Assembly: GCF_023065955.2 (NCBI RefSeq)
Contig: NC_079873.1
Location: 94,216,128 to 94,280,127 of the forward strand
DNA length: 64,000 nt
Direction: 5' to 3'
From: Ursus arctos
Taxonomy: Eukaryota; Chordata; Mammalia; Carnivora; Ursidae
A model generated the notes under the pieces. That model had not been told where the DNA came from, did no database searches, and worked only from the letters and a program-made list of their open reading frames with translations. Both the position numbers and the translations under genes were made by a program. Positions within the stretch are counted from its first letter, which is position 1. Each line of letters begins with the position of its first letter. Below, piece after piece: positions 1 to 64,000 of this stretch.

Positions 1-300
1 AGCTAAAGATACCAGGAAATTTGTTTGAAAAACCATTTCTCACAATCCTGATTCTTATCTCTATGGTCCTAGATTTAGTGGTACAGATTACCTAGCATTG
101 GGCAACTAGTTAAACTAGAATAACTACAGATGAATAGTTGAAGCTAGAATGTAGAAACCGCAGTACACTCAGCCAAAAATTCTTATTTACCATTGAAATA
201 ATACATCAGTTCCTTAATTTTCTAAGACCGGTTAGGGAAAAAGTCGTAAGGTAGCTGAATTCTTCAGCCCTCTATTGCAAAAAATTTCTTTACTTCGCCA
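1..300. repeat. End of the diverged ~138-bp satellite array
   Basis: Phrases of the satellite seen at 57.8-63.3 kb are present: 'gaaaaaccatttctcaca', 'attcttatct', 'ggcaactagttaaactagaat', 'aactaca' and 'gaatagttgaagctagaa'. A second, weaker unit follows ('agtacactcagccaaaaat', then 'attcttattt'-like DNA). Similarity fades by about 300, so this looks like one edge of the array. Confidence 0.7.
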
Positions 301-466
301 TCAAGCTATTCAGCAAGCCATAAGATTAAAAAGAAATAAAAACCAAGAAGCAAGGATCTAGCTATGAAGCCAAAATAACTCTCTGGAAGACCAGTCTGGC
401 AAGAGGGCAATAAGCACAGTTCGTATGAAACATTACAAAATGCCTTAAGAAGCACATAAAGTTAGA

Positions 467-659
467 GGCTCCTGGGGGACTCACTCGGTGAAGCATCTGC
501 CTTCAGCTCAGGTCATGATCCCAGGGTTGTAGGATCGAGTCTTGCATCGGGGTCCCTGCTCAGTGGGGAGCCTGCTTCTCCCTCTGCCTGCTGCTCCCTC
601 TGCTTGTGCTCTCTCTCTCTCTCTGACAAATAAATAAATGAAATCTTAAAAAAAAAAAA
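467..659 (+). mobile_element. Carnivore tRNA-derived SINE
   Basis: Head 'gctcctgggggactcactcggtgaagc' is a drifted form of the usual cctgggtggctcag start. A CT-rich stretch, 'aaataaataaat' and a 12-A tail follow. The same insertion is found at 63,707-63,899. Confidence 0.9.
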
Positions 660-775
660 GGAGTACATAAAGTTAGGTTTGGAACTAAATGCAAATATGA
701 ATTGTGCTATGTCTGAGTATGTACTAACCCAGAAAAGAGAGGTGGAATGAGTTATAAAGGGCAGTTTATTTATTT

Positions 776-1218
776 TTTAAAAAGATTTTATTTATTTATT
801 TTTGTGAGAGAGAGAGTGAGAACGAGTGGGGGAGAGGGGCAGAGGGAGAAGCAAACTCCCTGCTGAGCAGGGAGCCTGATGTGGGGCTCAATCCCAGGAC
901 CCTGGGATCATGACCTGGGCCGAAGGCAGATGCTTTGCCGACTGAGCCACCCAGGAGCCCCAAAGGGCAGTGTGTTAAAAAATTCTGGTTCAAGGTTGCC
1001 TGGGTGGCTTAGTCAGTGAAGTGTCTGATTCTTGAATTTGGCTCAGGTCATGATCTCAGGGTTGTGAGATGGAGCCCATATCTGACTCTAGGCTCAGTGG
1101 GGAGTCTGCTTGAATGTCTCTCTCTCCCCCTCTCCCTCTGCCCCTACCCCTGAGTGCAAGCTTCCCCCCCTTCTCTCTCTCTCTCAAATAAATAAATAAA
1201 TCTTAAAAAAAATTTTAA
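776..1218. mobile_element. Two SINEs, minus then plus
   Basis: A minus element (776-961) opens with the reversed tail 'aaagattttatttattt' and ends 'gccacccaggagcccc'. After 33 bases a plus element (995-1,218) begins 'ttgcctgggtggcttagtc' and ends in aaataaataaataaatctt and A's. Confidence 0.9.
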
Positions 1219-1828
1219 CATTCTGGTTCAGCATGGGAAATGTTAAGGTTTCTTTCATTTCAGCACAAAACAGTTTTCATTAAAATTGTCCTTACTCAAT
1301 GAAAGTAGGACCAGATAAAGGACTAGCTGGGTGATAGGGCAGTAGCCAACGAAAGTCACCTTGAAATGAAAACTGGATCACTCAGGAAAAGGGACAGGGC
1401 TTCTGTGACCTTCTCCTGAGCCTACACATCTATCTAGATGCTATATTCGGCTCAAAATCGATGGGCTCCGTTACTGATATATATCAGGTGACCCACGAAG
1501 CACGCTTGGTATTAAAAGTAGCAATATAAGTGAACCTGTGAAAACAAAGTCCATGAAAGCGGAAGCTCAAAATGTCCTGCTCCTTCTAATCGGCCAGAGT
1601 AAAACCATGTCTCCAGGAGAATGAGGCAGAAATTAAAAATGGAAGGAATGTGATTAATCTGGAGGCAATGGAATGTGGTCTTGAGAGAAAATAATAAAAC
1701 AATTCATAGCACAATTTTAATAAGACTTCCACCTTCCCATTCTGGTTGTAAAGAGTACTCCCAGAGGATTCTAACACAGATAGTTTTTTTTTTAATTAGA
1801 AATTAGAAAAAATTCTAACACAGATAGT
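1219..1828. other. Intergenic, nothing recognised
   Basis: AT-rich DNA without recognisable exon, RNA gene or named repeat. A short duplicated phrase ('attctaacacagatagtttt' at about 1,769 and 1,813) brackets an AT-rich patch next to the following SINE and resembles a target-site duplication. Confidence 0.5.
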
Positions 1829-2022
1829 TTTATTTATTTATTTATTTGAGAGAGAGAGAGAGAGCATGTTCACATGTGCACAAGTGGGGGAGGGCAGATG
1901 GAGAAGGGCAAGCGGACTCCAAGCTGAGCAGGGAGCCCGATGTGGGGCTTGATCCCAGGACCTGGAGATCATGACCTGAGCCCAAGTCAGACGCTTCACT
2001 GACTGAGCCACCCAGGTGCCCC
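1829..2022 (-). mobile_element. Carnivore SINE
   Basis: Reversed tail 'tttatttatttatttatttgagagag' at the left and 'actgagccacccaggtgcccc' at the right. The polypurine part is an (AG)n run. Confidence 0.9.
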
Positions 2023-2851
2023 CTCAACAGAGAAAGTTTTGATTCGATACCTTGAAATGTGGTGTTGCTCGAAGATTGAAGGGACTGTAAGTTTAACCCT
2101 AGACCCCCGCTGCTTAAGTAAGACTTGGAAGGAAGAAATAAATATTGAGTATTTGACTTTTAGAGTCTGGAGTATGTTACAATAATTAATATTCTCTTTG
2201 TGTTCCATTTCTAAAGCTTATAATTTGTTCAATTTATATTATCTCAGAATATGTACAAAAATGTCTTAAGCAGCAGGACCGAGTGAAAATATAAACCACA
2301 TTCTTATACCTTCTTTATGGAAAGAGTGAGAAAACAGTGCTTTTAAGCTTCGGCAAGTTTACACTTTGTGTATTCCGCCAAAGGCGAGGGAAAACCATTT
2401 GATTTCCATATCTTGAGCAGCCAGGGTTACTCCATTTTAACATAATCTTCCCAAATGCTGCCAAGAACATAGGTACCTTAGAACAACCAGGAAGATCATA
2501 CCACATGGTGCATTTTTTTACACCTGGACAAAAGAGAGCATTTTAACTTCTTTTTCTGAAATCCTACCTTCTCTCCTTTCCTGATGACTCCTCGGCATAG
2601 CTTTGTTTCTTCTCCACTCCACTGCACTGAATGAATCCAGCTTTGCTGTGAAAAAGCTGGCCTGAAAGTTATTCAGAACAGCCCTTCTCCGATCCAAGCA
2701 ACTCCTCTGGCTCGAGGAGGAAAGATTATAATGAGGGCAACGTCACCCAAATGATCCCTGGTGTGCACGGTGGGTACAGTGGCAGGTCGGGGATGTTAGT
2801 CAATTTAGGAGAGGATAAATTCTCTCAAAGCACCATAGCACCCAGCAGCCT
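2023..2851. other. Intergenic, nothing recognised
   Basis: Mixed-composition DNA of about 830 bases. The open frames are short and match nothing I know. No splice-flanked coding pattern was evident. Confidence 0.5.
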
Positions 2852-3061
2852 GGGGCGCCTGGGGGGCTCAGTTGGTGAAGTGTCCGCCTTTGGCTCAGGT
2901 GATGATCCCAGGGTCCCGGGATCGAGTCCCGCATGGGGCTCCCTGCTCAGCGGGGAGTCTGCTTCTCCCTCTGCCTCTGCCCCCCGCCTGCTTGTGCGCA
3001 TGCGCGCGCTCTCTCTCTCTGTCTCTCTCTGACAAGTAAATAAATAAAATCTTTTTTTAAA
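2852..3061 (+). mobile_element. Carnivore SINE
   Basis: Starts 'ggggcgcctggggggctcag' and continues with the canonical body and an (A/T)-rich tail at 3,036-3,061. A 'gcatgcgcgcgctctctct' stretch is the usual CT tract. Confidence 0.92.
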
Positions 3062-3121
3062 ACCCACCATAACCCTATTAAGTGTTCATTTCTCTTCCTA
3101 TTCTTTGTATTGTCTCAGTCT

Positions 3122-3516
3122 GTTTTTTTTTAAGAGTTTTTATTTATTTATTCGACAGAGAGACAGCCAGTGAGAGAGGGAACACAAGCAGGGGGAGTGG
3201 GAGAGGAAGAAGCAGGCTCCCAGCAGAGGAGCCTGATGTGGGGCTCAATCCCACAACGCCGGGATCACGCCCTGAGCCAAAGGCAGACGCCCAACCGCTG
3301 TGCCACCCAGGCGCCCCCTCAGTCTGTTCTTTTTTTTCAAGGTTTTATTTATTTATTTGACAGAGAGAGCGCGCACAAGCAGGAGCAGTGGCAGAGGCAG
3401 AGGGAGAAGCAGACTCCCCACTGAGCAGGGAGCTGGACTCGGGCTGATCCCCAGACCCTGAGATCACAACCCGTGCCAAACGCAGACACTTAACGACTGA
3501 GCCTCCCAGGCGCCCC
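3122..3516 (-). mobile_element. Two minus-strand SINEs at one site
   Basis: The first element (about 3,122-3,318) is bracketed by 'ctcagtctgtt'. The second (about 3,330-3,516) follows directly and is bracketed by 'tgtctcagtctgttct' and 'tgtctcagtcggttct'. The two insertions thus used the same target and are nested in time. Confidence 0.9.
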
Positions 3517-3739
3517 TGTCTCAGTCGGTTCTGGAACTTTCCTTCTGTAGAATATTACTTTGAAGTTGCCAAAACACCGGCTTCCTATTATACTACCTAA
3601 AATGTAGGCTATCCCCCACACCGGACTCCAGTACTTCATGGCAGGGCTTCTTGGCTCAAACTCTCTTAAATTGCCCCCGTCCCCCAAGATGTAATATCGC
3701 GGAGGCTCTATACACACCTGTTCATTTAACCAGTGTCAC

Positions 3740-3910
3740 CGCAGCATGGCAGTTTAGAGCAGGGACTTGACGTCAGACAGACATGAGGTGAAGGTTGAGC
3801 TCTGCCACTTGTAGGCGCAGGGACTCGGTCAAATCACTTACCCTCCCTAACGCTCAGTTTTGTCATCTGTAGGCTGGGAATAATTACAGTAACATAGATA
3901 AGACGTTTAA
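3740..3910 (-). mobile_element. MIR fragment
   Basis: The plus strand reads 'ctctgccacttgtaggc', 'caaatcacttaccctccc' and 'tcagttttgtcatctgta', which is the reverse complement of the MIR core. It is strongly diverged, as expected for this old mammalian SINE. Confidence 0.75.
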
Positions 3911-4192
3911 AGAACAAGACATGTTGTCCTGTCCTCACTTCTCTGTCCCAGGATGAGATGTAACATGGGCCAAATCATAATTCCTACCAAAATAAGCTAC
4001 ATACAGAAAGCTTATAAGATTATCTTAAGCTATTTTGTCCAGGTATCAGCTTTAAAATGGAAGCTGACTATAATTTAAAAACCAGGATTAATGATATCTA
4101 GTACCTTCAAGATCTGCCACATGCCACATGGATTAGGTATTTTATTTATTTCAACTACTCAAAATCATAGATTTAGAATACATGACCAGGGA
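3911..4192. other. Intergenic, nothing recognised
   Basis: AT-rich stretch between a MIR and a SINE. Nothing supported. Confidence 0.5.
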
Positions 4193-4394
4193 GGGGCGAC
4201 TGGGTGGCACAGCGGTTAAGCGTCTGCCTTCGGCTCAGGGCGTGATCCCGGCGTTGTGGGATCGAGCCCCACATCAGGCTCCTCCACTGGGAGCCTGCTT
4301 CTTCCTCTCCCACTCCCCCTGCTTGTGTTCCCTCTCTCGCTGGCTGTCTCTATCTCTGTCAAATAAATAAATAAATAAAATCTTAAAAAAAAAA
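4193..4394 (+). mobile_element. Ursid-type SINE with target duplication
   Basis: The body carries the 'cacagcggttaagcgtctgcc' head and the 'gcttcttcctctcccac' and 'cgctggctgtctctatctctg' tail. 'gaatacatgaccaggga' occurs on both sides, a clear target-site duplication. Confidence 0.95.
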
Positions 4395-4516
4395 GAATAC
4401 ATGACCAGGGAAGTGAAAAGCTTGAGTACACGAAGAATAATTCTGTTACAACTGCGGTGCTGTAGGGGGCACTGTGTGATTTGGTTTCACAACACACACC
4501 TTTAAAACAGGAATCC

Positions 4517-4625
4517 TGGGGCACCTGGCTGCCTAAGTCCAAAGAGCATGCAACTCTTGATCTCCAGGTTGTGAGCTAGAGCCCCACGTTGGGTGTAGAA
4601 ATTAAAAAAAAAAAAACTTAAAAAA
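4517..4625 (+). mobile_element. Short-type tRNA SINE
   Basis: This short carnivore SINE has a tRNA-like head ('ggggcacctggctgcctaag'), then 'gagccccacgttgggtgtag' and an A tail, without the long CT-rich region. Confidence 0.85.
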
Positions 4626-4920
4626 ATATGAGTACTGGCATGTTCTAAAATAATTTATTTCTGCCAAGATCTGGGTTTCAAGATACTATTTCTTGTTAAG
4701 GAATCAGAGTTCCTTGGTAAAATGGCTGATCTTAGGTCTGGAGCAGGAAAAGTAAAAGAGCTGCTCAGGAAATCTTTGCTCCAGAAAACAAGTACATGCT
4801 CAAAGACCAATAAGGCCACGCCAGAAGGGATCACGTGTAGTTTAAAGGCACTTTTATTAGCAAATGTGGGAGGCAACCTGACCATCAAAGAGAATAATCA
4901 AAATAAAGAATCAAAAATAA
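4626..4920. other. Intergenic, nothing recognised
   Basis: Contains a plus-strand open frame starting at 4,722 that runs on into the next SINE. No homology recognised and no splice context, so it is not called as a gene. Confidence 0.5.
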
Positions 4921-5130
4921 TGGGGGCACCTGGGTGGCTCAGTCGGTTAAGCCTCCAACTCTTGATTTTGGCTCAGGTCATGATCTCCGGGTCGTAAGAT
5001 GGAGCCCGGTGTTGGACTCCATGCTGAACATGCAGTTTGCTTGAGATTCTCTTTCCCTCTCCCTCTGCCCCTTCTCTCACTTGCAATCTCTCTCTCTCAA
5101 TAAATAAATAAAAATTTAAAGTCTTAAAGA
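4921..5130 (+). mobile_element. Carnivore SINE
   Basis: Starts 'tgggggcacctgggtggctc' and has the 'ccaactcttgattttggctc' variant. Ends in 'tctcaataaataaataaaa'. Confidence 0.92.
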
Positions 5131-5284
5131 ATAAAAAATAATGAAAATATAATCCACTGGCTTATAAAACACACGAGTCCATAATTAGAGAGAAAGGGAA
5201 AGACAAGACTGAGGGTCAGAAGGAAGAAGAGAGAGAGGTGAGAGGGCCAGGGATAAAAAAGAAAGATTTCTTTTTAAAAGAATA

Positions 5285-5640
5285 CCAGCTCAGCAGCGCC
5301 TGGTTTGCTGTCATTTGAGCATCCAACTCTTGATTTGGCTCAGGTCGTGATCTCAAGGTTGTGAGATCCAGCCCCACATCGGGCTCTGTGCTCAGTGCAG
5401 AGTCTGCTTGAGATTCTCTCTCCCTCTCCCTCTGCCCCTCCTTTATTTGAGAGAGAGAGAGAGAGTGAGTGGTGGGGAGGGGCAGAGGGAGAGGGAGAGG
5501 GAGAAGCAGACTCCCTGCCGAGCAGGAAGCCCGATGCGGGGCTCAATCCCAGGACCCAGAGATCACGACCAGAGCCGAAGGCAGATGCTTGCCCACCTGA
5601 GCCACCCAGGTGACCCATAAATAAATAAATCTTAAAATAA
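5285..5640. mobile_element. Minus SINE nested inside a plus SINE
   Basis: A plus element runs from about 5,285 to 5,441 ('cgcctggtttgctgtcatt' ... 'ctctgcccctcc'). It is interrupted by a minus element at 5,442-5,618 ('tttatttgagagag' ... 'ccacccaggtgaccc'). The rest of the first tail ('ataaataaataaatcttaa') follows at 5,619. Confidence 0.85.
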
Positions 5641-5659
5641 TAATGAAAAAATAAAAGAA

Positions 5660-5790
5660 TACCAGCTCAGATGGTGACTGCACTTATCATGGTGAGCACT
5701 GCATAATGTATAGAATTGTGGAATCACTATGTTGTACACCTGAAACTAATATAGCATTGTGTGTCAACTATGCTTAATTTCTTTAAAAAA
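5660..5790 (+). mobile_element. L1 3'-end fragment
   Basis: 'catggtgagcactgcataatg' and 'cactatgttgtacacctgaa' are the 3'-UTR phrases of mammalian L1. The same phrases occur near 27,050 and 30,080. Confidence 0.8.
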
Positions 5791-5970
5791 TGGATACCCT
5801 GGGAAAAAATTATATTATCGTTAATAAATTCTAGCTAGGCATTGTTGACTGTCACAGTCTCTAATCTTCAAAAAATAAAAAATATAGAAATATAAGAAAC
5901 TGCCAGCTTAAAAAGGAGGAAAACAACATTAACATTTATGAAGTAGTCTTGTCAAAACAAACTTTTCTAA

Positions 5971-6155
5971 AATTTTATTTATTTATTTGACACACAGAGA
6001 GAGCACAGATGCAGGGGGAACAGCAGAGGGAGAGGGAGAGGGAGAAGCAGGCTCCCCGCTGAGCGAGGAGCCCTATGTGGGGCTTGATCCCAGGACCCTG
6101 GATCATGACCTGAGCCTAAGGCAGAGGCTCAACCAATGGGGCCACCCAGGAGCCC
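5971..6155 (-). mobile_element. Carnivore SINE
   Basis: 'aaaattttatttatttatttgac' at the left, 'ggccacccaggagccc' at the right. The body is canonical. Confidence 0.9.
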
Positions 6156-6934
6156 TTCCTGTCAAAATTTTTAACCTGAACTGATTCAGTTATGTTGATA
6201 GATCTACCCAGCAGTTGATGGGAAATACAGGAAATATGGGAACAAATTTAATGACACCATAATAAAACAGAGTAATCCAGGAGGTGGGACAATCTACAAG
6301 ACAACTTTTTTTTTTTAAGATTTATTTATTCATTTGACAGGGAGAGCAAGAAAGCGCAAGAAGGGGGAGCAGCAGAGGGCAGAGGGAGAAGCAGACTCCA
6401 CCCTGAGCAAGGAGCCCGACACGGGACTCCATCCCAGGACCCCGCGATCATGACCTGAGCCAAAGGCAGACGCCTAACCATCTGAGCCACCCAGGTGCCC
6501 CAAAACAACTTTTTAAAAAGCCAATGTCATAAGAAAGGTGGGAAATAGATGTATCATAGATTAAAAAACCTGAAGAGATGTAATATCTAAATACAACATA
6601 AATGTGATGCATGACCTACTTATTCTAAAAACAGCTATAAAAGACATTTGGGACAATTGGGGAAATTTGAATATAGATTAGGTGTATGATGCTATTATGA
6701 CATTATTAATTGTTTTAGATGTAGCAATAGCATTGTGGTTATGAAGGAACATTTCCTTTTTGAAGGAGATGTCTGATGGAAATATTTAGAGTTACAATTG
6801 TCATGACAATTAACTTATTTTCACAAGGTTTAGGAGACAGACAGAAAACAAATACGACATTTAATTAAAAAAATATATATAGGTGAAGGATGTGCCAGGG
6901 TCATAATCCTAGTATTCCTTCATTTTTCCTATTT
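6156..6934 (+). mobile_element. Old interspersed repeat split by a SINE
   Basis: A minus SINE (6,309-6,500) interrupts an older sequence. Phrases on each side ('ggtgggacaatctacaagac' before; 'gggacaattggggaaatttg' and 'gtagcaatagcattgtggtt' after) belong to a widespread mammalian repeat whose family name I cannot assign with certainty. No coding content. Confidence 0.55.
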
Positions 6935-7131
6935 TTTTAAAAGATTTTATTTATTCATTTGACAGAGAGAGAGAGAGACAGCCAGCGAGAGAGGGAACAC
7001 AGGCAGGGGGAGTGGGAGAGGAAGAAGCAGGCTCCCAGCTGAGGACCCTGATGCGGGGCTCGATCCCAGGACTCTGGGATCACGTCCTGAGCCGAAGCAG
7101 ATGCTTAACAACTGAGCCACCCAGGCGCCCC
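6935..7131 (-). mobile_element. Ursid-type SINE
   Basis: Reversed tail, 'gacagccagcgagagaggga' and 'ctgagccacccaggcgccc' mark a minus-strand ursid-type element. Confidence 0.93.
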
Positions 7132-7769
7132 TTTCCTGAGTATTTGAAATGATTTGACAATAAAAATAAATGAGGAAAAGAAAGGATATAAAAATAAGTA
7201 TTTCCAGAGATGGTATACGGTCCCATCATAAAATTCATTTTCAAGAAAATTATATAAAATGTCGCTAATACTTGTAATACATTTAAGGGGATTTCTAAAT
7301 AAATTTGAGGACTTAGTTAAGCACCAGATTTATGTTCTGCAAATTATACACCCCAACAAAGTTACTCTTGTGCCTGGGGAAGTCGGTAGACTATACTGGT
7401 TAAAACAGGTAGAGGCAGGATCACTAAAAAGCTTCTAAGGGTTTGCTCTTGACAGAGAACCCAAGCAAATCCAGCAGAAATATTGCATATAGCTAGTACC
7501 TGTCATCTCACATGATTATACCCATCAAATTTCTGGAGGGAAGGATAGAAATGAAAAACATCAGGACTATAAAACCAAAGAGAAAATCACTTCTCCAAAG
7601 AGATCCAGTACAACCATTACCTAATCTTACCTTTTCCCGTGCAGGGTTGAGATAGACAGGAAGCATGATAAATACCTTTTATTTCATGCTTAATATTTAC
7701 TGTGGCTAGTAAAACAAAATACTTATTAGCAAGTGTTCCTCAGCTAAATAATTAGCAAACCTTCTTATT
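7132..7769. other. Intergenic, nothing recognised
   Basis: About 640 bases of AT-rich DNA without recognisable repeat, exon or RNA gene. Confidence 0.5.
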
Positions 7770-7935
7770 TTTTTTTTAAGACTGATTTATTTATTTATTT
7801 GAGAGACACAGAGAGAGAACAGAGGGAGAGTGAGAGGGAGAAGCAGACTCCCCATGAACAGAGAGCCCCATGCAGGCCTCGATCCCAGGACCTCCGGATC
7901 ATGACCTGAGCGGAAGGCAGGCACTTGACTGACAT
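7770..7935 (-). mobile_element. 5'-truncated SINE
   Basis: Typical tail and body, but the sequence stops at 'cacttgactgacataag' and the tRNA-like head is missing. 'ataattagcaaaccttc' before and 'gtaattagcaaaccttc' after form the target duplication. Confidence 0.88.
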
Positions 7936-8400
7936 AAGTAATTAGCAAACCTTCCGATAAGCAATAGGTACAAAGCAAACATGGATGCTGAAAGTGGAAT
8001 GTAGTAGTTACATGTTCATGCTAACATTGAAAATTGCTTATATTTGAGATGTGCAATTTAAAATGGTAAATGATTTTTTTTTAAATCCCAATCAACACCT
8101 GGCGGCAAGGCCTGCACTCTATCACAAGGTCTGAAGCATGTCATGAAATGATTAAATATAATGAGAATTTCCTCCGTTAGGTAATTAGGGACTTATCACT
8201 AGGTTCAATTCAGTCACAAACACAAGGGGCAATAAAATTTAAAGCAAACATCGTTCTGTCTCTATTGAAAATGTTAAGATTCTTCTTTTATGCACCAAAA
8301 GATTTACCTACTCAGGTTAGTAGAAAAATGTCTACATTTCCAGAGCCCCACATCAGGGGTGCTGTATCCCAGGATAAGCAGGTCTGAGAACAAAATTAGA

Positions 8401-8442
<42 letters not shown>

Positions 8443-8590
8443 CACTTGTGCACGCAGTTTGGTTTTGTAAGCCATTTGACTTTGAATGGGTGTGATGTTC
8501 AGAACAACCAATGTGAAATTAACAGTTATGAAAGCACTTTGAAAAGTGAAGTCCTCACACACTTTGGGTACAAAAATTTTATTTAGTGTC
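7936..8590. other. Intergenic with a (TG)n microsatellite
   Basis: Unclassified DNA. A TG run of about 18 units lies at 8,404-8,440. It supports overlapping open frames on both strands that are only the repeat read as Val-Cys or Thr-His. Confidence 0.6.
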
Positions 8591-8794
8591 GGGGCGCCTG
8601 GGTGGCTCAGTCATTAAGCGTCTGCCTTCGGCTCAGGGCGTGATCCCGGAGTTCTGGGATCGAGCCCCACATCAGGCTCCTCCACTGGGAGCCTGCTTCT
8701 TCCTCTCCCACTCCCCCTGCCTGTGTTCCCTCTCTCGCTGGCTGTCTCTATCTCTGTCAAATAAATAAATAAAATCTTAAAAAAAAAAAAAAGA
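8591..8794 (+). mobile_element. Ursid-type SINE
   Basis: 'ggggcgcctgggtggctcag' head, ursid-type body, 'aaataaataaataaaatctt' and a long A tail. Confidence 0.95.
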
Positions 8795-9245
8795 CTACAT
8801 ATGTTAGCGGACTGGAGAGAGAAACTTCCCTCGCTGGCTCTGAGAAAGTAAGCTACAATGATGTGAGATTGCCTATGGTGAGGGCCCCACAGCAAGGAAT
8901 TTCAGGCAGCTTCTAGAAGCTGAGAGTGGCCTTTGGCAGATAGGCAGCTAACAAATAGGGACGTTAGTCCTAAAACCACAAGGAAATGAATTCTGCCAAC
9001 AACTCAAATGAGTTTGGGAGTAGATGCTTCCTTAGTCAAGACTCCAGATAAAAACATGGCCTGACTGACACCTTGATGACAGGCTGTGAGACCCTGAATA
9101 GGGGACCTAGCAAAGCTATGCCCATACTCCTGACACAAAGAAACTATGATATAATAAATTTCTGTTGGTTTAAGCAGCTACGTTTCTGGTAATTTGTTAA
9201 CATGGAAATAGAAACTTGTTAACATGGCAATAGAAAACTAACACA
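8795..9245. other. Intergenic, nothing recognised
   Basis: Moderately GC-balanced DNA. Nothing supported. Confidence 0.45.
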
Positions 9246-9470
9246 CACGGGCGCCTGCATGGCTCAGTCGTTAAGCATCTGCCTTCAGCTCAGGGCGTGA
9301 TCCCAGGGTCTTGGGATCCAGCCCCGCATCGGGCTCCCTGCTCCGTTGGAAGCCTGCTTCCTCCTCTCCCACTTGCCCTGCTTGTGTTCCCTCTCTCGCT
9401 GCCTGTCTCTCTCTCTCTGTCAAACAAACAAATAAATAAATAAATAAATAAGATCTTTAAAAAAGAGGAA
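9246..9470 (+). mobile_element. Ursid-type SINE
   Basis: 'gggcgcctgcatggctcagt' head and a long (AAAT)n tail. 'aactaacacacac' before and 'gctaacacacaag' after suggest its target duplication. Confidence 0.92.
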
Positions 9471-9716
9471 AGAAAGCTAACACACAAGGTGCAATGGGCT
9501 GAGCCAAAGTCTAGCTGTATGGATGTGAAAGGCCTGAATTCCCTGTCATTATCTGGATCAGGGAAGGCAAACAAGTTTCATCCCCTCTTCCTATGCCTGC
9601 TAGTGCCACTCTCTGGAGTGTCTTGGGGTAGATGGAATAGTTGACCAGAGATGTCCATGCCCAAATCCCTGTATCCTGTGAATATGTTACGTTATATACC
9701 AAAAAAGGACTTGGCA

Positions 9717-10243
9717 GGGGCGTCTGGGTGGCTCAGTTGGTTAAGGGTCTGACTTCAGCTCAGGTCGTGATCTTGGGGTCCTGGGATGGAGCCCTGTATT
9801 GGCCTCTGTGCTCAGCAGGGAGTCTGCTTGAGATTGCCTGTCCCTCTCCCACTGCCCCTTGCCCCTCCACTCCAGCTCGTGCTCTCTCTCAAATAAATAG
9901 ATAAAATCTTAAAAAAAAAAAAAAAAGGACTTGGCAGATATAATTAAGGTTATGGACCTTAACATAGGGAGATTATCCTGGGTTAGCTGGGTGGGGCCAA
10001 TCTAATCACACAAGGATCTTAAAAGCAGAGAGTTTGGGGTGCCTGGGTGGCTCAGTCGGTTAAGTGACTGCCTTCAGCTCAGGTCATGATCCCAGAGTCT
10101 CAGGATTGAGTCCTGCATCGGGCTCCCCGCTCAGAGAGGAGTCTGCTTCTCCCTCTGACCCTCCCCCTTCTTATGCTCTCTGTTTCTCTTTCACTCTCTC
10201 TCTCTCAAATAAATAAAAATCTTTAAAAAAAAAAAAAGAATTA
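9717..10243 (+). mobile_element. Two plus SINEs
   Basis: The first (9,717-9,928) is bracketed by 'aaaaggacttggca' on both sides. The second (10,035-10,243) starts 'ggggtgcctgggtggctcag' and ends in an A tail. About 105 bases of other DNA lie between. Confidence 0.93.
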
Positions 10244-10377
10244 TAATAGAAAGCAGAGAACTTCACCTGACTACAGGCAACAGACTTGTGGCAAAAGGAA
10301 CAGTGGGGGAGATTCAGATTGTGAGAGGGACGCCACCAGCTGTTGTGGAAGGAAGGCCGCACAAAAAGCATGAGAAG

Positions 10378-10583
10378 AGGGGCGCCTGGGTGGCACAGCG
10401 GTTAAGCGTCTGCCTTCGGCTCTGGGCGTGATCCCGGCGTTCTGGGATCGAGCCCCACATCAGGCTCCTCCACTATGAGCCTGCTTCTTCCTCTCCCACT
10501 CCCCCTGCTTGTGTTCCCTCTCTCGCTGGCTATCTCTATCTCTGTCAAATAAATAAATAAAAATCTTAAAAAACAAAAAAAAG
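10378..10583 (+). mobile_element. Ursid-type SINE with target duplication
   Basis: Little-diverged element flanked by 'aaaagcatgagaag' on both sides. It is closely similar to the elements at 4,193, 51,735 and 57,316. Confidence 0.95.
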
Positions 10584-11060
10584 CATGAGAAGAAGGTTTC
10601 TAAAAGCAAAAACTGCCTCCAGCTGACAGACAACAGGAAAGGAGGTCCTCAATCCCCAAACTACAAGAAACGAATTTAGCTAAAAACCTGCATGACCTTA
10701 GCAGTGAATTCATCCCCCAAGTCTCCAGAAAGAAAGACAGCCCTGCTCACACCAGGACTTTACCTCTGTCACACTGTAAACAGGATCCAGCAAAGCTACT
10801 TATTACCTAGACTGCTGGCCTACAGAACCGGGAGATGAGAAATTTGTGTTAAGTGACAAAGTTTGTGGTCATTTGCTACGGCAGCAGTGGCGAATTCATA
10901 CATGCTGTGTTGGGGAGGCTTCTGAGCCTAGATCTGGGGACTGTGCTAAAGGGCTCATTGACTGAGCAAAGATTTGTGCCATGGAAGCAACATCGAGGTG
11001 GCTTATAGGGTTCTTCGTTTGTTACCCATGATCTCCATGCTATGCTCAGGGGTAGAAATT
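10584..11060. other. Intergenic, nothing recognised
   Basis: No supported feature. Confidence 0.45.
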
Positions 11061-11435
11061 ACCTAGCTCTTCCCTCTGCCTGGAAAGCCCTACGCCACCC
11101 CCACCCCCGGCCCAGATATCTGTAAAGGCTTGTTCTCTCACTTTCTTCTGGCCTACACTCAAAACAAATTCACCAGGGGCTCTTAATTGCCCACCCTCAC
11201 TAAAATTTCATCTCTTACCCTTCTCCTGGAAACATTTTACACCATGTCCCTGCTCCATTTGTTTCCCTCTAGCTCTTAGCACCTCATCGTACCCTTATTT
11301 ACTTGGCTTACCACCTGCATCCCCACCAGTAGAGGCACGTTCCATGCAGGCGGAGGTTTTTGTGTCTTTTGTTTGACAGTTTATTCCCAGAACCTAGAAC
11401 GGTGCCCAGAGCCTAAACATCTGTTGAAATAAGCA
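11060..11435 (+). mobile_element. L2 fragment
   Basis: 'ctcttccctctgcctggaa', 'cttctcctggaaacattt' and 'ttcccagaacctagaacggt' follow the order of the L2 3' end. Diverged and truncated. Confidence 0.65.
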
Positions 11436-11440
11436 CTAAA

Positions 11441-12175
11441 ATGAAGAGACTTTCTTTTTCTGGTTTGTCAAGTTCACACATCCTGGCATACTACGGTCAT
11501 CTTGTCTGGAGGGACTGGAAGGGAGGTGGGTCGGCACAGAATACAGAAGGCATAACCGTGGCGGACACCCTTTCCCAGGGTGAGCTTGGCTCTTCCATCA
11601 TGCTGGCCGCCTGGACGGGAGCAAGTCGCTACACTCCCATCGGGTCCAAGGAGGACTGGAGGAGAACGTGGTCATAATATGCAAATGATTCCTCTTGCAC
11701 TAGTTCTTCCACCTGGAAGGAAGCAGAACACACAACCAGGTTGGATGCCGTCCCTTCCAGTTCTGCCCCTGATGCTATCACACAAGGAAATCCTTTGGAT
11801 TCTGGGCCAATTTAGGTGCTTCACTATGTAAAACCTTCTCACTTCAAGAGCCAACCAAGTGTGGCTGTCCCTTGCTTACATGCTATAAATAACCAAATTA
11901 ACCCATCTACAGGATGTGGGCTGCAGACACCAAGCTCGCAAAAAGAAAGCCTGGAATATTCCCCAGGATGATGGGACTTCAGCAGGTTTACAAGGTAAAT
12001 GGCCAGCATTACAAAATAACACTTGCCCTGCTGAGGACTGCTGATTTCAGGGTCAGCAAGAGGGGGTTTCAATCTGCTTAACCCTAAAGTGAGACACAAG
12101 CAACATTCTTGTCGGAAAGAGAATAGATCAAGGCCTGGCTCCAGACCTGGGAATGTCCTGGTGAGCTCCCCCCCT
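11441..12175. other. Intergenic, short open frames only
   Basis: Several overlapping frames of 60-86 codons on both strands. None is recognised, and none has clear splice flanks. Confidence 0.4.
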
Positions 12176-12355
12176 TTTTAAAGATTTTATGTATTTATTT
12201 GTCAAAGAGCATGCAAGCAGGGGGAGCGACAGGCAGAGGGAGAAGCAGGCTCTCTGCTGAGCAGGGAGCCCAACGCGGGACTCGATGGCGGGACCCTGGG
12301 ATCATGACCTGAGCCAAAGGCAGATGCTTCACCGACTGAGCCACCCGGGCGTCCC
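12176..12355 (-). mobile_element. Carnivore SINE with target duplication
   Basis: 'cctggtgagctcc' is present immediately before and after. Reversed orientation with a canonical head at the right ('gagccacccgggcgtccc'). Confidence 0.93.
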
Positions 12356-12382
12356 TCCTGGTGAGCTCCTTAAATGAAGTTC

Positions 12383-12700
12383 TCAAGAAGCAGGTTCCTG
12401 TGGGGAAATGGAATTGGGAAGTGAGCTTCGAGACGGGTAAGCGGTTACCTGATTCCAGGTGGCCGCCAAAGGGCACTTTGGCTTGGAGCAGTTGTGGCAG
12501 TGAACTTGGTCATCCACGATCTGGCATCCGAAGTAGTCTTTCGGACCGGCCCTGCGGCAGACCTGCCTACAGCTCAAGAAGCACCTGTGTTCGCTGCCGG
12601 GCTTGACCCAGAAACTGCTAGCACTCGGGTACGCTCTTCTGTGAAAGCACTTCTTCTGATTTAGATCCAAATCCAAGACGACTTGGATCAGATTCAACAA
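12383..12700 (-). other. Possible Cys-rich exon fragment, unrecognised
   Basis: The minus strand is open for about 100 codons. It encodes a compact stretch with eight cysteines: KKC, EHRC, FLSC, RQVC, YFGC, QVHC, HNC and PKC. A possible splice donor (cag|gtaacc) follows the codons for ATWNQ, which is where a domain could end. I do not recognise the protein. The stretch could be an exon of a secreted or metal-binding protein, a decayed gene, or chance. A SINE with its target duplication (12,714-12,910) sits just upstream and would separate it from any earlier exon. Confidence 0.25.
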
Positions 12701-12713
12701 TCATACCGTATCT

Positions 12714-12910
12714 TGGGGCGCCTGGGTGGCTCAGTCGTTAAGCGTCTGCCTTCGGCTCAGGGTGTGATCCCAGGTCCCTGGGATCGAGCCCCACATCAGG
12801 CTCCTCCGCTGGAAGCCTGCTTCTTCCTCTCCCACTCCCCCTGCTTGTGTTCCCTCTCTCTCTGGCTGTCTCTCTCTGTGTCAAATACATAAATTAAATC
12901 TTAAAACAAC
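12714..12910 (+). mobile_element. Carnivore SINE with target duplication
   Basis: Bracketed by 'acaatcataccgtatc' and 'acaatcataccatatc', one mismatch apart. The body is of ursid type. Confidence 0.94.
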
Positions 12911-13536
12911 AACAACAATCATACCATATCCTGCACAGCTCTGCCGTGCGCGTCTGCTTTCAGACTTCTTCAGGGCCTGCCACTCCTCCACCACATGTCC
13001 CCTTTTGGGAGGGGCTGGGGCTGTCCTTCTCTGCATGTTTCCCTGAGCACCGACTTTGAGCTCAAAGGGGGAGACAATGCTCAGGTATGCAGAGGTCCCT
13101 TAAGAAATTGCATCCAGGCCGACAGGACTGCCATAGACATGTGTATTCTTTGTGTAGATTTCCTAAGTGCTTGCACAGAGCAATTAGCTCCGAGAAATAA
13201 GGACACTGGGAAGTTTGGAGGAAAAAAAAAGAATATGTTCCTTTCAATGCCTGACTTAGAACTTTGAAAAATTACTAGTTATTCCTGAAACTCTTCTAAA
13301 ATATCGTCACTTCTGTGACATACTGTGCTGCGGAAGGAACTAATCATCTTATACCTCTGCTTAGAAACGTCTGCCTCAACAGCACATAAAGTCCAATGAT
13401 ACAAGAAAGAAACACCATAAAAACAAGACAGAGGGTTGAAAGACTCTACAAGTGCAGATTTAGGACAGTTTAGATAAGAACTAGAGCAATGAGGGATTTT
13501 TCTTCATTTCTTTGCTTTATTTTAAAATGCCTCTTA
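12911..13536. other. Intergenic, nothing recognised
   Basis: Contains a plus open frame at 12,995-13,267 that I do not recognise. Otherwise nothing supported. Confidence 0.45.
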
Positions 13537-13850
13537 GGGGGCACCTGGGTGGCTCAGTTGGTTAAGTGTTTGACTCCTCATCTCAGCTCAGGTCTGGATC
13601 TCAGGGTCATGAATTCAAGCCCCACCTTGGGCTCCATGCTGGGCATGGAGCCTACTTAAAAAAAACAAATTAAGGGGCACCTGGGTGGCTCAGTTGGTTG
13701 AGCGTCTGCCTTCGGCTCAGGTCATGATCTCAGGGTCCTGGGATTGAGCCCTGCATCATCGGGCTCCCTTCTCCATGGGGAGTCTGCTTCTCCCTCTCCC
13801 TCTGTGCTTTCTCCCTCTTTCAAATAAATAAATAAAATCTTTAAAAATAA
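13537..13850 (+). mobile_element. Short and long SINE in tandem
   Basis: A short-form element (13,537-13,672, ending 'ggagcctacttaaaaaaa') is followed directly by a longer one (13,674-13,850) ending in aaataaataaataaaatctt. Confidence 0.9.
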
Positions 13851-14097
13851 TAAATTAATGTTAAAAATAATAAAATGCATCTTAGGGAGGAAAAAGAACT
13901 GGAGTAATAATGCAGTGTTTCTGATTCTCTGCCAGCCTGTCCATCTAGATATTCTGCAATAATTATTAGAAATAGAAAGGTAAAAAATACTGCTATTGTG
14001 CTTACATCCATTACAAGCCGCCAAAAGAGTCTGACCATCAGAGGGAAAGCTCACATTTCTCAAGTCTAAGCAATCAAAGTATAAAGCATTTGATCCT

Positions 14098-14510
14098 TAG
14101 GACGCCTGGGTGGCTCAGTTGGTTAAGTGTCTGCCTTTGATTCAGGTTGTGATCACAGGGTCCTGGGATCAAGCCTCATGTGGGGCTCCCTGCTCAGCGG
14201 GGAGCCTGGTTTTCCCTCTCCCTCTGCCTACTGTTCTGCCTACTTGTGCTCTCCCTTTGTCAAATAAATAAATAAAATCTTTTTTTTTTTTTTAAAGATT
14301 TTATTTATTTATTTGACAGAGATAGAGACAGCCAGCGAGAGAGGGAACACAAGCAGGGGGAGTGGGAGAGGAAGAAGCAGGCTCATAGCTGAAGAGCCTG
14401 ATGTGGGGCTCGATCCCATAACGCCGAGATCACGCCCTGAGCCGAAGGCAGGCGCTTAACCGCTGTGCCACCCAGGCGCCCCAAAATAAATAAAATCTTA
14501 AAAAAAAAAA
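14098..14510. mobile_element. Minus SINE inserted in the tail of a plus SINE
   Basis: The plus element (14,098-14,281) ends in 'aaataaataaataaaatctt'. At that tail a minus ursid-type element (about 14,282-14,482) is inserted, and 'aaaataaataaaatctt' is repeated after it as the duplicated target. Confidence 0.92.
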
Positions 14511-15390
14511 AAGCATTTGATCCTTTCTTCCTCTGAAGTGGTCTGATCAATTTAATTTGGGACGGAAAGGAGGATTATCCACTGGAGATTTAAAATATTT
14601 TTCAGCAGAACAACTGTGATTAGAAAAAAATTTTTTAGGTAAATGTATAAAAATATACCTCCCACAGGACAACTTCTTAAAAAATCTGGTGATTTAAAAT
14701 TAACAAGGAATAAAAGAACGAAGGGGATAATGGTGGACTAGGTTATATCCAACTAACCTGTGTGCCAAAAAATGATAAATTCTGGCAAAAAATGAAAAAC
14801 TGTTTGCAGGCATTGGAGAGTGACCTAAAGGGTAGAAATTGAAGGGGATCAGGCCATTGGAAGAAGGGAAACATTATAGGTTACTCCCACATCTAGCAGG
14901 TTCGTTGCCTTGAAATAACCCCCAGGCTGCATGGCATGTGGCCCCAGAAAGTGAGCGGAAGCTGCAGTCTCTATGGCCTTTGCAGGCAGAGGACAGCGTT
15001 CAGCGGTGCTAGATTGCCTATGAATGTAGAGAATACACTAGGAAAGGGAGGTTCCACGGGGAGTTCTCAAATGTGCATATAAACTTCTCTCAAATTCTTG
15101 AAAGACTCTAAAATTGTACATATGTGGGGTTAAAATCCAAAGAGTGCAGGGGCAGAGCAACAACTGGAAGGTGAAAAGATGTGAAACCACAGAAAGGTCG
15201 CATTTTAGGATGAAAGAGTACATACATGGACCAAGAGAGTCTCCCTAGAAACAAAAGGAAAACTGAAACAGACATGTGCTAGAAAGGATAAAATCTGTCC
15301 ATAATGTAACTGCTTGCTAAGACAACCCATAACATGTTTAGGGGAAAATAACAGAAAATCCAGACTATCAAACACATAGTTTCCACAATG
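14511..15390. other. Intergenic, nothing recognised
   Basis: About 880 bases, AT-rich. It may include old L1 sequence leading into the next entry, but I could not anchor it. Confidence 0.4.
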
Positions 15391-16260
15391 GTCAGGGAAT
15401 GAATGAATGAATGACTCATGAAAGTAAAACAGTAACCCCCAAATTCCCCTAAATTGATCTGTATATTTAGTGGAAGTCCTATAAAAATCCCAGCAATGTT
15501 TGTTGCAGACACAGGCTAGCACATTCTAAAATTTATATGGAAAAGCAATTGACCTAGAAGAGCTAAAAGAACTTTTTTTCTTAAGTAGGCTCCACACCCA
15601 ATGTGTGGCTTGAACTCATGACCCTGATTTCAAGAGTCGCAGTTCTACCAACTAAGCAAGCCAGGCACCCCAGAGCTAAAAGAATTTGGGGAAAAAAATG
15701 AAAAGGGGTGGAATTATTCTACCAGATGTTAAGTTTTATTATGAATAAACTGAATGAAATTTAGAAAGTGTGGCATTGGCAGGAGGAAAGAAACAGAGAT
15801 CAATAGAACAGAACTGAGAGCCCAAACACAGTCCCACACAAATATGCTCAAATGATTTTTGTCATAGCTGCAAAAGCAATTCAATAGAGGATAGACAGAC
15901 CTTTTTTTTTTTTTTTTTTTTTAAGATTTTATCCATTTAATTGTCAAAGAGAGAGAAAGCCAGCACAAGCAGGGGGAGAAGCAGGCTCCCGGATGAGCAA
16001 GGAGCCTGACACGGGACTCCATTCCAGGACCCCGAGCTGAAGGCAGCTGCTTAACCGACTGAGCCACCCAGGTGTCCCAGAAAGATAGACTTTTAAACAA
16101 ATGATGCTGCAGCAACTGGACATCCATAGGCAAAAAAACTGACCTTGAACTAGACCTCATATATTATGCAACAATCAACTCAAAATGCATCATGGACTTA
16201 AATGTAAAATTTAAAAACTTTAGGAAAAAAACACAGAACAGAATATATGGAATTTAGGGC
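15391..16260 (+). mobile_element. L1 ORF2-region fragment with two SINEs
   Basis: Typical L1 phrases: 'gtcctataaaaatcccagca', 'taaaatttatatggaaaagc' and 'gatcaatagaacagaactga'. A short minus SINE (15,571-15,671, target 'agagctaaaagaa') and a longer minus SINE (15,902-16,079) are inserted. No long reading frame remains. Confidence 0.85.
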
Positions 16261-16261
16261 T

Positions 16262-16915
16262 GGGGAAAAAAGACCTTCCCACTAACTGCCTAAAAGAATT
16301 TAGATAGAGGACCAGATCCAGGAAGGGAGCGATCACCATAGACAACTACATTATAATCTGAACTAGGGGCAACAGGGAGGAAGTTAGCAAAGTCTGTTAC
16401 AATTCTCTTTGTCCTGTTGTTTCTCTATGATCCATAAAGATTTGTTTACCAAACATTTACTCTTATTTTTAAAGATTTTATTTATTCATTTGACAGAGAG
16501 AGACAGCCAGCAAGAGAGGGAACACAAGCAGGAGGAGTGGGAGAGGAAGAAGCAGGCTCCCAGCGGTGGAGCCTGATGTGGGGCTCGATCCCAGAACGCT
16601 GGGATCACGCCCTGAGCCGAAGGCAGACGCTTAACGACTGAGCCACCCAGGCGCCCCTACTCTTCTATTCTTCCTGTGAATTGTCCTCCTTCCCGTTGAA
16701 GCCCCTGGACTCCTAACTCCTCCTCCTTAGTCCAGAAAGACATTTATACCTCATTTTGCCTGACTGTCTTGGGAATCTCTCATGCTTATGTGGGTTCTCC
16801 CTCTATATGGAATTTCGATTCTCCTGTTAATCTGTCTCACGTCAATTTAATTCTTAAGACAGCGAAAAGTACCTTGAAGACTACAGGAAACAGACTACAA
16901 AAACAATTTCCAACA
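16262..16915 (+). mobile_element. Endogenous retroviral LTR (copy A), SINE-interrupted
   Basis: Matches the LTR at 20,335-20,765: both carry 'actgcctaaaagaa', 'ttagatagagg', 'tttaccaaacatttactctt', 'acctcattttgcct' and a 3' part 'cctgttaatctgtctc'. A minus SINE (16,467-16,655) sits within it. The ends are eroded. No retroviral gene is recognisable beside it, so it is most likely a solo LTR or a remnant. Confidence 0.75.
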
Positions 16916-17310
16916 AAGTTCCACCCACCTCACAAAGGTGGAAATGTTAGGTGAGAATTAATTATGCCTCGGGGATATCACACACATTCAAAATTCTTTA
17001 ACTACCAAATGCATTAGTCAATGTTTTCTATTGAGACATTTCTAACACCTCAGATTTTGATCTTCCTTATTGTGGTCCTATTATGAAGACATTGTACGGA
17101 AATTGTCACTAGTGGGGGGGATGACTAACCTCAGGCTGGATTCTTTCACGTGGTAATTCGAAAGACTTTCCATTGGCTCAGTCAGTGCCAGCTAATTTGT
17201 GGCTCAACAAGATCAAGGGGTGATTGTCTAAAATCATAGAAAAGCCTAAATTGTAGCAAAGGATAATTTGAAAATAACAACAACAACAAAAAAAAGATAA
17301 GAAAAGGGCC
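16916..17310. other. Intergenic, nothing recognised
   Basis: AT-rich. No retroviral coding sequence is visible after LTR copy A. Confidence 0.45.
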
Positions 17311-17740
17311 GCCTGGGGCCACCTGGGTGGCTCAGCCCTTAAGCGGCTCAGGTCATGATCCCAGGGTCCTGGGATGGAGCCCCACATCGGGCTCCCTGCT
17401 CAGTGGGGAGCCTGCTTCTCCCTCTCCCACTCCCCCTGCTTGTGTTCCCTCTCTCGCTATGTCTCTCTCTGTCAAATAAATAAAATCTTTAAAAAGAAAA
17501 AAAAAGAAAGAAAAAGAAAAAAGAAAGGGGCCCCTCGGTGGCTCAGTCAGTTAAGTGACCAACTCTTGATTTTGGCTCAGGTCATGACCTCAGGGTCCTG
17601 GGATGGAGCCCCGCATGGGGCTCCTCAATCAGCGGGGAGCCTGCTCCATATTTGCTCTCTCTCCCTCTGCTCAATCCCCGTGCAAATGTGCATGCTCTGT
17701 CTCCCTGTTTCTCAATAAATAAATAAATCTTTTAAAAAGA
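17310..17740 (+). mobile_element. Two plus SINEs
   Basis: 17,310-17,497 and 17,527-17,740, separated by an A/G-rich tail (aaagaaagaaaaag). Confidence 0.92.
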
Positions 17741-18120
17741 GAATGAGAAAGAGAGAAAAAGAAAACTCGGGTGGGTTTATTAGCTTTGAGTCATGGAGAG
17801 TGTAATTTATGGGACGGAAAGGGGCTGCAGGAGTGGAGCTGGGGAGGCCAGACAGGCAGCCAAGAAAGCAGGCCCCCAGACCAGGGGCTGGGCTCAGTCA
17901 GGTGTGGCCAGGGCTGGGCAGGCCCACGCCTCTCTGCTTTGTGGAGCAGGCAAAGCAAGCTCGGAGGAACAGGTAGCCTGAAGTTTGGGTGAGTTGATGT
18001 TGGCCTCCTCGGGCTTGCACTGTGCTCTCTCAGTCGGGGTCTGAAGGGAAAAGGAGCCACAAGACACAAATGGGGAAAAACACAAAATGTTCTCATCCAT
18101 TTCCAAACTCTACAGCACTT
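17741..18120. other. GC-rich intergenic stretch
   Basis: Overlapping open frames on both strands over 17,770-18,110. None is recognised and the codon patterns look like GC-rich noise. Confidence 0.4.
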
Positions 18121-18960
18121 GGAATGTTCAAAGAAATGTTTCCCAGTTTTATGAAGACATGAGTTACGCAGAGTCCTGTATACATTTGAGGTGTACGGCA
18201 TGACCATCTGACTCACACCTACTGTGAAATGATTACCACGGTAAGTTCAGTTACCATCATCGTGTCCTAGAGATACAAACAAACACAGAAAAAGGAAAAT
18301 GTTCTTTTCTTTGTGGTGACAACTCTTAGGATTGACCCTCTTACAGCTTCCATAAATACCCTACAGCAGTGGGGCCTATAGGCAGGTTGTGTATTATAAC
18401 CTCAGTACTTATTTTTTTTAGAGATTTTATTTTTACTTATTTGACAGAGAGAGACAGCAAGAGAGGGAACACAAGCAGGGGGGAGTTGGAGAGGGAGAAG
18501 GAGGCTCCCTGCTGAGCAGGGAGCCTGATGTGGGGCTCAATCCCAGGACACTGGGATTATGACCTGAGCTGAAGGCCGACGCTTAATGACTGAGCCACCC
18601 AGGTGCCCCAGTACTTTTTAAAAAAATATATTTTATTTATTTATTTGAGAGAGAGTGAGCCCAAGCAGGGGGAGCGGCAGAGGGAGAGGGAGAAGCAGAC
18701 TCCCCACTGAGCCGGGAGCCCGATGTGGGGCTTGAACCCAGGACCCTGGGATCATCACCTGAGCTGAAGCCACCCCAGTGCCCTAGTACTTATTTTTTTT
18801 AAGGGCAAATTTGTACCTTCTGACCACCTTCATCCAATTCCCCATCCCCACCCCCTCTGGTAACCATAAATCTCATCATTTTCTCTAGGAGCTTTGTTTT
18901 TTTCTTTGAAGGTTCCCCATGTGTATGAGCTCATACAGTATTTCACCAAAGAAAATACGA
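18120..18960 (-). mobile_element. Antisense L1 3' fragment with two SINEs
   Basis: The plus strand reads 'gaaatgattaccacggta', 'taccttctgaccaccttcat' and 'ctctggtaaccataaatctc', an inverted L1 3' end. Two minus SINEs (18,411-18,609 and 18,616-18,783) are inserted. 'agtacttatttttttt' recurs around them. Confidence 0.75.
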
Positions 18961-20334
18961 ACGGAGCCCTCCGTCTATTTGCACACACGGGAAGAGCTGT
19001 TTTACGAAACCAGGGCTGGAAACAGGGAACTAGCGTCAGCCTCTACCTCAGTCGGCCGCTTTGTGCTTTGGCTATGCTGATGCAGATGTGACCTCCAGGA
19101 AACCTGGGTCCCCCCCAGAATGAGCTCCAAGACACTGGCTTTTTGCGCCCACGTGCTCCTGCAGCAGAAGGACCAAATACTAAGATGGGAGAGGGGAAGT
19201 GAGGCGACCGAAAGGGAGAGGCCTCGGCGGACACTCTGCATTGGGCCGGCCTGGGTCGGCGTGAGGCCTGCCTTTGGTGGGGCAGCCCTCCGCACCGGAA
19301 CGTCCCGGTCACCAAGGGCCACGTGAAGCAGGGTAAAGCCTCCTGTGGGGACAAGTCCCCCCTCCCACACTAATCGTGAGGCCGCTTTTTGTCTCTCCTA
19401 CTATGGCGGCCTGGTGTTGGAGTCCAGCCCCCGTGAGTGGAGCTGCCTCCCCAGCACATTCCCCCGTGGAGCCCCGCAGCCCCTTTCCACTTGGCTCCTG
19501 GATCAGGTCCTCGAGGAAAGCCTGGGCCTGGGTCTGTGTGTGTGTGTACACGTGCGCATTGGGGGGAACAGCCAGGCCCGCGCTGGCACTACCGTCTTAC
19601 CTTTCCCGTCTTTACTACTGTGCGGGTGCTTACCAGCAAAGCAGAGGGCACGTCTTCCTCCTCACGGTCAGGGTGATCGCGCTGCCTTCCCCCGGAGCAC
19701 AGCAGTCCTCCTCAGCGGACCCTCTCTGATCTGTCTCCCCCGGAACTGGAAGCTTCTCCCTTCTTTCCGGGCAGTGTCCTCACCAGGTGTCTGCCAGGAG
19801 AGAAGCGGCAGTGGGGCAGCCCATCGTGCCTGGTGGTTTGAGGCGCCTGTTCCGGAGGATGGCCGCCTCCTTCCTGGGAGGGACAGGAATGTCAACTTCT
19901 CTGCCTTTAGTCACTTCAAGTAACACTAGCCAGCTCGGCCCGAGGCGGGGGGCGGGGGGTGTCTCGGTATCCCTCTGGGGCGAGGCGAGAATGATGTTGT
20001 CTTCAACGGTGGACCCAAGTGTGCCAGCGGCAGGGGCAGGCTCGCTGTCCACTGACGTGAGCGTTCCAAGTGTGCTCAGGATCCTGGCCTCAGCCCGCCA
20101 TCTCTGCCTTGGAGGCTCCTTTACCTGCCACAGTGGCCCACGGGGAAAAGGACGTCGTCTTGACTCAGAGTACTGTAGTGGAGGGAAAAGAACTTTCTCT
20201 TTGCCGTTCTAGGTTTGGCGGCGCAGGGGAGCAAATTCTGCCCCATGCCCACCCCCGGCCATGTGTCTCATTGGCATGTGGATTATTTTAGGTAGTTATT
20301 TTTAAGAAACAGAAGCCTTAATAAGTTTTTCTTT
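18961..20334. other. GC-rich island without a recognised gene
   Basis: About 1.3 kb of GC- and CpG-richer DNA. It has long overlapping open frames on both strands, the longest being plus 19,345-19,923 and minus 19,780-20,052. I recognise none of the products, and frames open on both strands at once are usual for GC-rich DNA. It could be an old CpG island or a decayed exon. A short TG run lies near 19,535. Confidence 0.4.
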
Positions 20335-20765
20335 TTTGCCTCCGTGCTAACTGCCTAAAAGAAGTTAGATAGAGGTACTGTTCGAGGAAGGGAGCTATTA
20401 TCATACATCAATATAATATGAACTAGATATGGCAGACAAGGGAGAAATCTTGCAAGGTATGTTTTGTTGTTTCTGGATAGTCCAGCAAACATTTTGTTTA
20501 CCAAACATTTACTCTTTCCATTCTTTCTGTGACTCATCTTCCTTCCTTTGAAAACCCCAGACCCCTATCCCCTTTCTACTTAGTCCCCCATGACTTATAT
20601 ACCTCATTTTGCCTCTCTTTGGAATCGCTCATGTGTATGTGGCTTCCCTGTATGTACATAATTGAATTTCATTTTCTTCTGTTAAACTATCTGATGTCAA
20701 TTTCATTCTTAGACCAGCCAGAAGGATCTTCCAGGATAGAGAAAAAAATCTTCCTTCCTAACACA
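20335..20765 (+). mobile_element. Endogenous retroviral LTR (copy B)
   Basis: Same family as copy A, in the same orientation, without the SINE. The 3' part reads 'tctgttaaactatctgatg', 'ttcttagaccagccagaag' and ends near 'cttcctaaca'. The 3.4 kb between A and B contains no recognisable gag, pol or env, so they need not be the two ends of one provirus. Confidence 0.72.
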
Positions 20766-20822
20766 GTGTATAATATAAATGCAGAGGATTGTAGATTGCT
20801 ACAGGTTTTAGAAATTAAAATG

Positions 20823-21300
20823 AGGGGTACCTGGCTGGCTCAGTCGGTAGAGCTTGGGCTCTTGATCTCGGAGTTGTGAGTTTGAGCCCCACATTGGGCA
20901 CAGAGACTACTTAAAAAATGAAGATGAAGGGGTACCTGGGTGGCTCAGTACCTTAAGCGTCCAAGTCTTGGTGTCAGCTCAGGTCTCAGGGTCGTGAGTT
21001 CAGGCCCAGGGCTGGGCTCCACGCTGGGCACGGAGACTACTTAAAAAGAAAAAAAAATTAACGTGAAAAAGAAAAAAATCAAAGTTTTTCTTTACTTACT
21101 TTGGGGTGCCTGAGTGGCACAGCGGTTAAGCGTCTGCCTTTGGCTCAGGGCGTGATCCCGGCGTTATGGGATCGAGCCCCACATCAGGCTCCTCCGCTAG
21201 GAGCCTGCTTCTTCCTCTCCCACTCCCCCTGCTTGTGTTCCCTCTCTGGCTGGCTGTCTCTCTCTCTGTCGAATAAATAAATAAAATCTTTAAAAAAAAA
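20823..21300 (+). mobile_element. Three plus SINEs in a row
   Basis: Two short-type elements (20,823-20,920 and 20,930-21,057) and one ursid-type element (21,103-21,300). The A/T-rich phrase 'aaagtttttctttacttact' flanks the third and marks its target duplication. Confidence 0.92.
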
Positions 21301-22313
21301 ATTGAGTCCTTGTCCTGAATAAATTGTTTAAAAAAAAAAAAAGTTTTTCTTTACTTACTTTAATAGTATTACACAAGACCAAAAAAAAAAAAAAAACAAA
21401 AAAACCCAAAACCACCAATGCATCTTTATCACTTAGGAAAAACTAGAACACAACTGAAGCTTGTAAAATTATAGACATAATGTATTTCAAGCACCTATCA
21501 CTGTGCTCAACACTTAATACTTCATAAAAGGTAGATCACTGAGGGTTACAGGAAAAGCAAAAAGTATTGTTTCTTTCTAGTCCCTTTCTGTGTGCAACCC
21601 ATAATGTTTAAGTTTTCCGTTAGGATTCTTTGAGAACTGAGATTGAACTTTCAGCTTTCATGCATTCTGTATGGTATCTAACACATAATACAAGCTTAAA
21701 CATCGATGTAATAGAACAGGAACAACCACAACCATGAAACAACCACAGGCACAACGAAAAACCATTTTTTAAATGTTTATTAAAAGGAGATTGTAGTGGT
21801 CAATTCAAATAGTTTCATGTCCAGCCTTAAATGGAACCATGTAACATCTGTAAAAGCGTAACTTCTCCATCTGTACCCATCAACATCACAGGTGACATCC
21901 GTATATGTAAGTGAGAAAACAAAATCATCTATCATGATTTTTTATGCAATCTAACTTTTGATCTGATAATGACCTTAAAAACATCTGCGCTGTGTGATCT
22001 GCACTGACCTCATGATATTGGGCAGAGTTTATGGAAGGAAGGAGGTGGTATTCCTGCTTAGAGTAATAATTTATATTGTGCCATCCTGATGGTGAGGCAA
22101 TGACGTTTTGCTGTTAAGGGAAAGGTGTACAAGCTTCATGTACTACAGTCTCTAGTGTTTATTAAGTGTTTCACAGACGTGATTTAGTTGACTGTTAAGG
22201 GAACTGTCTCTGTAAAGGAAGAAATCAGACAGGTGTTCCCATGGAGATGATATCACCGAGTCTAATTCTGAATCTACTGATTCTGAACACTGTTTCTCTC
22301 TACTTTTCTTTTT
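21301..22313. other. AT-rich region, nothing recognised
   Basis: No exon found. On the minus strand it carries AATAAA motifs ('aataaacattt' near 21,780 and 'cttaataaacac' near 22,165) and long stop-rich sequence, a little like a 3'-UTR. There is no coding exon upstream to attach it to. Confidence 0.35.
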
Positions 22314-22733
22314 TAAGATTTTATTTATTTACTTGAGAGAGAGAGAGGCAGAGGGAGCATGAGCCGAGAGAAGGGCAGAGGGAGAGGGAGAAGCAGACTC
22401 CCCACTGAACAGAGAGCCTGACATGGGACTCGATCCCAGGACCCAGGGATCATGACCTGAGCTGAAGGCAGACGCTTAACCAACTGAGCCACCCAGGCGC
22501 TCCATGTCTCTACTTTTCTTATAGCAGCTCTGACTGATGTGGTCCAGTCACTATGTCATCTGCTCTTTTTTTCTTTTCAATAATTTTGTTGACGTTCATC
22601 CAAATTGTAGCTTGCTTGCTTGTTTGTTTATTTATTTATTTATTGTAAGTTCTACACCCAATGTGGGGCTTGAACTCGTGACCCCGAGATCAAGACTTGC
22701 ATGTGCTGCGGACTGAGCCAGCCAGGTGCCTCA
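22314..22733 (-). mobile_element. Two minus SINEs, long then short type
   Basis: 22,314-22,503 is flanked by 'tctctacttttctt'. The short-type element ends near 22,733 and its unit is flanked by 'atgtcatctgctctt' (22,554 and 22,737). Confidence 0.9.
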
Positions 22734-23404
22734 ATATGTCATCTGCTCTTACGGCCTGAACACCTGTTGAAAAGCTAGTTGGAAACCATACCATTTATTT
22801 GGTTTCATTTACTATCTTTAATTCTTTGAAGTGATAACATAATGATACAGCTCAAAAATCCCCAAATATAACACATTCGATGAAAAGAATCGCTTAAATA
22901 CCCTGCCCCACACAGGCCCACTTATCACCCAGCGTATTGTTTATGCAAATTTAAATACAAAAACACGTTCTTGTGTCTCCCATTTGTTATACAAAGGTAG
23001 AAGTATACACATGCTCTTCGCCTTTATGCCACTTGTTTAGGAAAATGGTTTGTATAACAACAAGGAGTCTCTTCGTATGGAGAGAAGAGTCCTGTACCCT
23101 AATCGAGGCGATGGTTCCATGCATTCACACATGGGATAAAATTTCATGGAGCTATAGAACACAAACAAAAACAAGAACCGACCAACCAAACAAAACCCCC
23201 CAAACAATTAAAAAGTACATGTGAAAACAGGTTAAATCCAAATATGTTCGGAATTTGAGTTAATACACTGGATCTCAATCTGGAATGAGTTTTCACCCCG
23301 GTGACATTAGGGAATGTCTGGAGACATTTTTGTTTGTCACCATTGAGGGAGGGTATTAGAAACTACTCCTTGAAGAAAATTTTTTCTGAGAAGTAAAGGA
23401 GGGA
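22734..23404. other. Intergenic, nothing recognised
   Basis: AT-rich. The open frame at 22,973-23,224 (plus) is not recognised. Confidence 0.45.
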
Positions 23405-24238
23405 TGTTGGGGAATGCAAGGTCAAGAGGAATTTTGTTTAGTATTAAAGAAATTTAAATATATTCATATACAGAGGGAAAAGAGACCATAAAGGAGAGGT
23501 CAAAGTTTTAACAGAATGGAAAACAGTGGAGTAGGGAACTCCAGGGCTCCATCTCTCCCCCGAAGCAACTGAGCTGGGAAAAGCTGTCAGAATCAATTTT
23601 TGGTGAATGTTGGAACGCAGCTAAAAACTCACAACAACCAGATAAGGCTTGGTGTAAAAAGAATCTGCTGCTTTGTGGTGTTGGGGCTCAAGGTGGGCCA
23701 CCCCAAGCCAAGCCAGAGCACCATACTGATTATTTTGAATTCAAGTTAATAAAGAAACAGCCAGTGTAGGAACAACACTCCGATCCACCTTTGTCTCCAG
23801 AAAGTAGGGAATACATCTCCCCTGTGAAAAGCACCCTCCCTGCAGGGGGGGGGGGTGCAGAGGAGGCACCAGGAGGCAGACAAACATCTTTGACATCAGG
23901 GACAGGGAATTCAGGGCCTGAGAAGCCCATGTAAACAAACCTTGTAACTTCTCCTAACTTACTACCTCGGCCCAAATTTTGTTTAGAATTCCTAACTAAT
24001 TGAAGTTCCCAAACATCAGTTTTCTTTGTCCTGCCAATTTCTCCCAGATTTACTGTTTCTTTATGTAACAAGTATAAATAGTGCCCGCCTCCATCATTTC
24101 TTAGGTCCTGTATCTTTGAGGCCTCCATACATATGAATTAAAGTTGGTTTTCTCCTGTTAATCTGTCTCCTGTCAATTTAACTCTTGGATTACCCAGAAG
24201 AATTTGGAAGTATAGAGGCAAATTTTTCCTCCCCAACA
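23405..24238 (+). mobile_element. Solo LTR with intact inverted termini
   Basis: Begins TGTTGGGG and ends CCCCAACA, a perfect 8-base inverted repeat with the TG...CA ends of retroviral LTRs. Internally it has a TATA-like 'gtataaatag' near 24,072, an 'aattaaa' poly(A)-type signal near 24,136 and the 'ctcctgttaatctgtctcc' 3' phrase shared with copies A and B. Length is about 834 bases. The adjacent 4-5 bases on each side (ggga, gtgg) do not match, so no target duplication is visible. A run of about 10 G lies near 23,846. Confidence 0.8.
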
Positions 24239-24860
24239 GTGGTAAGGGAACACTTTGGTGTTTTGAATTGTCTGCCTATTATCCTTCAGACCCCAGGCCT
24301 GTAGTAGCCTTGAGGATGGGAAGGCAGCTCTCCTGGTACTAGAAGGAGAAGTATGGACTTTATTCTCAAAGAATTGTGGTTCTGGGTCTTCTCCGCTCTG
24401 CCAGCTCCCTCAAGGACTGGCACAGTGGTTTGCCTTTGTTTTGTCTGACAAGGAGTGAACCCAGGGTTGAGGCCACTTCCTGGGTACCTTTGGCCAAAGC
24501 ATTTAAAGGCACAAGTACTGGCCGCAGCGTCCTGGGGCAAGAGACAATAGTCAGGACAAGGAATAGACAACTGAGAAGGGTGGGAAACACACGATTCAGA
24601 AAAGGGACACGTGGAAGAAAAAAGGCTTTGAAAAGGTCTTATGTATGCAGAGGAATCAAGAAGGCCACGTGCTAGACACATGCTCAGAAACAGCTGAGAA
24701 TACCACAAGCTTTCACGTCTGGATGGCTCTCAGGCTCTGTGTAAGCAGGAAGTAAAAGAGAAGGCCGAGTTGTCCATAGTCTGGCCAAGCATTGAAGGAG
24801 TGTGTAATACAGACACAATCTCCAAACACTAGGAAAAGTATAATGTCTTCTTCTTCTTCT
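24239..24860. other. Intergenic, nothing recognised
   Basis: Open frames on both strands at 24,286-24,708 overlap each other, and neither is recognised. Confidence 0.45.
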
Positions 24861-24867
24861 TTTAAGA

Positions 24868-26230
24868 TCTTACTTTTTGATGTATAGTTGACATAAAATA
24901 CATTAGTTTCAGGTGTACAACACAGTGATTCAACATTATATACATTATGCCATGCTTAACACTGTAAGTGTAGTTACCATACGTCACCATACAAAATTAC
25001 TGCAATATATTGCCTGTATCCCCTATGCTGGACTTTTCATCACCCTGAATTACTTGTTTTGTAACTGGAAGTTTGTACTCTTTAACCCCCTTCACCTATT
25101 TTGTCCATCCTCCCATCTTCCTCCCCTCTGGCAACCACCAGTTTGTTCTGTTTCTATTTCGTGTGTCGGTGTTGTTTGTTTTGTTTTTTAAGATTCCTCA
25201 TATAAGTGAAATCATACAGTATTTGTCTTTCTATGTCTGACTTATTTAATTTAGCATAATTTTCTCTAGGTCCATCCATGTTATTGCAAATGGCAAGATT
25301 TCATTCTTCTCATGGCTCAGTAATATTGTGTTGTCTGTGTGTGTGTGTGTGTGTGTGAGTGTGTGCCACGTCTTCTTTATCCATTCGTCTATTGATGGAC
25401 ACTTAGGTTACTTCCATATCTTAGCTATTATAAATAATGCTACAATAAAAATGGGAGTGCCTATATCATATATCTTACAATAAACATAGAGGTGGGGCGC
25501 CTGGGTGGCTCAAACCATTAAGCGTCTGCCTTCGGCTCAGGTCATGATCCCAGGGTCCTGGGATCGAGCCCTGCTTCGAGCTCCCTGCTTAGCGGGGAGT
25601 CTGCTTCTCCCTCTCCCTCTCCCAGCTCATGTACTCGCGTGTACGCACTCTCTCCCTCTCTCTCAACTAAATAATATATAAAACCTTTAAAAAATAAGAT
25701 ATAAAAACCAAAAACCAAAAACGTAAGGATGCATACATTTTTTCAAATTAGTGTTTTTGTTTTCTTCAGCTAAATATCCAGTAGTGCAATTACTGGACTG
25801 TACGGTAGTTCTATTTTTAATTTTTAGAGGAACCGCCACACTGTTTCCCACAGGGGCTGCACCAGTTTATGTTCCCACCAACAACGTTCAAGGATTCCCT
25901 TTTCTCCGATCTAATTTCTTGTCTTTTTGTTACTAGCCATTCTGACTGACGTGAGGTGATATTGTGGTTTTGATTTGCATTTCCCTGATGATTACTGATG
26001 TTTCATGTCTCTATTGGCCATCTGTACGTCTGCTTTGGAAAAGTGTCTAATTAGGTCCTCTGCTCATTTATTAATTTGATTGGTTTTTTGGTGTTGAGTT
26101 GTATGAGTTACTTTTAAATTTTGGATATTAACCCCTTATCAGATATATCATTTGCAGCTATCTTTCTCCCATTCAGTAGGCTGCCTTCTTGTTTTATTGA
26201 TCTTTATTCATTTTTGAATCCAGGAATTGA
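24868..26230 (-). mobile_element. Antisense L1 3' end
   Basis: The plus strand reads 'atgtatagttgacataaaat', 'ctctggcaaccaccagtttg', 'ctaggtccatccatgttatt' and 'aaccccttatcagatatatc', i.e. an inverted L1. A (TG)n tract lies at 25,338-25,365 and a plus SINE at 25,495-25,695. No reverse-transcriptase frame remains. Confidence 0.88.
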
Positions 26231-26239
26231 TGGTAAGTA

Positions 26240-26524
26240 TTTCAAAACACTAGCTGGCCACTAAGCTAATGGAACATAGACTTCAGTGGCTATACATGAC
26301 AAAGAGTGCAGCTGTTACGTAAACCAGTATGGAGATTCCTCAAAAAATTAAAAATAGAAATACCATACAACCAGTAATCCCACTACTGGGTATCTACCCA
26401 ATGAAAATAAAACACTAATTTGAAAAGATATATGTATTCTATTTACTGCAGCATTATTTACAATATCCAAGATATGGAAGCAATTTCAGTGTCCATGCAT
26501 AGATATATGGGTAAGGAAGATGTG

Positions 26525-26572
<48 letters not shown>

Positions 26573-27150
26573 GAATATTACTCAACCATAAAAAAGAATG
26601 AAATCTTGCCATCTGCAACAACATGGATGGACCTAGAGGGTATTATGTTAAGTGAAATACGTCAGACAGAGAAAGACAATTGCCATGTGGTTTTACTTAT
26701 ATGTGGAATCAAAAAAACAAAACAAACCAGAAACAGACTCATAAATACAGAGAACAAATTGGTGGTTGCCAGAGGCGAGGGGTTGAGGGATGGGCAAAAC
26801 AGGTGAATGGGGATTAAGAGCTACAAATTTCCAGTTATAAAAGAAATGAGTCAGGGCACTTGGCTGGCTCAGTTGGTAGAGCATGTGACTCTTGAACTCA
26901 GGGTCATGGGTTTAAGCCCTACACTGGGGGTCGAGTCTACTTAAAAATAAATGAGATGAAAAGTACGTGGAGATGAAAAGTACAGCATAGGGGATATAGT
27001 CAATCACACCGTAATAACTTTGTGTGGTAAACAGGTGATAATTACACTTACCGTGGTGAGCATCTCATAATGTATATAATTGTCAAATCACTGTGTTGTA
27101 TGCCTGAAACTCGTATCATATTGTATGTCAACTACACTGAAATTTTATTC
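26240..27150 (+). mobile_element. L1 3' end with (CA)n and a short SINE
   Basis: Sense-strand L1 phrases: 'gcagcattatttacaatatc', 'aacatggatggacctagagg' and 'agtgaaatacgtcagac'. A CA microsatellite of about 20 units lies at 26,528-26,570, and a short plus SINE at 26,853-26,955. It stands head-to-head with the antisense L1 to its left. Confidence 0.88.
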
Positions 27151-27159
27151 TTTTATATT

Positions 27160-29470
27160 TTCATTTTTTTATACTGAAGTTTTTAAAAAATGAATACAGA
27201 TATTACAAAAATAGCTTAGAAAGTCACTAACTAGGCAAACCTGGATTGTATGGTCTTTGTATTCTGTTCAATGAAACAGGAACAACAAACCTAGGAGAGG
27301 GGAGAAAATGTGATTTCCAAAGTTGTCACATTCTAATATTCAGAATGTCTAATTTTCAACAAAAAATACAAGGAAAAAGAATTCTAAAAATCATATGGAA
27401 TTCTAAGGGAATCTAAATAGCCAAAACAATCTTTAAAAAGAAAATAAAAGTTGTAGGACCCAGATTTCTAAATTTCAAAACTTACTACAAAGCTATAGTA
27501 ATCAGGGGCGCCTGGGTGGCTCAGTGGTTAAGCATCTGCCTTCGGCTCAGGGCGTGATCCTTGTGTTCTGGGATCGAGCCCCACATCAGGCTCCTCTGCC
27601 GAGAGCCTGCTTCTTCCTCTCCCACTCCCCCTGCTTGTGTTCCCTCTCTCACTGGCTGTCTCTATCTCTGTCAAATGAATAAATAAAATCTTTAAAAAAA
27701 AAAAAGCTATAGTAATCAAAACAGTATTGTACTGGCATAAGGATAGACATACAGATCAATGGAATAGAAGTGAGAAACCAGAAATCAACCCATACATCTA
27801 TGGTCGATTGATTTTGGTTAAGGGTGCCAAGCCCATTCAATTGGGAAATAATAATGTCTTCAGGAAATGATGGACAACTAGATATCTATATGCAAAAGAA
27901 TCAAACTGGAAACATACCTCACATCATATACAAAAATTAACTCAAAATGGAGAAAATACTTATATGTAAGAATTAAGACTATAAAACTCTCATTTATATA
28001 TGGTTATATAAAACTCATATATATATAGAGAGAGAGAGAGAAAGAGTTATAAAACTATAAAACTCCTTCTCTTCAGGAGAAAACAGGGAAAAATTCATGA
28101 TCTGGGATTTGGCAATGAATTCTTCAATATGACACCAAAGCAGAAGCAACAAAAGGAAAATTACATAAATTGGATTTCATCAAAATCAAACTTTTTGTGC
28201 ATCAAAGGACACTATTAAGAAACTGAAAAGACACCCTACACAATGAGGTAAAATATTTACAAATCATGTCTCTGGTAAGACGTCAGTTTCCAGAATACTT
28301 AAAAAACCCTTACAGCTCAGCAATGAAAAGATAAACCACCAAATTAAAAATAGGCAAACGATTAGATGTTTTTTCCCAAGGATATGTACAAATGGCCAAC
28401 AAGCATGAAAAGATGCTCAGTATCATCAGTCATCAGGGAAATGCAAATCAAGACCACAAGATAATACCTCATCCCCATTAGGATGGCTATAGTAAAAAAA
28501 TGGAGGGGGTGGCTGAATTGGAGGAGTGTACAACTCTTGATCTTGGGGTTGTGAGTTTGAGCCGCACGTTGGGTTTAGAGACTACTGAAAAAAGTGGAAT
28601 ATAATAAGTGTTGGTGAGGATGTGAAGAGACTGGAACACTCACACATTACTAATGGGAATGTAAAATGATGCAGTTGCTGTATTTGGCAGTTCTTCAAAA
28701 AATTAAACAGAGAATTACCCTGTGACCCAGGAATTCCACTTCTACGTATATACCTGAAAGAACTGAAAATCGGTATTCAGGGGCACCTGGGTGGCTCAGT
28801 CGATTAAACGTCTGCTTTCAGCTCAGGTCATGATCCCAGGGTCCTGGGTTCGAGCCCGGTATCAGTCTCCCTGCTCAGCTGGGAGTCTGCTTCTCCCTCT
28901 CCATCTGCCTGCTGCGCCCCACTGATGCGCTCTCTCTGTCTCTGTCAAATAAATAAATACAATATTTTTCAAAAATGGGGATTCAAACAAATAATTGTAC
29001 ATAAATGTAGATAGAAGCACTATTCACAACAGCCAAAAGGTAGAAAAAACCCAAATTTCCATCAATTGAGAAATGGATAAACAAAATGTGGCATATTCAT
29101 ATAACAGAACATTATTCAACTCAAAAAAGGAATAAAGTATTAATGGTTGTTACAAAGTGAATGAACCTGGAAAACATGATGCTAAGTGAAAGAAACCAGA
29201 CACTAAAGGCCACATATTGTATGATTCCCTAAATATTAAATATCCAGAACAGGCAAACCCATGGAGACAGAAAGCACATTAGCGGTTGCCAAGGGAGGGA
29301 TGGGGAGTGACTACTAAATGAATAAGGGGTTTCATTTTTGGGTGATGAATATGCTTTGAAAGTCGATGGCAGTGATGGTGGAGAACACTGTGAATGTATT
29401 AAATGCCACTGAATTGTATACTTTAAAATGGGTAATTTTATATTGTTTAAATTTTACTACAATTTAAAAA
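27160..29470 (+). mobile_element. L1 ORF2 3' half and 3'UTR, with SINEs
   Basis: Phrases such as 'actggcataaggatagacat', 'gatcaatggaatagaagtga', 'aagaccacaagataatacc' and 'aatgaacctggaaaacatg' run in L1 order. Plus SINEs at 27,506-27,705 (target 'aaagctatagtaatca'), 28,500-28,600 (short) and 28,779-28,975 are inserted. No intact frame. Confidence 0.88.
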
Positions 29471-30890
29471 AATAATATAAGGGAAAAATAATCATTATGG
29501 AAAGACTATGATAAAGGGCACAAGTGGCATAAGATGTGGGACAACACATCAGTTTGAATGTCCTAAGCCTCTTTTATGTACTCTGTTTCCCCAATCACAT
29601 CCCACTCTCATTAAATCTAGATTGGTGTCTGGGTACATATTGATGAAATTGGCAATAATAGAATAAATATTGAGACGAAAAGGCTTAAGGTATAAAGGAG
29701 CTAAATCTAAAATTTGGTAATTAATCCTTTTATACTTTTCATTTTTCCTAAAATTTGTTTCCAATTTTGAATTGCGGAAGGCTTGTTGATATTTTTTTCC
29801 TGGTAGAAAAATAAGATCTGATATCCCAATTTCAAGATCTACTAGAGCCTAAAACCATATGCTACGTTTGGCCTTAAGCTTTTTATACTGAAATTAATGC
29901 AGATCATGCAAGTAAGACTCTAAATGAGCACGAAAAATATGACCCGTATCAAGTCACCACTCCATCTGAGGTCTCCTGGTAGTTAAATCTCTTAGGATAG
30001 TGATGAGACGATCAAAGCCAGAGGACCCATCAATTCAGATATTACAATTAAAAACAGCCAGTTTCTCAGCACAGAATATACAATTATTGAATCACTATAC
30101 TGTGCACCTGAAACTAATATAACTTTGTATATCAACTATGTTTTGAGAATAATATTTAAAAATTGAATTAAATTTAAAATACCCAGTCTAACTCTAGCAT
30201 CTGACATTACTAAAATACACAAAGAAAAAGAATACATTAATCTCCATCAAGGAACATACCAGGAAGTGGTTTCAAAAACTGATATTTAGGCTGCAGATCT
30301 AGACAGTAGCTTAGTGACTCTGAAACCCTCCAATTTGAGAAGGTGGATAATGGATGGCAGGAATGCAAGGATTATGCAGTAACCTTAGCAAGGCAGGCTG
30401 CAGAGGTGGTTCTTGACGCTCTGAAAAAGGAAACGAATGTTATGGTTAAAAGTTTTCCATTCACTTGCTAACTGACAAAAAGTAGAAAAAAAGAAATGCC
30501 TGTTTCTCATCAAATTCCCTATATAATTTCATAGCCACTGTATTATATTCAGGTTCTAAATAGTCCTTGATAGTCTTTGGCTTATCAAACTCAAAAAGGA
30601 AACTATTCTGCTTTAAGATATTTAAAAATATTAATTTACTGCTTAGCCTTGTCCCTTAGCACCTGAACAGACTATTAAGTTTCATTACACTCTCATATGA
30701 GCATTGTATTTGATGACATGAAAAATGAATCCATATTTTTTGAAGGTAGGGGTTATTTTAGTATTGTGTTATTTAATATATTAAATATATATGATACAGA
30801 GATTTGGCTATCGTAATTACTGATTTGTATTACCAGGCAAGTGTACTAAAACATTCCATACTCTTAAAAAAAAAATTGCTTTCTACAAGC
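29471..30890. other. AT-rich intergenic DNA with an L1 3' scrap
   Basis: A short L1 3'-end phrase ('ctatactgtgcacctgaaac') lies at about 30,060-30,140. The minus open frame at 29,549-29,764 is unrecognised. Nothing else supported. Confidence 0.5.
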
Positions 30891-32104
30891 AAAGATCCTG
30901 GAATCCGACGCGAAGATGATGCCCGGACGGCTCCCGAGAACACACCTTGAGAGGGAGATGTAGGACGGGGCCCAGAGCCCACAGCTAAGGGCTGAGGCCA
31001 CCCAGGTCTCTGCAGGGAGGAAGGGGGCGAGTCACAGCCGCGGCTACGCAGAAAGCCCGCAGCTTCGCAGGGCTAGGGGGGAGCTTCGAAGAAACGCTAC
31101 GCTTCCCCCACCCCGAGGCAACACCCCGGAACCACTGCTACCGCAGGAGGGGGCCACCCGATCGTGGACACGGGAGACCGAGGACGCCTCGGCTCACAGA
31201 AGCCACTGCGCCGCCACAACCCAAACTTGGGGGACCGGGGGAGACATTTTGGGTGCACCGGCAAAACTCGTCCCCAGGGCTGGGGTCGTCCTGGCAACAA
31301 GAAGGGTGCTGTGTGCCAGTGTAAATAACCCGATCGGGCAACAGGTACAGGGCCTAGGTTCTGCAGGAGCCCCTCTCCCTCCCCGAGTCCCAGAGGACAA
31401 AAACCCACGTCTTTCTCCGCCGCGGACTTGGAACCACTGCACGCACGGACCACCGGCCCCGGGCACGATCTCGCCGAAAGCTGCCGGGCGGCTGGAGCTG
31501 ACGACCGAGCGATGCTGGGCCCTCGGCCTCTGGGGAGGGGCGAAAGGGAGGACACAGAGCCCAGCGCTGGCCTCGAAGAGGGGCCCCTCTCGTGGTACCT
31601 TTGCAGACGCAGGACCCTCCCGCCGGAATGCGGTCTGCGCGTCTCCTCCACCCAAAGGGCCGGCATCGGACACCCCTGGGCGAGCACCAGCAGCACGCGC
31701 GGCTGCCGCTTCTCCGGGAGCCCTGTGAGTAGCCCCTTGCAAGTGTCCCTTCCAGTGCCCGGGTGGGCCTCAGCTCCTCGCCGGGACTGGGACTCAGCCC
31801 CGCCTGGAAGCACACTGTTCTCTCCCTAGAGGCTGACGCCACCCGGTCTTGCACGGCGGCGCGGTCCCGCTGGGGCACGGGGGGGGGGGGGGGGGGGGGA
31901 GGGCCGGGGAAAGATGGGGTGCTGCAGGACAGGGTGGCTCCTCGTAAGCCGACTGCGTGGGCACTTGGGGAACTTCGGAGATGGCCGTGGCCTCCTGATG
32001 GGGGCTCAGGGACGCGGCTGCACGAAAGCAGGCCTCCTTGCCTTCCTGGAGGAGCGGCACCGTCCATCACGTGCACTCACCCCGTACCACACGCAAAACA
32101 AATA
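30891..32104. promoter_or_regulatory. CpG-rich block downstream of RHOXF exon 4
   Basis: GC content rises abruptly at about 30,890 and stays high past 32,100, with many CpGs. The part at about 31,160-31,450 aligns by eye with the NKAP upstream CpG island (42,200-42,450): compare 'gcgccgccacaacccaaact' with 'gcgccaccgcccgaaact', and 'tgccagtgtaaata' with 'tatcggtgtaaaga'. No NKAP-like first exon can be read below it. Long frames occur on both strands, as expected for such composition. It is probably a decayed duplicate of the NKAP promoter region. Confidence 0.5.
31879..31899 (+). repeat. 21-base poly-G tract
   Basis: An uninterrupted run of 21 G lies inside the CpG-rich block. Such runs can form G-quadruplexes and are prone to length error in sequencing. 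Confidence 0.9.
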
Positions 32105-32125
32105 CACAGAGAATAAATTCAGAAC

Positions 32126-32131
32126 TTTATT
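32126..32131 (-). terminator. Poly(A) signal AATAAA of RHOXF exon 4
   Basis: Reverse complement of 'tttatt', about 87 bases after the stop codon at 32,218. A second AATAAA does not appear closer on the minus strand. Confidence 0.6.
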
Positions 32132-32604
32132 GAAAAGACTACAAGTGCCCCCAAAGAGAGGGTCCGTGAATTTGCCCTTCTCTCGAGTACATTTCGCGGG
32201 CGTTTCGGGAACTGCTCTTAACCCTGAGCGACACAGAACGGGAATGCGCTCAAAAGCACCGTGGGAAAAAACCGCCGCCGAGGCCATTGTGTGGGCAAAG
32301 GGCTCACAAGAGAGCCACCGACGGTAGGAGACCGGGAGCGACCACAGGAGGGCAGCCGCACGGAGGGAAAGGTGGAGGAAGCCAGGGCAGGCAAGAAGAC
32401 AACAGGAAAGAGAGGCATGGGCTGCTGAGGTGGCCCCAGCAGCGGTGGCTCCTGAAGAACCCATACGCACTCCGGCTCCGGAATGAGGACGGCATGGCAG
32501 GGTCCACCCAAGTTAATGACGACGGGAGGGACCAGGGCCACCGGGGGCGTGTTTCTGAACCTCAGTGCCCTCTGGGGTCTTCTCCACTTGACCCTCCTAT
32601 TCTT

Positions 32605-32808
32605 TTTTTTTTTTTTTTAAGATTTTATTTATTTATTTGACGGAGATAGAGACAGCCAGCGAGAGAGGGAACACAAGCAGGGGGAGTGGGAGAGGAAGAA
32701 GCAGGCTCATAGCAGAGGAGCCTGATGTGGGGCTCGATCCTACAACGCGTCGGGATCACGCCCTGAGCCGAAGGCAGACGCTTAACCGCTGTGCCACCCA
32801 GGCGCCCC
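32605..32808 (-). mobile_element. Ursid-type SINE inside the homeobox
   Basis: Little-diverged minus-strand element, so in sense with the RHOXF exon. The 16-base target 'tgaccctcctattctt' is present at 32,589-32,604 and 32,809-32,824. The target lies within the codons for the DNA-recognition helix. Confidence 0.97.
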
Positions 32809-32919
32809 TGACCCTCCTATTCTTAAACCAAACCTTCAATCAGAGAGCAAAAAAGGACATTTTAGTACATTGAGCATCGAATGTCATAGAGGACAAAACA
32901 CAGCAGGCTACTCTCTATG

Positions 32920-33620
32920 CCCTTCAGGTTGGAAACTGCATCAGGGAAGCTAGTTCCTTCTTGCTAAAACAGCTTAGGGAAGTTACCGCCACGGGCCTCC
33001 CTGCAGCTCACCCCGAGACAGCACCCACGATGTGCCAGGCTCTGTCCCGGCTCCATGCTTGGACTCTGGGCTCCCAACTGCCATATTACTCTTCCCGTCC
33101 TCAGCAGCATGTGCAGCTGAGGCACTGCTCTCTGGCCCTGCTGTGACTCTGACGCCTGGGTTGTGTGTGTCCTCACAGCTGACCAGCAGCCGTCGGGCTG
33201 CCACTAACCCCTAGTCGCTAGGCAGGTGTCACCCTACTGATGGGGGAAGCTCAGTATCATTCAAAAGTCCTGCTGATGGGATACAGCCCCCATTCTGAAC
33301 AGCCCATCTTCAACAGAGAGTAAGTAACTAATGCACAGGGCCGTGCTGGATCTTTCAACAAGAGCTTTCCTTTAAGAATGACTCAAGGGTCATTCCTCTT
33401 CTGAAACCTCGTCATAGTGAGAAAGGTGGCATTGTGAGCGAGGCCTGGGCATGGAGGGCCCAGGAGCCTGTGGCTTGTCTTGCTGGGACGGGAGGAAGCC
33501 GAAGCACTGGACACTACCTGAACAGTCTAGACACTGGGGACAATGGATGTTTAGACGAACTAGGACCAGATTTCCTCAATTCATAAAATCTTTGCCCGGC
33601 CAACAGACTGAGGGCAAAGA
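32920..33620 (-). repeat. RHOXF-linked paralogous segment, copy 2
   Basis: Collinear with 49,860-50,510. Matches include 'agttaccgccacgggcctcc' with 'agttaccactgcagcctctt'; 'gatgggggaagctcagtatc' with 'tgtgggggaagctgaacgtg'; and a shared end near 'ttcctcaattcataaaatc' against 'ctgaattcactaaaactc'. It includes an old MIR/L2-like piece at about 33,010-33,070, present in both copies. It lies just upstream of exon 4 and so may be RHOXF intron sequence. Confidence 0.6.
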
Positions 33621-33789
33621 GGCACACCGCCGTCACTGTTGTCAGCTCCCCAGCCTGCAGCCCGCACCACCCTCCGCAGGCTTTCCTGGGCTCAGCGCCC
33701 GGTCAGCTGCTCTGCTCTGCCTACGTCCCAGCACCCTGGACAGGACCCCTGGCGTCCCGTGGGGCAGGACCTCCTAGGCCCCTCTACTC

Positions 33790-36700
33790 AACCAGGAGAG
33801 CCCCGTCCCATCCCTTATCCTTTTTTCTGTTTCTCTATCTACTGTCAGCCCAAGAAGACTCACCCCACCCACCTGCCCACCCTGGCCTGGCACTCCTCTC
33901 TAGCAGCCCCCACCCACCATACATACCAGACATCCTTGGCCAGGACCAGCACACCCTCCACCCAAGGGCTCCTGCCATGGAGGCCCAGTCCTACACACTA
34001 GAGTATCTGCATCAGTCGCAGCTGGACCTTGCAGCCAGCTGCACCGAAAGCCTGCCCTACTCAACAGCGCTCATGCAGCTCACGACCAGGCCTTATAGCC
34101 AGCTGTGCCAAGGGCCAGCCCCACACACCAGCATGCCCACACCAGCTGCAACCAGGCCTGTCAATCAGACAGGCCAGAAGCCTGTCCCACTCACCAGCAT
34201 ACCCACAGTAGTCATAGCCAAGCCTAGCCGACAGCTGCACCAGTAAACAGCCCCACATATCAGTGAGTCTGCACCAATCGGGACCAGCCACAAGAGGGAG
34301 CACACAGCCTACAAAAGAGATACTCCTGGGGTACCTGGCTTGGGTGACCAGCGGGGGTTTATGCTGAGCCCCACAGACACCTTCGGGCATAAAGCCACTC
34401 CTCCAAGACTGGGACAATAGCTGATCCACCTAAAACACAGAAACAAACACTGAGACGCAAATGAGGAGACAGACAATACGTTCCAAGTGAAAGAACAAGA
34501 CAAAAACCTCAGAAAAAGAACTAAACAAAACAGAGATCTACCAGATGGAATTCAAATGAATGGTCATAAAGATGCTCACTGAACTCAAAAGAATGGATGA
34601 ACACAGTGAGAATTCAACAAAGAGACAGAAAATATTTTTTTAAATCAATCAAAGCCAAAGAACACAATAACTGCAATGAAAAATACAGGGCATCAAAAGC
34701 AGATTACAGAATGCAGAAGAACAGATTAACAATGTGGAAGACAGGGTAGTAGAAAGCACCTAATCAGAACAGCAAAAAAGCAAAAAGAACTGAATAAAAT
34801 GAGGTTAAGTTTAAGGGACCTCTGGGGTAAAATCAAGTGTACTAATATTCACACTACAGTGGTCCCAGAAGGAGAAGAGAGAGAAAAGGACAGAAAACTT
34901 ATTTGAAGAAATAATAGCTGAAAACTTCCCTAACCTGGGGAAGGAAACAGATATCCAAGTCCAGAAAGCAAACACCCCCAAATGAGATGAACCCAAAGAG
35001 ACCAAGACACATTATAATCAAAGTGTCAACAGTTAGAGATAAAGAATCTTAAAAGCAGCAAAAGGAAAACAACTAGTTACATACCAAGGAACCCTAAGTC
35101 TATAAGCTGGTTTTTCAGAAGAAACTTTATAGGTCAGAAGAGAATAGCATGATATATGAGAAGTGCTAAAAGGAAAAAACTTACAACCAAGATTACTCTA
35201 CCCAGCAAAGTTATCACTCAGAAGTGAAGGAGAAACAAGGAGTTTCTCAGACAAGCATAAGCTAAAGCTCATCACTCCCAAACCAGCCTTACAAGAAAGT
35301 TAAAGGGACTTAATTTTAAGTAGAAAAGAAAAATCATAACTACAAGTAAGAAAACTATGAAAGGAGGGGCGCCTGGCTGGCTTAGTCAGTGGAGCACGCA
35401 ACTCTTGATCTTGGGGTTATGAGTTCGAGCTCTGGTTGGGTGTAGAGATTACTTAATAATAAAATTTTTTAAAAAAAGGAAAATTATGAAAGGAAAAATC
35501 TCATTGGTAAAGGTAAACATATAGTAAAGGTAGTGGATCAACCACCTACATAGCTAGTATGAAGGTTAAAAGACAAAAGTAGTAAAATCAGCTAGACCCA
35601 CAATAATTAGTCAATGGAAACATAAAATAGTAAGGTGTAAAATATGATGTCAAAAACATAAAACATGGTGAAGGGATGTAGTACTTTTAGAATGCATTGG
35701 AGCTTAAGTGGGCATTAACTTAAAATAGATTGCTATATACGTAAGATGTTATATATGTACCTCATGGTAACCACTGACCAAATACCTATAATAGATAAAC
35801 AAAAAATAAAAGAATACAAACATAACACTAAGGAAAGTCACCAAATCTCAAGGGAAGAGAGCAAGAGAACAAAGGAACAGAGAAGAACTACAAAAACAAT
35901 CAGAAAGCGACGCCTGGGTGCCTCAGTTGGTTAAGCGTCTGCCTCCAGCTCAGGTCATGATCCCAGGGTCCTGGGATCAAGTCCCACATCTGGTTCCTTG
36001 CTCAGCAGGGAGCTGCTTCTCCTTCTGCCTGCCGCTCCCCCCTGCTTGTGCACTCTCTCTCTCTCTGACAAATAAATAAAATCTTTTTAAAAAACCGGAA
36101 AAATATCAAGAAAATGTCTACAAATCCATACCTACCAATATTTTTTTTAAGATTTTATTTATTAACAGAGAGAGAGACAGCCAGCAAGAGAGGGAACACA
36201 AGCAGGGGGAGTGGGAGAGGGAGAAGCAGGCTCCCAGCGGAGGATGGGGCTCCATCCCAGGACTCTGGGATCATGCCCTGAGCTGAAGGCAGATGCTTAA
36301 CGACTAAGCCACCCAGGCGCCCCCTACCAATAATTTTTTTTTTATCAATAATTACTTTAAATGTAAACTTCCTAAGTGTTCCAATCAAAACACACAGTAG
36401 CTGAATAAATTAAAAAAAACAATACCCATCTATAGCTGCCTACAAGAGACTCACTTCAGATCTAAAGACACAGAGACTGAAACTGAAGGGATGGAAAAAG
36501 ATACTCCATGCAAACGAAAACAAACAAAACGCTGGGGTAGCAATACTTATATCATACAAAACAGACTAGAAAACAAAGCCTGTAAGAGGACATGAATGAC
36601 ACTGCATACGATAAAGGGATCAATTCAACAAGAGGATATAACATTTGTAAATACCTATGCACCCAACATAGGAACACCTTAATACATAAACCAATTATTC

Positions 36701-38570
36701 AGAGACATGAAGGGAGAAACTGACAGTAATACAATAATAGTAAGAGACCTTAACACCCCACTTACATGAATGGATACATCATTCAGACAGAAAATCAATA
36801 AGGAAAACAGTGGCCTTGACCAACACATTAGACCAGATGGAATTAAGAGATAATACACAAAACATTCTATCCAAAAACAGCAGAACATACATTCTTTTCA
36901 AGTGCACATGGAATATTCTCCAGGACTGATCCCATGTTAGGCCACAAGACAAGTCTTGATAAATTTAAGAAGACTGAAATCATATCAAGCATCTTTTCAG
37001 ACCACAAAAGTATGAAACTAGAAATCAATTACGAGAAAACTGGAAAAACATAAACACATGGAATTAAATAACCAATGGGTCGGGGTGCCTGGGTGGCACA
37101 GTCGGTTAAGCGTCTGACTCTTGGTTTCAACTCAGGTCATGATCTCAGGGTTTTGAGATTGAGCCCCATGTCAGGCTTCGTGCTCAGTGTGGCATCTGCT
37201 TGAAATTCTCTCTCTCTCTCCCTCTGACCCTCCCACTTGTGCACGTGCTCTTTATCTCTCTCTCTTTAATAAATAAGTCTTTAAAAATAAACAAACAATG
37301 GGTCAATGAAGAAATCAAAGAGGAAATTTAAAAAAATACCTTGAGACAAATGAAAATGGAAACACAACAGTACAAAATCTATGAAATGCAGCAAAAGAAG
37401 TTCTATGAGGGAAATTTTATACATGCCCAACTCAAGAACCAAGAAAAACCTCAAATAAACAATCTAATCTTACACCTAAAGGAACTAGGAAAAGAACAAA
37501 GCCCAAAGTTAGCAGAAGGAAGAAAATAATAAAGGTCAGAGTGAAAAATAAATGAAAAAGAGACTAAAAAGACAACAGAAAAGATCAATGAAACTAAGAG
37601 TTGGTTCTTTGAAATGATAAAATTGATAAAAACCTTTAGCTAGATTCATCAAGAAAAAAAGAGTGCCCATATAAATAAAATCAAAAATGAAAGGGGATAA
37701 GTTATACCCAATACTATAGAAATAGAAAAAAAATCATAAGACTACTAAGAACAATTATGTGCCAACAAATGGAACAACCAAGGAGAAATAAATTCCTAGA
37801 AACATAACAATCGTCCAAATCAGGAAGATTACACTATAGACTGATTACTCAAAAAACTCCCAACAAAACAAACTCCAGGACCAGACGGTTTCACAGGTAA
37901 ATTCTACTAAATATTTAATGAGTTAAGACCTATACTTCTTAAACAATTCCAAAAAACTGAAGAAAGAACAAACTCACTCTTTGAGGCCAGCATTATCCTG
38001 ATATGGAAACCAAAGACACCACAAATTAAAAAAAAAAATTACAAGCCAATATCCCTGATGTATGTAGATGCAAAAATCTTTAACAAAATATTGGCAAACC
38101 AAATTTTATACTACATTAAAAAGATCATACACCATACTAAAGTAGAAATTATTCCAGAAATGCAAGGATAATTCAACATCCACAAATCAATGTGGAATAT
38201 ACCACATTAACAAAATAAAGGATAAAAATCCTATGATCATCTCAATAGGTGCAGAAACAGCATCTGACAAAATTCAACAACCAAAGATACAAACTCTCAC
38301 CAAAGTGAATATAGAGAAAACATAACTCAACTTAAGAAAGGCCAGATACGACAAACCCACAGCTAACATCACACTCAACAGTAAAAAGCTGAAAGCTTCA
38401 CCCTAAGATCAGGAACAAGACAAGGATGTCCATTCTCGCCACTTTTATTCAACATAATACTGAAGTCCCAGCCACAAGACAAGAAAAATAAAAGGCATCC
38501 AAATTGGTAAAGAAGAAGTAAAACTGTCACTATCTGCAAATGATATATATATAAGAAAACCCTACTCTAC
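33790..38570 (+). mobile_element. Long, decayed L1 with 5'UTR monomers
   Basis: From left to right: a GC-rich 5'UTR with about five imperfect ~67-base monomers (about 33,925-34,270, 'acaccagcatgcccacacc' type), ORF1-like sequence (about 34,450-35,350), ORF2-like sequence with 'caggatgtccattc'-type reverse-transcriptase codons at about 38,420-38,440, and a 3' truncation near 38,570. SINEs at 35,367-35,480 (short), 35,907-36,096, 36,140-36,323 (minus) and 37,081-37,300 are inserted. No reading frame is intact. Confidence 0.88.
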
Positions 38571-41791
<3,221 letters not shown>

Positions 41792-42159
41792 TTCTGCCGC
41801 AGGCTCTCCTCCCTCTCCTTGTCCAGAAGGCTAGGCCACGGCTTGTCGCTCCCGTAGGGGCGCGAGTAGCCGCCATAATACGCGGTCGAGGAGGCTGACG
41901 CGAAGGGGTTGCCCCGCAGCGCAGAGGGCCGCTCCCGGGAGCGTGACCGCGAGCGGGATCGGTAGGACTGGTGTCGCGACCCCTGACTGAAGCCGCCCAG
42001 CTGATGGCTGAGACCATTCCGAGAGCACGAGTGCGAGCGGCGGCCCCGCGGGGAGCGGGCGGATCTGCTGGGTTTAGGGCTCCTCGACGAACTGCGACGC
42101 TTTCCCCCGGAGCCCGAGGCCTCCCCCTCAGGGCTGCGCGAACCCGACACCGGAGCCAT
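41792..42159 (-). CDS. NKAP: NKAP exon 1 (N-terminal SR-rich region)
   Basis: NKAP is a nuclear SR-rich protein linked to Notch co-repression, RNA processing and NF-kB signalling. The ATG at 42,159 opens 122 codons: [16 protein letters not shown], the run [18 protein letters not shown], and near the end [19 protein letters not shown]. Compared with the human N-terminus it lacks a few residues around the SHSCSR segment. The exon ends in a GTGAGT donor at 41,791. No stop or frameshift. It begins in a CpG island. Exons 3 onward, which carry the conserved C-terminal SynMuv domain, are absent from the window, so this is a 5' partial copy or the start of a gene whose rest lies elsewhere. Confidence 0.93.
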
Positions 42160-42617
42160 CGCGGCCGCTGGGTACCCTAAGCCGCTAGAGAAGGGGACGC
42201 TCTCGCGAGCCTAGGAAGATCTCGGTTGGTCTGGTCCCAAACCCGCCGTCGCGCCACCGCCCGAAACTGAGGAAACCTTGGAAACAGTTCCGGGTACGTC
42301 GGCAAATCCCTTCCCCCGACCTAGGCGGTCCTGCCCACGAGACGGAGATGTGTGTATCGGTGTAAAGAAGTCCGTGGGGCAACCGGATCCACTCACCCTT
42401 CCGGTCCCGAGTGAGGCTGCTCCTATCTAAACTGGACTAGAGAACGAGTCTTTGCTTTAGCCTCGAGTTGAAATACCTGAAGGGAAGGGCGAGAGGCCAC
42501 AGGAGACCTTTCCCCGAGCGGCCGTGTGAATAACAAAGCCAATGTAACTTTACATATATACGTTGTTTGCATGTGTGTGGCTGTGTGTAGGAGTATACCA
42601 CCCCACACACAATTTTT

Positions 42618-43063
42618 TCAAAGATTTTTATTTATTTGAGAGAGCGCGGGCGAGCACGAGGGGGGGAGGTAGAGGGAGAACAGACTCCCCGCTGAGCAAG
42701 GAGCCCCAGGTGGGGCTCGAACCCAGGATGGTGGGATCATGATCTGAGCCGGAGGCAGTCGCTTAAGCGAGTCACCCAGGCGCCCCCCCCAACTTATTTT
42801 TTCTTTCTTCCTTATATTTCTTTTCTTTCTTTTCTTTTCTTTTCTTTTCTTTTCTTTTCTTTTCTTTTCTTTTCTCTTTTTATTTATTTGACAGAGAGAG
42901 AGATAGCCAGCCGTAGAGGGAACACAAGCAGGGGGAGTGAAAGAGGAAGAAGCAGCCTCCCAGCGGAGCAGGTAACCCGATGTGGGGCTCGATCCCAGAA
43001 CCCTGGGATCACGCCCTGAGCTGAAGGCAGACGCATAACGAATGAGCCACCCAGGCGCCCCCA
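42618..43063 (-). mobile_element. Two minus SINEs around a (TTTTC)n tract
   Basis: 42,618-42,788 and 42,872-43,063. Between them a pyrimidine microsatellite (about 42,800-42,872) made of 'cttttcttttctttt' repeats, derived from the SINE tail. Confidence 0.92.
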
Positions 43064-43749
43064 ATTTTTTCTTTCTAACCTCAAACTAAATAAGGAGGGT
43101 TTATCAATATTGGTGGTGAGCTGTGATGTTTAAGCCGCATTTGCCCAGTTAGCTTAGAGGGCGCAAATTCTTTGTTAATAATTTGAGCCTGATACACTAC
43201 AGTTAAGCTCACAGCCCAGAGAAAACTGCTTATTCATTCCCCAGAAATTCATCTCCACTAATATGCACCAGCAAAAGGAATTTGTAAGCCCCTTCTTGTC
43301 CAGCCCCTTAAACTGGTCCCATCATACACTAGCTCAAGCAATACATGGTTAATGGTTATCTATTCTATTCATTTCATACTGTTTTTAAAAGAAAGAATAT
43401 TTGAACACTAATTTACTGACTTTAATTTGTGAAGGTGCAATGAGTTTACTATGGAAATTCAGAATCCAGTCTACTAGTAGCTAGATGGCCTTTTGGGCCT
43501 TTCCTCCTAAGAAGTAACTTATCAGACCATGAAAACTAATGCCATCAGTTATTGGAAATCTCCTTTTTTAGAATTTAAGGGAAAGATGCTAACATAATGT
43601 AAATGGAAAAAGTGAACCGCACTACTGGATATCTTCTATGTAAAAACAGTTGATCATGGGATGAGCGCCAAGGACTGAACTGAGTAGGAGAAATTATATG
43701 ATTTGGGGTGGGGATTTGGAGAAATTTCTAATAAGAAAGTTTTGGATGG
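43064..43749. other. Intergenic, nothing recognised
   Basis: AT-rich. I looked here for the missing exon 4 of the RHOXF gene at 53 kb and did not see helix-3 codons on the minus strand. Confidence 0.5.
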
Positions 43750-43935
43750 GAGCACCTGGGTGGCTCAGTCGGTTAAGCACCTGCCTTTGGCTGAGGTCAT
43801 GAGCCCAGGGTTCTGGGATGGAGCCCGCTTCTGGCTCCCTGCTCAGCAGTGAGCCTGCTTCACCCTCTCCGTCTGCCACTATCCCTGCTTGTGCTCTCTC
43901 TGTCAAATAAATAAATAAAATCTTTTAAAGAAGAA
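43750..43935 (+). mobile_element. Carnivore SINE with target duplication
   Basis: Flanked by 'agaaagttttggatgg' on both sides. Canonical body. Confidence 0.93.
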
Positions 43936-44140
43936 AGTTTTGGATGGAAAACCTATCCCTAACTTTTGGGATACCAGGCTGTACACTTTCCCATCTACTG
44001 GCTATAAAAGCCGACTTTGCAACAGCCCTTGGGCTACCTGCCCAATGGCTGGTAGACATGCACTTTAGTTCCAGCGATAAAACCCATGCCCCAGCCCCTC
44101 TCGTTGGCATGATACTACAAAATAATTTAAAAAGTTTTAA
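43936..44140. other. Short unclassified stretch
   Basis: Moderate GC and a 'ggctataaaagcc' TATA-like motif. Not recognised. Confidence 0.35.
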
Positions 44141-45475
44141 AAACTTAACGTTTGGTATGAAGTGTGAAGCCATCTGGTCCTGGACTTTTGTTTGTTGGGA
44201 GTCTTCTGACTACAGATTCAATTTCATTTCAAAATCAGCCTGTTCAGATTTTCTATTTATTCTTCATTCAGACTCGGAAGAGTGTATGTTTCTAGGAATT
44301 TATCCATTTCTTCCAGATTGTGCAATTTGTTGGCATATAATTTTTGGTAGTACTCTCTTACAGTCCTTTGTGTTCCTGTGGTGTCACTGGTAACTCCGCT
44401 TTCATTTCTGATTTGATTCACCTGAGTGCCCTCTCTTTTTTTTCTTAAAGGCTTATCAATTTTGTTTATCTTTTCAAAGAACCAGCTCTTAATTTCACTA
44501 CCTTTCCTATTGCTTTTTCAGTCTCTATTTCATTTATTTCTGCTCTGATCTTTATTATTTCCTTCCTTCTATTAACTTCGGACTTTGTTCTTTTAGTTCT
44601 TTTAGGTATAAGGTTAGATTGTTTATTTGAGGTTTTTCTTGTTTCTTGAGGCAGGCTTGTATTGCTCTGAACTTCCCTCTTAGAACTGCTTTTGCTGTGT
44701 TCCAAAGATTTTTTAATTAACTAATTAATTAATTAACAGAGAGAGAGAGTGCAAACGGGAAGTGGCAGGCAGAGGCAGAGGGAGAGCAGGGATCACGACA
44801 GGAGCCAAAGGCAGACGCTTAACCAACCAAGCCACCCAGGCGCACCTTTATTTTTTAATTTTTTTTCCAAATACTTTTTTAAGTTTATATTTTCATTTTA
44901 ATTTGCCTCAAAGTATTTTTTATTTCCTTTGACAATGCTTTTGTCCTAAAGAACCTACAGATTCCTGCTCCTCCAGCACATACCCTAACATTAGTCAGTA
45001 AATCTTCATGGAAGGCCCAGGTGCTTTTCAAGCTGTTGCCCCTGTGCTGGGTCCGAGTTTATGCACAGGCCCTTTAGCCGCGGAGCGGCAGTTTTCTACA
45101 GCCCTCTGACTCCCCGGGAGTTATGCCCCTCTGATGTGCAAAGCCAGACATTATATGGGATCATCTTCCTGGTGGAGGTCTCCAGGGCGGGAGGTACCTG
45201 ATGTTCGGCTTAAACCCTTGCTCCCCATGGAGGATGTCCACACCTGTGATGTCCTCCCACTTGTGGGTCACTGCCCTGGGGGGTGTGGGTCCTGAACAGA
45301 CTGCATCTCTGTCCCTCCTTCCCTTCTTGATGTGGCTTTTTCTTTGTATCTTTAGGTGTGCAAGAATTGAGCTGCTGGTCCTGAATTGCTCTATACATAG
45401 ATGCAGCCTTGGTGTGACCATGGGAGGAGGTGAGCTCAGGATTTTCCTACTCTGTCATCTTGACCGCCCCCCAGG
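44141..45475 (-). mobile_element. Antisense L1 with ORF2 and 5'UTR parts
   Basis: The plus strand reads inverted ORF2 ('ctggtcctggacttttgtt', 'gtattgctctgaacttccc') and then an inverted L1 5'UTR ending near 'ctactctgtcatcttgaccg'. The middle of the element is missing. A minus SINE is at 44,707-44,846. The 5'UTR end marks the element's start at about 45,475 on the minus strand. Confidence 0.82.
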
Positions 45476-45481
45476 GCACAC

Positions 45482-48400
45482 ATTTTTAATTCTAATGAGG
45501 TCCAAGTTCTCAGTTTTTCTTTCATGGGTTGTGCTGTTGGTGTTGTATTTTTTTTTTAAGATTCATTTATTTATTTTAGAGAGAGAGACAGAGAGCGAGA
45601 GTCCGGGGGGTGAGGGGTGGAGGGGCAGAGGGAGAGGGAGAGAGAAACTTCAGGAGACTCCTGGTGCTGAGCATGGAGACCCCTGTTGGTGTCGTATTTC
45701 AAAACCCTTTGCCAGGGGTACCTAGGTGGCTCAGTCGGGTGGGGTCTGACTCTTGGTTTCGGCTCAGGTCATGATCTTGAGGTCACGATCTCGGGGTCGT
45801 GGGATTAAGCTCATCTTGGGGCTCTGTGGGGGCTCTGCTTGAGATTCTCTCTTTCTCTCCCTCTCCTCTCTCCCTCTGCCCCTCCCCCCCACTCGCATGC
45901 TCGCTCGCTCTCTCCCCCTAAAATAAATAAATACATCTTCAAAGAATATTTTAAAAACTTTTTGCCAAGGCCGAGGTTACCGAGATTTTCTCCTACATTT
46001 TACATGAGCACAGACAGTCTCTTTATTTATTCAGTTCTTTGATTTCTTAAGTCAGAGTTTTATAGTTTTCCACATATAGATATTGGGATATCGCACATAT
46101 TTTGTTGGGTTTATGCCTTTTATTTCAATTTTTTTGGTGCTAATATAAATGATGCTGTGTTTTAAATTGTACATTCCAATTGCTCATCGCTGGTATATAG
46201 GAAAGTGTTTGACCTTTGTATATTAACCTGTGCCCTGCAATTTTGCTATAACTATTTATGAGTTCTAGGAAGATTTGTTTGTTGGTTTTTTTTTTTTTAA
46301 CAATTCTTTGGGAATTTCTCCCTAGACAATCGTGTCATCTGTGAACAAAGACAGTTTTATTTCTACCTTCCCCATCTACATACCTTTTTTCCTTTGTCTT
46401 ACTGCATCAGCTAGGACTTCCAGTATGATGTTCAATAAGAGTAGTTAGAGAGCTCCCCCCTGCTTTCTTCCGGATCGTAGTAGGGTAAAAGCCTCTAATT
46501 TCTCACCACTACGTATGTTAATAACTGTAGGTTTTTCATAGATGTCCTTTATCATGTTGAGGAGCTGCCCTTACATTCCTAGTTTGCTGAGAGGTTTTTT
46601 GGTTTTTTTGAAGATTTTATTTGTTTGAGAGAGAGAGAGAGAGGGCACACACACAAGCAGGGGGAGAGACAGGTAGAGGGAGAGGGAGAAGCAGGCTCCC
46701 CGCGGGGCAGAGAACCTGATGCGGCCGATCCCACGGATCACCTGAGCCAAAGGCAGATGCTTAGCCCCCTGAATCCCCCAGGAGCCCCTTGCTGAGCGTT
46801 TTTAGCATGAGTTGGTGTTGGATTTTGTCAAGTGCTTTTTCTGCATCTGATGATATGATCATGTCATTCTTTAGAGTGTTGATGTGATGGAGTATATTAA
46901 TTGACTTTTTGAATGTGAACTAGCCTTGCATACCTGAGATAAATCCTAGTTGGTCATAGTATATACTTCTTTTCATACATTGTTGGATTTGATCTGCTAA
47001 TATTTGGTTGAGGATTTTTGCATTTTTTCATGAGAGTAATTGGTCTTTGGTTTTCCTTTCTTACAATGTATTGTCTGGTTTTAGTACCAGGGTAATGCTG
47101 ACCTCATAGAACAAGTTAGGAAGCATTCCCTTGGTTCTATTTTCTAGACCAGATTATAGAGAATTCGTATCATTTCTTCCTGAAACATTTGGTAGAATTC
47201 CCCCGGTGAACCCATTTGTGCCTGGTGCTTTCTGTTTTGGAAGGTTATTAATTATTGATTCAATTTAAAATAGATATAGGCCTATTCATATAGTCTATTT
47301 CTCTTTTATGAGTATTGTTAGATTGTGTTTTTCAAAGAATTGGGCCATTGTTTCTAAGTTATCAAATTTGTGGCCAGAGTTGTTCATAATATGCTTTTAT
47401 TATCCTTTTAATGTCAGCAGAATCAGAAGTGATGTCCCCCTCTCGTTTCTGATGGTAGCAATTTGTGTCTTCTCTCTTTTTATCTTGGTTAGCCTGAACA
47501 GATACTTATCACTTTTATCAGTATTTTCACATAACCAACTTTTGGATTCATTGATTTTCTCTATTGTTTTCTTGTTTTCAATTTCACTGATTTGTGCTCT
47601 GATTTTTATATCTTTTCTTCTGCTTACTTGGATTTAACTTGCTCTTCTTTCTCTAGGTTCCTACGGTGGAAACTGAGATTATTAATTTTGGATTTTTCTT
47701 CTTTTCTAATATATGCATTCATTGTGACGAATGTCTCTCCATGCACTGATTTCCTTTGCATCCTCAAATTTTGACAAGTTGTGTTTTCATTTCCATTTAG
47801 TTCAAAATGTTTTTTTTTTTAATTCTCTTGAGGTTTATTCTTTGATCCATGTGTTATCTAGAAGTGTGTTTTATGGCCCAGGATATAGTCTATCTTAGTG
47901 AATGTTCCATGTGAGCTTGAGAAGGATAAGCATTCTGCTGTTGTTGAAGTATTCTATAAATGTCATTTAGATCTGGTTTATGGATGGTGCTCTTAGTTCA
48001 ATTATATTTGATTCTACTGGTTTTCTACCTGCTGTCTTTGTCAGTTTGTAACAGAGGGGATGTTGAAGTCCTCAAGTACAATAATGGATTTGTCTATTTC
48101 TCCCTGCGGTTCTGTCAGTTTTTGACTCATGTATTTTGACACTGTGTTGTTAAGCATGTACACATTAAGGATTGGTGCCTTCTGGAAAATTGAGTCTTTT
48201 GCTGTTATGTAATGCCCCTCTTTATCCCTGATAATTTTCCTTGTTCCGAAGTGTGCTTTGTCTGAGATAGTGCAGCTTTGTTTTGCTCGGTGTTGGCATG
48301 ATATATCTTTCTCAATGTCTTTACCTTTAAGCTATCTGTGTCTTTGTATTTATTTATTTGAAGATTTATTTATTTATTTGAGAGAGAGAGAGCACAATCG

Positions 48401-48553
48401 GGAGGGGCAGGGAGGAAGGAGAGAGAATCTCAAGTGAACTCCATGCTGAGTGTGGAGCCTGATGCAGGGCTCGATCTCACAACTCTGAGATCACCCCCCG
48501 AGCCGAAACCAAGAGTTGGATGCTTAACCATCACTCAAGCACCCCTGTGTCTT

Positions 48554-48589
<36 letters not shown>

Positions 48590-49430
48590 GATTTCATTGG
48601 TTTATTTGAGAGAGAGAGAGCACACAAGCAGGGGGAGTGGCAGGCAGAGGGAGGGGGACAAGCAGGCTCCCCACCAAGCCGGGAGCCCAACGAGGGGTTT
48701 GATCCCAGGACCCTAAGATCACGCTTAAGTGACTGAGCTACCCAGGTGCCCTGTGTCTTTATATTTAAAGTAGGTTTCTGGGGTGCCTGGCTGGCTCAGT
48801 CAGAGGAGGGTGTGACTCTTGATCTCAGGGTTGTGAGTTCAAGCCCCATGTTCGGTGTAGAAATTACTTAAAATCTTTGAAAAATAAAAAAATTAAAAAC
48901 AAAGTAGGTTTCTTTAGGTGACATGTAGTTGGCTCTTGTTTATTTTTTTATCCAGACTTACTGTCTCTTTTAATTGGCATATTTAGACTATTCACATTTA
49001 AAATTATTCTTGATATATTTTGATTAATATCTACCATTTTTATGATCATTTTCTATTCTTTGTTATTGTTCTTGGTTTCTATTTTGTCTTCCACTCTTTT
49101 TCTGCCTTCTCTGGTTTTAATTGAACTTTTTATTATGATTCAATTTTCTCTCCTCTCTTAACATCTCAGTAACACTTAGAAATTTTTTTTAGTGGTTGCC
49201 CTAGAATTTGCAATATACATTTACAACAAATAAGTCCACTTTCAAGAAACACTAGATCATTTCACTGGTAGCACAAGTACCTTATGTGGAGTGTGGCCAG
49301 TTCCTTTCTCCTATCTTGTATAACTGTGCTGTCATTCCCTTCACTTATCCATATGCTATAATTACTGAATACATTTTTGCTATTATTCTTTTGAACAAAC
49401 CATTATCTGTTAGATCAACTAAGAATATTA
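45482..49430 (-). mobile_element. Second antisense L1 with SINEs
   Basis: Inverted ORF2 sequence runs through 'gattttctcctacatttta', 'atatgatcatgtcattc', 'tgaacccatttgtgcctgg' and 'ccatgtgagcttgagaagg'. SINEs: 45,556-45,690 (minus, partial), 45,715-45,950 (plus), 46,605-46,790 (minus), 48,360-48,546 and 48,585-48,752 (minus), 48,780-48,905 (short plus, target 'aaagtaggtttct'). A (TTTA)n tract lies at 48,553-48,590. The open frame at 47,308-47,637 (plus) is the reverse strand of the reverse-transcriptase region. Confidence 0.85.
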
Positions 49431-49437
49431 TAAATAG

Positions 49438-49850
49438 GGGAGACTGGGTGGCTTAGTTGGTCAAGCATCTGCCTTTGACTCAGATCATGATCCTGGGGTC
49501 TTGGGGTCGAGCCCAGCCTCAGGCTCCCAGGAGCCTGCTTCTCCCTCTGCCTCTGCCACTCCCCCCTGCTTGTGCTCACTCTCTCTCAAATAAATAAATA
49601 AAATCTTAAAAAAAAAAAAAAAAACAACCACAGGGGCACCCGGGTGACTCAGTCAGTTAAGCGTCTGCCTTCAGCTCAGGTCATGATCCTAGGGTCCTGG
49701 AATCGAGTCCCGCATCATGCTCCTTGCTCATTGGGGAGCCTGCTTCTCCCTCTGCCTGCTGCTCCCCCGGCTTGTGCTCTCTGTCTCACTCTCTCCCTCT
49801 GTCAAATAAATAAATCTTTAAAAAACAAAAAAGAAAAAAAGAAAAACAAC
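49438..49850 (+). mobile_element. Two plus SINEs
   Basis: 49,438-49,625 and 49,634-49,850, separated by an A-rich tail. They stand where exon 4 of the RHOXF copy at 53 kb would be expected by comparison with the 32-33 kb locus. Confidence 0.92.
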
Positions 49851-49859
49851 CCCACAACA

Positions 49860-50510
49860 TACAACTCTTTATGCCACTGAGATATTAAACTCCAGTGGGA
49901 GAACCTATTTTTTTATTAGTAAAATATTTTAAGAAAGTTACCACTGCAGCCTCTTCTTCGGTTTACCCTTAGAGAGCATCTACTACGTGCTAAGCTTTTG
50001 ACTGTAATTCCTGCCTTGTCTCTCTCCTCCCACCTTTAATATTCTTTAATGGTTTTTCCAGCTCTTGAATGTGGGTCTAGCTGATGAACTGCACCAGTAT
50101 CTTCTGCTGCCGCTAAGCCTGGTAACAAGATGAAGAAATGTCGGTATCTTGACAGCAGACCATCAGTGTCCAGCTGCCTCTGCCCCCGACAATCTAGGGG
50201 CAGTGTTGTCCTGGTTGTGGGGGAAGCTGAACGTGATAAAAGCTTCCGGAGTCTAAAGTAAATATTCAATAGGAGCAGGTTGGATTTTAAAACAGGTTTC
50301 CCTCAAAGATATCTAAGGGGTTATTCATCTTCGGAAAACCTCTTGAGAGTTACAAAGATGACCTGACAAGGAAGTCCTGGGCATTGTGGCTTCTTCCTAG
50401 AACATAAGAGTTGCTGACGCCCCGGATACTGCCTTGATATTTTAGCCTGTAGAGTTAAGGAAAATTTAGACAAACTGGGTCTGAATTCACTAAAACTCAA
50501 GACTGCCAGA
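49860..50510 (-). repeat. RHOXF-linked paralogous segment, copy 1
   Basis: Collinear with 32,920-33,620 but much diverged. It lies 2 kb downstream of RHOXF exon 3, in keeping with an intron 3 position. The minus open frame at 50,036-50,269 has no counterpart in the other copy and is not called. Confidence 0.6.
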
Positions 50511-51157
50511 TCTGTATCCCATTTCCGCGACTACACTCATATGCATACCATGGGACAAAGCTAATAACTCATCCTGGATTTTGGTTTTCACCAATACTCT
50601 CTTAAGATAACTTATGATTTTCTCTGGTCTCAAATGGTAGTCTTTTGACCTACAAATTAGACATTACTGCCTGAACAAGTGAAAAACTATTTCAAATTAA
50701 CACAGGTAAGAATCTGGCCTAAATTGAAAGCCTCGCCACCAACACCAAATTCCATAAAACCCATCTCTTCAAAATAGTACCATCGAAAAACATATCCTTA
50801 GAAATTCCTTGAGAATATTCACTCATGAAGTTCGATTTGTGCCATATCTACAAGGTATGTTTGTATGCAATTCTTCTCTAACCTTTTCACTCTTCTTAAC
50901 TCAGTGAAACTTTTTTCAAGATTGTTATTTCCCAGGTTTTAGCATAAAAATTGTTCTCATTTGCTTCAATTTTTAGACAAATGTCCAGTTTCCTCCAACC
51001 TCCACTATAATGTATTTTAAGCAATGTTTTCAGGCTAACACATGAAAGTATTTCAGAAAATTAAAAGGTAGGGCTGCCACTGTCTACAGTGCTTTACTAC
51101 AGACTAAAGCAACAACAGGAGAACCAGGCACTTGGACTTGAAATTTATCTCCCTGGG
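50511..51157. other. RHOXF downstream or intron sequence, nothing recognised
   Basis: AT-rich DNA. No exon or named repeat seen. Confidence 0.5.
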
Positions 51158-51560
51158 GGGCACCTGGGTGGCTCAGTCAGTTGAGTCTATTGGTTGAATC
51201 TTGGTCATGATCTCAGGGTTGTGAGATGGAGCTGGTGTTGGGCTCCAAACTCAGTGGGGATTCTGCTTGAGATTCTCTCTCACTCTCCCCCGTCTACCCC
51301 TCCCCCTGTTCATGCGCTCTCTCAAATAAATAAAGTCTTTATGGGGCACCTGGGTGGCTTGGTTGGTTGGGCATCTACCGTCAGCTCGGGTCATGATCCT
51401 AGGGTCCCAGGATTCCTGGATCAAGCCCCGATTTGGGCTCCCCGCTCAGCGAGGAGTCTGGTTCTCCCTCTGACCTTCCCCGCTCTTGTGCTTTCTCTCT
51501 CTCTCAAAAGAATAAATAAAATCTTTTAAAAATTAATTCTTTTAAAAAACAAGAAATAAA
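51158..51560 (+). mobile_element. Two plus SINEs
   Basis: 51,158-51,340 and 51,342-51,560 abut: the second starts right at the first one's tail ('ataaataaagtctttatgggg'). Confidence 0.92.
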
Positions 51561-51734
51561 AGCTATCTCCCTGCATCAGTCTCGGTGTAAATGAACAGAC
51601 ATTACTCATATAGTGTGTTCTCTGTGTGGGAATAATTCCCTTACCCCAAGGCTTGAATATTTATAAATCCACTTTTTTTGTGGATTTAGCTAAGAACTTA
51701 TGCCTGGTTTTAAATATTTAATATAACAGTACAG

Positions 51735-52155
51735 GGGCGCCTGGGTGGCACAGCGGTTAAGCGTCTGCCTTCGGCTCAGGGCGTGATCCCGGTGTTCCGG
51801 GATCGAGCCCCACGTCAGGCTCCTCCACTATGAGCCTGCTTCTTCCTCTCCCACTCCCCCTGCTTGTGTTCCCTCTCTCGCTGGCTGTCTCTATCTCTGT
51901 CAAATAAATAAATAAAATCTTTAAAAAAAAATAAAATAAATAAAATAAAATAAAATAAAATAACAGTACAGGGGCACCCGGGTGGCATGGGACTTCAGCT
52001 CTGGTCATGATCTCAGCATCCTGGGATCAAGCCCCCGCCCCCCATCAGGCTCTGGCACTCAGTGGGAAGTCTGCTTCTCCCTTTCCCTCTGCCCCTCCCC
52101 CTGCTCTCTCTCTCAAATGAATAAAATCTTTAAAAAAATAAAAATTAAAAATAAC
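51735..52155 (+). mobile_element. Two plus SINEs sharing a target
   Basis: An ursid-type element (51,735-51,950) is bracketed by 'ataacagtacag'. A second SINE (51,971-52,155) follows the right-hand copy. An (AAAAT)n stretch lies at 51,928-51,960. Confidence 0.93.
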
Positions 52156-52548
52156 AATATAGTCTAATCCTCTCTTAGCCTAGGTCTTCTTGTGTTAATG
52201 TGCATACTTCCCAGATTTGACCCAGCCCCAATATGACTCCACCCAGAATTGCTCCCTGAATGATACTCGTTAGAAAGAGCTGAACTTTATTTATATTTAA
52301 TTTTGTGCAGGAAACAAGACAAGCAGTTTAATTCACTTTTATTTTATTGTTTTCCTTTAACGGTAATGGGCAATTTCCATAAAGTGGGATTTACTTATCC
52401 CATTATCCACTCACCAAAGCCCTAAAATTCAAAACTTACTACCCAAACATGGAAAAGGCAACCAAAACAACTTGAGAATGTCTAGAACAAAAGCTTTTAA
52501 CTCCTGAAGCAGGTTTTAGAGTGGCTGCCCAGCCGAATCGCTTTTTTC
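52156..52548 (-). other. Sequence after RHOXF exon 3
   Basis: AT-rich DNA. It holds the read-through stop codon (52,518-52,516) but no clear poly(A) context or helix-3 exon. Confidence 0.5.
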
Positions 52549-52594
52549 AGGTTTACTGACTTCCATCACATCTATGGGTATGGAAAGCTTCTTT
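52549..52594 (-). CDS. RHOXF2: RHOXF exon 3 (homeodomain helix 2 region), donor lost
   Basis: After a good acceptor (tcttccctcag) the minus strand gives 46 bases. They complete an Arg codon left by exon 2 and encode KKLSIPIDVMEVSKP, which aligns with the homeodomain segment between helix 1 and helix 3 (compare the general pattern R-K/R-E-L-A-x-x-x-N/D-V-T-E). The 46-base length and phase 2 to 0 are the RHOX layout. The two bases after it are GA rather than GT. If splicing fails, the frame runs on for EKSDSAGQPL and stops at 52,516, giving a homeodomain without its recognition helix. Confidence 0.65.
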
Positions 52595-53212
52595 CTGAGG
52601 GAAGAAAATTGCAAATATTTAGTATCTGGAGTTGTGGATGAAATGAGATATACAATGTACATTTCATGCTTGTTTTTAAATTTATATTTCCCCCCAACTC
52701 CCCAGCACACATTTCTTTAATACCCAAGGCCGGGCTTGCTTTAGGGACAATCTTCCTTTGTGTACACAATTTAAGGGTACCTTGAAAAACTTCAGAATTC
52801 AAGATTAACAATTTTAATGTAGTATTTAAAAGTCAAGACTAATGCACAAAAAATTCCGGGACCACCAAATTATCAAAATGTTAAATAAAGGCAAGATCCA
52901 CCCCTTCACTCGCACAACCGCGCCTGATTTTGCACCCTGATGTCACTCCTGATCCTGATCGCGATCGTGATCCAATAGAATGTTATTTACAAAAACAGGA
53001 GCCCGACCCGAGAGTTTCCTGACGATTCGTTTATATACTGCATGAAAATATTTACCTTGATGCCCACGGGGGCATCGTCCCCACCTTGGAAAGAGCTCGA
53101 GGCCCCCTAGGTAGCTTTGGCTTTGGAGGCGGGGAGAGAGACCTGGGAGAGAGCCCAGGGCGTCCCCGAGGGTCCTAGAGATGGGGGGGGGGCGCCAGAG
53201 CAAGCCACTCAC
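52595..53212 (-). other. RHOXF intron 2
   Basis: Starts with GTGAGT at 53,212 and ends with CTCAG at 52,595. GC-rich near exon 2 and AT-rich near exon 3. No repeat recognised. A run of nine G (plus strand) lies near 53,184. Confidence 0.7.
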
Positions 53213-53537
53213 CGCCCGAACACGTAGGGGTATTGAGTGCGTTGGAAAACGCTCTCCAGCTCCTTCAGTTCTAGCCGGGGGAACGCGCTGCGGTGGAGGC
53301 GTTGCTGCCGCTCCTGGGGCTGCGGCCCCTCGGCGGCCGCCTGGGCCTCGTCCTGCTGCTGCTGCTGCGGGGGCTCTTGCCCGCAGCCGCCGCCCGTGTG
53401 GTTCTCGTCGTCCACGGGGCCCGCTGCTCCCGCGCCACCGTGGCTTTCTTCTCCTGTCGCGGCTTCCTGCTCAGGTTCGGGCCAGAGCTCCTTCTCGACG
53501 TCTCCTCCCGTTACGGAGACCACCGCAGGCTTCGTAT
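53213..53537 (-). CDS. RHOXF2: RHOXF exon 2 (acidic region and homeodomain helix 1)
   Basis: RHOXF proteins are X-linked homeodomain factors of the germ line. This 325-base exon has a strong acceptor (ttttcttttccag, ending 53,538) and GTGAGT donor (53,212). It encodes TKPAVVSVTGGDVEKEL, PEPEQEAATGEES, a Gly-rich stretch, EPPQQQQQDEAQAAAEG, then PRLELKELESVFQRTQYP, the homeodomain N-terminal arm and helix 1, and ends YVFGR. The PEPEQ and ELESVFQRTQYP motifs match human RHOXF2 and RHOXF1. Splitting the homeodomain here is typical of RHOX genes. Frame is open throughout. Confidence 0.88.
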
Positions 53538-53705
53538 CTGGAAAAGAAAAGAGAGATCAGGGCGCTGGAGCCCAGGGCGCGTGGGACGGCGACCTGAGAG
53601 CGGCGACATCTGCCGCGCCACTGCGGCGTCCCGTCCACTCGCCTCCCCCGGGGAAAGGCCGTTTCGTAGACTTCGCCAAACCCGCGTCCCGGTTCGCGCA
53701 CTCAC
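53538..53705 (-). other. RHOXF intron 1
   Basis: A 168-base GC-rich intron with GTGAGT at 53,705 and a pyrimidine-rich acceptor. Phase 1: a single G from exon 1 joins 'at' of exon 2 to give Asp. Confidence 0.8.
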
Positions 53706-53787
53706 CCAACGGTTCTCCTCCAAGTTCATCGACTTCCAGGCTGCGGCAAGCGGTGCCCTCTTGGCTGCTCTCGGGCGGAGGCTCCAT
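53706..53787 (-). CDS. RHOXF2: RHOXF exon 1
   Basis: ATG at 53,787 opens MEPPPESSQEGTACRSLEV then DELGGEPL, 27 codons plus one base. MEPP is the start of human RHOXF2, which supports this ATG. The GTGAGT donor begins at 53,705. Together with exon 2 it gives about 135 residues before exon 3. Whether the full gene is functional depends on exons 3 and 4. Confidence 0.82.
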
Positions 53788-54480
53788 GTCCAGAACGCCT
53801 CCACAGACTCGCGCGGCGGCCCGCGGAGACTCCGGGGTCCGGGCCTGTCTCTGTGCGGGGTGCGGTTTACTACGCCTCTACCTCAGCTTCAACGTCCGCG
53901 CGCTCTTAGACGCCGTCGATCCCCGTTACTTCCAACGGCCAGGTGTGTGGTGGGCGGGACTTGTCGGGGCGAGCACGAGGCCGGGGCGTGGCCACGAAGT
54001 AGGCGGAGCGTTTGCCGGAAGGGTGCTACCGCCAGGGGGCGCGCGCGCGGGGGGGGGGCGACAACTCCCGACTCCCGCGGGGCACTGCCTTGGCGTGGGG
54101 GGTGGTGGGTGGTGCCAGCCAGCCGGGGGCGGGGAAGGGGTGGGGAAGGAAACTTCCCACAGCTCTCCCGAGCCCTGGGAGACGCGTTGGGAGAACGTCT
54201 CGCCGCCTGCCCTCGCTGCACGCGGGTCGGTGCAGGGTTCTCGCCCTAAGCTCCTCCAGGGCGAGGGACGCAGAGGTAGGGCTGGAGAAGTTGCGGGGGG
54301 GCTTCGTGGCAGCCCCAGCACTGAAGCGACGGTATCCCCGTCGCCGTGTGAGCTCTGAGCACGACTCTCCCCTCCGGCAAGTCAGTGACCAATGGATGGG
54401 ACTCTGGTTGGGTTCCGTTCGCACCCAGAGTCCACGAACCGGGCTAGTGACCGGACGAAACGATTAGCTAGAGGGCTGCT
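53788..54480 (-). promoter_or_regulatory. CpG island upstream of RHOXF exon 1
   Basis: Very GC- and CpG-rich DNA with G runs ('gggggggg' near 54,050). Long open frames occur on both strands here (for example plus 53,237-54,358), as expected of such composition; they antisense the exons and are not called. Methylation control would be expected for a germline RHOX promoter, by analogy with other RHOX genes. Confidence 0.6.
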
Positions 54481-54861
54481 TGCTCTGGGTTTTTGCCATA
54501 CGCGCGGAAAGTGGAGCCCATCAAGCTCTCCTGGGCGCTCCGGAGCGGCAGCTTGAGGTTGGGTTTTACAGAGCACTGTGGGTGCTCGGATGCACGCTCT
54601 AAGAAACCCAAACCTCCCTCTTGCGATAGGAACAAATACCCCAGATTTGTATTAAGGAATTCACATCAAGAGTAGAAATGGAGAAACCTGTCCACTGTTT
54701 TGAGCATCCAAGAATGCTTGCGCTGCACGTGCTGGACGCGACTGTGGGGCTTACACCCTCTGCCTGCTGAGCTCCGCTTCCGCGCCCCCGCTGCAGGTCC
54801 TCTGCAAAAGCGCACGTGTTTCTGGGCTGGGCAGGTGCTGGGGACTTGGGTTAGTTCCCAC
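54481..54861. other. RHOXF upstream flank
   Basis: Moderate GC, nothing recognised. Confidence 0.45.
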
Positions 54862-55068
54862 TTTTTTTTTTTTTTTAAGATTTTATTTATTTATTTGACA
54901 GAGAGAGACAGCCAGCGAGAGAGCGAACACAAGCAGGGGGAGTGGGAGAGGAAGAAGCAGCCTCCCAGCAGAGCAGGGAGCCCCAGGCGGTGCTCGATCC
55001 CAGGACCCTAGGATCATCACCTGAGCCAAAGGCAGATACTTAAGGGACTGAGCCACCCAGGTGCCCCA
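54862..55068 (-). mobile_element. Ursid-type SINE with target duplication
   Basis: 'gttcccactttttt' occurs at both ends. Little-diverged body. Confidence 0.95.
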
Positions 55069-55677
55069 TGTTCCCACTTTTTTATTCTCCTCCACTTTCT
55101 CCTGTTTCTCCTCCTCCTCTTCGTCTTCCTCCATCTCCCTTTGTCTAGAACTGTCTTCCAGAGCTCTAGCTCTCCACTGATAAATATCAAATAAAGAAGA
55201 GCCAGGGCAGATTGAGGGCTCTGTTTCTCCCTTAAAGTGATGTTTTGCATAGTGTCCAATACCGCTAAATGACAGCCGGTGTGCACCCTGCTACTTCCCT
55301 CTGACTACAGTTAGGAAAAAAAATATATGTATATACCCAGTGCCCAATAACTTGCTGGACCTGGTGCGAGGAAAAGCTAACTTATACTCTGGTGAAAGAT
55401 CAGCAATCACGTCATGATCCGTATCCGAAAGACATCAGCATCCTAGTCCCTCAAGGAACAGATTAACTATTCAGTGCTGTCCTTTGGGATGGTAAGCTCC
55501 AGAGTCATCACTTCTTATAAACACCTTCCATTCATACAATCCAATTTTTAAGAAGTCCAATTATTTTGATGGTTTTCAATTTTACCCGTTTCTCAAGGAT
55601 GGGTGAAGAATTCATAGAATTTCGAGAATGATAAAAGTCATGTTTTTAACTGTGTCCCTATGATTTCTTTTTACTTT
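55069..55677. other. Intergenic, nothing recognised
   Basis: Includes a (CTC)n-like pyrimidine patch at 55,085-55,135 that gives a Glu-rich shadow frame on the minus strand. Confidence 0.5.
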
Positions 55678-55872
55678 TTAAAAAAAGATTTCATTTATTT
55701 ATTTGTCAGAAAGAGAGAATGAGAGAGAGCAGAGGGAGTGGCAGGCAGAGGCAGAGGGAGAAGCAGGCTCCCTGCCAAGCAAGGAGCCCAATGTGGGACT
55801 CGAGCCCGGGGCCCTGGGATCATGACCAGAGCCGAAGGCAGACGCCTAACGACTGAGCCACCCAGGTACCCC
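55678..55872 (-). mobile_element. Carnivore SINE
   Basis: 'aaaaaaagatttcatttattt' at the left, 'ctgagccacccaggtacccc' at the right. Confidence 0.92.
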
Positions 55873-56035
55873 ACAATTCTTATTTTTTTAAATATCCAGT
55901 GAATAATGTAGATAATGACAGTTACACGGAGAGATTTAAATAGAATTAACCATATAAAAGCAGAATAAATATTTGAAGCCAAAAGGCTAAAAACATATTT
56001 TTCTTACGTATTAGTCTTAATCAGAACCACAATGA

Positions 56036-56240
56036 GGGGCACCTGGGTGGCTCAGTCGTTAAGCGTCTGCCTTCAGCTCAGGGCATGGTACCGGGGTCCT
56101 GGGATCGAGCTCCTCATCCAGCTCCCCGCTCCGCTGGGAGCCTGCTTCTCCCTCTCCCACTCCCCCTGCTTGTGTTCCCTCTCTCGCTGGCTGTCTCTCT
56201 CTCTCTGTCAAATAAATAAATAAAATCTTAAAAAAAAATA
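56036..56240 (+). mobile_element. Ursid-type SINE with target duplication
   Basis: Bracketed by 'aaccacaatgag' and 'aaccacaacgag'. It is inserted at the junction with the following L1. Confidence 0.93.
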
Positions 56241-56244
56241 AAAA

Positions 56245-57310
56245 CCACAACGAGATACTGTTTCACACCCAGGAGGATGACTATTATCCACAAAATAGAA
56301 AATAAGAGGTGTTGGTAAGGATGTGGAGAAGTTGGAACCCTGTGCATTACTGGTGGGGATGTAAATGGTGTAGTCACTGTGGAAAATGGTATGGCAGTTC
56401 CTCAAACACTTAGTCAGAATTACCATATGATCCAGCAATTCCACTTCTGGGTATACAACCCAAAGAACTGAGAGCAGGGACTTGAACAGATATCTGTATA
56501 CACCTGTTCAGAGCAGCATTATTCACAATAGCTGAAAGATGGAAACAACCCAAATGTCCGCTGATGGATGAATGGGTAAATAAAATGTGGTATATACATA
56601 CAATAAAATATTATTCAGCCTTAAAAAGGAATGAAATTCTGACACATGCTACAACATGGATGAACCTTGAAGGAATCAAGCTAAGTGAAATAAACCAGAC
56701 ACGAAAAGACAAATATTGAATGATTCCATTTATCTGTGATACCTGGAGTAGTTCAATTTGTAGAAACAGAAATTAGGGGCGCCTGGGTGGCTCAGTCGGT
56801 TGGGCGTCTGCCTTCGTCTCGGGTCATGACCCCAGAGTCCCGGGATCAAGCCCCGCATCGGGCTCCTTGCTCAGTGGGGAGTTTGCTTCTCCCTCTGCCC
56901 CCCCACTTGCTTGTGCTCGCTCTCTCTCTCACTCTTCAAATAAATAAAATCTTTAAAAAGGAAGGAAGGAAGGAAGGAAGGAAGGAAGGAAGGAAGAAAG
57001 GGAAAGTAGAATGGTAAGGGCACCTGTTGGTTCAGTCGGTGGGGCATGGAACTCTTGATCTTGGGGTTGTGAGTTCAAGCCCCATGTTGGATGTAGAGAT
57101 TACTTAAAATCTTCAAAAGAAAGAAAGAAAGAGAAAATAGAACGGTAGTTTCCCAGGGTCTGGGAGAAGTGGTACTGGGGAGCTATTGTTTAATGGGTAT
57201 GGAGTCTCAGTTTGGGAAGATGAAAAAGTTCTGGAGATGGATGGTGGTGATGGTTGGACAACAATGTGAATGCACTTCATGTCGCCAAACTGCACCCATA
57301 AAAATGGTTA
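56245..57310 (+). mobile_element. L1 3' end with SINEs and a (GGAA)n tract
   Basis: L1 phrases: 'atgtggagaagttggaaccc', 'ccagcaattccacttctggg' and 'gtggtatatacatacaat'. Plus SINEs at 56,776-56,960 and 57,017-57,120 (short). A GGAA microsatellite of about nine units lies at 56,959-56,995. Confidence 0.85.
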
Positions 57311-57315
57311 AGATG

Positions 57316-57520
57316 GGGGCGCCTGGGTGGCACAGCAGTTAAACGTCTGCCTTCAGCTCAGGGCGTGATCCCGGCGTTGTGGGATCGATCCCCACATCAG
57401 GCTCTTCCACTATGAGCCTGTTTCTTCCTCTCCCACTCCCCCTGCTTGTGTTCCCTCTCTCGCTGGCTGTCTCTATCTCTGTCGAATAAATAAATAAAAA
57501 ATCTTTTAAAAAAAATGGTT
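57316..57520 (+). mobile_element. Ursid-type SINE with target duplication
   Basis: 'aaaatggttaagatgg' on both sides. Confidence 0.95.
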
Positions 57521-57582
57521 AAGATGGTAAATTTGCTTTATCTGTATTTTATGACAAAATAATAATAGTCTTATTTCTTTTA

Positions 57583-57591
57583 AAAAACATT

Positions 57592-57626
<35 letters not shown>

Positions 57627-57788
57627 TTTGAGAGAGAAAGTGCACAAGCCAGGGAAGGGGCAGAGGGAGAGGGAGAAGCAGACTCCCCGCTGACCGGGGA
57701 GCCTGATGCAGGGCTCAGTCCCAGGACCCTGGGATCATGACCTGAGCTGAAGGCAGACGCTTAACCGACTGAGCCACCCAGGAACCCC
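57583..57788 (-). mobile_element. SINE with long (TTTA)n tail
   Basis: The tail at 57,590-57,630 is about 10 TTTA units. Its right end borders the satellite array. Confidence 0.92.
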
Positions 57789-58061
57789 TATTAGTCTTAA
57801 ATCTTGTTGGAATAATGATTCTGTACTGTGGATATTGGAGAGATATCTAGAATAAATAGTTGAAATTAGGAGCTTAAATGTCGGTTCTTGTAGACTTCAA
57901 ATTCCTTTTTTTCTCGTGGTGGATTAATGAGTCAATAGCGCAGATGCATGATGGTACCTAGGTAACTAACTACCTAAAGAATATTAGTAGAAGGAGTTGA
58001 AGCCTTGAATTGGAAACTATTTCCTTCTTACTCTAGCTTTGTGTTTCTTGTTTTTCTTTTC

Positions 58062-58266
58062 TTTTCTTTTTTTTAAGATTTTATTTATTTATTTGACAGA
58101 GAGAGAGACAGCCAGTGAGAGAAGGAACACAGGCAGGGGGACTGGGAGAGGAACAAGCAGGCTCCCAGTGGAGCAGGGAGCCCGATGCGGGGCTCGATCC
58201 CAGGACTCCGGGACCACACCCTGAGCCGATGGCAGACGCTTAACGACTGAGCCACCCAGACGCCCC
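58062..58266 (-). mobile_element. Ursid-type SINE in the satellite
   Basis: Inserted in a satellite unit; 'tgtttcttgtttttct' and 'gtatttcttgtttttct' flank it. Confidence 0.93.
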
Positions 58267-58587
58267 TGTATTTCTTGTTTTTCTAACTTTATATTTCATG
58301 TTGAAAGAACTCATAAATCTGAAATGAATAGTGGTTCATAGGTAACTAGTTTACAGGAGATATCTGGAAATAGCTAGTAATGCTCGCTGTCAGGAAGCTA
58401 AAAAAGCCATTCTTCTCAAATGTAAACTCTTATTTTCTTTTGGAATAACAAGTTAGTACCATAGATATGTAGGGGGACCTAGATGATTAGTTAACAATAG
58501 ATAACTAGTGGTAACTAGAATAACTGGTCCAAGCTACAATCATTTCCTGTCTAAAAACCACAATCATTTCATGTCTAAATTCTTTTT

Positions 58588-58845
58588 TTAAAGTAGGCTC
58601 CACACCCAAGGTGGGGCTTGAACTCACGACCCCAGGATCAAGAGTCCGAAGCTCCACCAACTGAGCCAGCCAGGTGCCCCTCATGTCTAAATTCTTTTTT
58701 TTTTAATTCCTTGTTCTAAAAATGAGTTAATTGGGGGCACCTGGCTGGCTCAGTCGGAAGAGCATGGGACTCTTGATCTCAGGGTCGTGAGTTTGAGCCC
58801 CATGTTGGCTGTAGAGATTTCTAAAAAAAAAATAATAATAAACTT
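58588..58845. mobile_element. Two short-type SINEs, minus and plus
   Basis: The minus element (58,588-58,680) is bracketed by 'tcatgtctaaattctt'. The plus element (58,735-58,845) is bracketed by 'aaaaatgagttaattg'. Both cut satellite units cleanly. Confidence 0.92.
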
Positions 58846-58929
58846 GAAAAACAATAAAAATGAGTTAATTGTGTAGCATCCAGTGGGATTCTAGGTAAAC
58901 CAGAAGAAATGAGTTGTGAATATTCAGAT

Positions 58930-59590
58930 TTCTGGGGCGGCGAAAGAAAACTTTATGACCACAAGATGGCAGTAGGATACACAAGATTTATTTGGGTGAG
59001 GCTTTGACAGTTTTGTGGGAGGTCAGGGCTTGTGTCTGGAGGCTAAGGCTTGTGGTTGCCACCATTTGGAAGGGGGCTGTGGGGGGGAAGGCAAGTTAAC
59101 TCCTGGGAGAGAAGGGAATCGGCCGAGAGGGCCTCGCGAGTCTAGGCGATGTTATTTAGCAGCATGTTGGAGAGCGCCTGGGTCAAAATCACCAAAGGGC
59201 AGCAGTGGCTTGTGGTCTTTATGGCCCAGGGTTTATCTTATCTGTATGTTAGGCTCAATTTCATGGAGTATGTAAAGCAGCCGGGCTATAAATGGCTAAA
59301 AATGTGGTTATGGGGGGGGTGCCTGGTTGGCTTAGTGAGTAGAGCGAGCGACTCTTGATATGAGGGTAGTGAGTTTGAGTCCCACGTTGGGTGTAGAGTT
59401 TATTTAAAAATATATGTGGTCATGGTTATTTCAGATACTTTTAAAGCAATTGGATGTATAAAAATTTGAGTTTGGCTCCAGCAGGCTTTCAGGGTAATGG
59501 GTCTCAGCCTGAGGTAAAGAAATAAGACAACCTCGGGGTCAATAGACTGAGGTTATTTTTGGCTCATTTGTATAACCTACTCAAAGTCAT
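58930..59590. other. Non-satellite insert within the array
   Basis: Satellite phrases stop at about 58,930 and resume at about 59,600. The insert is GC-richer, with 'ccacaagatggcagtagg' and a short plus SINE (59,316-59,412). It has no recognised coding content; it may be an old LTR or other mobile element, family unknown. Confidence 0.5.
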
Positions 59591-60569
59591 CAAGCCAGAA
59601 AAAAACATCATCTTCTGAACCCAAATTCGTATTTCCTGTTGGAATAAAATATTAGCACTGGAGATAAGTAGTAATGCTTAAGCAATTACTTTACTAGAGT
59701 TAACTAGAAGTGACTCAGAAAATTGGCAAATCCAGAAAATTGAAAAATCACTCTTCTCAACACTAGCTTCTTATCTCCTTTGAAGAATGAGTTAATACAA
59801 GAGATAGTTAATGGTATCTAAGTAACAAGGTAAGCAGAGATATAAGGTGATCATGACGTTAGACCAGGAAATGGAAAAGAAATGATCTTCACGTGTAAAT
59901 TCTTCTCCGTTGTCGAATTAGTGAATTAGTCCAATACGGAATTAACCATACCTAGGTACCTATTTTATCAGAGGTATCTAGACGTAACAAGATGCACTGG
60001 TATATTGATGGTGTTGAAAGAAAACATTCTTCTCACTTCTAAATTTTCATATCTTTTTAGAATGTGGAAGTAGTACTATAATCAGCTAGATTTATTGTGT
60101 TTGGTTTATGTAGAGAATTATATACTATCTGAATGATGAGGTGAAGGCAGGGAGCTGAAAAACAGATACTTCTCAATTTTTTTCTCATTGAAGTGTAATA
60201 GTAATATAATTAGTGGTAATTGGGTAGCTGTTTAAAGACAACTGGGGAAACAACCAGAAAAGTAACTGAAATCCGGATGCTGAAAAGCAGGTTCTTCTGA
60301 AGTGCAACTTATTTCTTCTTGAAATAAGATATTGGAAAGGTAGGTAAATGGTAAATAAGTCACGAAGGCATGGAATGGTAGATAAAACTTAACTAGAGAT
60401 AACTAGATATAACTGGAAAACTTCCTGAAGCTCAAATGCTGAAAAACACATACATCTTATCTCTCAAATCTTTTTTTAAAGGCAGAATTAGTTATTGCTA
60501 GTAATAATTAGTGGTATATAACTACATCGTGTAAACTATGGCTATCTAGAGATAAGAATAATTAGTTAA

Positions 60570-60775
60570 GGGGCGCCTGGGTGGCTCAGTCGGTAAGCAG
60601 TTGACTCTTGATTTCAGCTCAGATCATGATCTCAGGGTCCCGGGATTGAGCCCCACATCAGGCTCCCTGATCAGCAGGGAGTCTGCTTGTGGATTCTCTC
60701 TCTCTACCCCTGCCCCCCGCTCTTGCTCTCTCTCTCCCTCTCAATAAATAAATAAATAAAATCTTTAAAGAAAAG
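60570..60775 (+). mobile_element. Carnivore SINE in the satellite
   Basis: Flanked by 'gaataattagttaa' and 'gaataactagttaa', which are the duplicated target in a satellite unit. Confidence 0.93.
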
Positions 60776-61495
60776 AATAACTAGTTAAATCTGTGGATAT
60801 GAAAAACACAACCGTACCAACTACAAATTCTCATCTCTTCCTGGAAAAATGAATTACTTCTGCAGATTCTCATTGTACTTTTGTAAATACTTAATTAGAG
60901 ACAACCAGAGATAATAAGAATAACTAGTTGAAGGCAGGAAGCTAAAAATCAAGTTCTTTGCAACTCTAAATTTACATGTTAGTGCCCTATATATCTGGTG
61001 GTACCTTAATCTTTTGTAACCTCGGGATAAATGATGATATTCGAATAATGAGTCAAAACCAGGACACTGAAGAAAAGTGGTTGAATCCAAGAATTTGATA
61101 AGAATTCTTCCCAACACTACCTTCTTATCTAGAGTGTGAATCATGAGTTAGTACTACAGATCAGTACTTATACCCAGGAAACTAGTTAATTGGAGAGAGA
61201 TATGTAAATGAAGCCAACGAGTGAAAACACATTCTTGTTATAACTGACTTCTTTCTCGTTAGCATAATCAGTTAGTTCTATATAACTAGTTGTACCTAGG
61301 AACTACCAAACTGGAGACAACTAAAGATAACTAGCGCAGAAGCTAGAAAACACATCCTTTACAACAATTTTAAATCCCTACTTCTTAAAAAAAAAAAAAA
61401 GAATGTGTACTCTAGATCAAATAGCTATAGTGGTACCTAGGTGGGTGATAAAGTTAACGGGAAATTACCAGAGGATATTTAAAACCAGAAATTGG

Positions 61496-61615
61496 AGGCA
61501 CCCGGCTGGTTCAGTGGGTAGAGCATATGATTCTTGATCTCAGGGTCATGCATTGGAGCCCCACGTTGAGGGCAGAGTGTACTTAAAAAAATTAAAATAA
61601 ATAAATAAAATAAGA
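61496..61615 (+). mobile_element. Short-type SINE in the satellite
   Basis: 'ggcacccggctggttcagtg' head and (AAAT)n tail. Confidence 0.88.
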
Positions 61616-62509
61616 CCTTGAACATTCATGAGTCACCACTCTAAGCTCTTCTCCTTTGGTATAAGAATGAGTTAGTACTATAGGCAGCTTGTGTACTTAT
61701 TTTACCAGTTAATTAGAGGCAACTGGATATGATTAGAAAAAGTATTTGAAGCCCGAGAGCTGAAAAACACAGCCTTGTAATACTTTGTTCTAATTCTTTG
61801 CTGGAACACTGCCTCAGAACTACAGAGCCTAGAAGCGAGACTATAGAGGTAGCATCTAAAAAACTAGCTCTCTATGGGTAACTGGAGGTAACTAGAATGA
61901 CTAGAGTAAGCCAGAAAAAAAAAAGCACTCTTCTCAACTCTAATCATATTTCTTGTTGGCATAATGCGTTAGTACTTTGACAACTCATGACACCTGGGCG
62001 ATGAGTAAACTACGGTTGTGATAATTAAAATAATTAGTTGAATCCAGCAAGTTGAAAACATGTTCTACTCACCTCTTCTTATTTCTCTTTGGGATAATGA
62101 GTTACCTCTACAGATAACCAGGTGATCAAAGGAACTAGTTAACTAGAAATAAGTGGAGATAAGTAGAAAAACTGGTAGAAGCCAATAACCTAAAAAACAT
62201 TTTATTCAAATTTAAATTCCTATTACCAGTGGAAAAATGAGTGACTAGTATGCTCATCTAGTGGCACCTAGGTCATTAGTTAAATGGAGCTAAGTAAAAG
62301 TAACCAGAATAAATATTTGGGACCAGGAAGTGAATCAAGACATTATTCTCAAATCCAACGTCTATTTCTTTTGATAATATTGAGTTAGTACTGTTGAGAA
62401 TAGTAGAAACTATTTACTAAGAGGTAGCTAGATATGCTGAGAAGAATAATTGAAGTAGGAAGTTGAAAAACCATTCGTATCACTAGCATGTATTAATTCT
62501 TACTATTTT

Positions 62510-63105
62510 ATTTTTTAAAGAGTTATTTATTTGAGAGAGAGAGAGAACACGAGCCAGGGAGAGGGGCAGAGGGAGAAGCAGAATCCCTGCTGAGCAGGGA
62601 GCCCAATGTGGGCCTCGATCCCGGGACTCCAGGATCATGATCTGAGCTGAAGGCAGACAACGCCTGAGCCGCCCAGGTGCCCCTAATTCTGACTATTTTT
62701 TGTAAAGATTGATTGATTGATTTGAGAGAGAGAGAGCATGAGCAGGAGGGGCAGAGAGAGGGAGAGTCCCAAGCAGACTCCACAACAAGCAGAGAGCCCA
62801 CTGGGGCTAGATCTCACCACCCCAAGACCATGACTGAGCAGAAACCAAGAGTCAGGGGCGCCTGGGTGGCTCAGCTGGTTAAGTGTCTGCCTTTGGCTTG
62901 GGTCATGGTCCTGGAGTCCCAGGATCAAGTCCCACATCGGGCACCCTGCTCAGCAGGGAGCCTGCTTCTCCCTCTGCCCTTCACCCTGCTCATGTTCTCT
63001 CTCGCTCTCTCTCTCTCTCTCAAATAAGTGAATAAATAAAGTGTTTAAAAAAAACAAGAAACCAAGAGTCAGTTGCTCAACCGACTACACCACCCAAGCA
63101 CCCCA
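62510..63105. mobile_element. SINE cluster: minus, minus, with nested plus
   Basis: A minus SINE (62,510-62,682) is followed by a second minus SINE beginning at 62,695. That one is split by a plus SINE (62,856-63,055) whose target 'agaaaccaagagtca' is duplicated. The rest of the second element ('accacccaagcacccc') ends at about 63,105. 'aattcttactattttatt' and 'aattctgactattttttg' flank the group. Confidence 0.9.
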
Positions 63106-63240
63106 ATTCTTACTATTTTATTTATATTTATTTATCCATCAGGTCATTTATTCTTGCTATTACTTATTTATTCTTGCCATTATTTCTTTATTTAGCACTA
63201 TAAATAGCTATTGTAGCTCGGTAACTAGTTTACTAGGGAT
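63106..63240. repeat. Satellite remnant before the repeat junction
   Basis: T-rich sequence with satellite words ('gctcggtaactagtttactag' region) leading without a break into the block equal to base 1. This continuity is what lets the satellite array bridge two 63.24-kb units. Confidence 0.65.
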
Positions 63241-64000
63241 AGCTAAAGATACCAGGAAATTTGTTTGAAAAACCATTTCTCACAATCCTGATTCTTATCT
63301 CTTATGGTCCTAGATTTAGTGGTACAGATTACCTAGCATTGGGCAACTAGTTAAACTAGAATAACTACAGATGAATAGTTGAAGCTAGAATGTAGAAACC
63401 GCAGTACACTCAGCCAAAAATTCTTATTTACCATTGAAATAATACATCAGTTCCTTAATTTTCTAAGACCGGTTAGGGAAAAAGTCGTAAGGTAGCTGAA
63501 TTCTTCAGCCCTCTATTGCAAAAAATTTCTTTACTTCGCCATCAAGCTATTCAGCAAGCCATAAGATTAAAAAGAAATAAAAACCAAGAAGCAAGGATCT
63601 AGCTATGAAGCCAAAATAACTCTCTGGAAGACCAGTCTGGCAAGAGGGCAATAAGCACAGTTCGTATGAAACATTACAAAATGCCTTAAGAAGCACATAA
63701 AGTTAGAGGCTCCTGGGGGACTCACTCGGTGAAGCATCTGCCTTCAGCTCAGGTCATGATCCCAGGGTTGTAGGATCGAGTCTTGCATCGGGCTCCCTGC
63801 TCAGTGGGGAGCCTGCTTCTCCCTCTGCCTGCTGCTCCCTCTGCTTGTGCTCTCTCTCTCTCTCTGACAAATAAATAAATGAAATCTTAAAAAAAAAAAA
63901 GGAGTACATAAAGTTAGGTTTGGAACTAAATGCAAATATGAATTGTGCTATGTCTGAGTATGTACTAACCCAGAAAAGAGAGGTGGAATGAGTTATAAAG
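63241..64000. repeat. Right copy of the 63.24-kb direct repeat
   Basis: Equals bases 1-759 apart from one inserted T and one C-for-G substitution. It includes the same SINE insertion (63,707-63,899) with the same tail length. Confidence 0.97.

Follow-up and report, generated by a model that had tools for sequence, protein, structure and literature searches.

Tandem multiplication of RHOX homeobox genes is known in rodents and primates. For example, passages of a study on primates describe segmental tandem repeats of 48.9 kb that carry RHOXF2 in varying number, human having 2 copies and chimpanzee 6 or more (PMC3214919). Another example is the Rhox2–Rhox3–Rhox4 cassette array of the mouse, with a cassette of ~40 kb and about eight or nine copies according to the sections consulted of two papers (PMC10531175, PMC4584094). 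A partial duplication of NKAP exon 1, NKAPP1, lies near RHOXF2 in human and has been incorporated into exon 1 of a transcript that is spliced, as excerpts of one of these papers state (PMC4584094). In carnivores, RHOX amplification is mentioned in general terms in the text seen of PMC10531175, and the one paper found for RHOXF with Ursus deals, in its accessible part, with diet and gene copy numbers (PMC11797053). No description of a bear RHOX array was found in the available text of open-licence PubMed Central papers, a description elsewhere being possible, and no paper on NKAP with Ursus was found in the same literature.

A stretch of 64,000 nucleotides of the brown bear (Ursus arctos) genome, referred to here as the window, adds a large carnivore case. 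It comprises bases 94,216,128–94,280,127 of a 121,185,270-bp contig (C1), which we take to be the X chromosome from its gene content and from a SOX3-like match. With high probability, the window holds one 63,240-bp unit of a head-to-tail array on the X, the chromosome being assigned by its genes, with eight copies of a gene called here RHOXF-A on the chromosome contig and five on an unplaced contig of 273,451 bp (C320), and the array likely arose by one microhomology join and subsequent unequal crossing-over.

The bear array parallels the known rodent and primate arrays. Like primate RHOXF2 in the passages cited above, it places an X-linked RHOX gene in large, highly similar tandem segments, although its units measure 62–65 kb or 33 kb, the RHOX gene is another one and an NKAP fusion lies inside; its 8–13 copies exceed the human number of 2 and the chimpanzee minimum of 6 (PMC3214919). 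As in the mouse, the sections consulted indicate tandem growth of a cassette on the X, incomplete copies and assembly gaps, whereas the mouse cassette consists of three Rhox genes and the bear unit of one truncated RHOX gene together with fragments of NKAP and of another RHOX gene (PMC10531175, PMC4584094). On the other hand, human NKAPP1 is described in the excerpts as a single copy within a lncRNA, while in the bear NKAP exons 1 and 2 recur with the full units and coding fusions are predicted (PMC4584094).

Organization of the repeat unit

The initial annotation had reported that window bases 1–759 recur at 63,241–64,000 with two differences and share a SINE. The two end copies are 99.74% identical, the differences being a 1-base indel (window 61/63,302) and a substitution (window 552/63,793), and the SINE at ~471–659 is present in both. 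It had also proposed that single-copy depth over the unit, together with the lack of any read passing from the right copy into the sequence following base 760, would point to an assembly overlap. Such a continuation exists, at the level of the assembly rather than of reads: beyond the right-hand copy, the locus C1:94,277,868–94,281,628 (L005) matches window 1–2,260 at 99.87%. A 760-bp marker was searched in the brown bear genome, the best 40 of 2,580 candidates being scored, so that counts are lower bounds. At least 13 full-length copies with 99–100% identity were found among the matches listed, at least eight of them on C1 and at least five on C320, and all 13 lie on the plus strand, that is, head to tail. 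The remaining 33 of the 46 matches listed cover only part of the marker, in most cases the SINE. The tandem array that had been suspected is supported by the continuation past the window, by RHOXF-A exons in 13 sets and by a founding junction present ten times (see below).

The uniform period of 63,240 bp was not found. Marker spacings are 61.9–63.5 kb or 33.3–33.5 kb and unit lengths alternate, with full units of 62–65 kb and short units of ~33 kb. One spacing of 93 kb spans a 200-N gap at C1:94,029,928–94,030,127; an internal 30-kb duplication, considered as its cause, was rejected for that coincidence. In macrosatellites of the DXZ4 or D4Z4 kind, a unit of constant length, only some kilobases long, is repeated tens of times. 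With units of 62–65 kb and 33 kb, 13 of which were found, the bear array falls outside that class, and the earlier label of macrosatellite-like has to be replaced by that of a segmental amplicon. Nor does the sequence bear out the alternative of a contig repeating one locus at both ends or of a circular, wrap-around product, because the two end copies differ and the genome extends to either side of the window, where more units are found.

Three full units compared show 0.59–0.74% substitutions (0.593% and 0.741% mismatches for the window unit in whole-unit alignments with the two others), an identity beyond the level of about 95%, and unit-scale homology is 97–99.8% within the stretches read. 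Seven of the eight large indels between full units are SINEs (Table 1). Since substitutions and SINE indels differ, the units are distinct pieces of DNA. Short units carry a 29.2-kb deletion common to four copies, which removes NKAP exons 1–2, the founding junction and RHOXF-B exon 4; a probe for the deletion junction gave four matches of 2,703–2,708 bits. Coverage was by probes, rather than by reading through, in C1:94,080,001–94,182,000, C1:94,281,629–94,340,903 and most of C320.

Table 1. Features of the window (positions in window coordinates; a dot marks features given no strand).
Feature	Positions	Strand	Basis or remark
One full array unit	1..63240	.	Arbitrary cut; natural boundary 33,832; aligned to two other full units
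Left copy of end overlap	1..759	+	Pairwise alignment; full-length copies elsewhere in genome
Right copy of end overlap, start of next unit	63241..64000	+	Continuation past window
SINE, absent from array's first two units	4175..4393	+	Unit alignment
SINE, absent from array's first two units	14283..14500	-	Unit alignment
SINE, absent from array's first two units and from short unit read	16458..16657	-	Unit alignment
SINE, absent from array's first two units	21096..21354	+	Unit alignment
SINE, absent from array's first two units	51719..51955	+	Unit alignment
SINE, absent from array's first two units	57300..57510	+	Unit alignment
Stretch missing from short units (33.3–33.5 kb)	17359..46587	.	One short unit read; junction found 4 times
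Fourth exon of public model P0001, with stop codon	30385..30420	-	Predicted
Third exon of public NKAP-like fusion model P0001, RHOXF-B side of junction	31409..31529	-	AG and GT splice sites present; predicted
RHOXF-B exon 4, homeodomain helix 3 region, SINE-broken	32398..32833	-	Sequence comparison
SINE within RHOXF-B exon 4	32605..32808	-	16-bp target site duplication, 32,589–32,604 and 32,809–32,824
Founding junction, NKAP intron 2 (right) to RHOXF-B 3' part (left)	33832..33835	.	4 bp shared, TCTC; parental edges and ten genome copies
NKAP exon 2	39177..39257	-	Later NKAP exons absent from window
NKAP exon 1, coding part	41792..42159	-	100% to P0001; E 3e-56 to human NKAP, PDB set
RHOXF-A exon 3, with stop codon	52516..52594	-	Predicted protein stops before homeodomain helix 3
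RHOXF-A exon 2, first part of homeodomain	53213..53537	-	100% to P0019
RHOXF-A exon 1, coding part	53706..53787	-	Match to P0019

Genes and predicted fusions

The gene pieces recognized at the outset, namely RHOXF exons 1–3, NKAP exons 1–2 and a RHOX exon 4, are all present, but exon 4 does not belong to the neighbouring RHOXF gene, as had been assumed; it is the 3' exon of a second RHOX gene (RHOXF-B) and is broken by a SINE. RHOXF-A corresponds to the Ursus arctos protein P0019, annotated as rhox homeobox family member 1-like and devoid of a precomputed homeodomain. Its open exons 1, 2 and 3 each occur 13 times in the genome, on C1 and C320, and exon 2 is identical in all five copies read. 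In these five copies, 4/490 coding sites are variable versus 6/779 intron sites, which gives no indication that the coding sequence is constrained. The stop codon lies in exon 3, so that the homeodomain stops short of helix 3, and no exon 4 for RHOXF-A was found between its exon 3 and NKAP exon 1. A single gene made of RHOXF-A and the exon 4, with an intronic NKAP, was also considered and rejected, because the gene to which this exon 4 belongs has its exons 2 and 3 beyond the right edge of the array, where they had been predicted beforehand (exon 3 by a weak match, E 0.04). No exon 1 could be assigned to RHOXF-B. The SINE of exon 4 is absent at that right edge.

The NKAP copies of the array are truncated. 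No match to NKAP exons beyond residue ~156 was found in the window; on C1 and C320 these exons occur only outside the array, and the C-terminal NKAP domain (PF06047 in full-length relatives) is missing from the array copies. Exon 1 is found five times on C1 besides the parent and three times on C320, and exon 2 five and four times, respectively. Fusion transcripts in which NKAP exon 1, alone or followed by exon 2, is spliced to new exons are predicted by public gene models, and two distinct NKAP-like proteins labelled isoform X1, P0001 and P0034, figure among the Ursus arctos models of the 121-Mb contig. In this manner, duplication can yield a family of candidate NKAP fusion genes.

Origin and size of the array

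Both outer edges of the array were found, with the parental NKAP adjoining on the left and RHOXF-B on the right. The parental edges of the founding junction lie at C1:93,898,494 and C1:94,375,990; a junction probe has ten full matches in the genome, and its two halves occur alone at the two edges. The likely start is a microhomology join linking NKAP intron 2 to RHOXF-B, and end-joining or a template switch would account for the first duplication. Unequal exchange would then probably have multiplied the joined segment, with later growth that might include the spread of a full-plus-short dimer of ~97 kb. The dosage of RHOXF-A may also have been under selection in male germ cells, the one indication of it being that RHOXF-A is kept in short as well as full units. 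A first duplication in which long repeats (SINE, L1 or ERV) lying at both breakpoints recombined would suit a region rich in SINEs, and ERV-mediated exchange, with flanking ERVs, has been proposed for RHOXF2 in the primate passages (PMC3214919). Unlike that case, the bear founding join has a 4-bp microhomology: the parental breakpoints have only these bases in common, no alignment crosses them, and similar pieces within 3 kb are SINE-sized or shorter, the nearest ~0.6 kb off and none collinear across the breakpoint. This long-repeat origin is already disfavoured and appears very improbable. Readable outer edges together with a founding breakpoint allow asking whether structural proneness to duplication or male reproductive selection drives such arrays.

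The copy number comes from a single assembly, in which the array is interrupted by one gap or more. It could be argued that the assembler wrote a single locus repeatedly in an animal devoid of an array, and the 200-N gap, the closeness of C320 to part of C1 and an SRY-like box on two contigs agree with such an error. It is hardly credible, however, given units that differ in substitutions and in the presence or absence of SINEs, two unit lengths with a deletion junction in common, units within one contig bounded by unique edges on both sides, and two different NKAP-like public models on that contig. A real array on the X is compatible with two readings of the unplaced contig, either as a source of additional X copies or as a redundant sequence. 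C320 runs parallel to C1:94.02–94.26 Mb and could for that reason be a redundant or alternative copy of it, in which case the X would carry ~8–9 RHOXF-A copies and not 13; we consider this a serious possibility, at slightly less than an even chance. The order is the same and the spacings nearly so, with two junctions 96,860 bp apart on both contigs, and marker copies are identical or nearly so, one of them over 2.26 kb. By contrast, the first NKAP exon 1 of C320 (16,573–16,968) exceeds all listed C1 copies in length, and the marker at C320:38,293 has no exact C1 match among the copies compared; both lose weight because, with allelic contigs, their counterparts would be located within the C1 gap. 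The SRY-like box in the assembly indicates a male with one X, and this argument against a second X haplotype is in turn weakened because the box stands on two contigs, a hint of assembly redundancy. Under either reading, the array marks an incomplete stretch of the bear X assembly, which bears on studies of copy number and of sex-linked markers.

A broader and improbable interpretation of the amplicon is that the promoter-bearing 5' end of the splicing gene NKAP, fused to the RHOX locus, was multiplied with it; the X would make many doses of a helix-3-less RHOX protein along with NKAP N-terminal fusions, the latter competing with full-length NKAP in male germ cells, similarly to X–Y conflict amplicons, and array copies would overwrite the parental NKAP exon 1 by gene conversion. 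Among other searches, eight ORFs of the window gave no Pfam family (0/8), one pattern found no match in viral contigs, and plasmids and phages, each searched with one 15-kb query, gave none either. Finally, a pair of tRNA-Lys genes is located at 58.6–58.8 kb of the window.

Layout of the array

The repetition of window bases 1-759 at 63,241-64,000, from which the initial annotation had proposed a tandem array, holds, the differences being one 1-base indel and one substitution; as had been expected of such an array, the sequence beyond the window end (L005) continues as window 1-2,260 at 99.87% identity, matching what follows base 760. The uniform 63,240-bp period, on the other hand, has to be abandoned. 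When the assembly (2.42 Gb, 362 contigs) was probed with the 760-bp end segment, full-length copies were found at 99-100% identity and in a single orientation, at least 13 in total, with at least eight on the 121,185,270-bp contig C1, where the window occupies 94,216,128-94,280,127, and at least five on the unplaced 273,451-bp contig C320. Spacings between copy starts are, in order, 61.9, 93.1, 33.4, 63.5, 33.5, 63.2, and 63.0 kb on C1 and 63.2, 33.4, 63.5, and 33.3 kb on C320, so that they fall at about 33.3-33.5 kb and about 61.9-63.5 kb, plus the one of 93.1 kb. This last spacing includes 200 Ns, taken as an assembly gap within the array; a further run of 74 Ns, near the last NKAP exon, is a gap or a withheld stretch. 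On both contigs, short and full units alternate, each pair forming a dimer of roughly 97 kb, and the array on C1 measures 477,497 bp from outer edge to outer edge. Three stretches were read whole (C1:93,880,001-94,080,000, 94,182,001-94,280,127, and 94,370,001-94,390,000), together with eight 3.8-kb loci; the remaining array and most of C320 are known from probe matches alone.

Positions of array features and neighbouring matches
Feature	Sequence	Position
End-segment copies (starts)	C1	93,930,739; 93,992,656; 94,085,739; 94,119,112; 94,182,606; 94,216,128; 94,279,368; 94,342,404
End-segment copies (starts)	C320	38,293; 101,495; 134,868; 198,350; 231,669
L005	C1	94,277,868-94,281,628
Left edge	C1	93,898,494
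Right edge	C1	94,375,990
200-N run	C1	94,029,928-94,030,127
74-N run	C1	93,885,660-93,885,733
Parental NKAP exon 1	C1	93,906,342-93,906,719
NKAP exon 2	C1	93,903,825
Matched NKAP piece	C1	93,895,160
First NKAP exon 1	C320	16,573-16,968
RHOXF-B exon 2 match	C1	94,382,047-94,382,310
RHOXF-B exon 3 match	C1	94,380,619-94,380,666
Founding junction	window	33,832-33,835
RHOXF-A	window	53,787-52,516
Short unit read	C1	94,182-94,216 kb
Stretch absent from short unit	window	17,359-46,587
SRY-like HMG box	C2	785,293-785,532
SRY-like HMG box	C196	10,548-10,787
Inverted junction half	C1	94,435,905-94,436,307
Partial NKAP-like matches	C1	94,524,988-94,525,134; 94,421,767-94,422,114; 94,537,211-94,537,462
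RHOX-like exon	C1	94,411,781-94,412,014
77% unit match	C1	94,392,807-94,393,606
tRNA-Lys (CTT)	window	58,602-58,676 (-); 58,738-58,812 (+)

All the exons announced for the unit (RHOXF exons 1-3, NKAP exons 1-2, and a RHOX exon 4) are present in the window, all on the minus strand; exon 4, however, belongs to a second RHOX gene (RHOXF-B) and not to the gene of exons 1-3 (RHOXF-A). NKAP exon 1 of the window matches Ursus arctos NKAP-like models on the 121,185,270-bp contig at 100% identity, as RHOXF exon 2 does the Ursus arctos rhox homeobox family member 1-like model, with 95% of the query covered. C1 carries NKAP, the RHOX genes, and the best SRY-box match outside C2 and C196, taken here as SOX3; these are X genes, and by gene content C1 is the X. 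An SRY-like HMG box (89% to the human box) occurs with equal score on C2 and C196, so a male is represented in the assembly.

These two boxes could be a duplicated SRY or assembly redundancy, and as a hint of the latter they bear on C320, which may be redundant with C1:94.02-94.26 Mb, the two running parallel in their spacings and wherever pieces were compared. Nevertheless, a second X haplotype is unexpected in a male, and the NKAP exon 1 that comes first on C320 exceeds the C1 copies in length, with 18 extra bases in the matched stretch that are also found in the longer public protein P0003. RHOXF-A has eight copies on C1 and five on C320; given the possible redundancy, the X therefore carries at least eight copies, perhaps 13 or more.

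Founding junction and probable growth of the array

Unit homology begins within the parental NKAP, between exon 2 and a matched NKAP piece, leaving later NKAP exons outside the array, and ends within RHOXF-B. RHOXF-B exons had been predicted past the right edge, and exon 2 (E 7e-13) and, weakly, exon 3 (E 0.04) were then found there; no exon 1 was recognized. At the founding junction, where NKAP intron 2 meets the 3' part of RHOXF-B, the parental sequences have just TCTC in common, and no alignment of the two spans the breakpoints. Three of the four junctions read are identical over 40 bp and the other has one substitution, while an 800-bp junction probe yields ten full copies (six on C1, four on C320) and one half alone at each outer array edge. 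This pattern is consistent with a single founding join and subsequent growth.

The 33.5-kb unit that was read retains RHOXF-A but is devoid of RHOXF-B exon 4, the founding junction, and both NKAP exons (1 and 2). Since the probe for the short-unit junction has four full matches (two on C1, two on C320) at 2,703-2,708 bits, a single deletion seems to have spread afterwards among units. Pairwise divergence among three full units, which measure 65,146, 62,113, and 63,240 bp, comes to 0.64, 0.74, and 0.59%. Among these three, eight distinct length differences of at least 100 bp were counted; seven are SINEs (six confined to the window's unit, one to the second), and the remaining one, of 3,353 bp, is sequence carried by the first unit.

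From the array layout we infer that double-strand break repair, or a template switch during replication, would have used 4 bp of microhomology to produce a single tandem duplication that runs from NKAP intron 2 into the 3' part of RHOXF-B. Adjacent units, near-identical over more than 60 kb, could then pair out of register, and unequal crossing-over would add or remove units; later, one unit would have lost 29.2 kb, and the short unit would have spread alongside the full one.

Similar tandem segments have been reported: 40-kb RHOX segments repeated eight times in mouse (PMC10531175, PMC4584094), and primate segments of 48.9 kb, two in human, with RHOXF2 present in at least six copies in chimpanzee (PMC3214919). 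Human NKAPP1 is described as a partial copy of NKAP exon 1 near RHOXF2 (PMC4584094). The bear array is of the same kind, with a unit and an origin of its own; no published description of it was found in the open-licence PubMed Central literature searched.

Genes of the unit and surrounding elements

Exons 1, 2, and 3 of RHOXF-A have 13 copies each, the first two with open frames of equal length among copies; the stop flagged in exon 2 lies directly beyond the splice donor in the five copies read. The predicted protein ends in exon 3, short of homeodomain helix 3; the proteins of panda, sea lion, and otter share this ending, which therefore looks older than the array. Among the five copies, variable sites amount to 4/490 in coding sequence, 6/779 in the intron, and 18/2,986 in the 5' flank; the 3' flank (193/2,161, with 496 gapped columns) is taken to differ in structure. 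The coding and intron figures thus give no sign of coding constraint among these copies, which speaks against strong selection on the RHOXF-A protein. Should the array be under any selection, the dosage of RHOXF-A would be its likeliest object, since no other gene is retained in both unit types.

NKAP exon 1 has no variable site in 369 among four copies including the parent (flank and intron, 18/1,887), which may reflect gene conversion or chance. The parental exon 1 does not differ from the array copies read, even sharing with them a six-residue gap relative to related proteins, and may have been converted by the array. In five public models of predicted transcripts (P0001, P0002, P0003, P0004, and P0034), NKAP exon 1, in three together with exon 2, leads into new exons; the splice sites for P0001 were found in the window. 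Right of the array there are three partial NKAP-like matches, one scoring the same as the matched parental piece.

A SINE interrupts RHOXF-B exon 4 in all four array copies read and is absent at the right edge. The right-edge exon 4 is shortened at its start and runs into an immediate stop when appended to the presumed exon 3; at this locus RHOXF-B may therefore be a pseudogene. The region right of the array also contains an inverted copy (98%) of the half of the junction probe from the RHOXF-B side, another RHOX-like exon (45%), and a stretch matching a portion of the unit at 77%, which may stem from an earlier duplication of this region. Finally, two tRNA-Lys predictions within the unit face apart with 61 bases between them.
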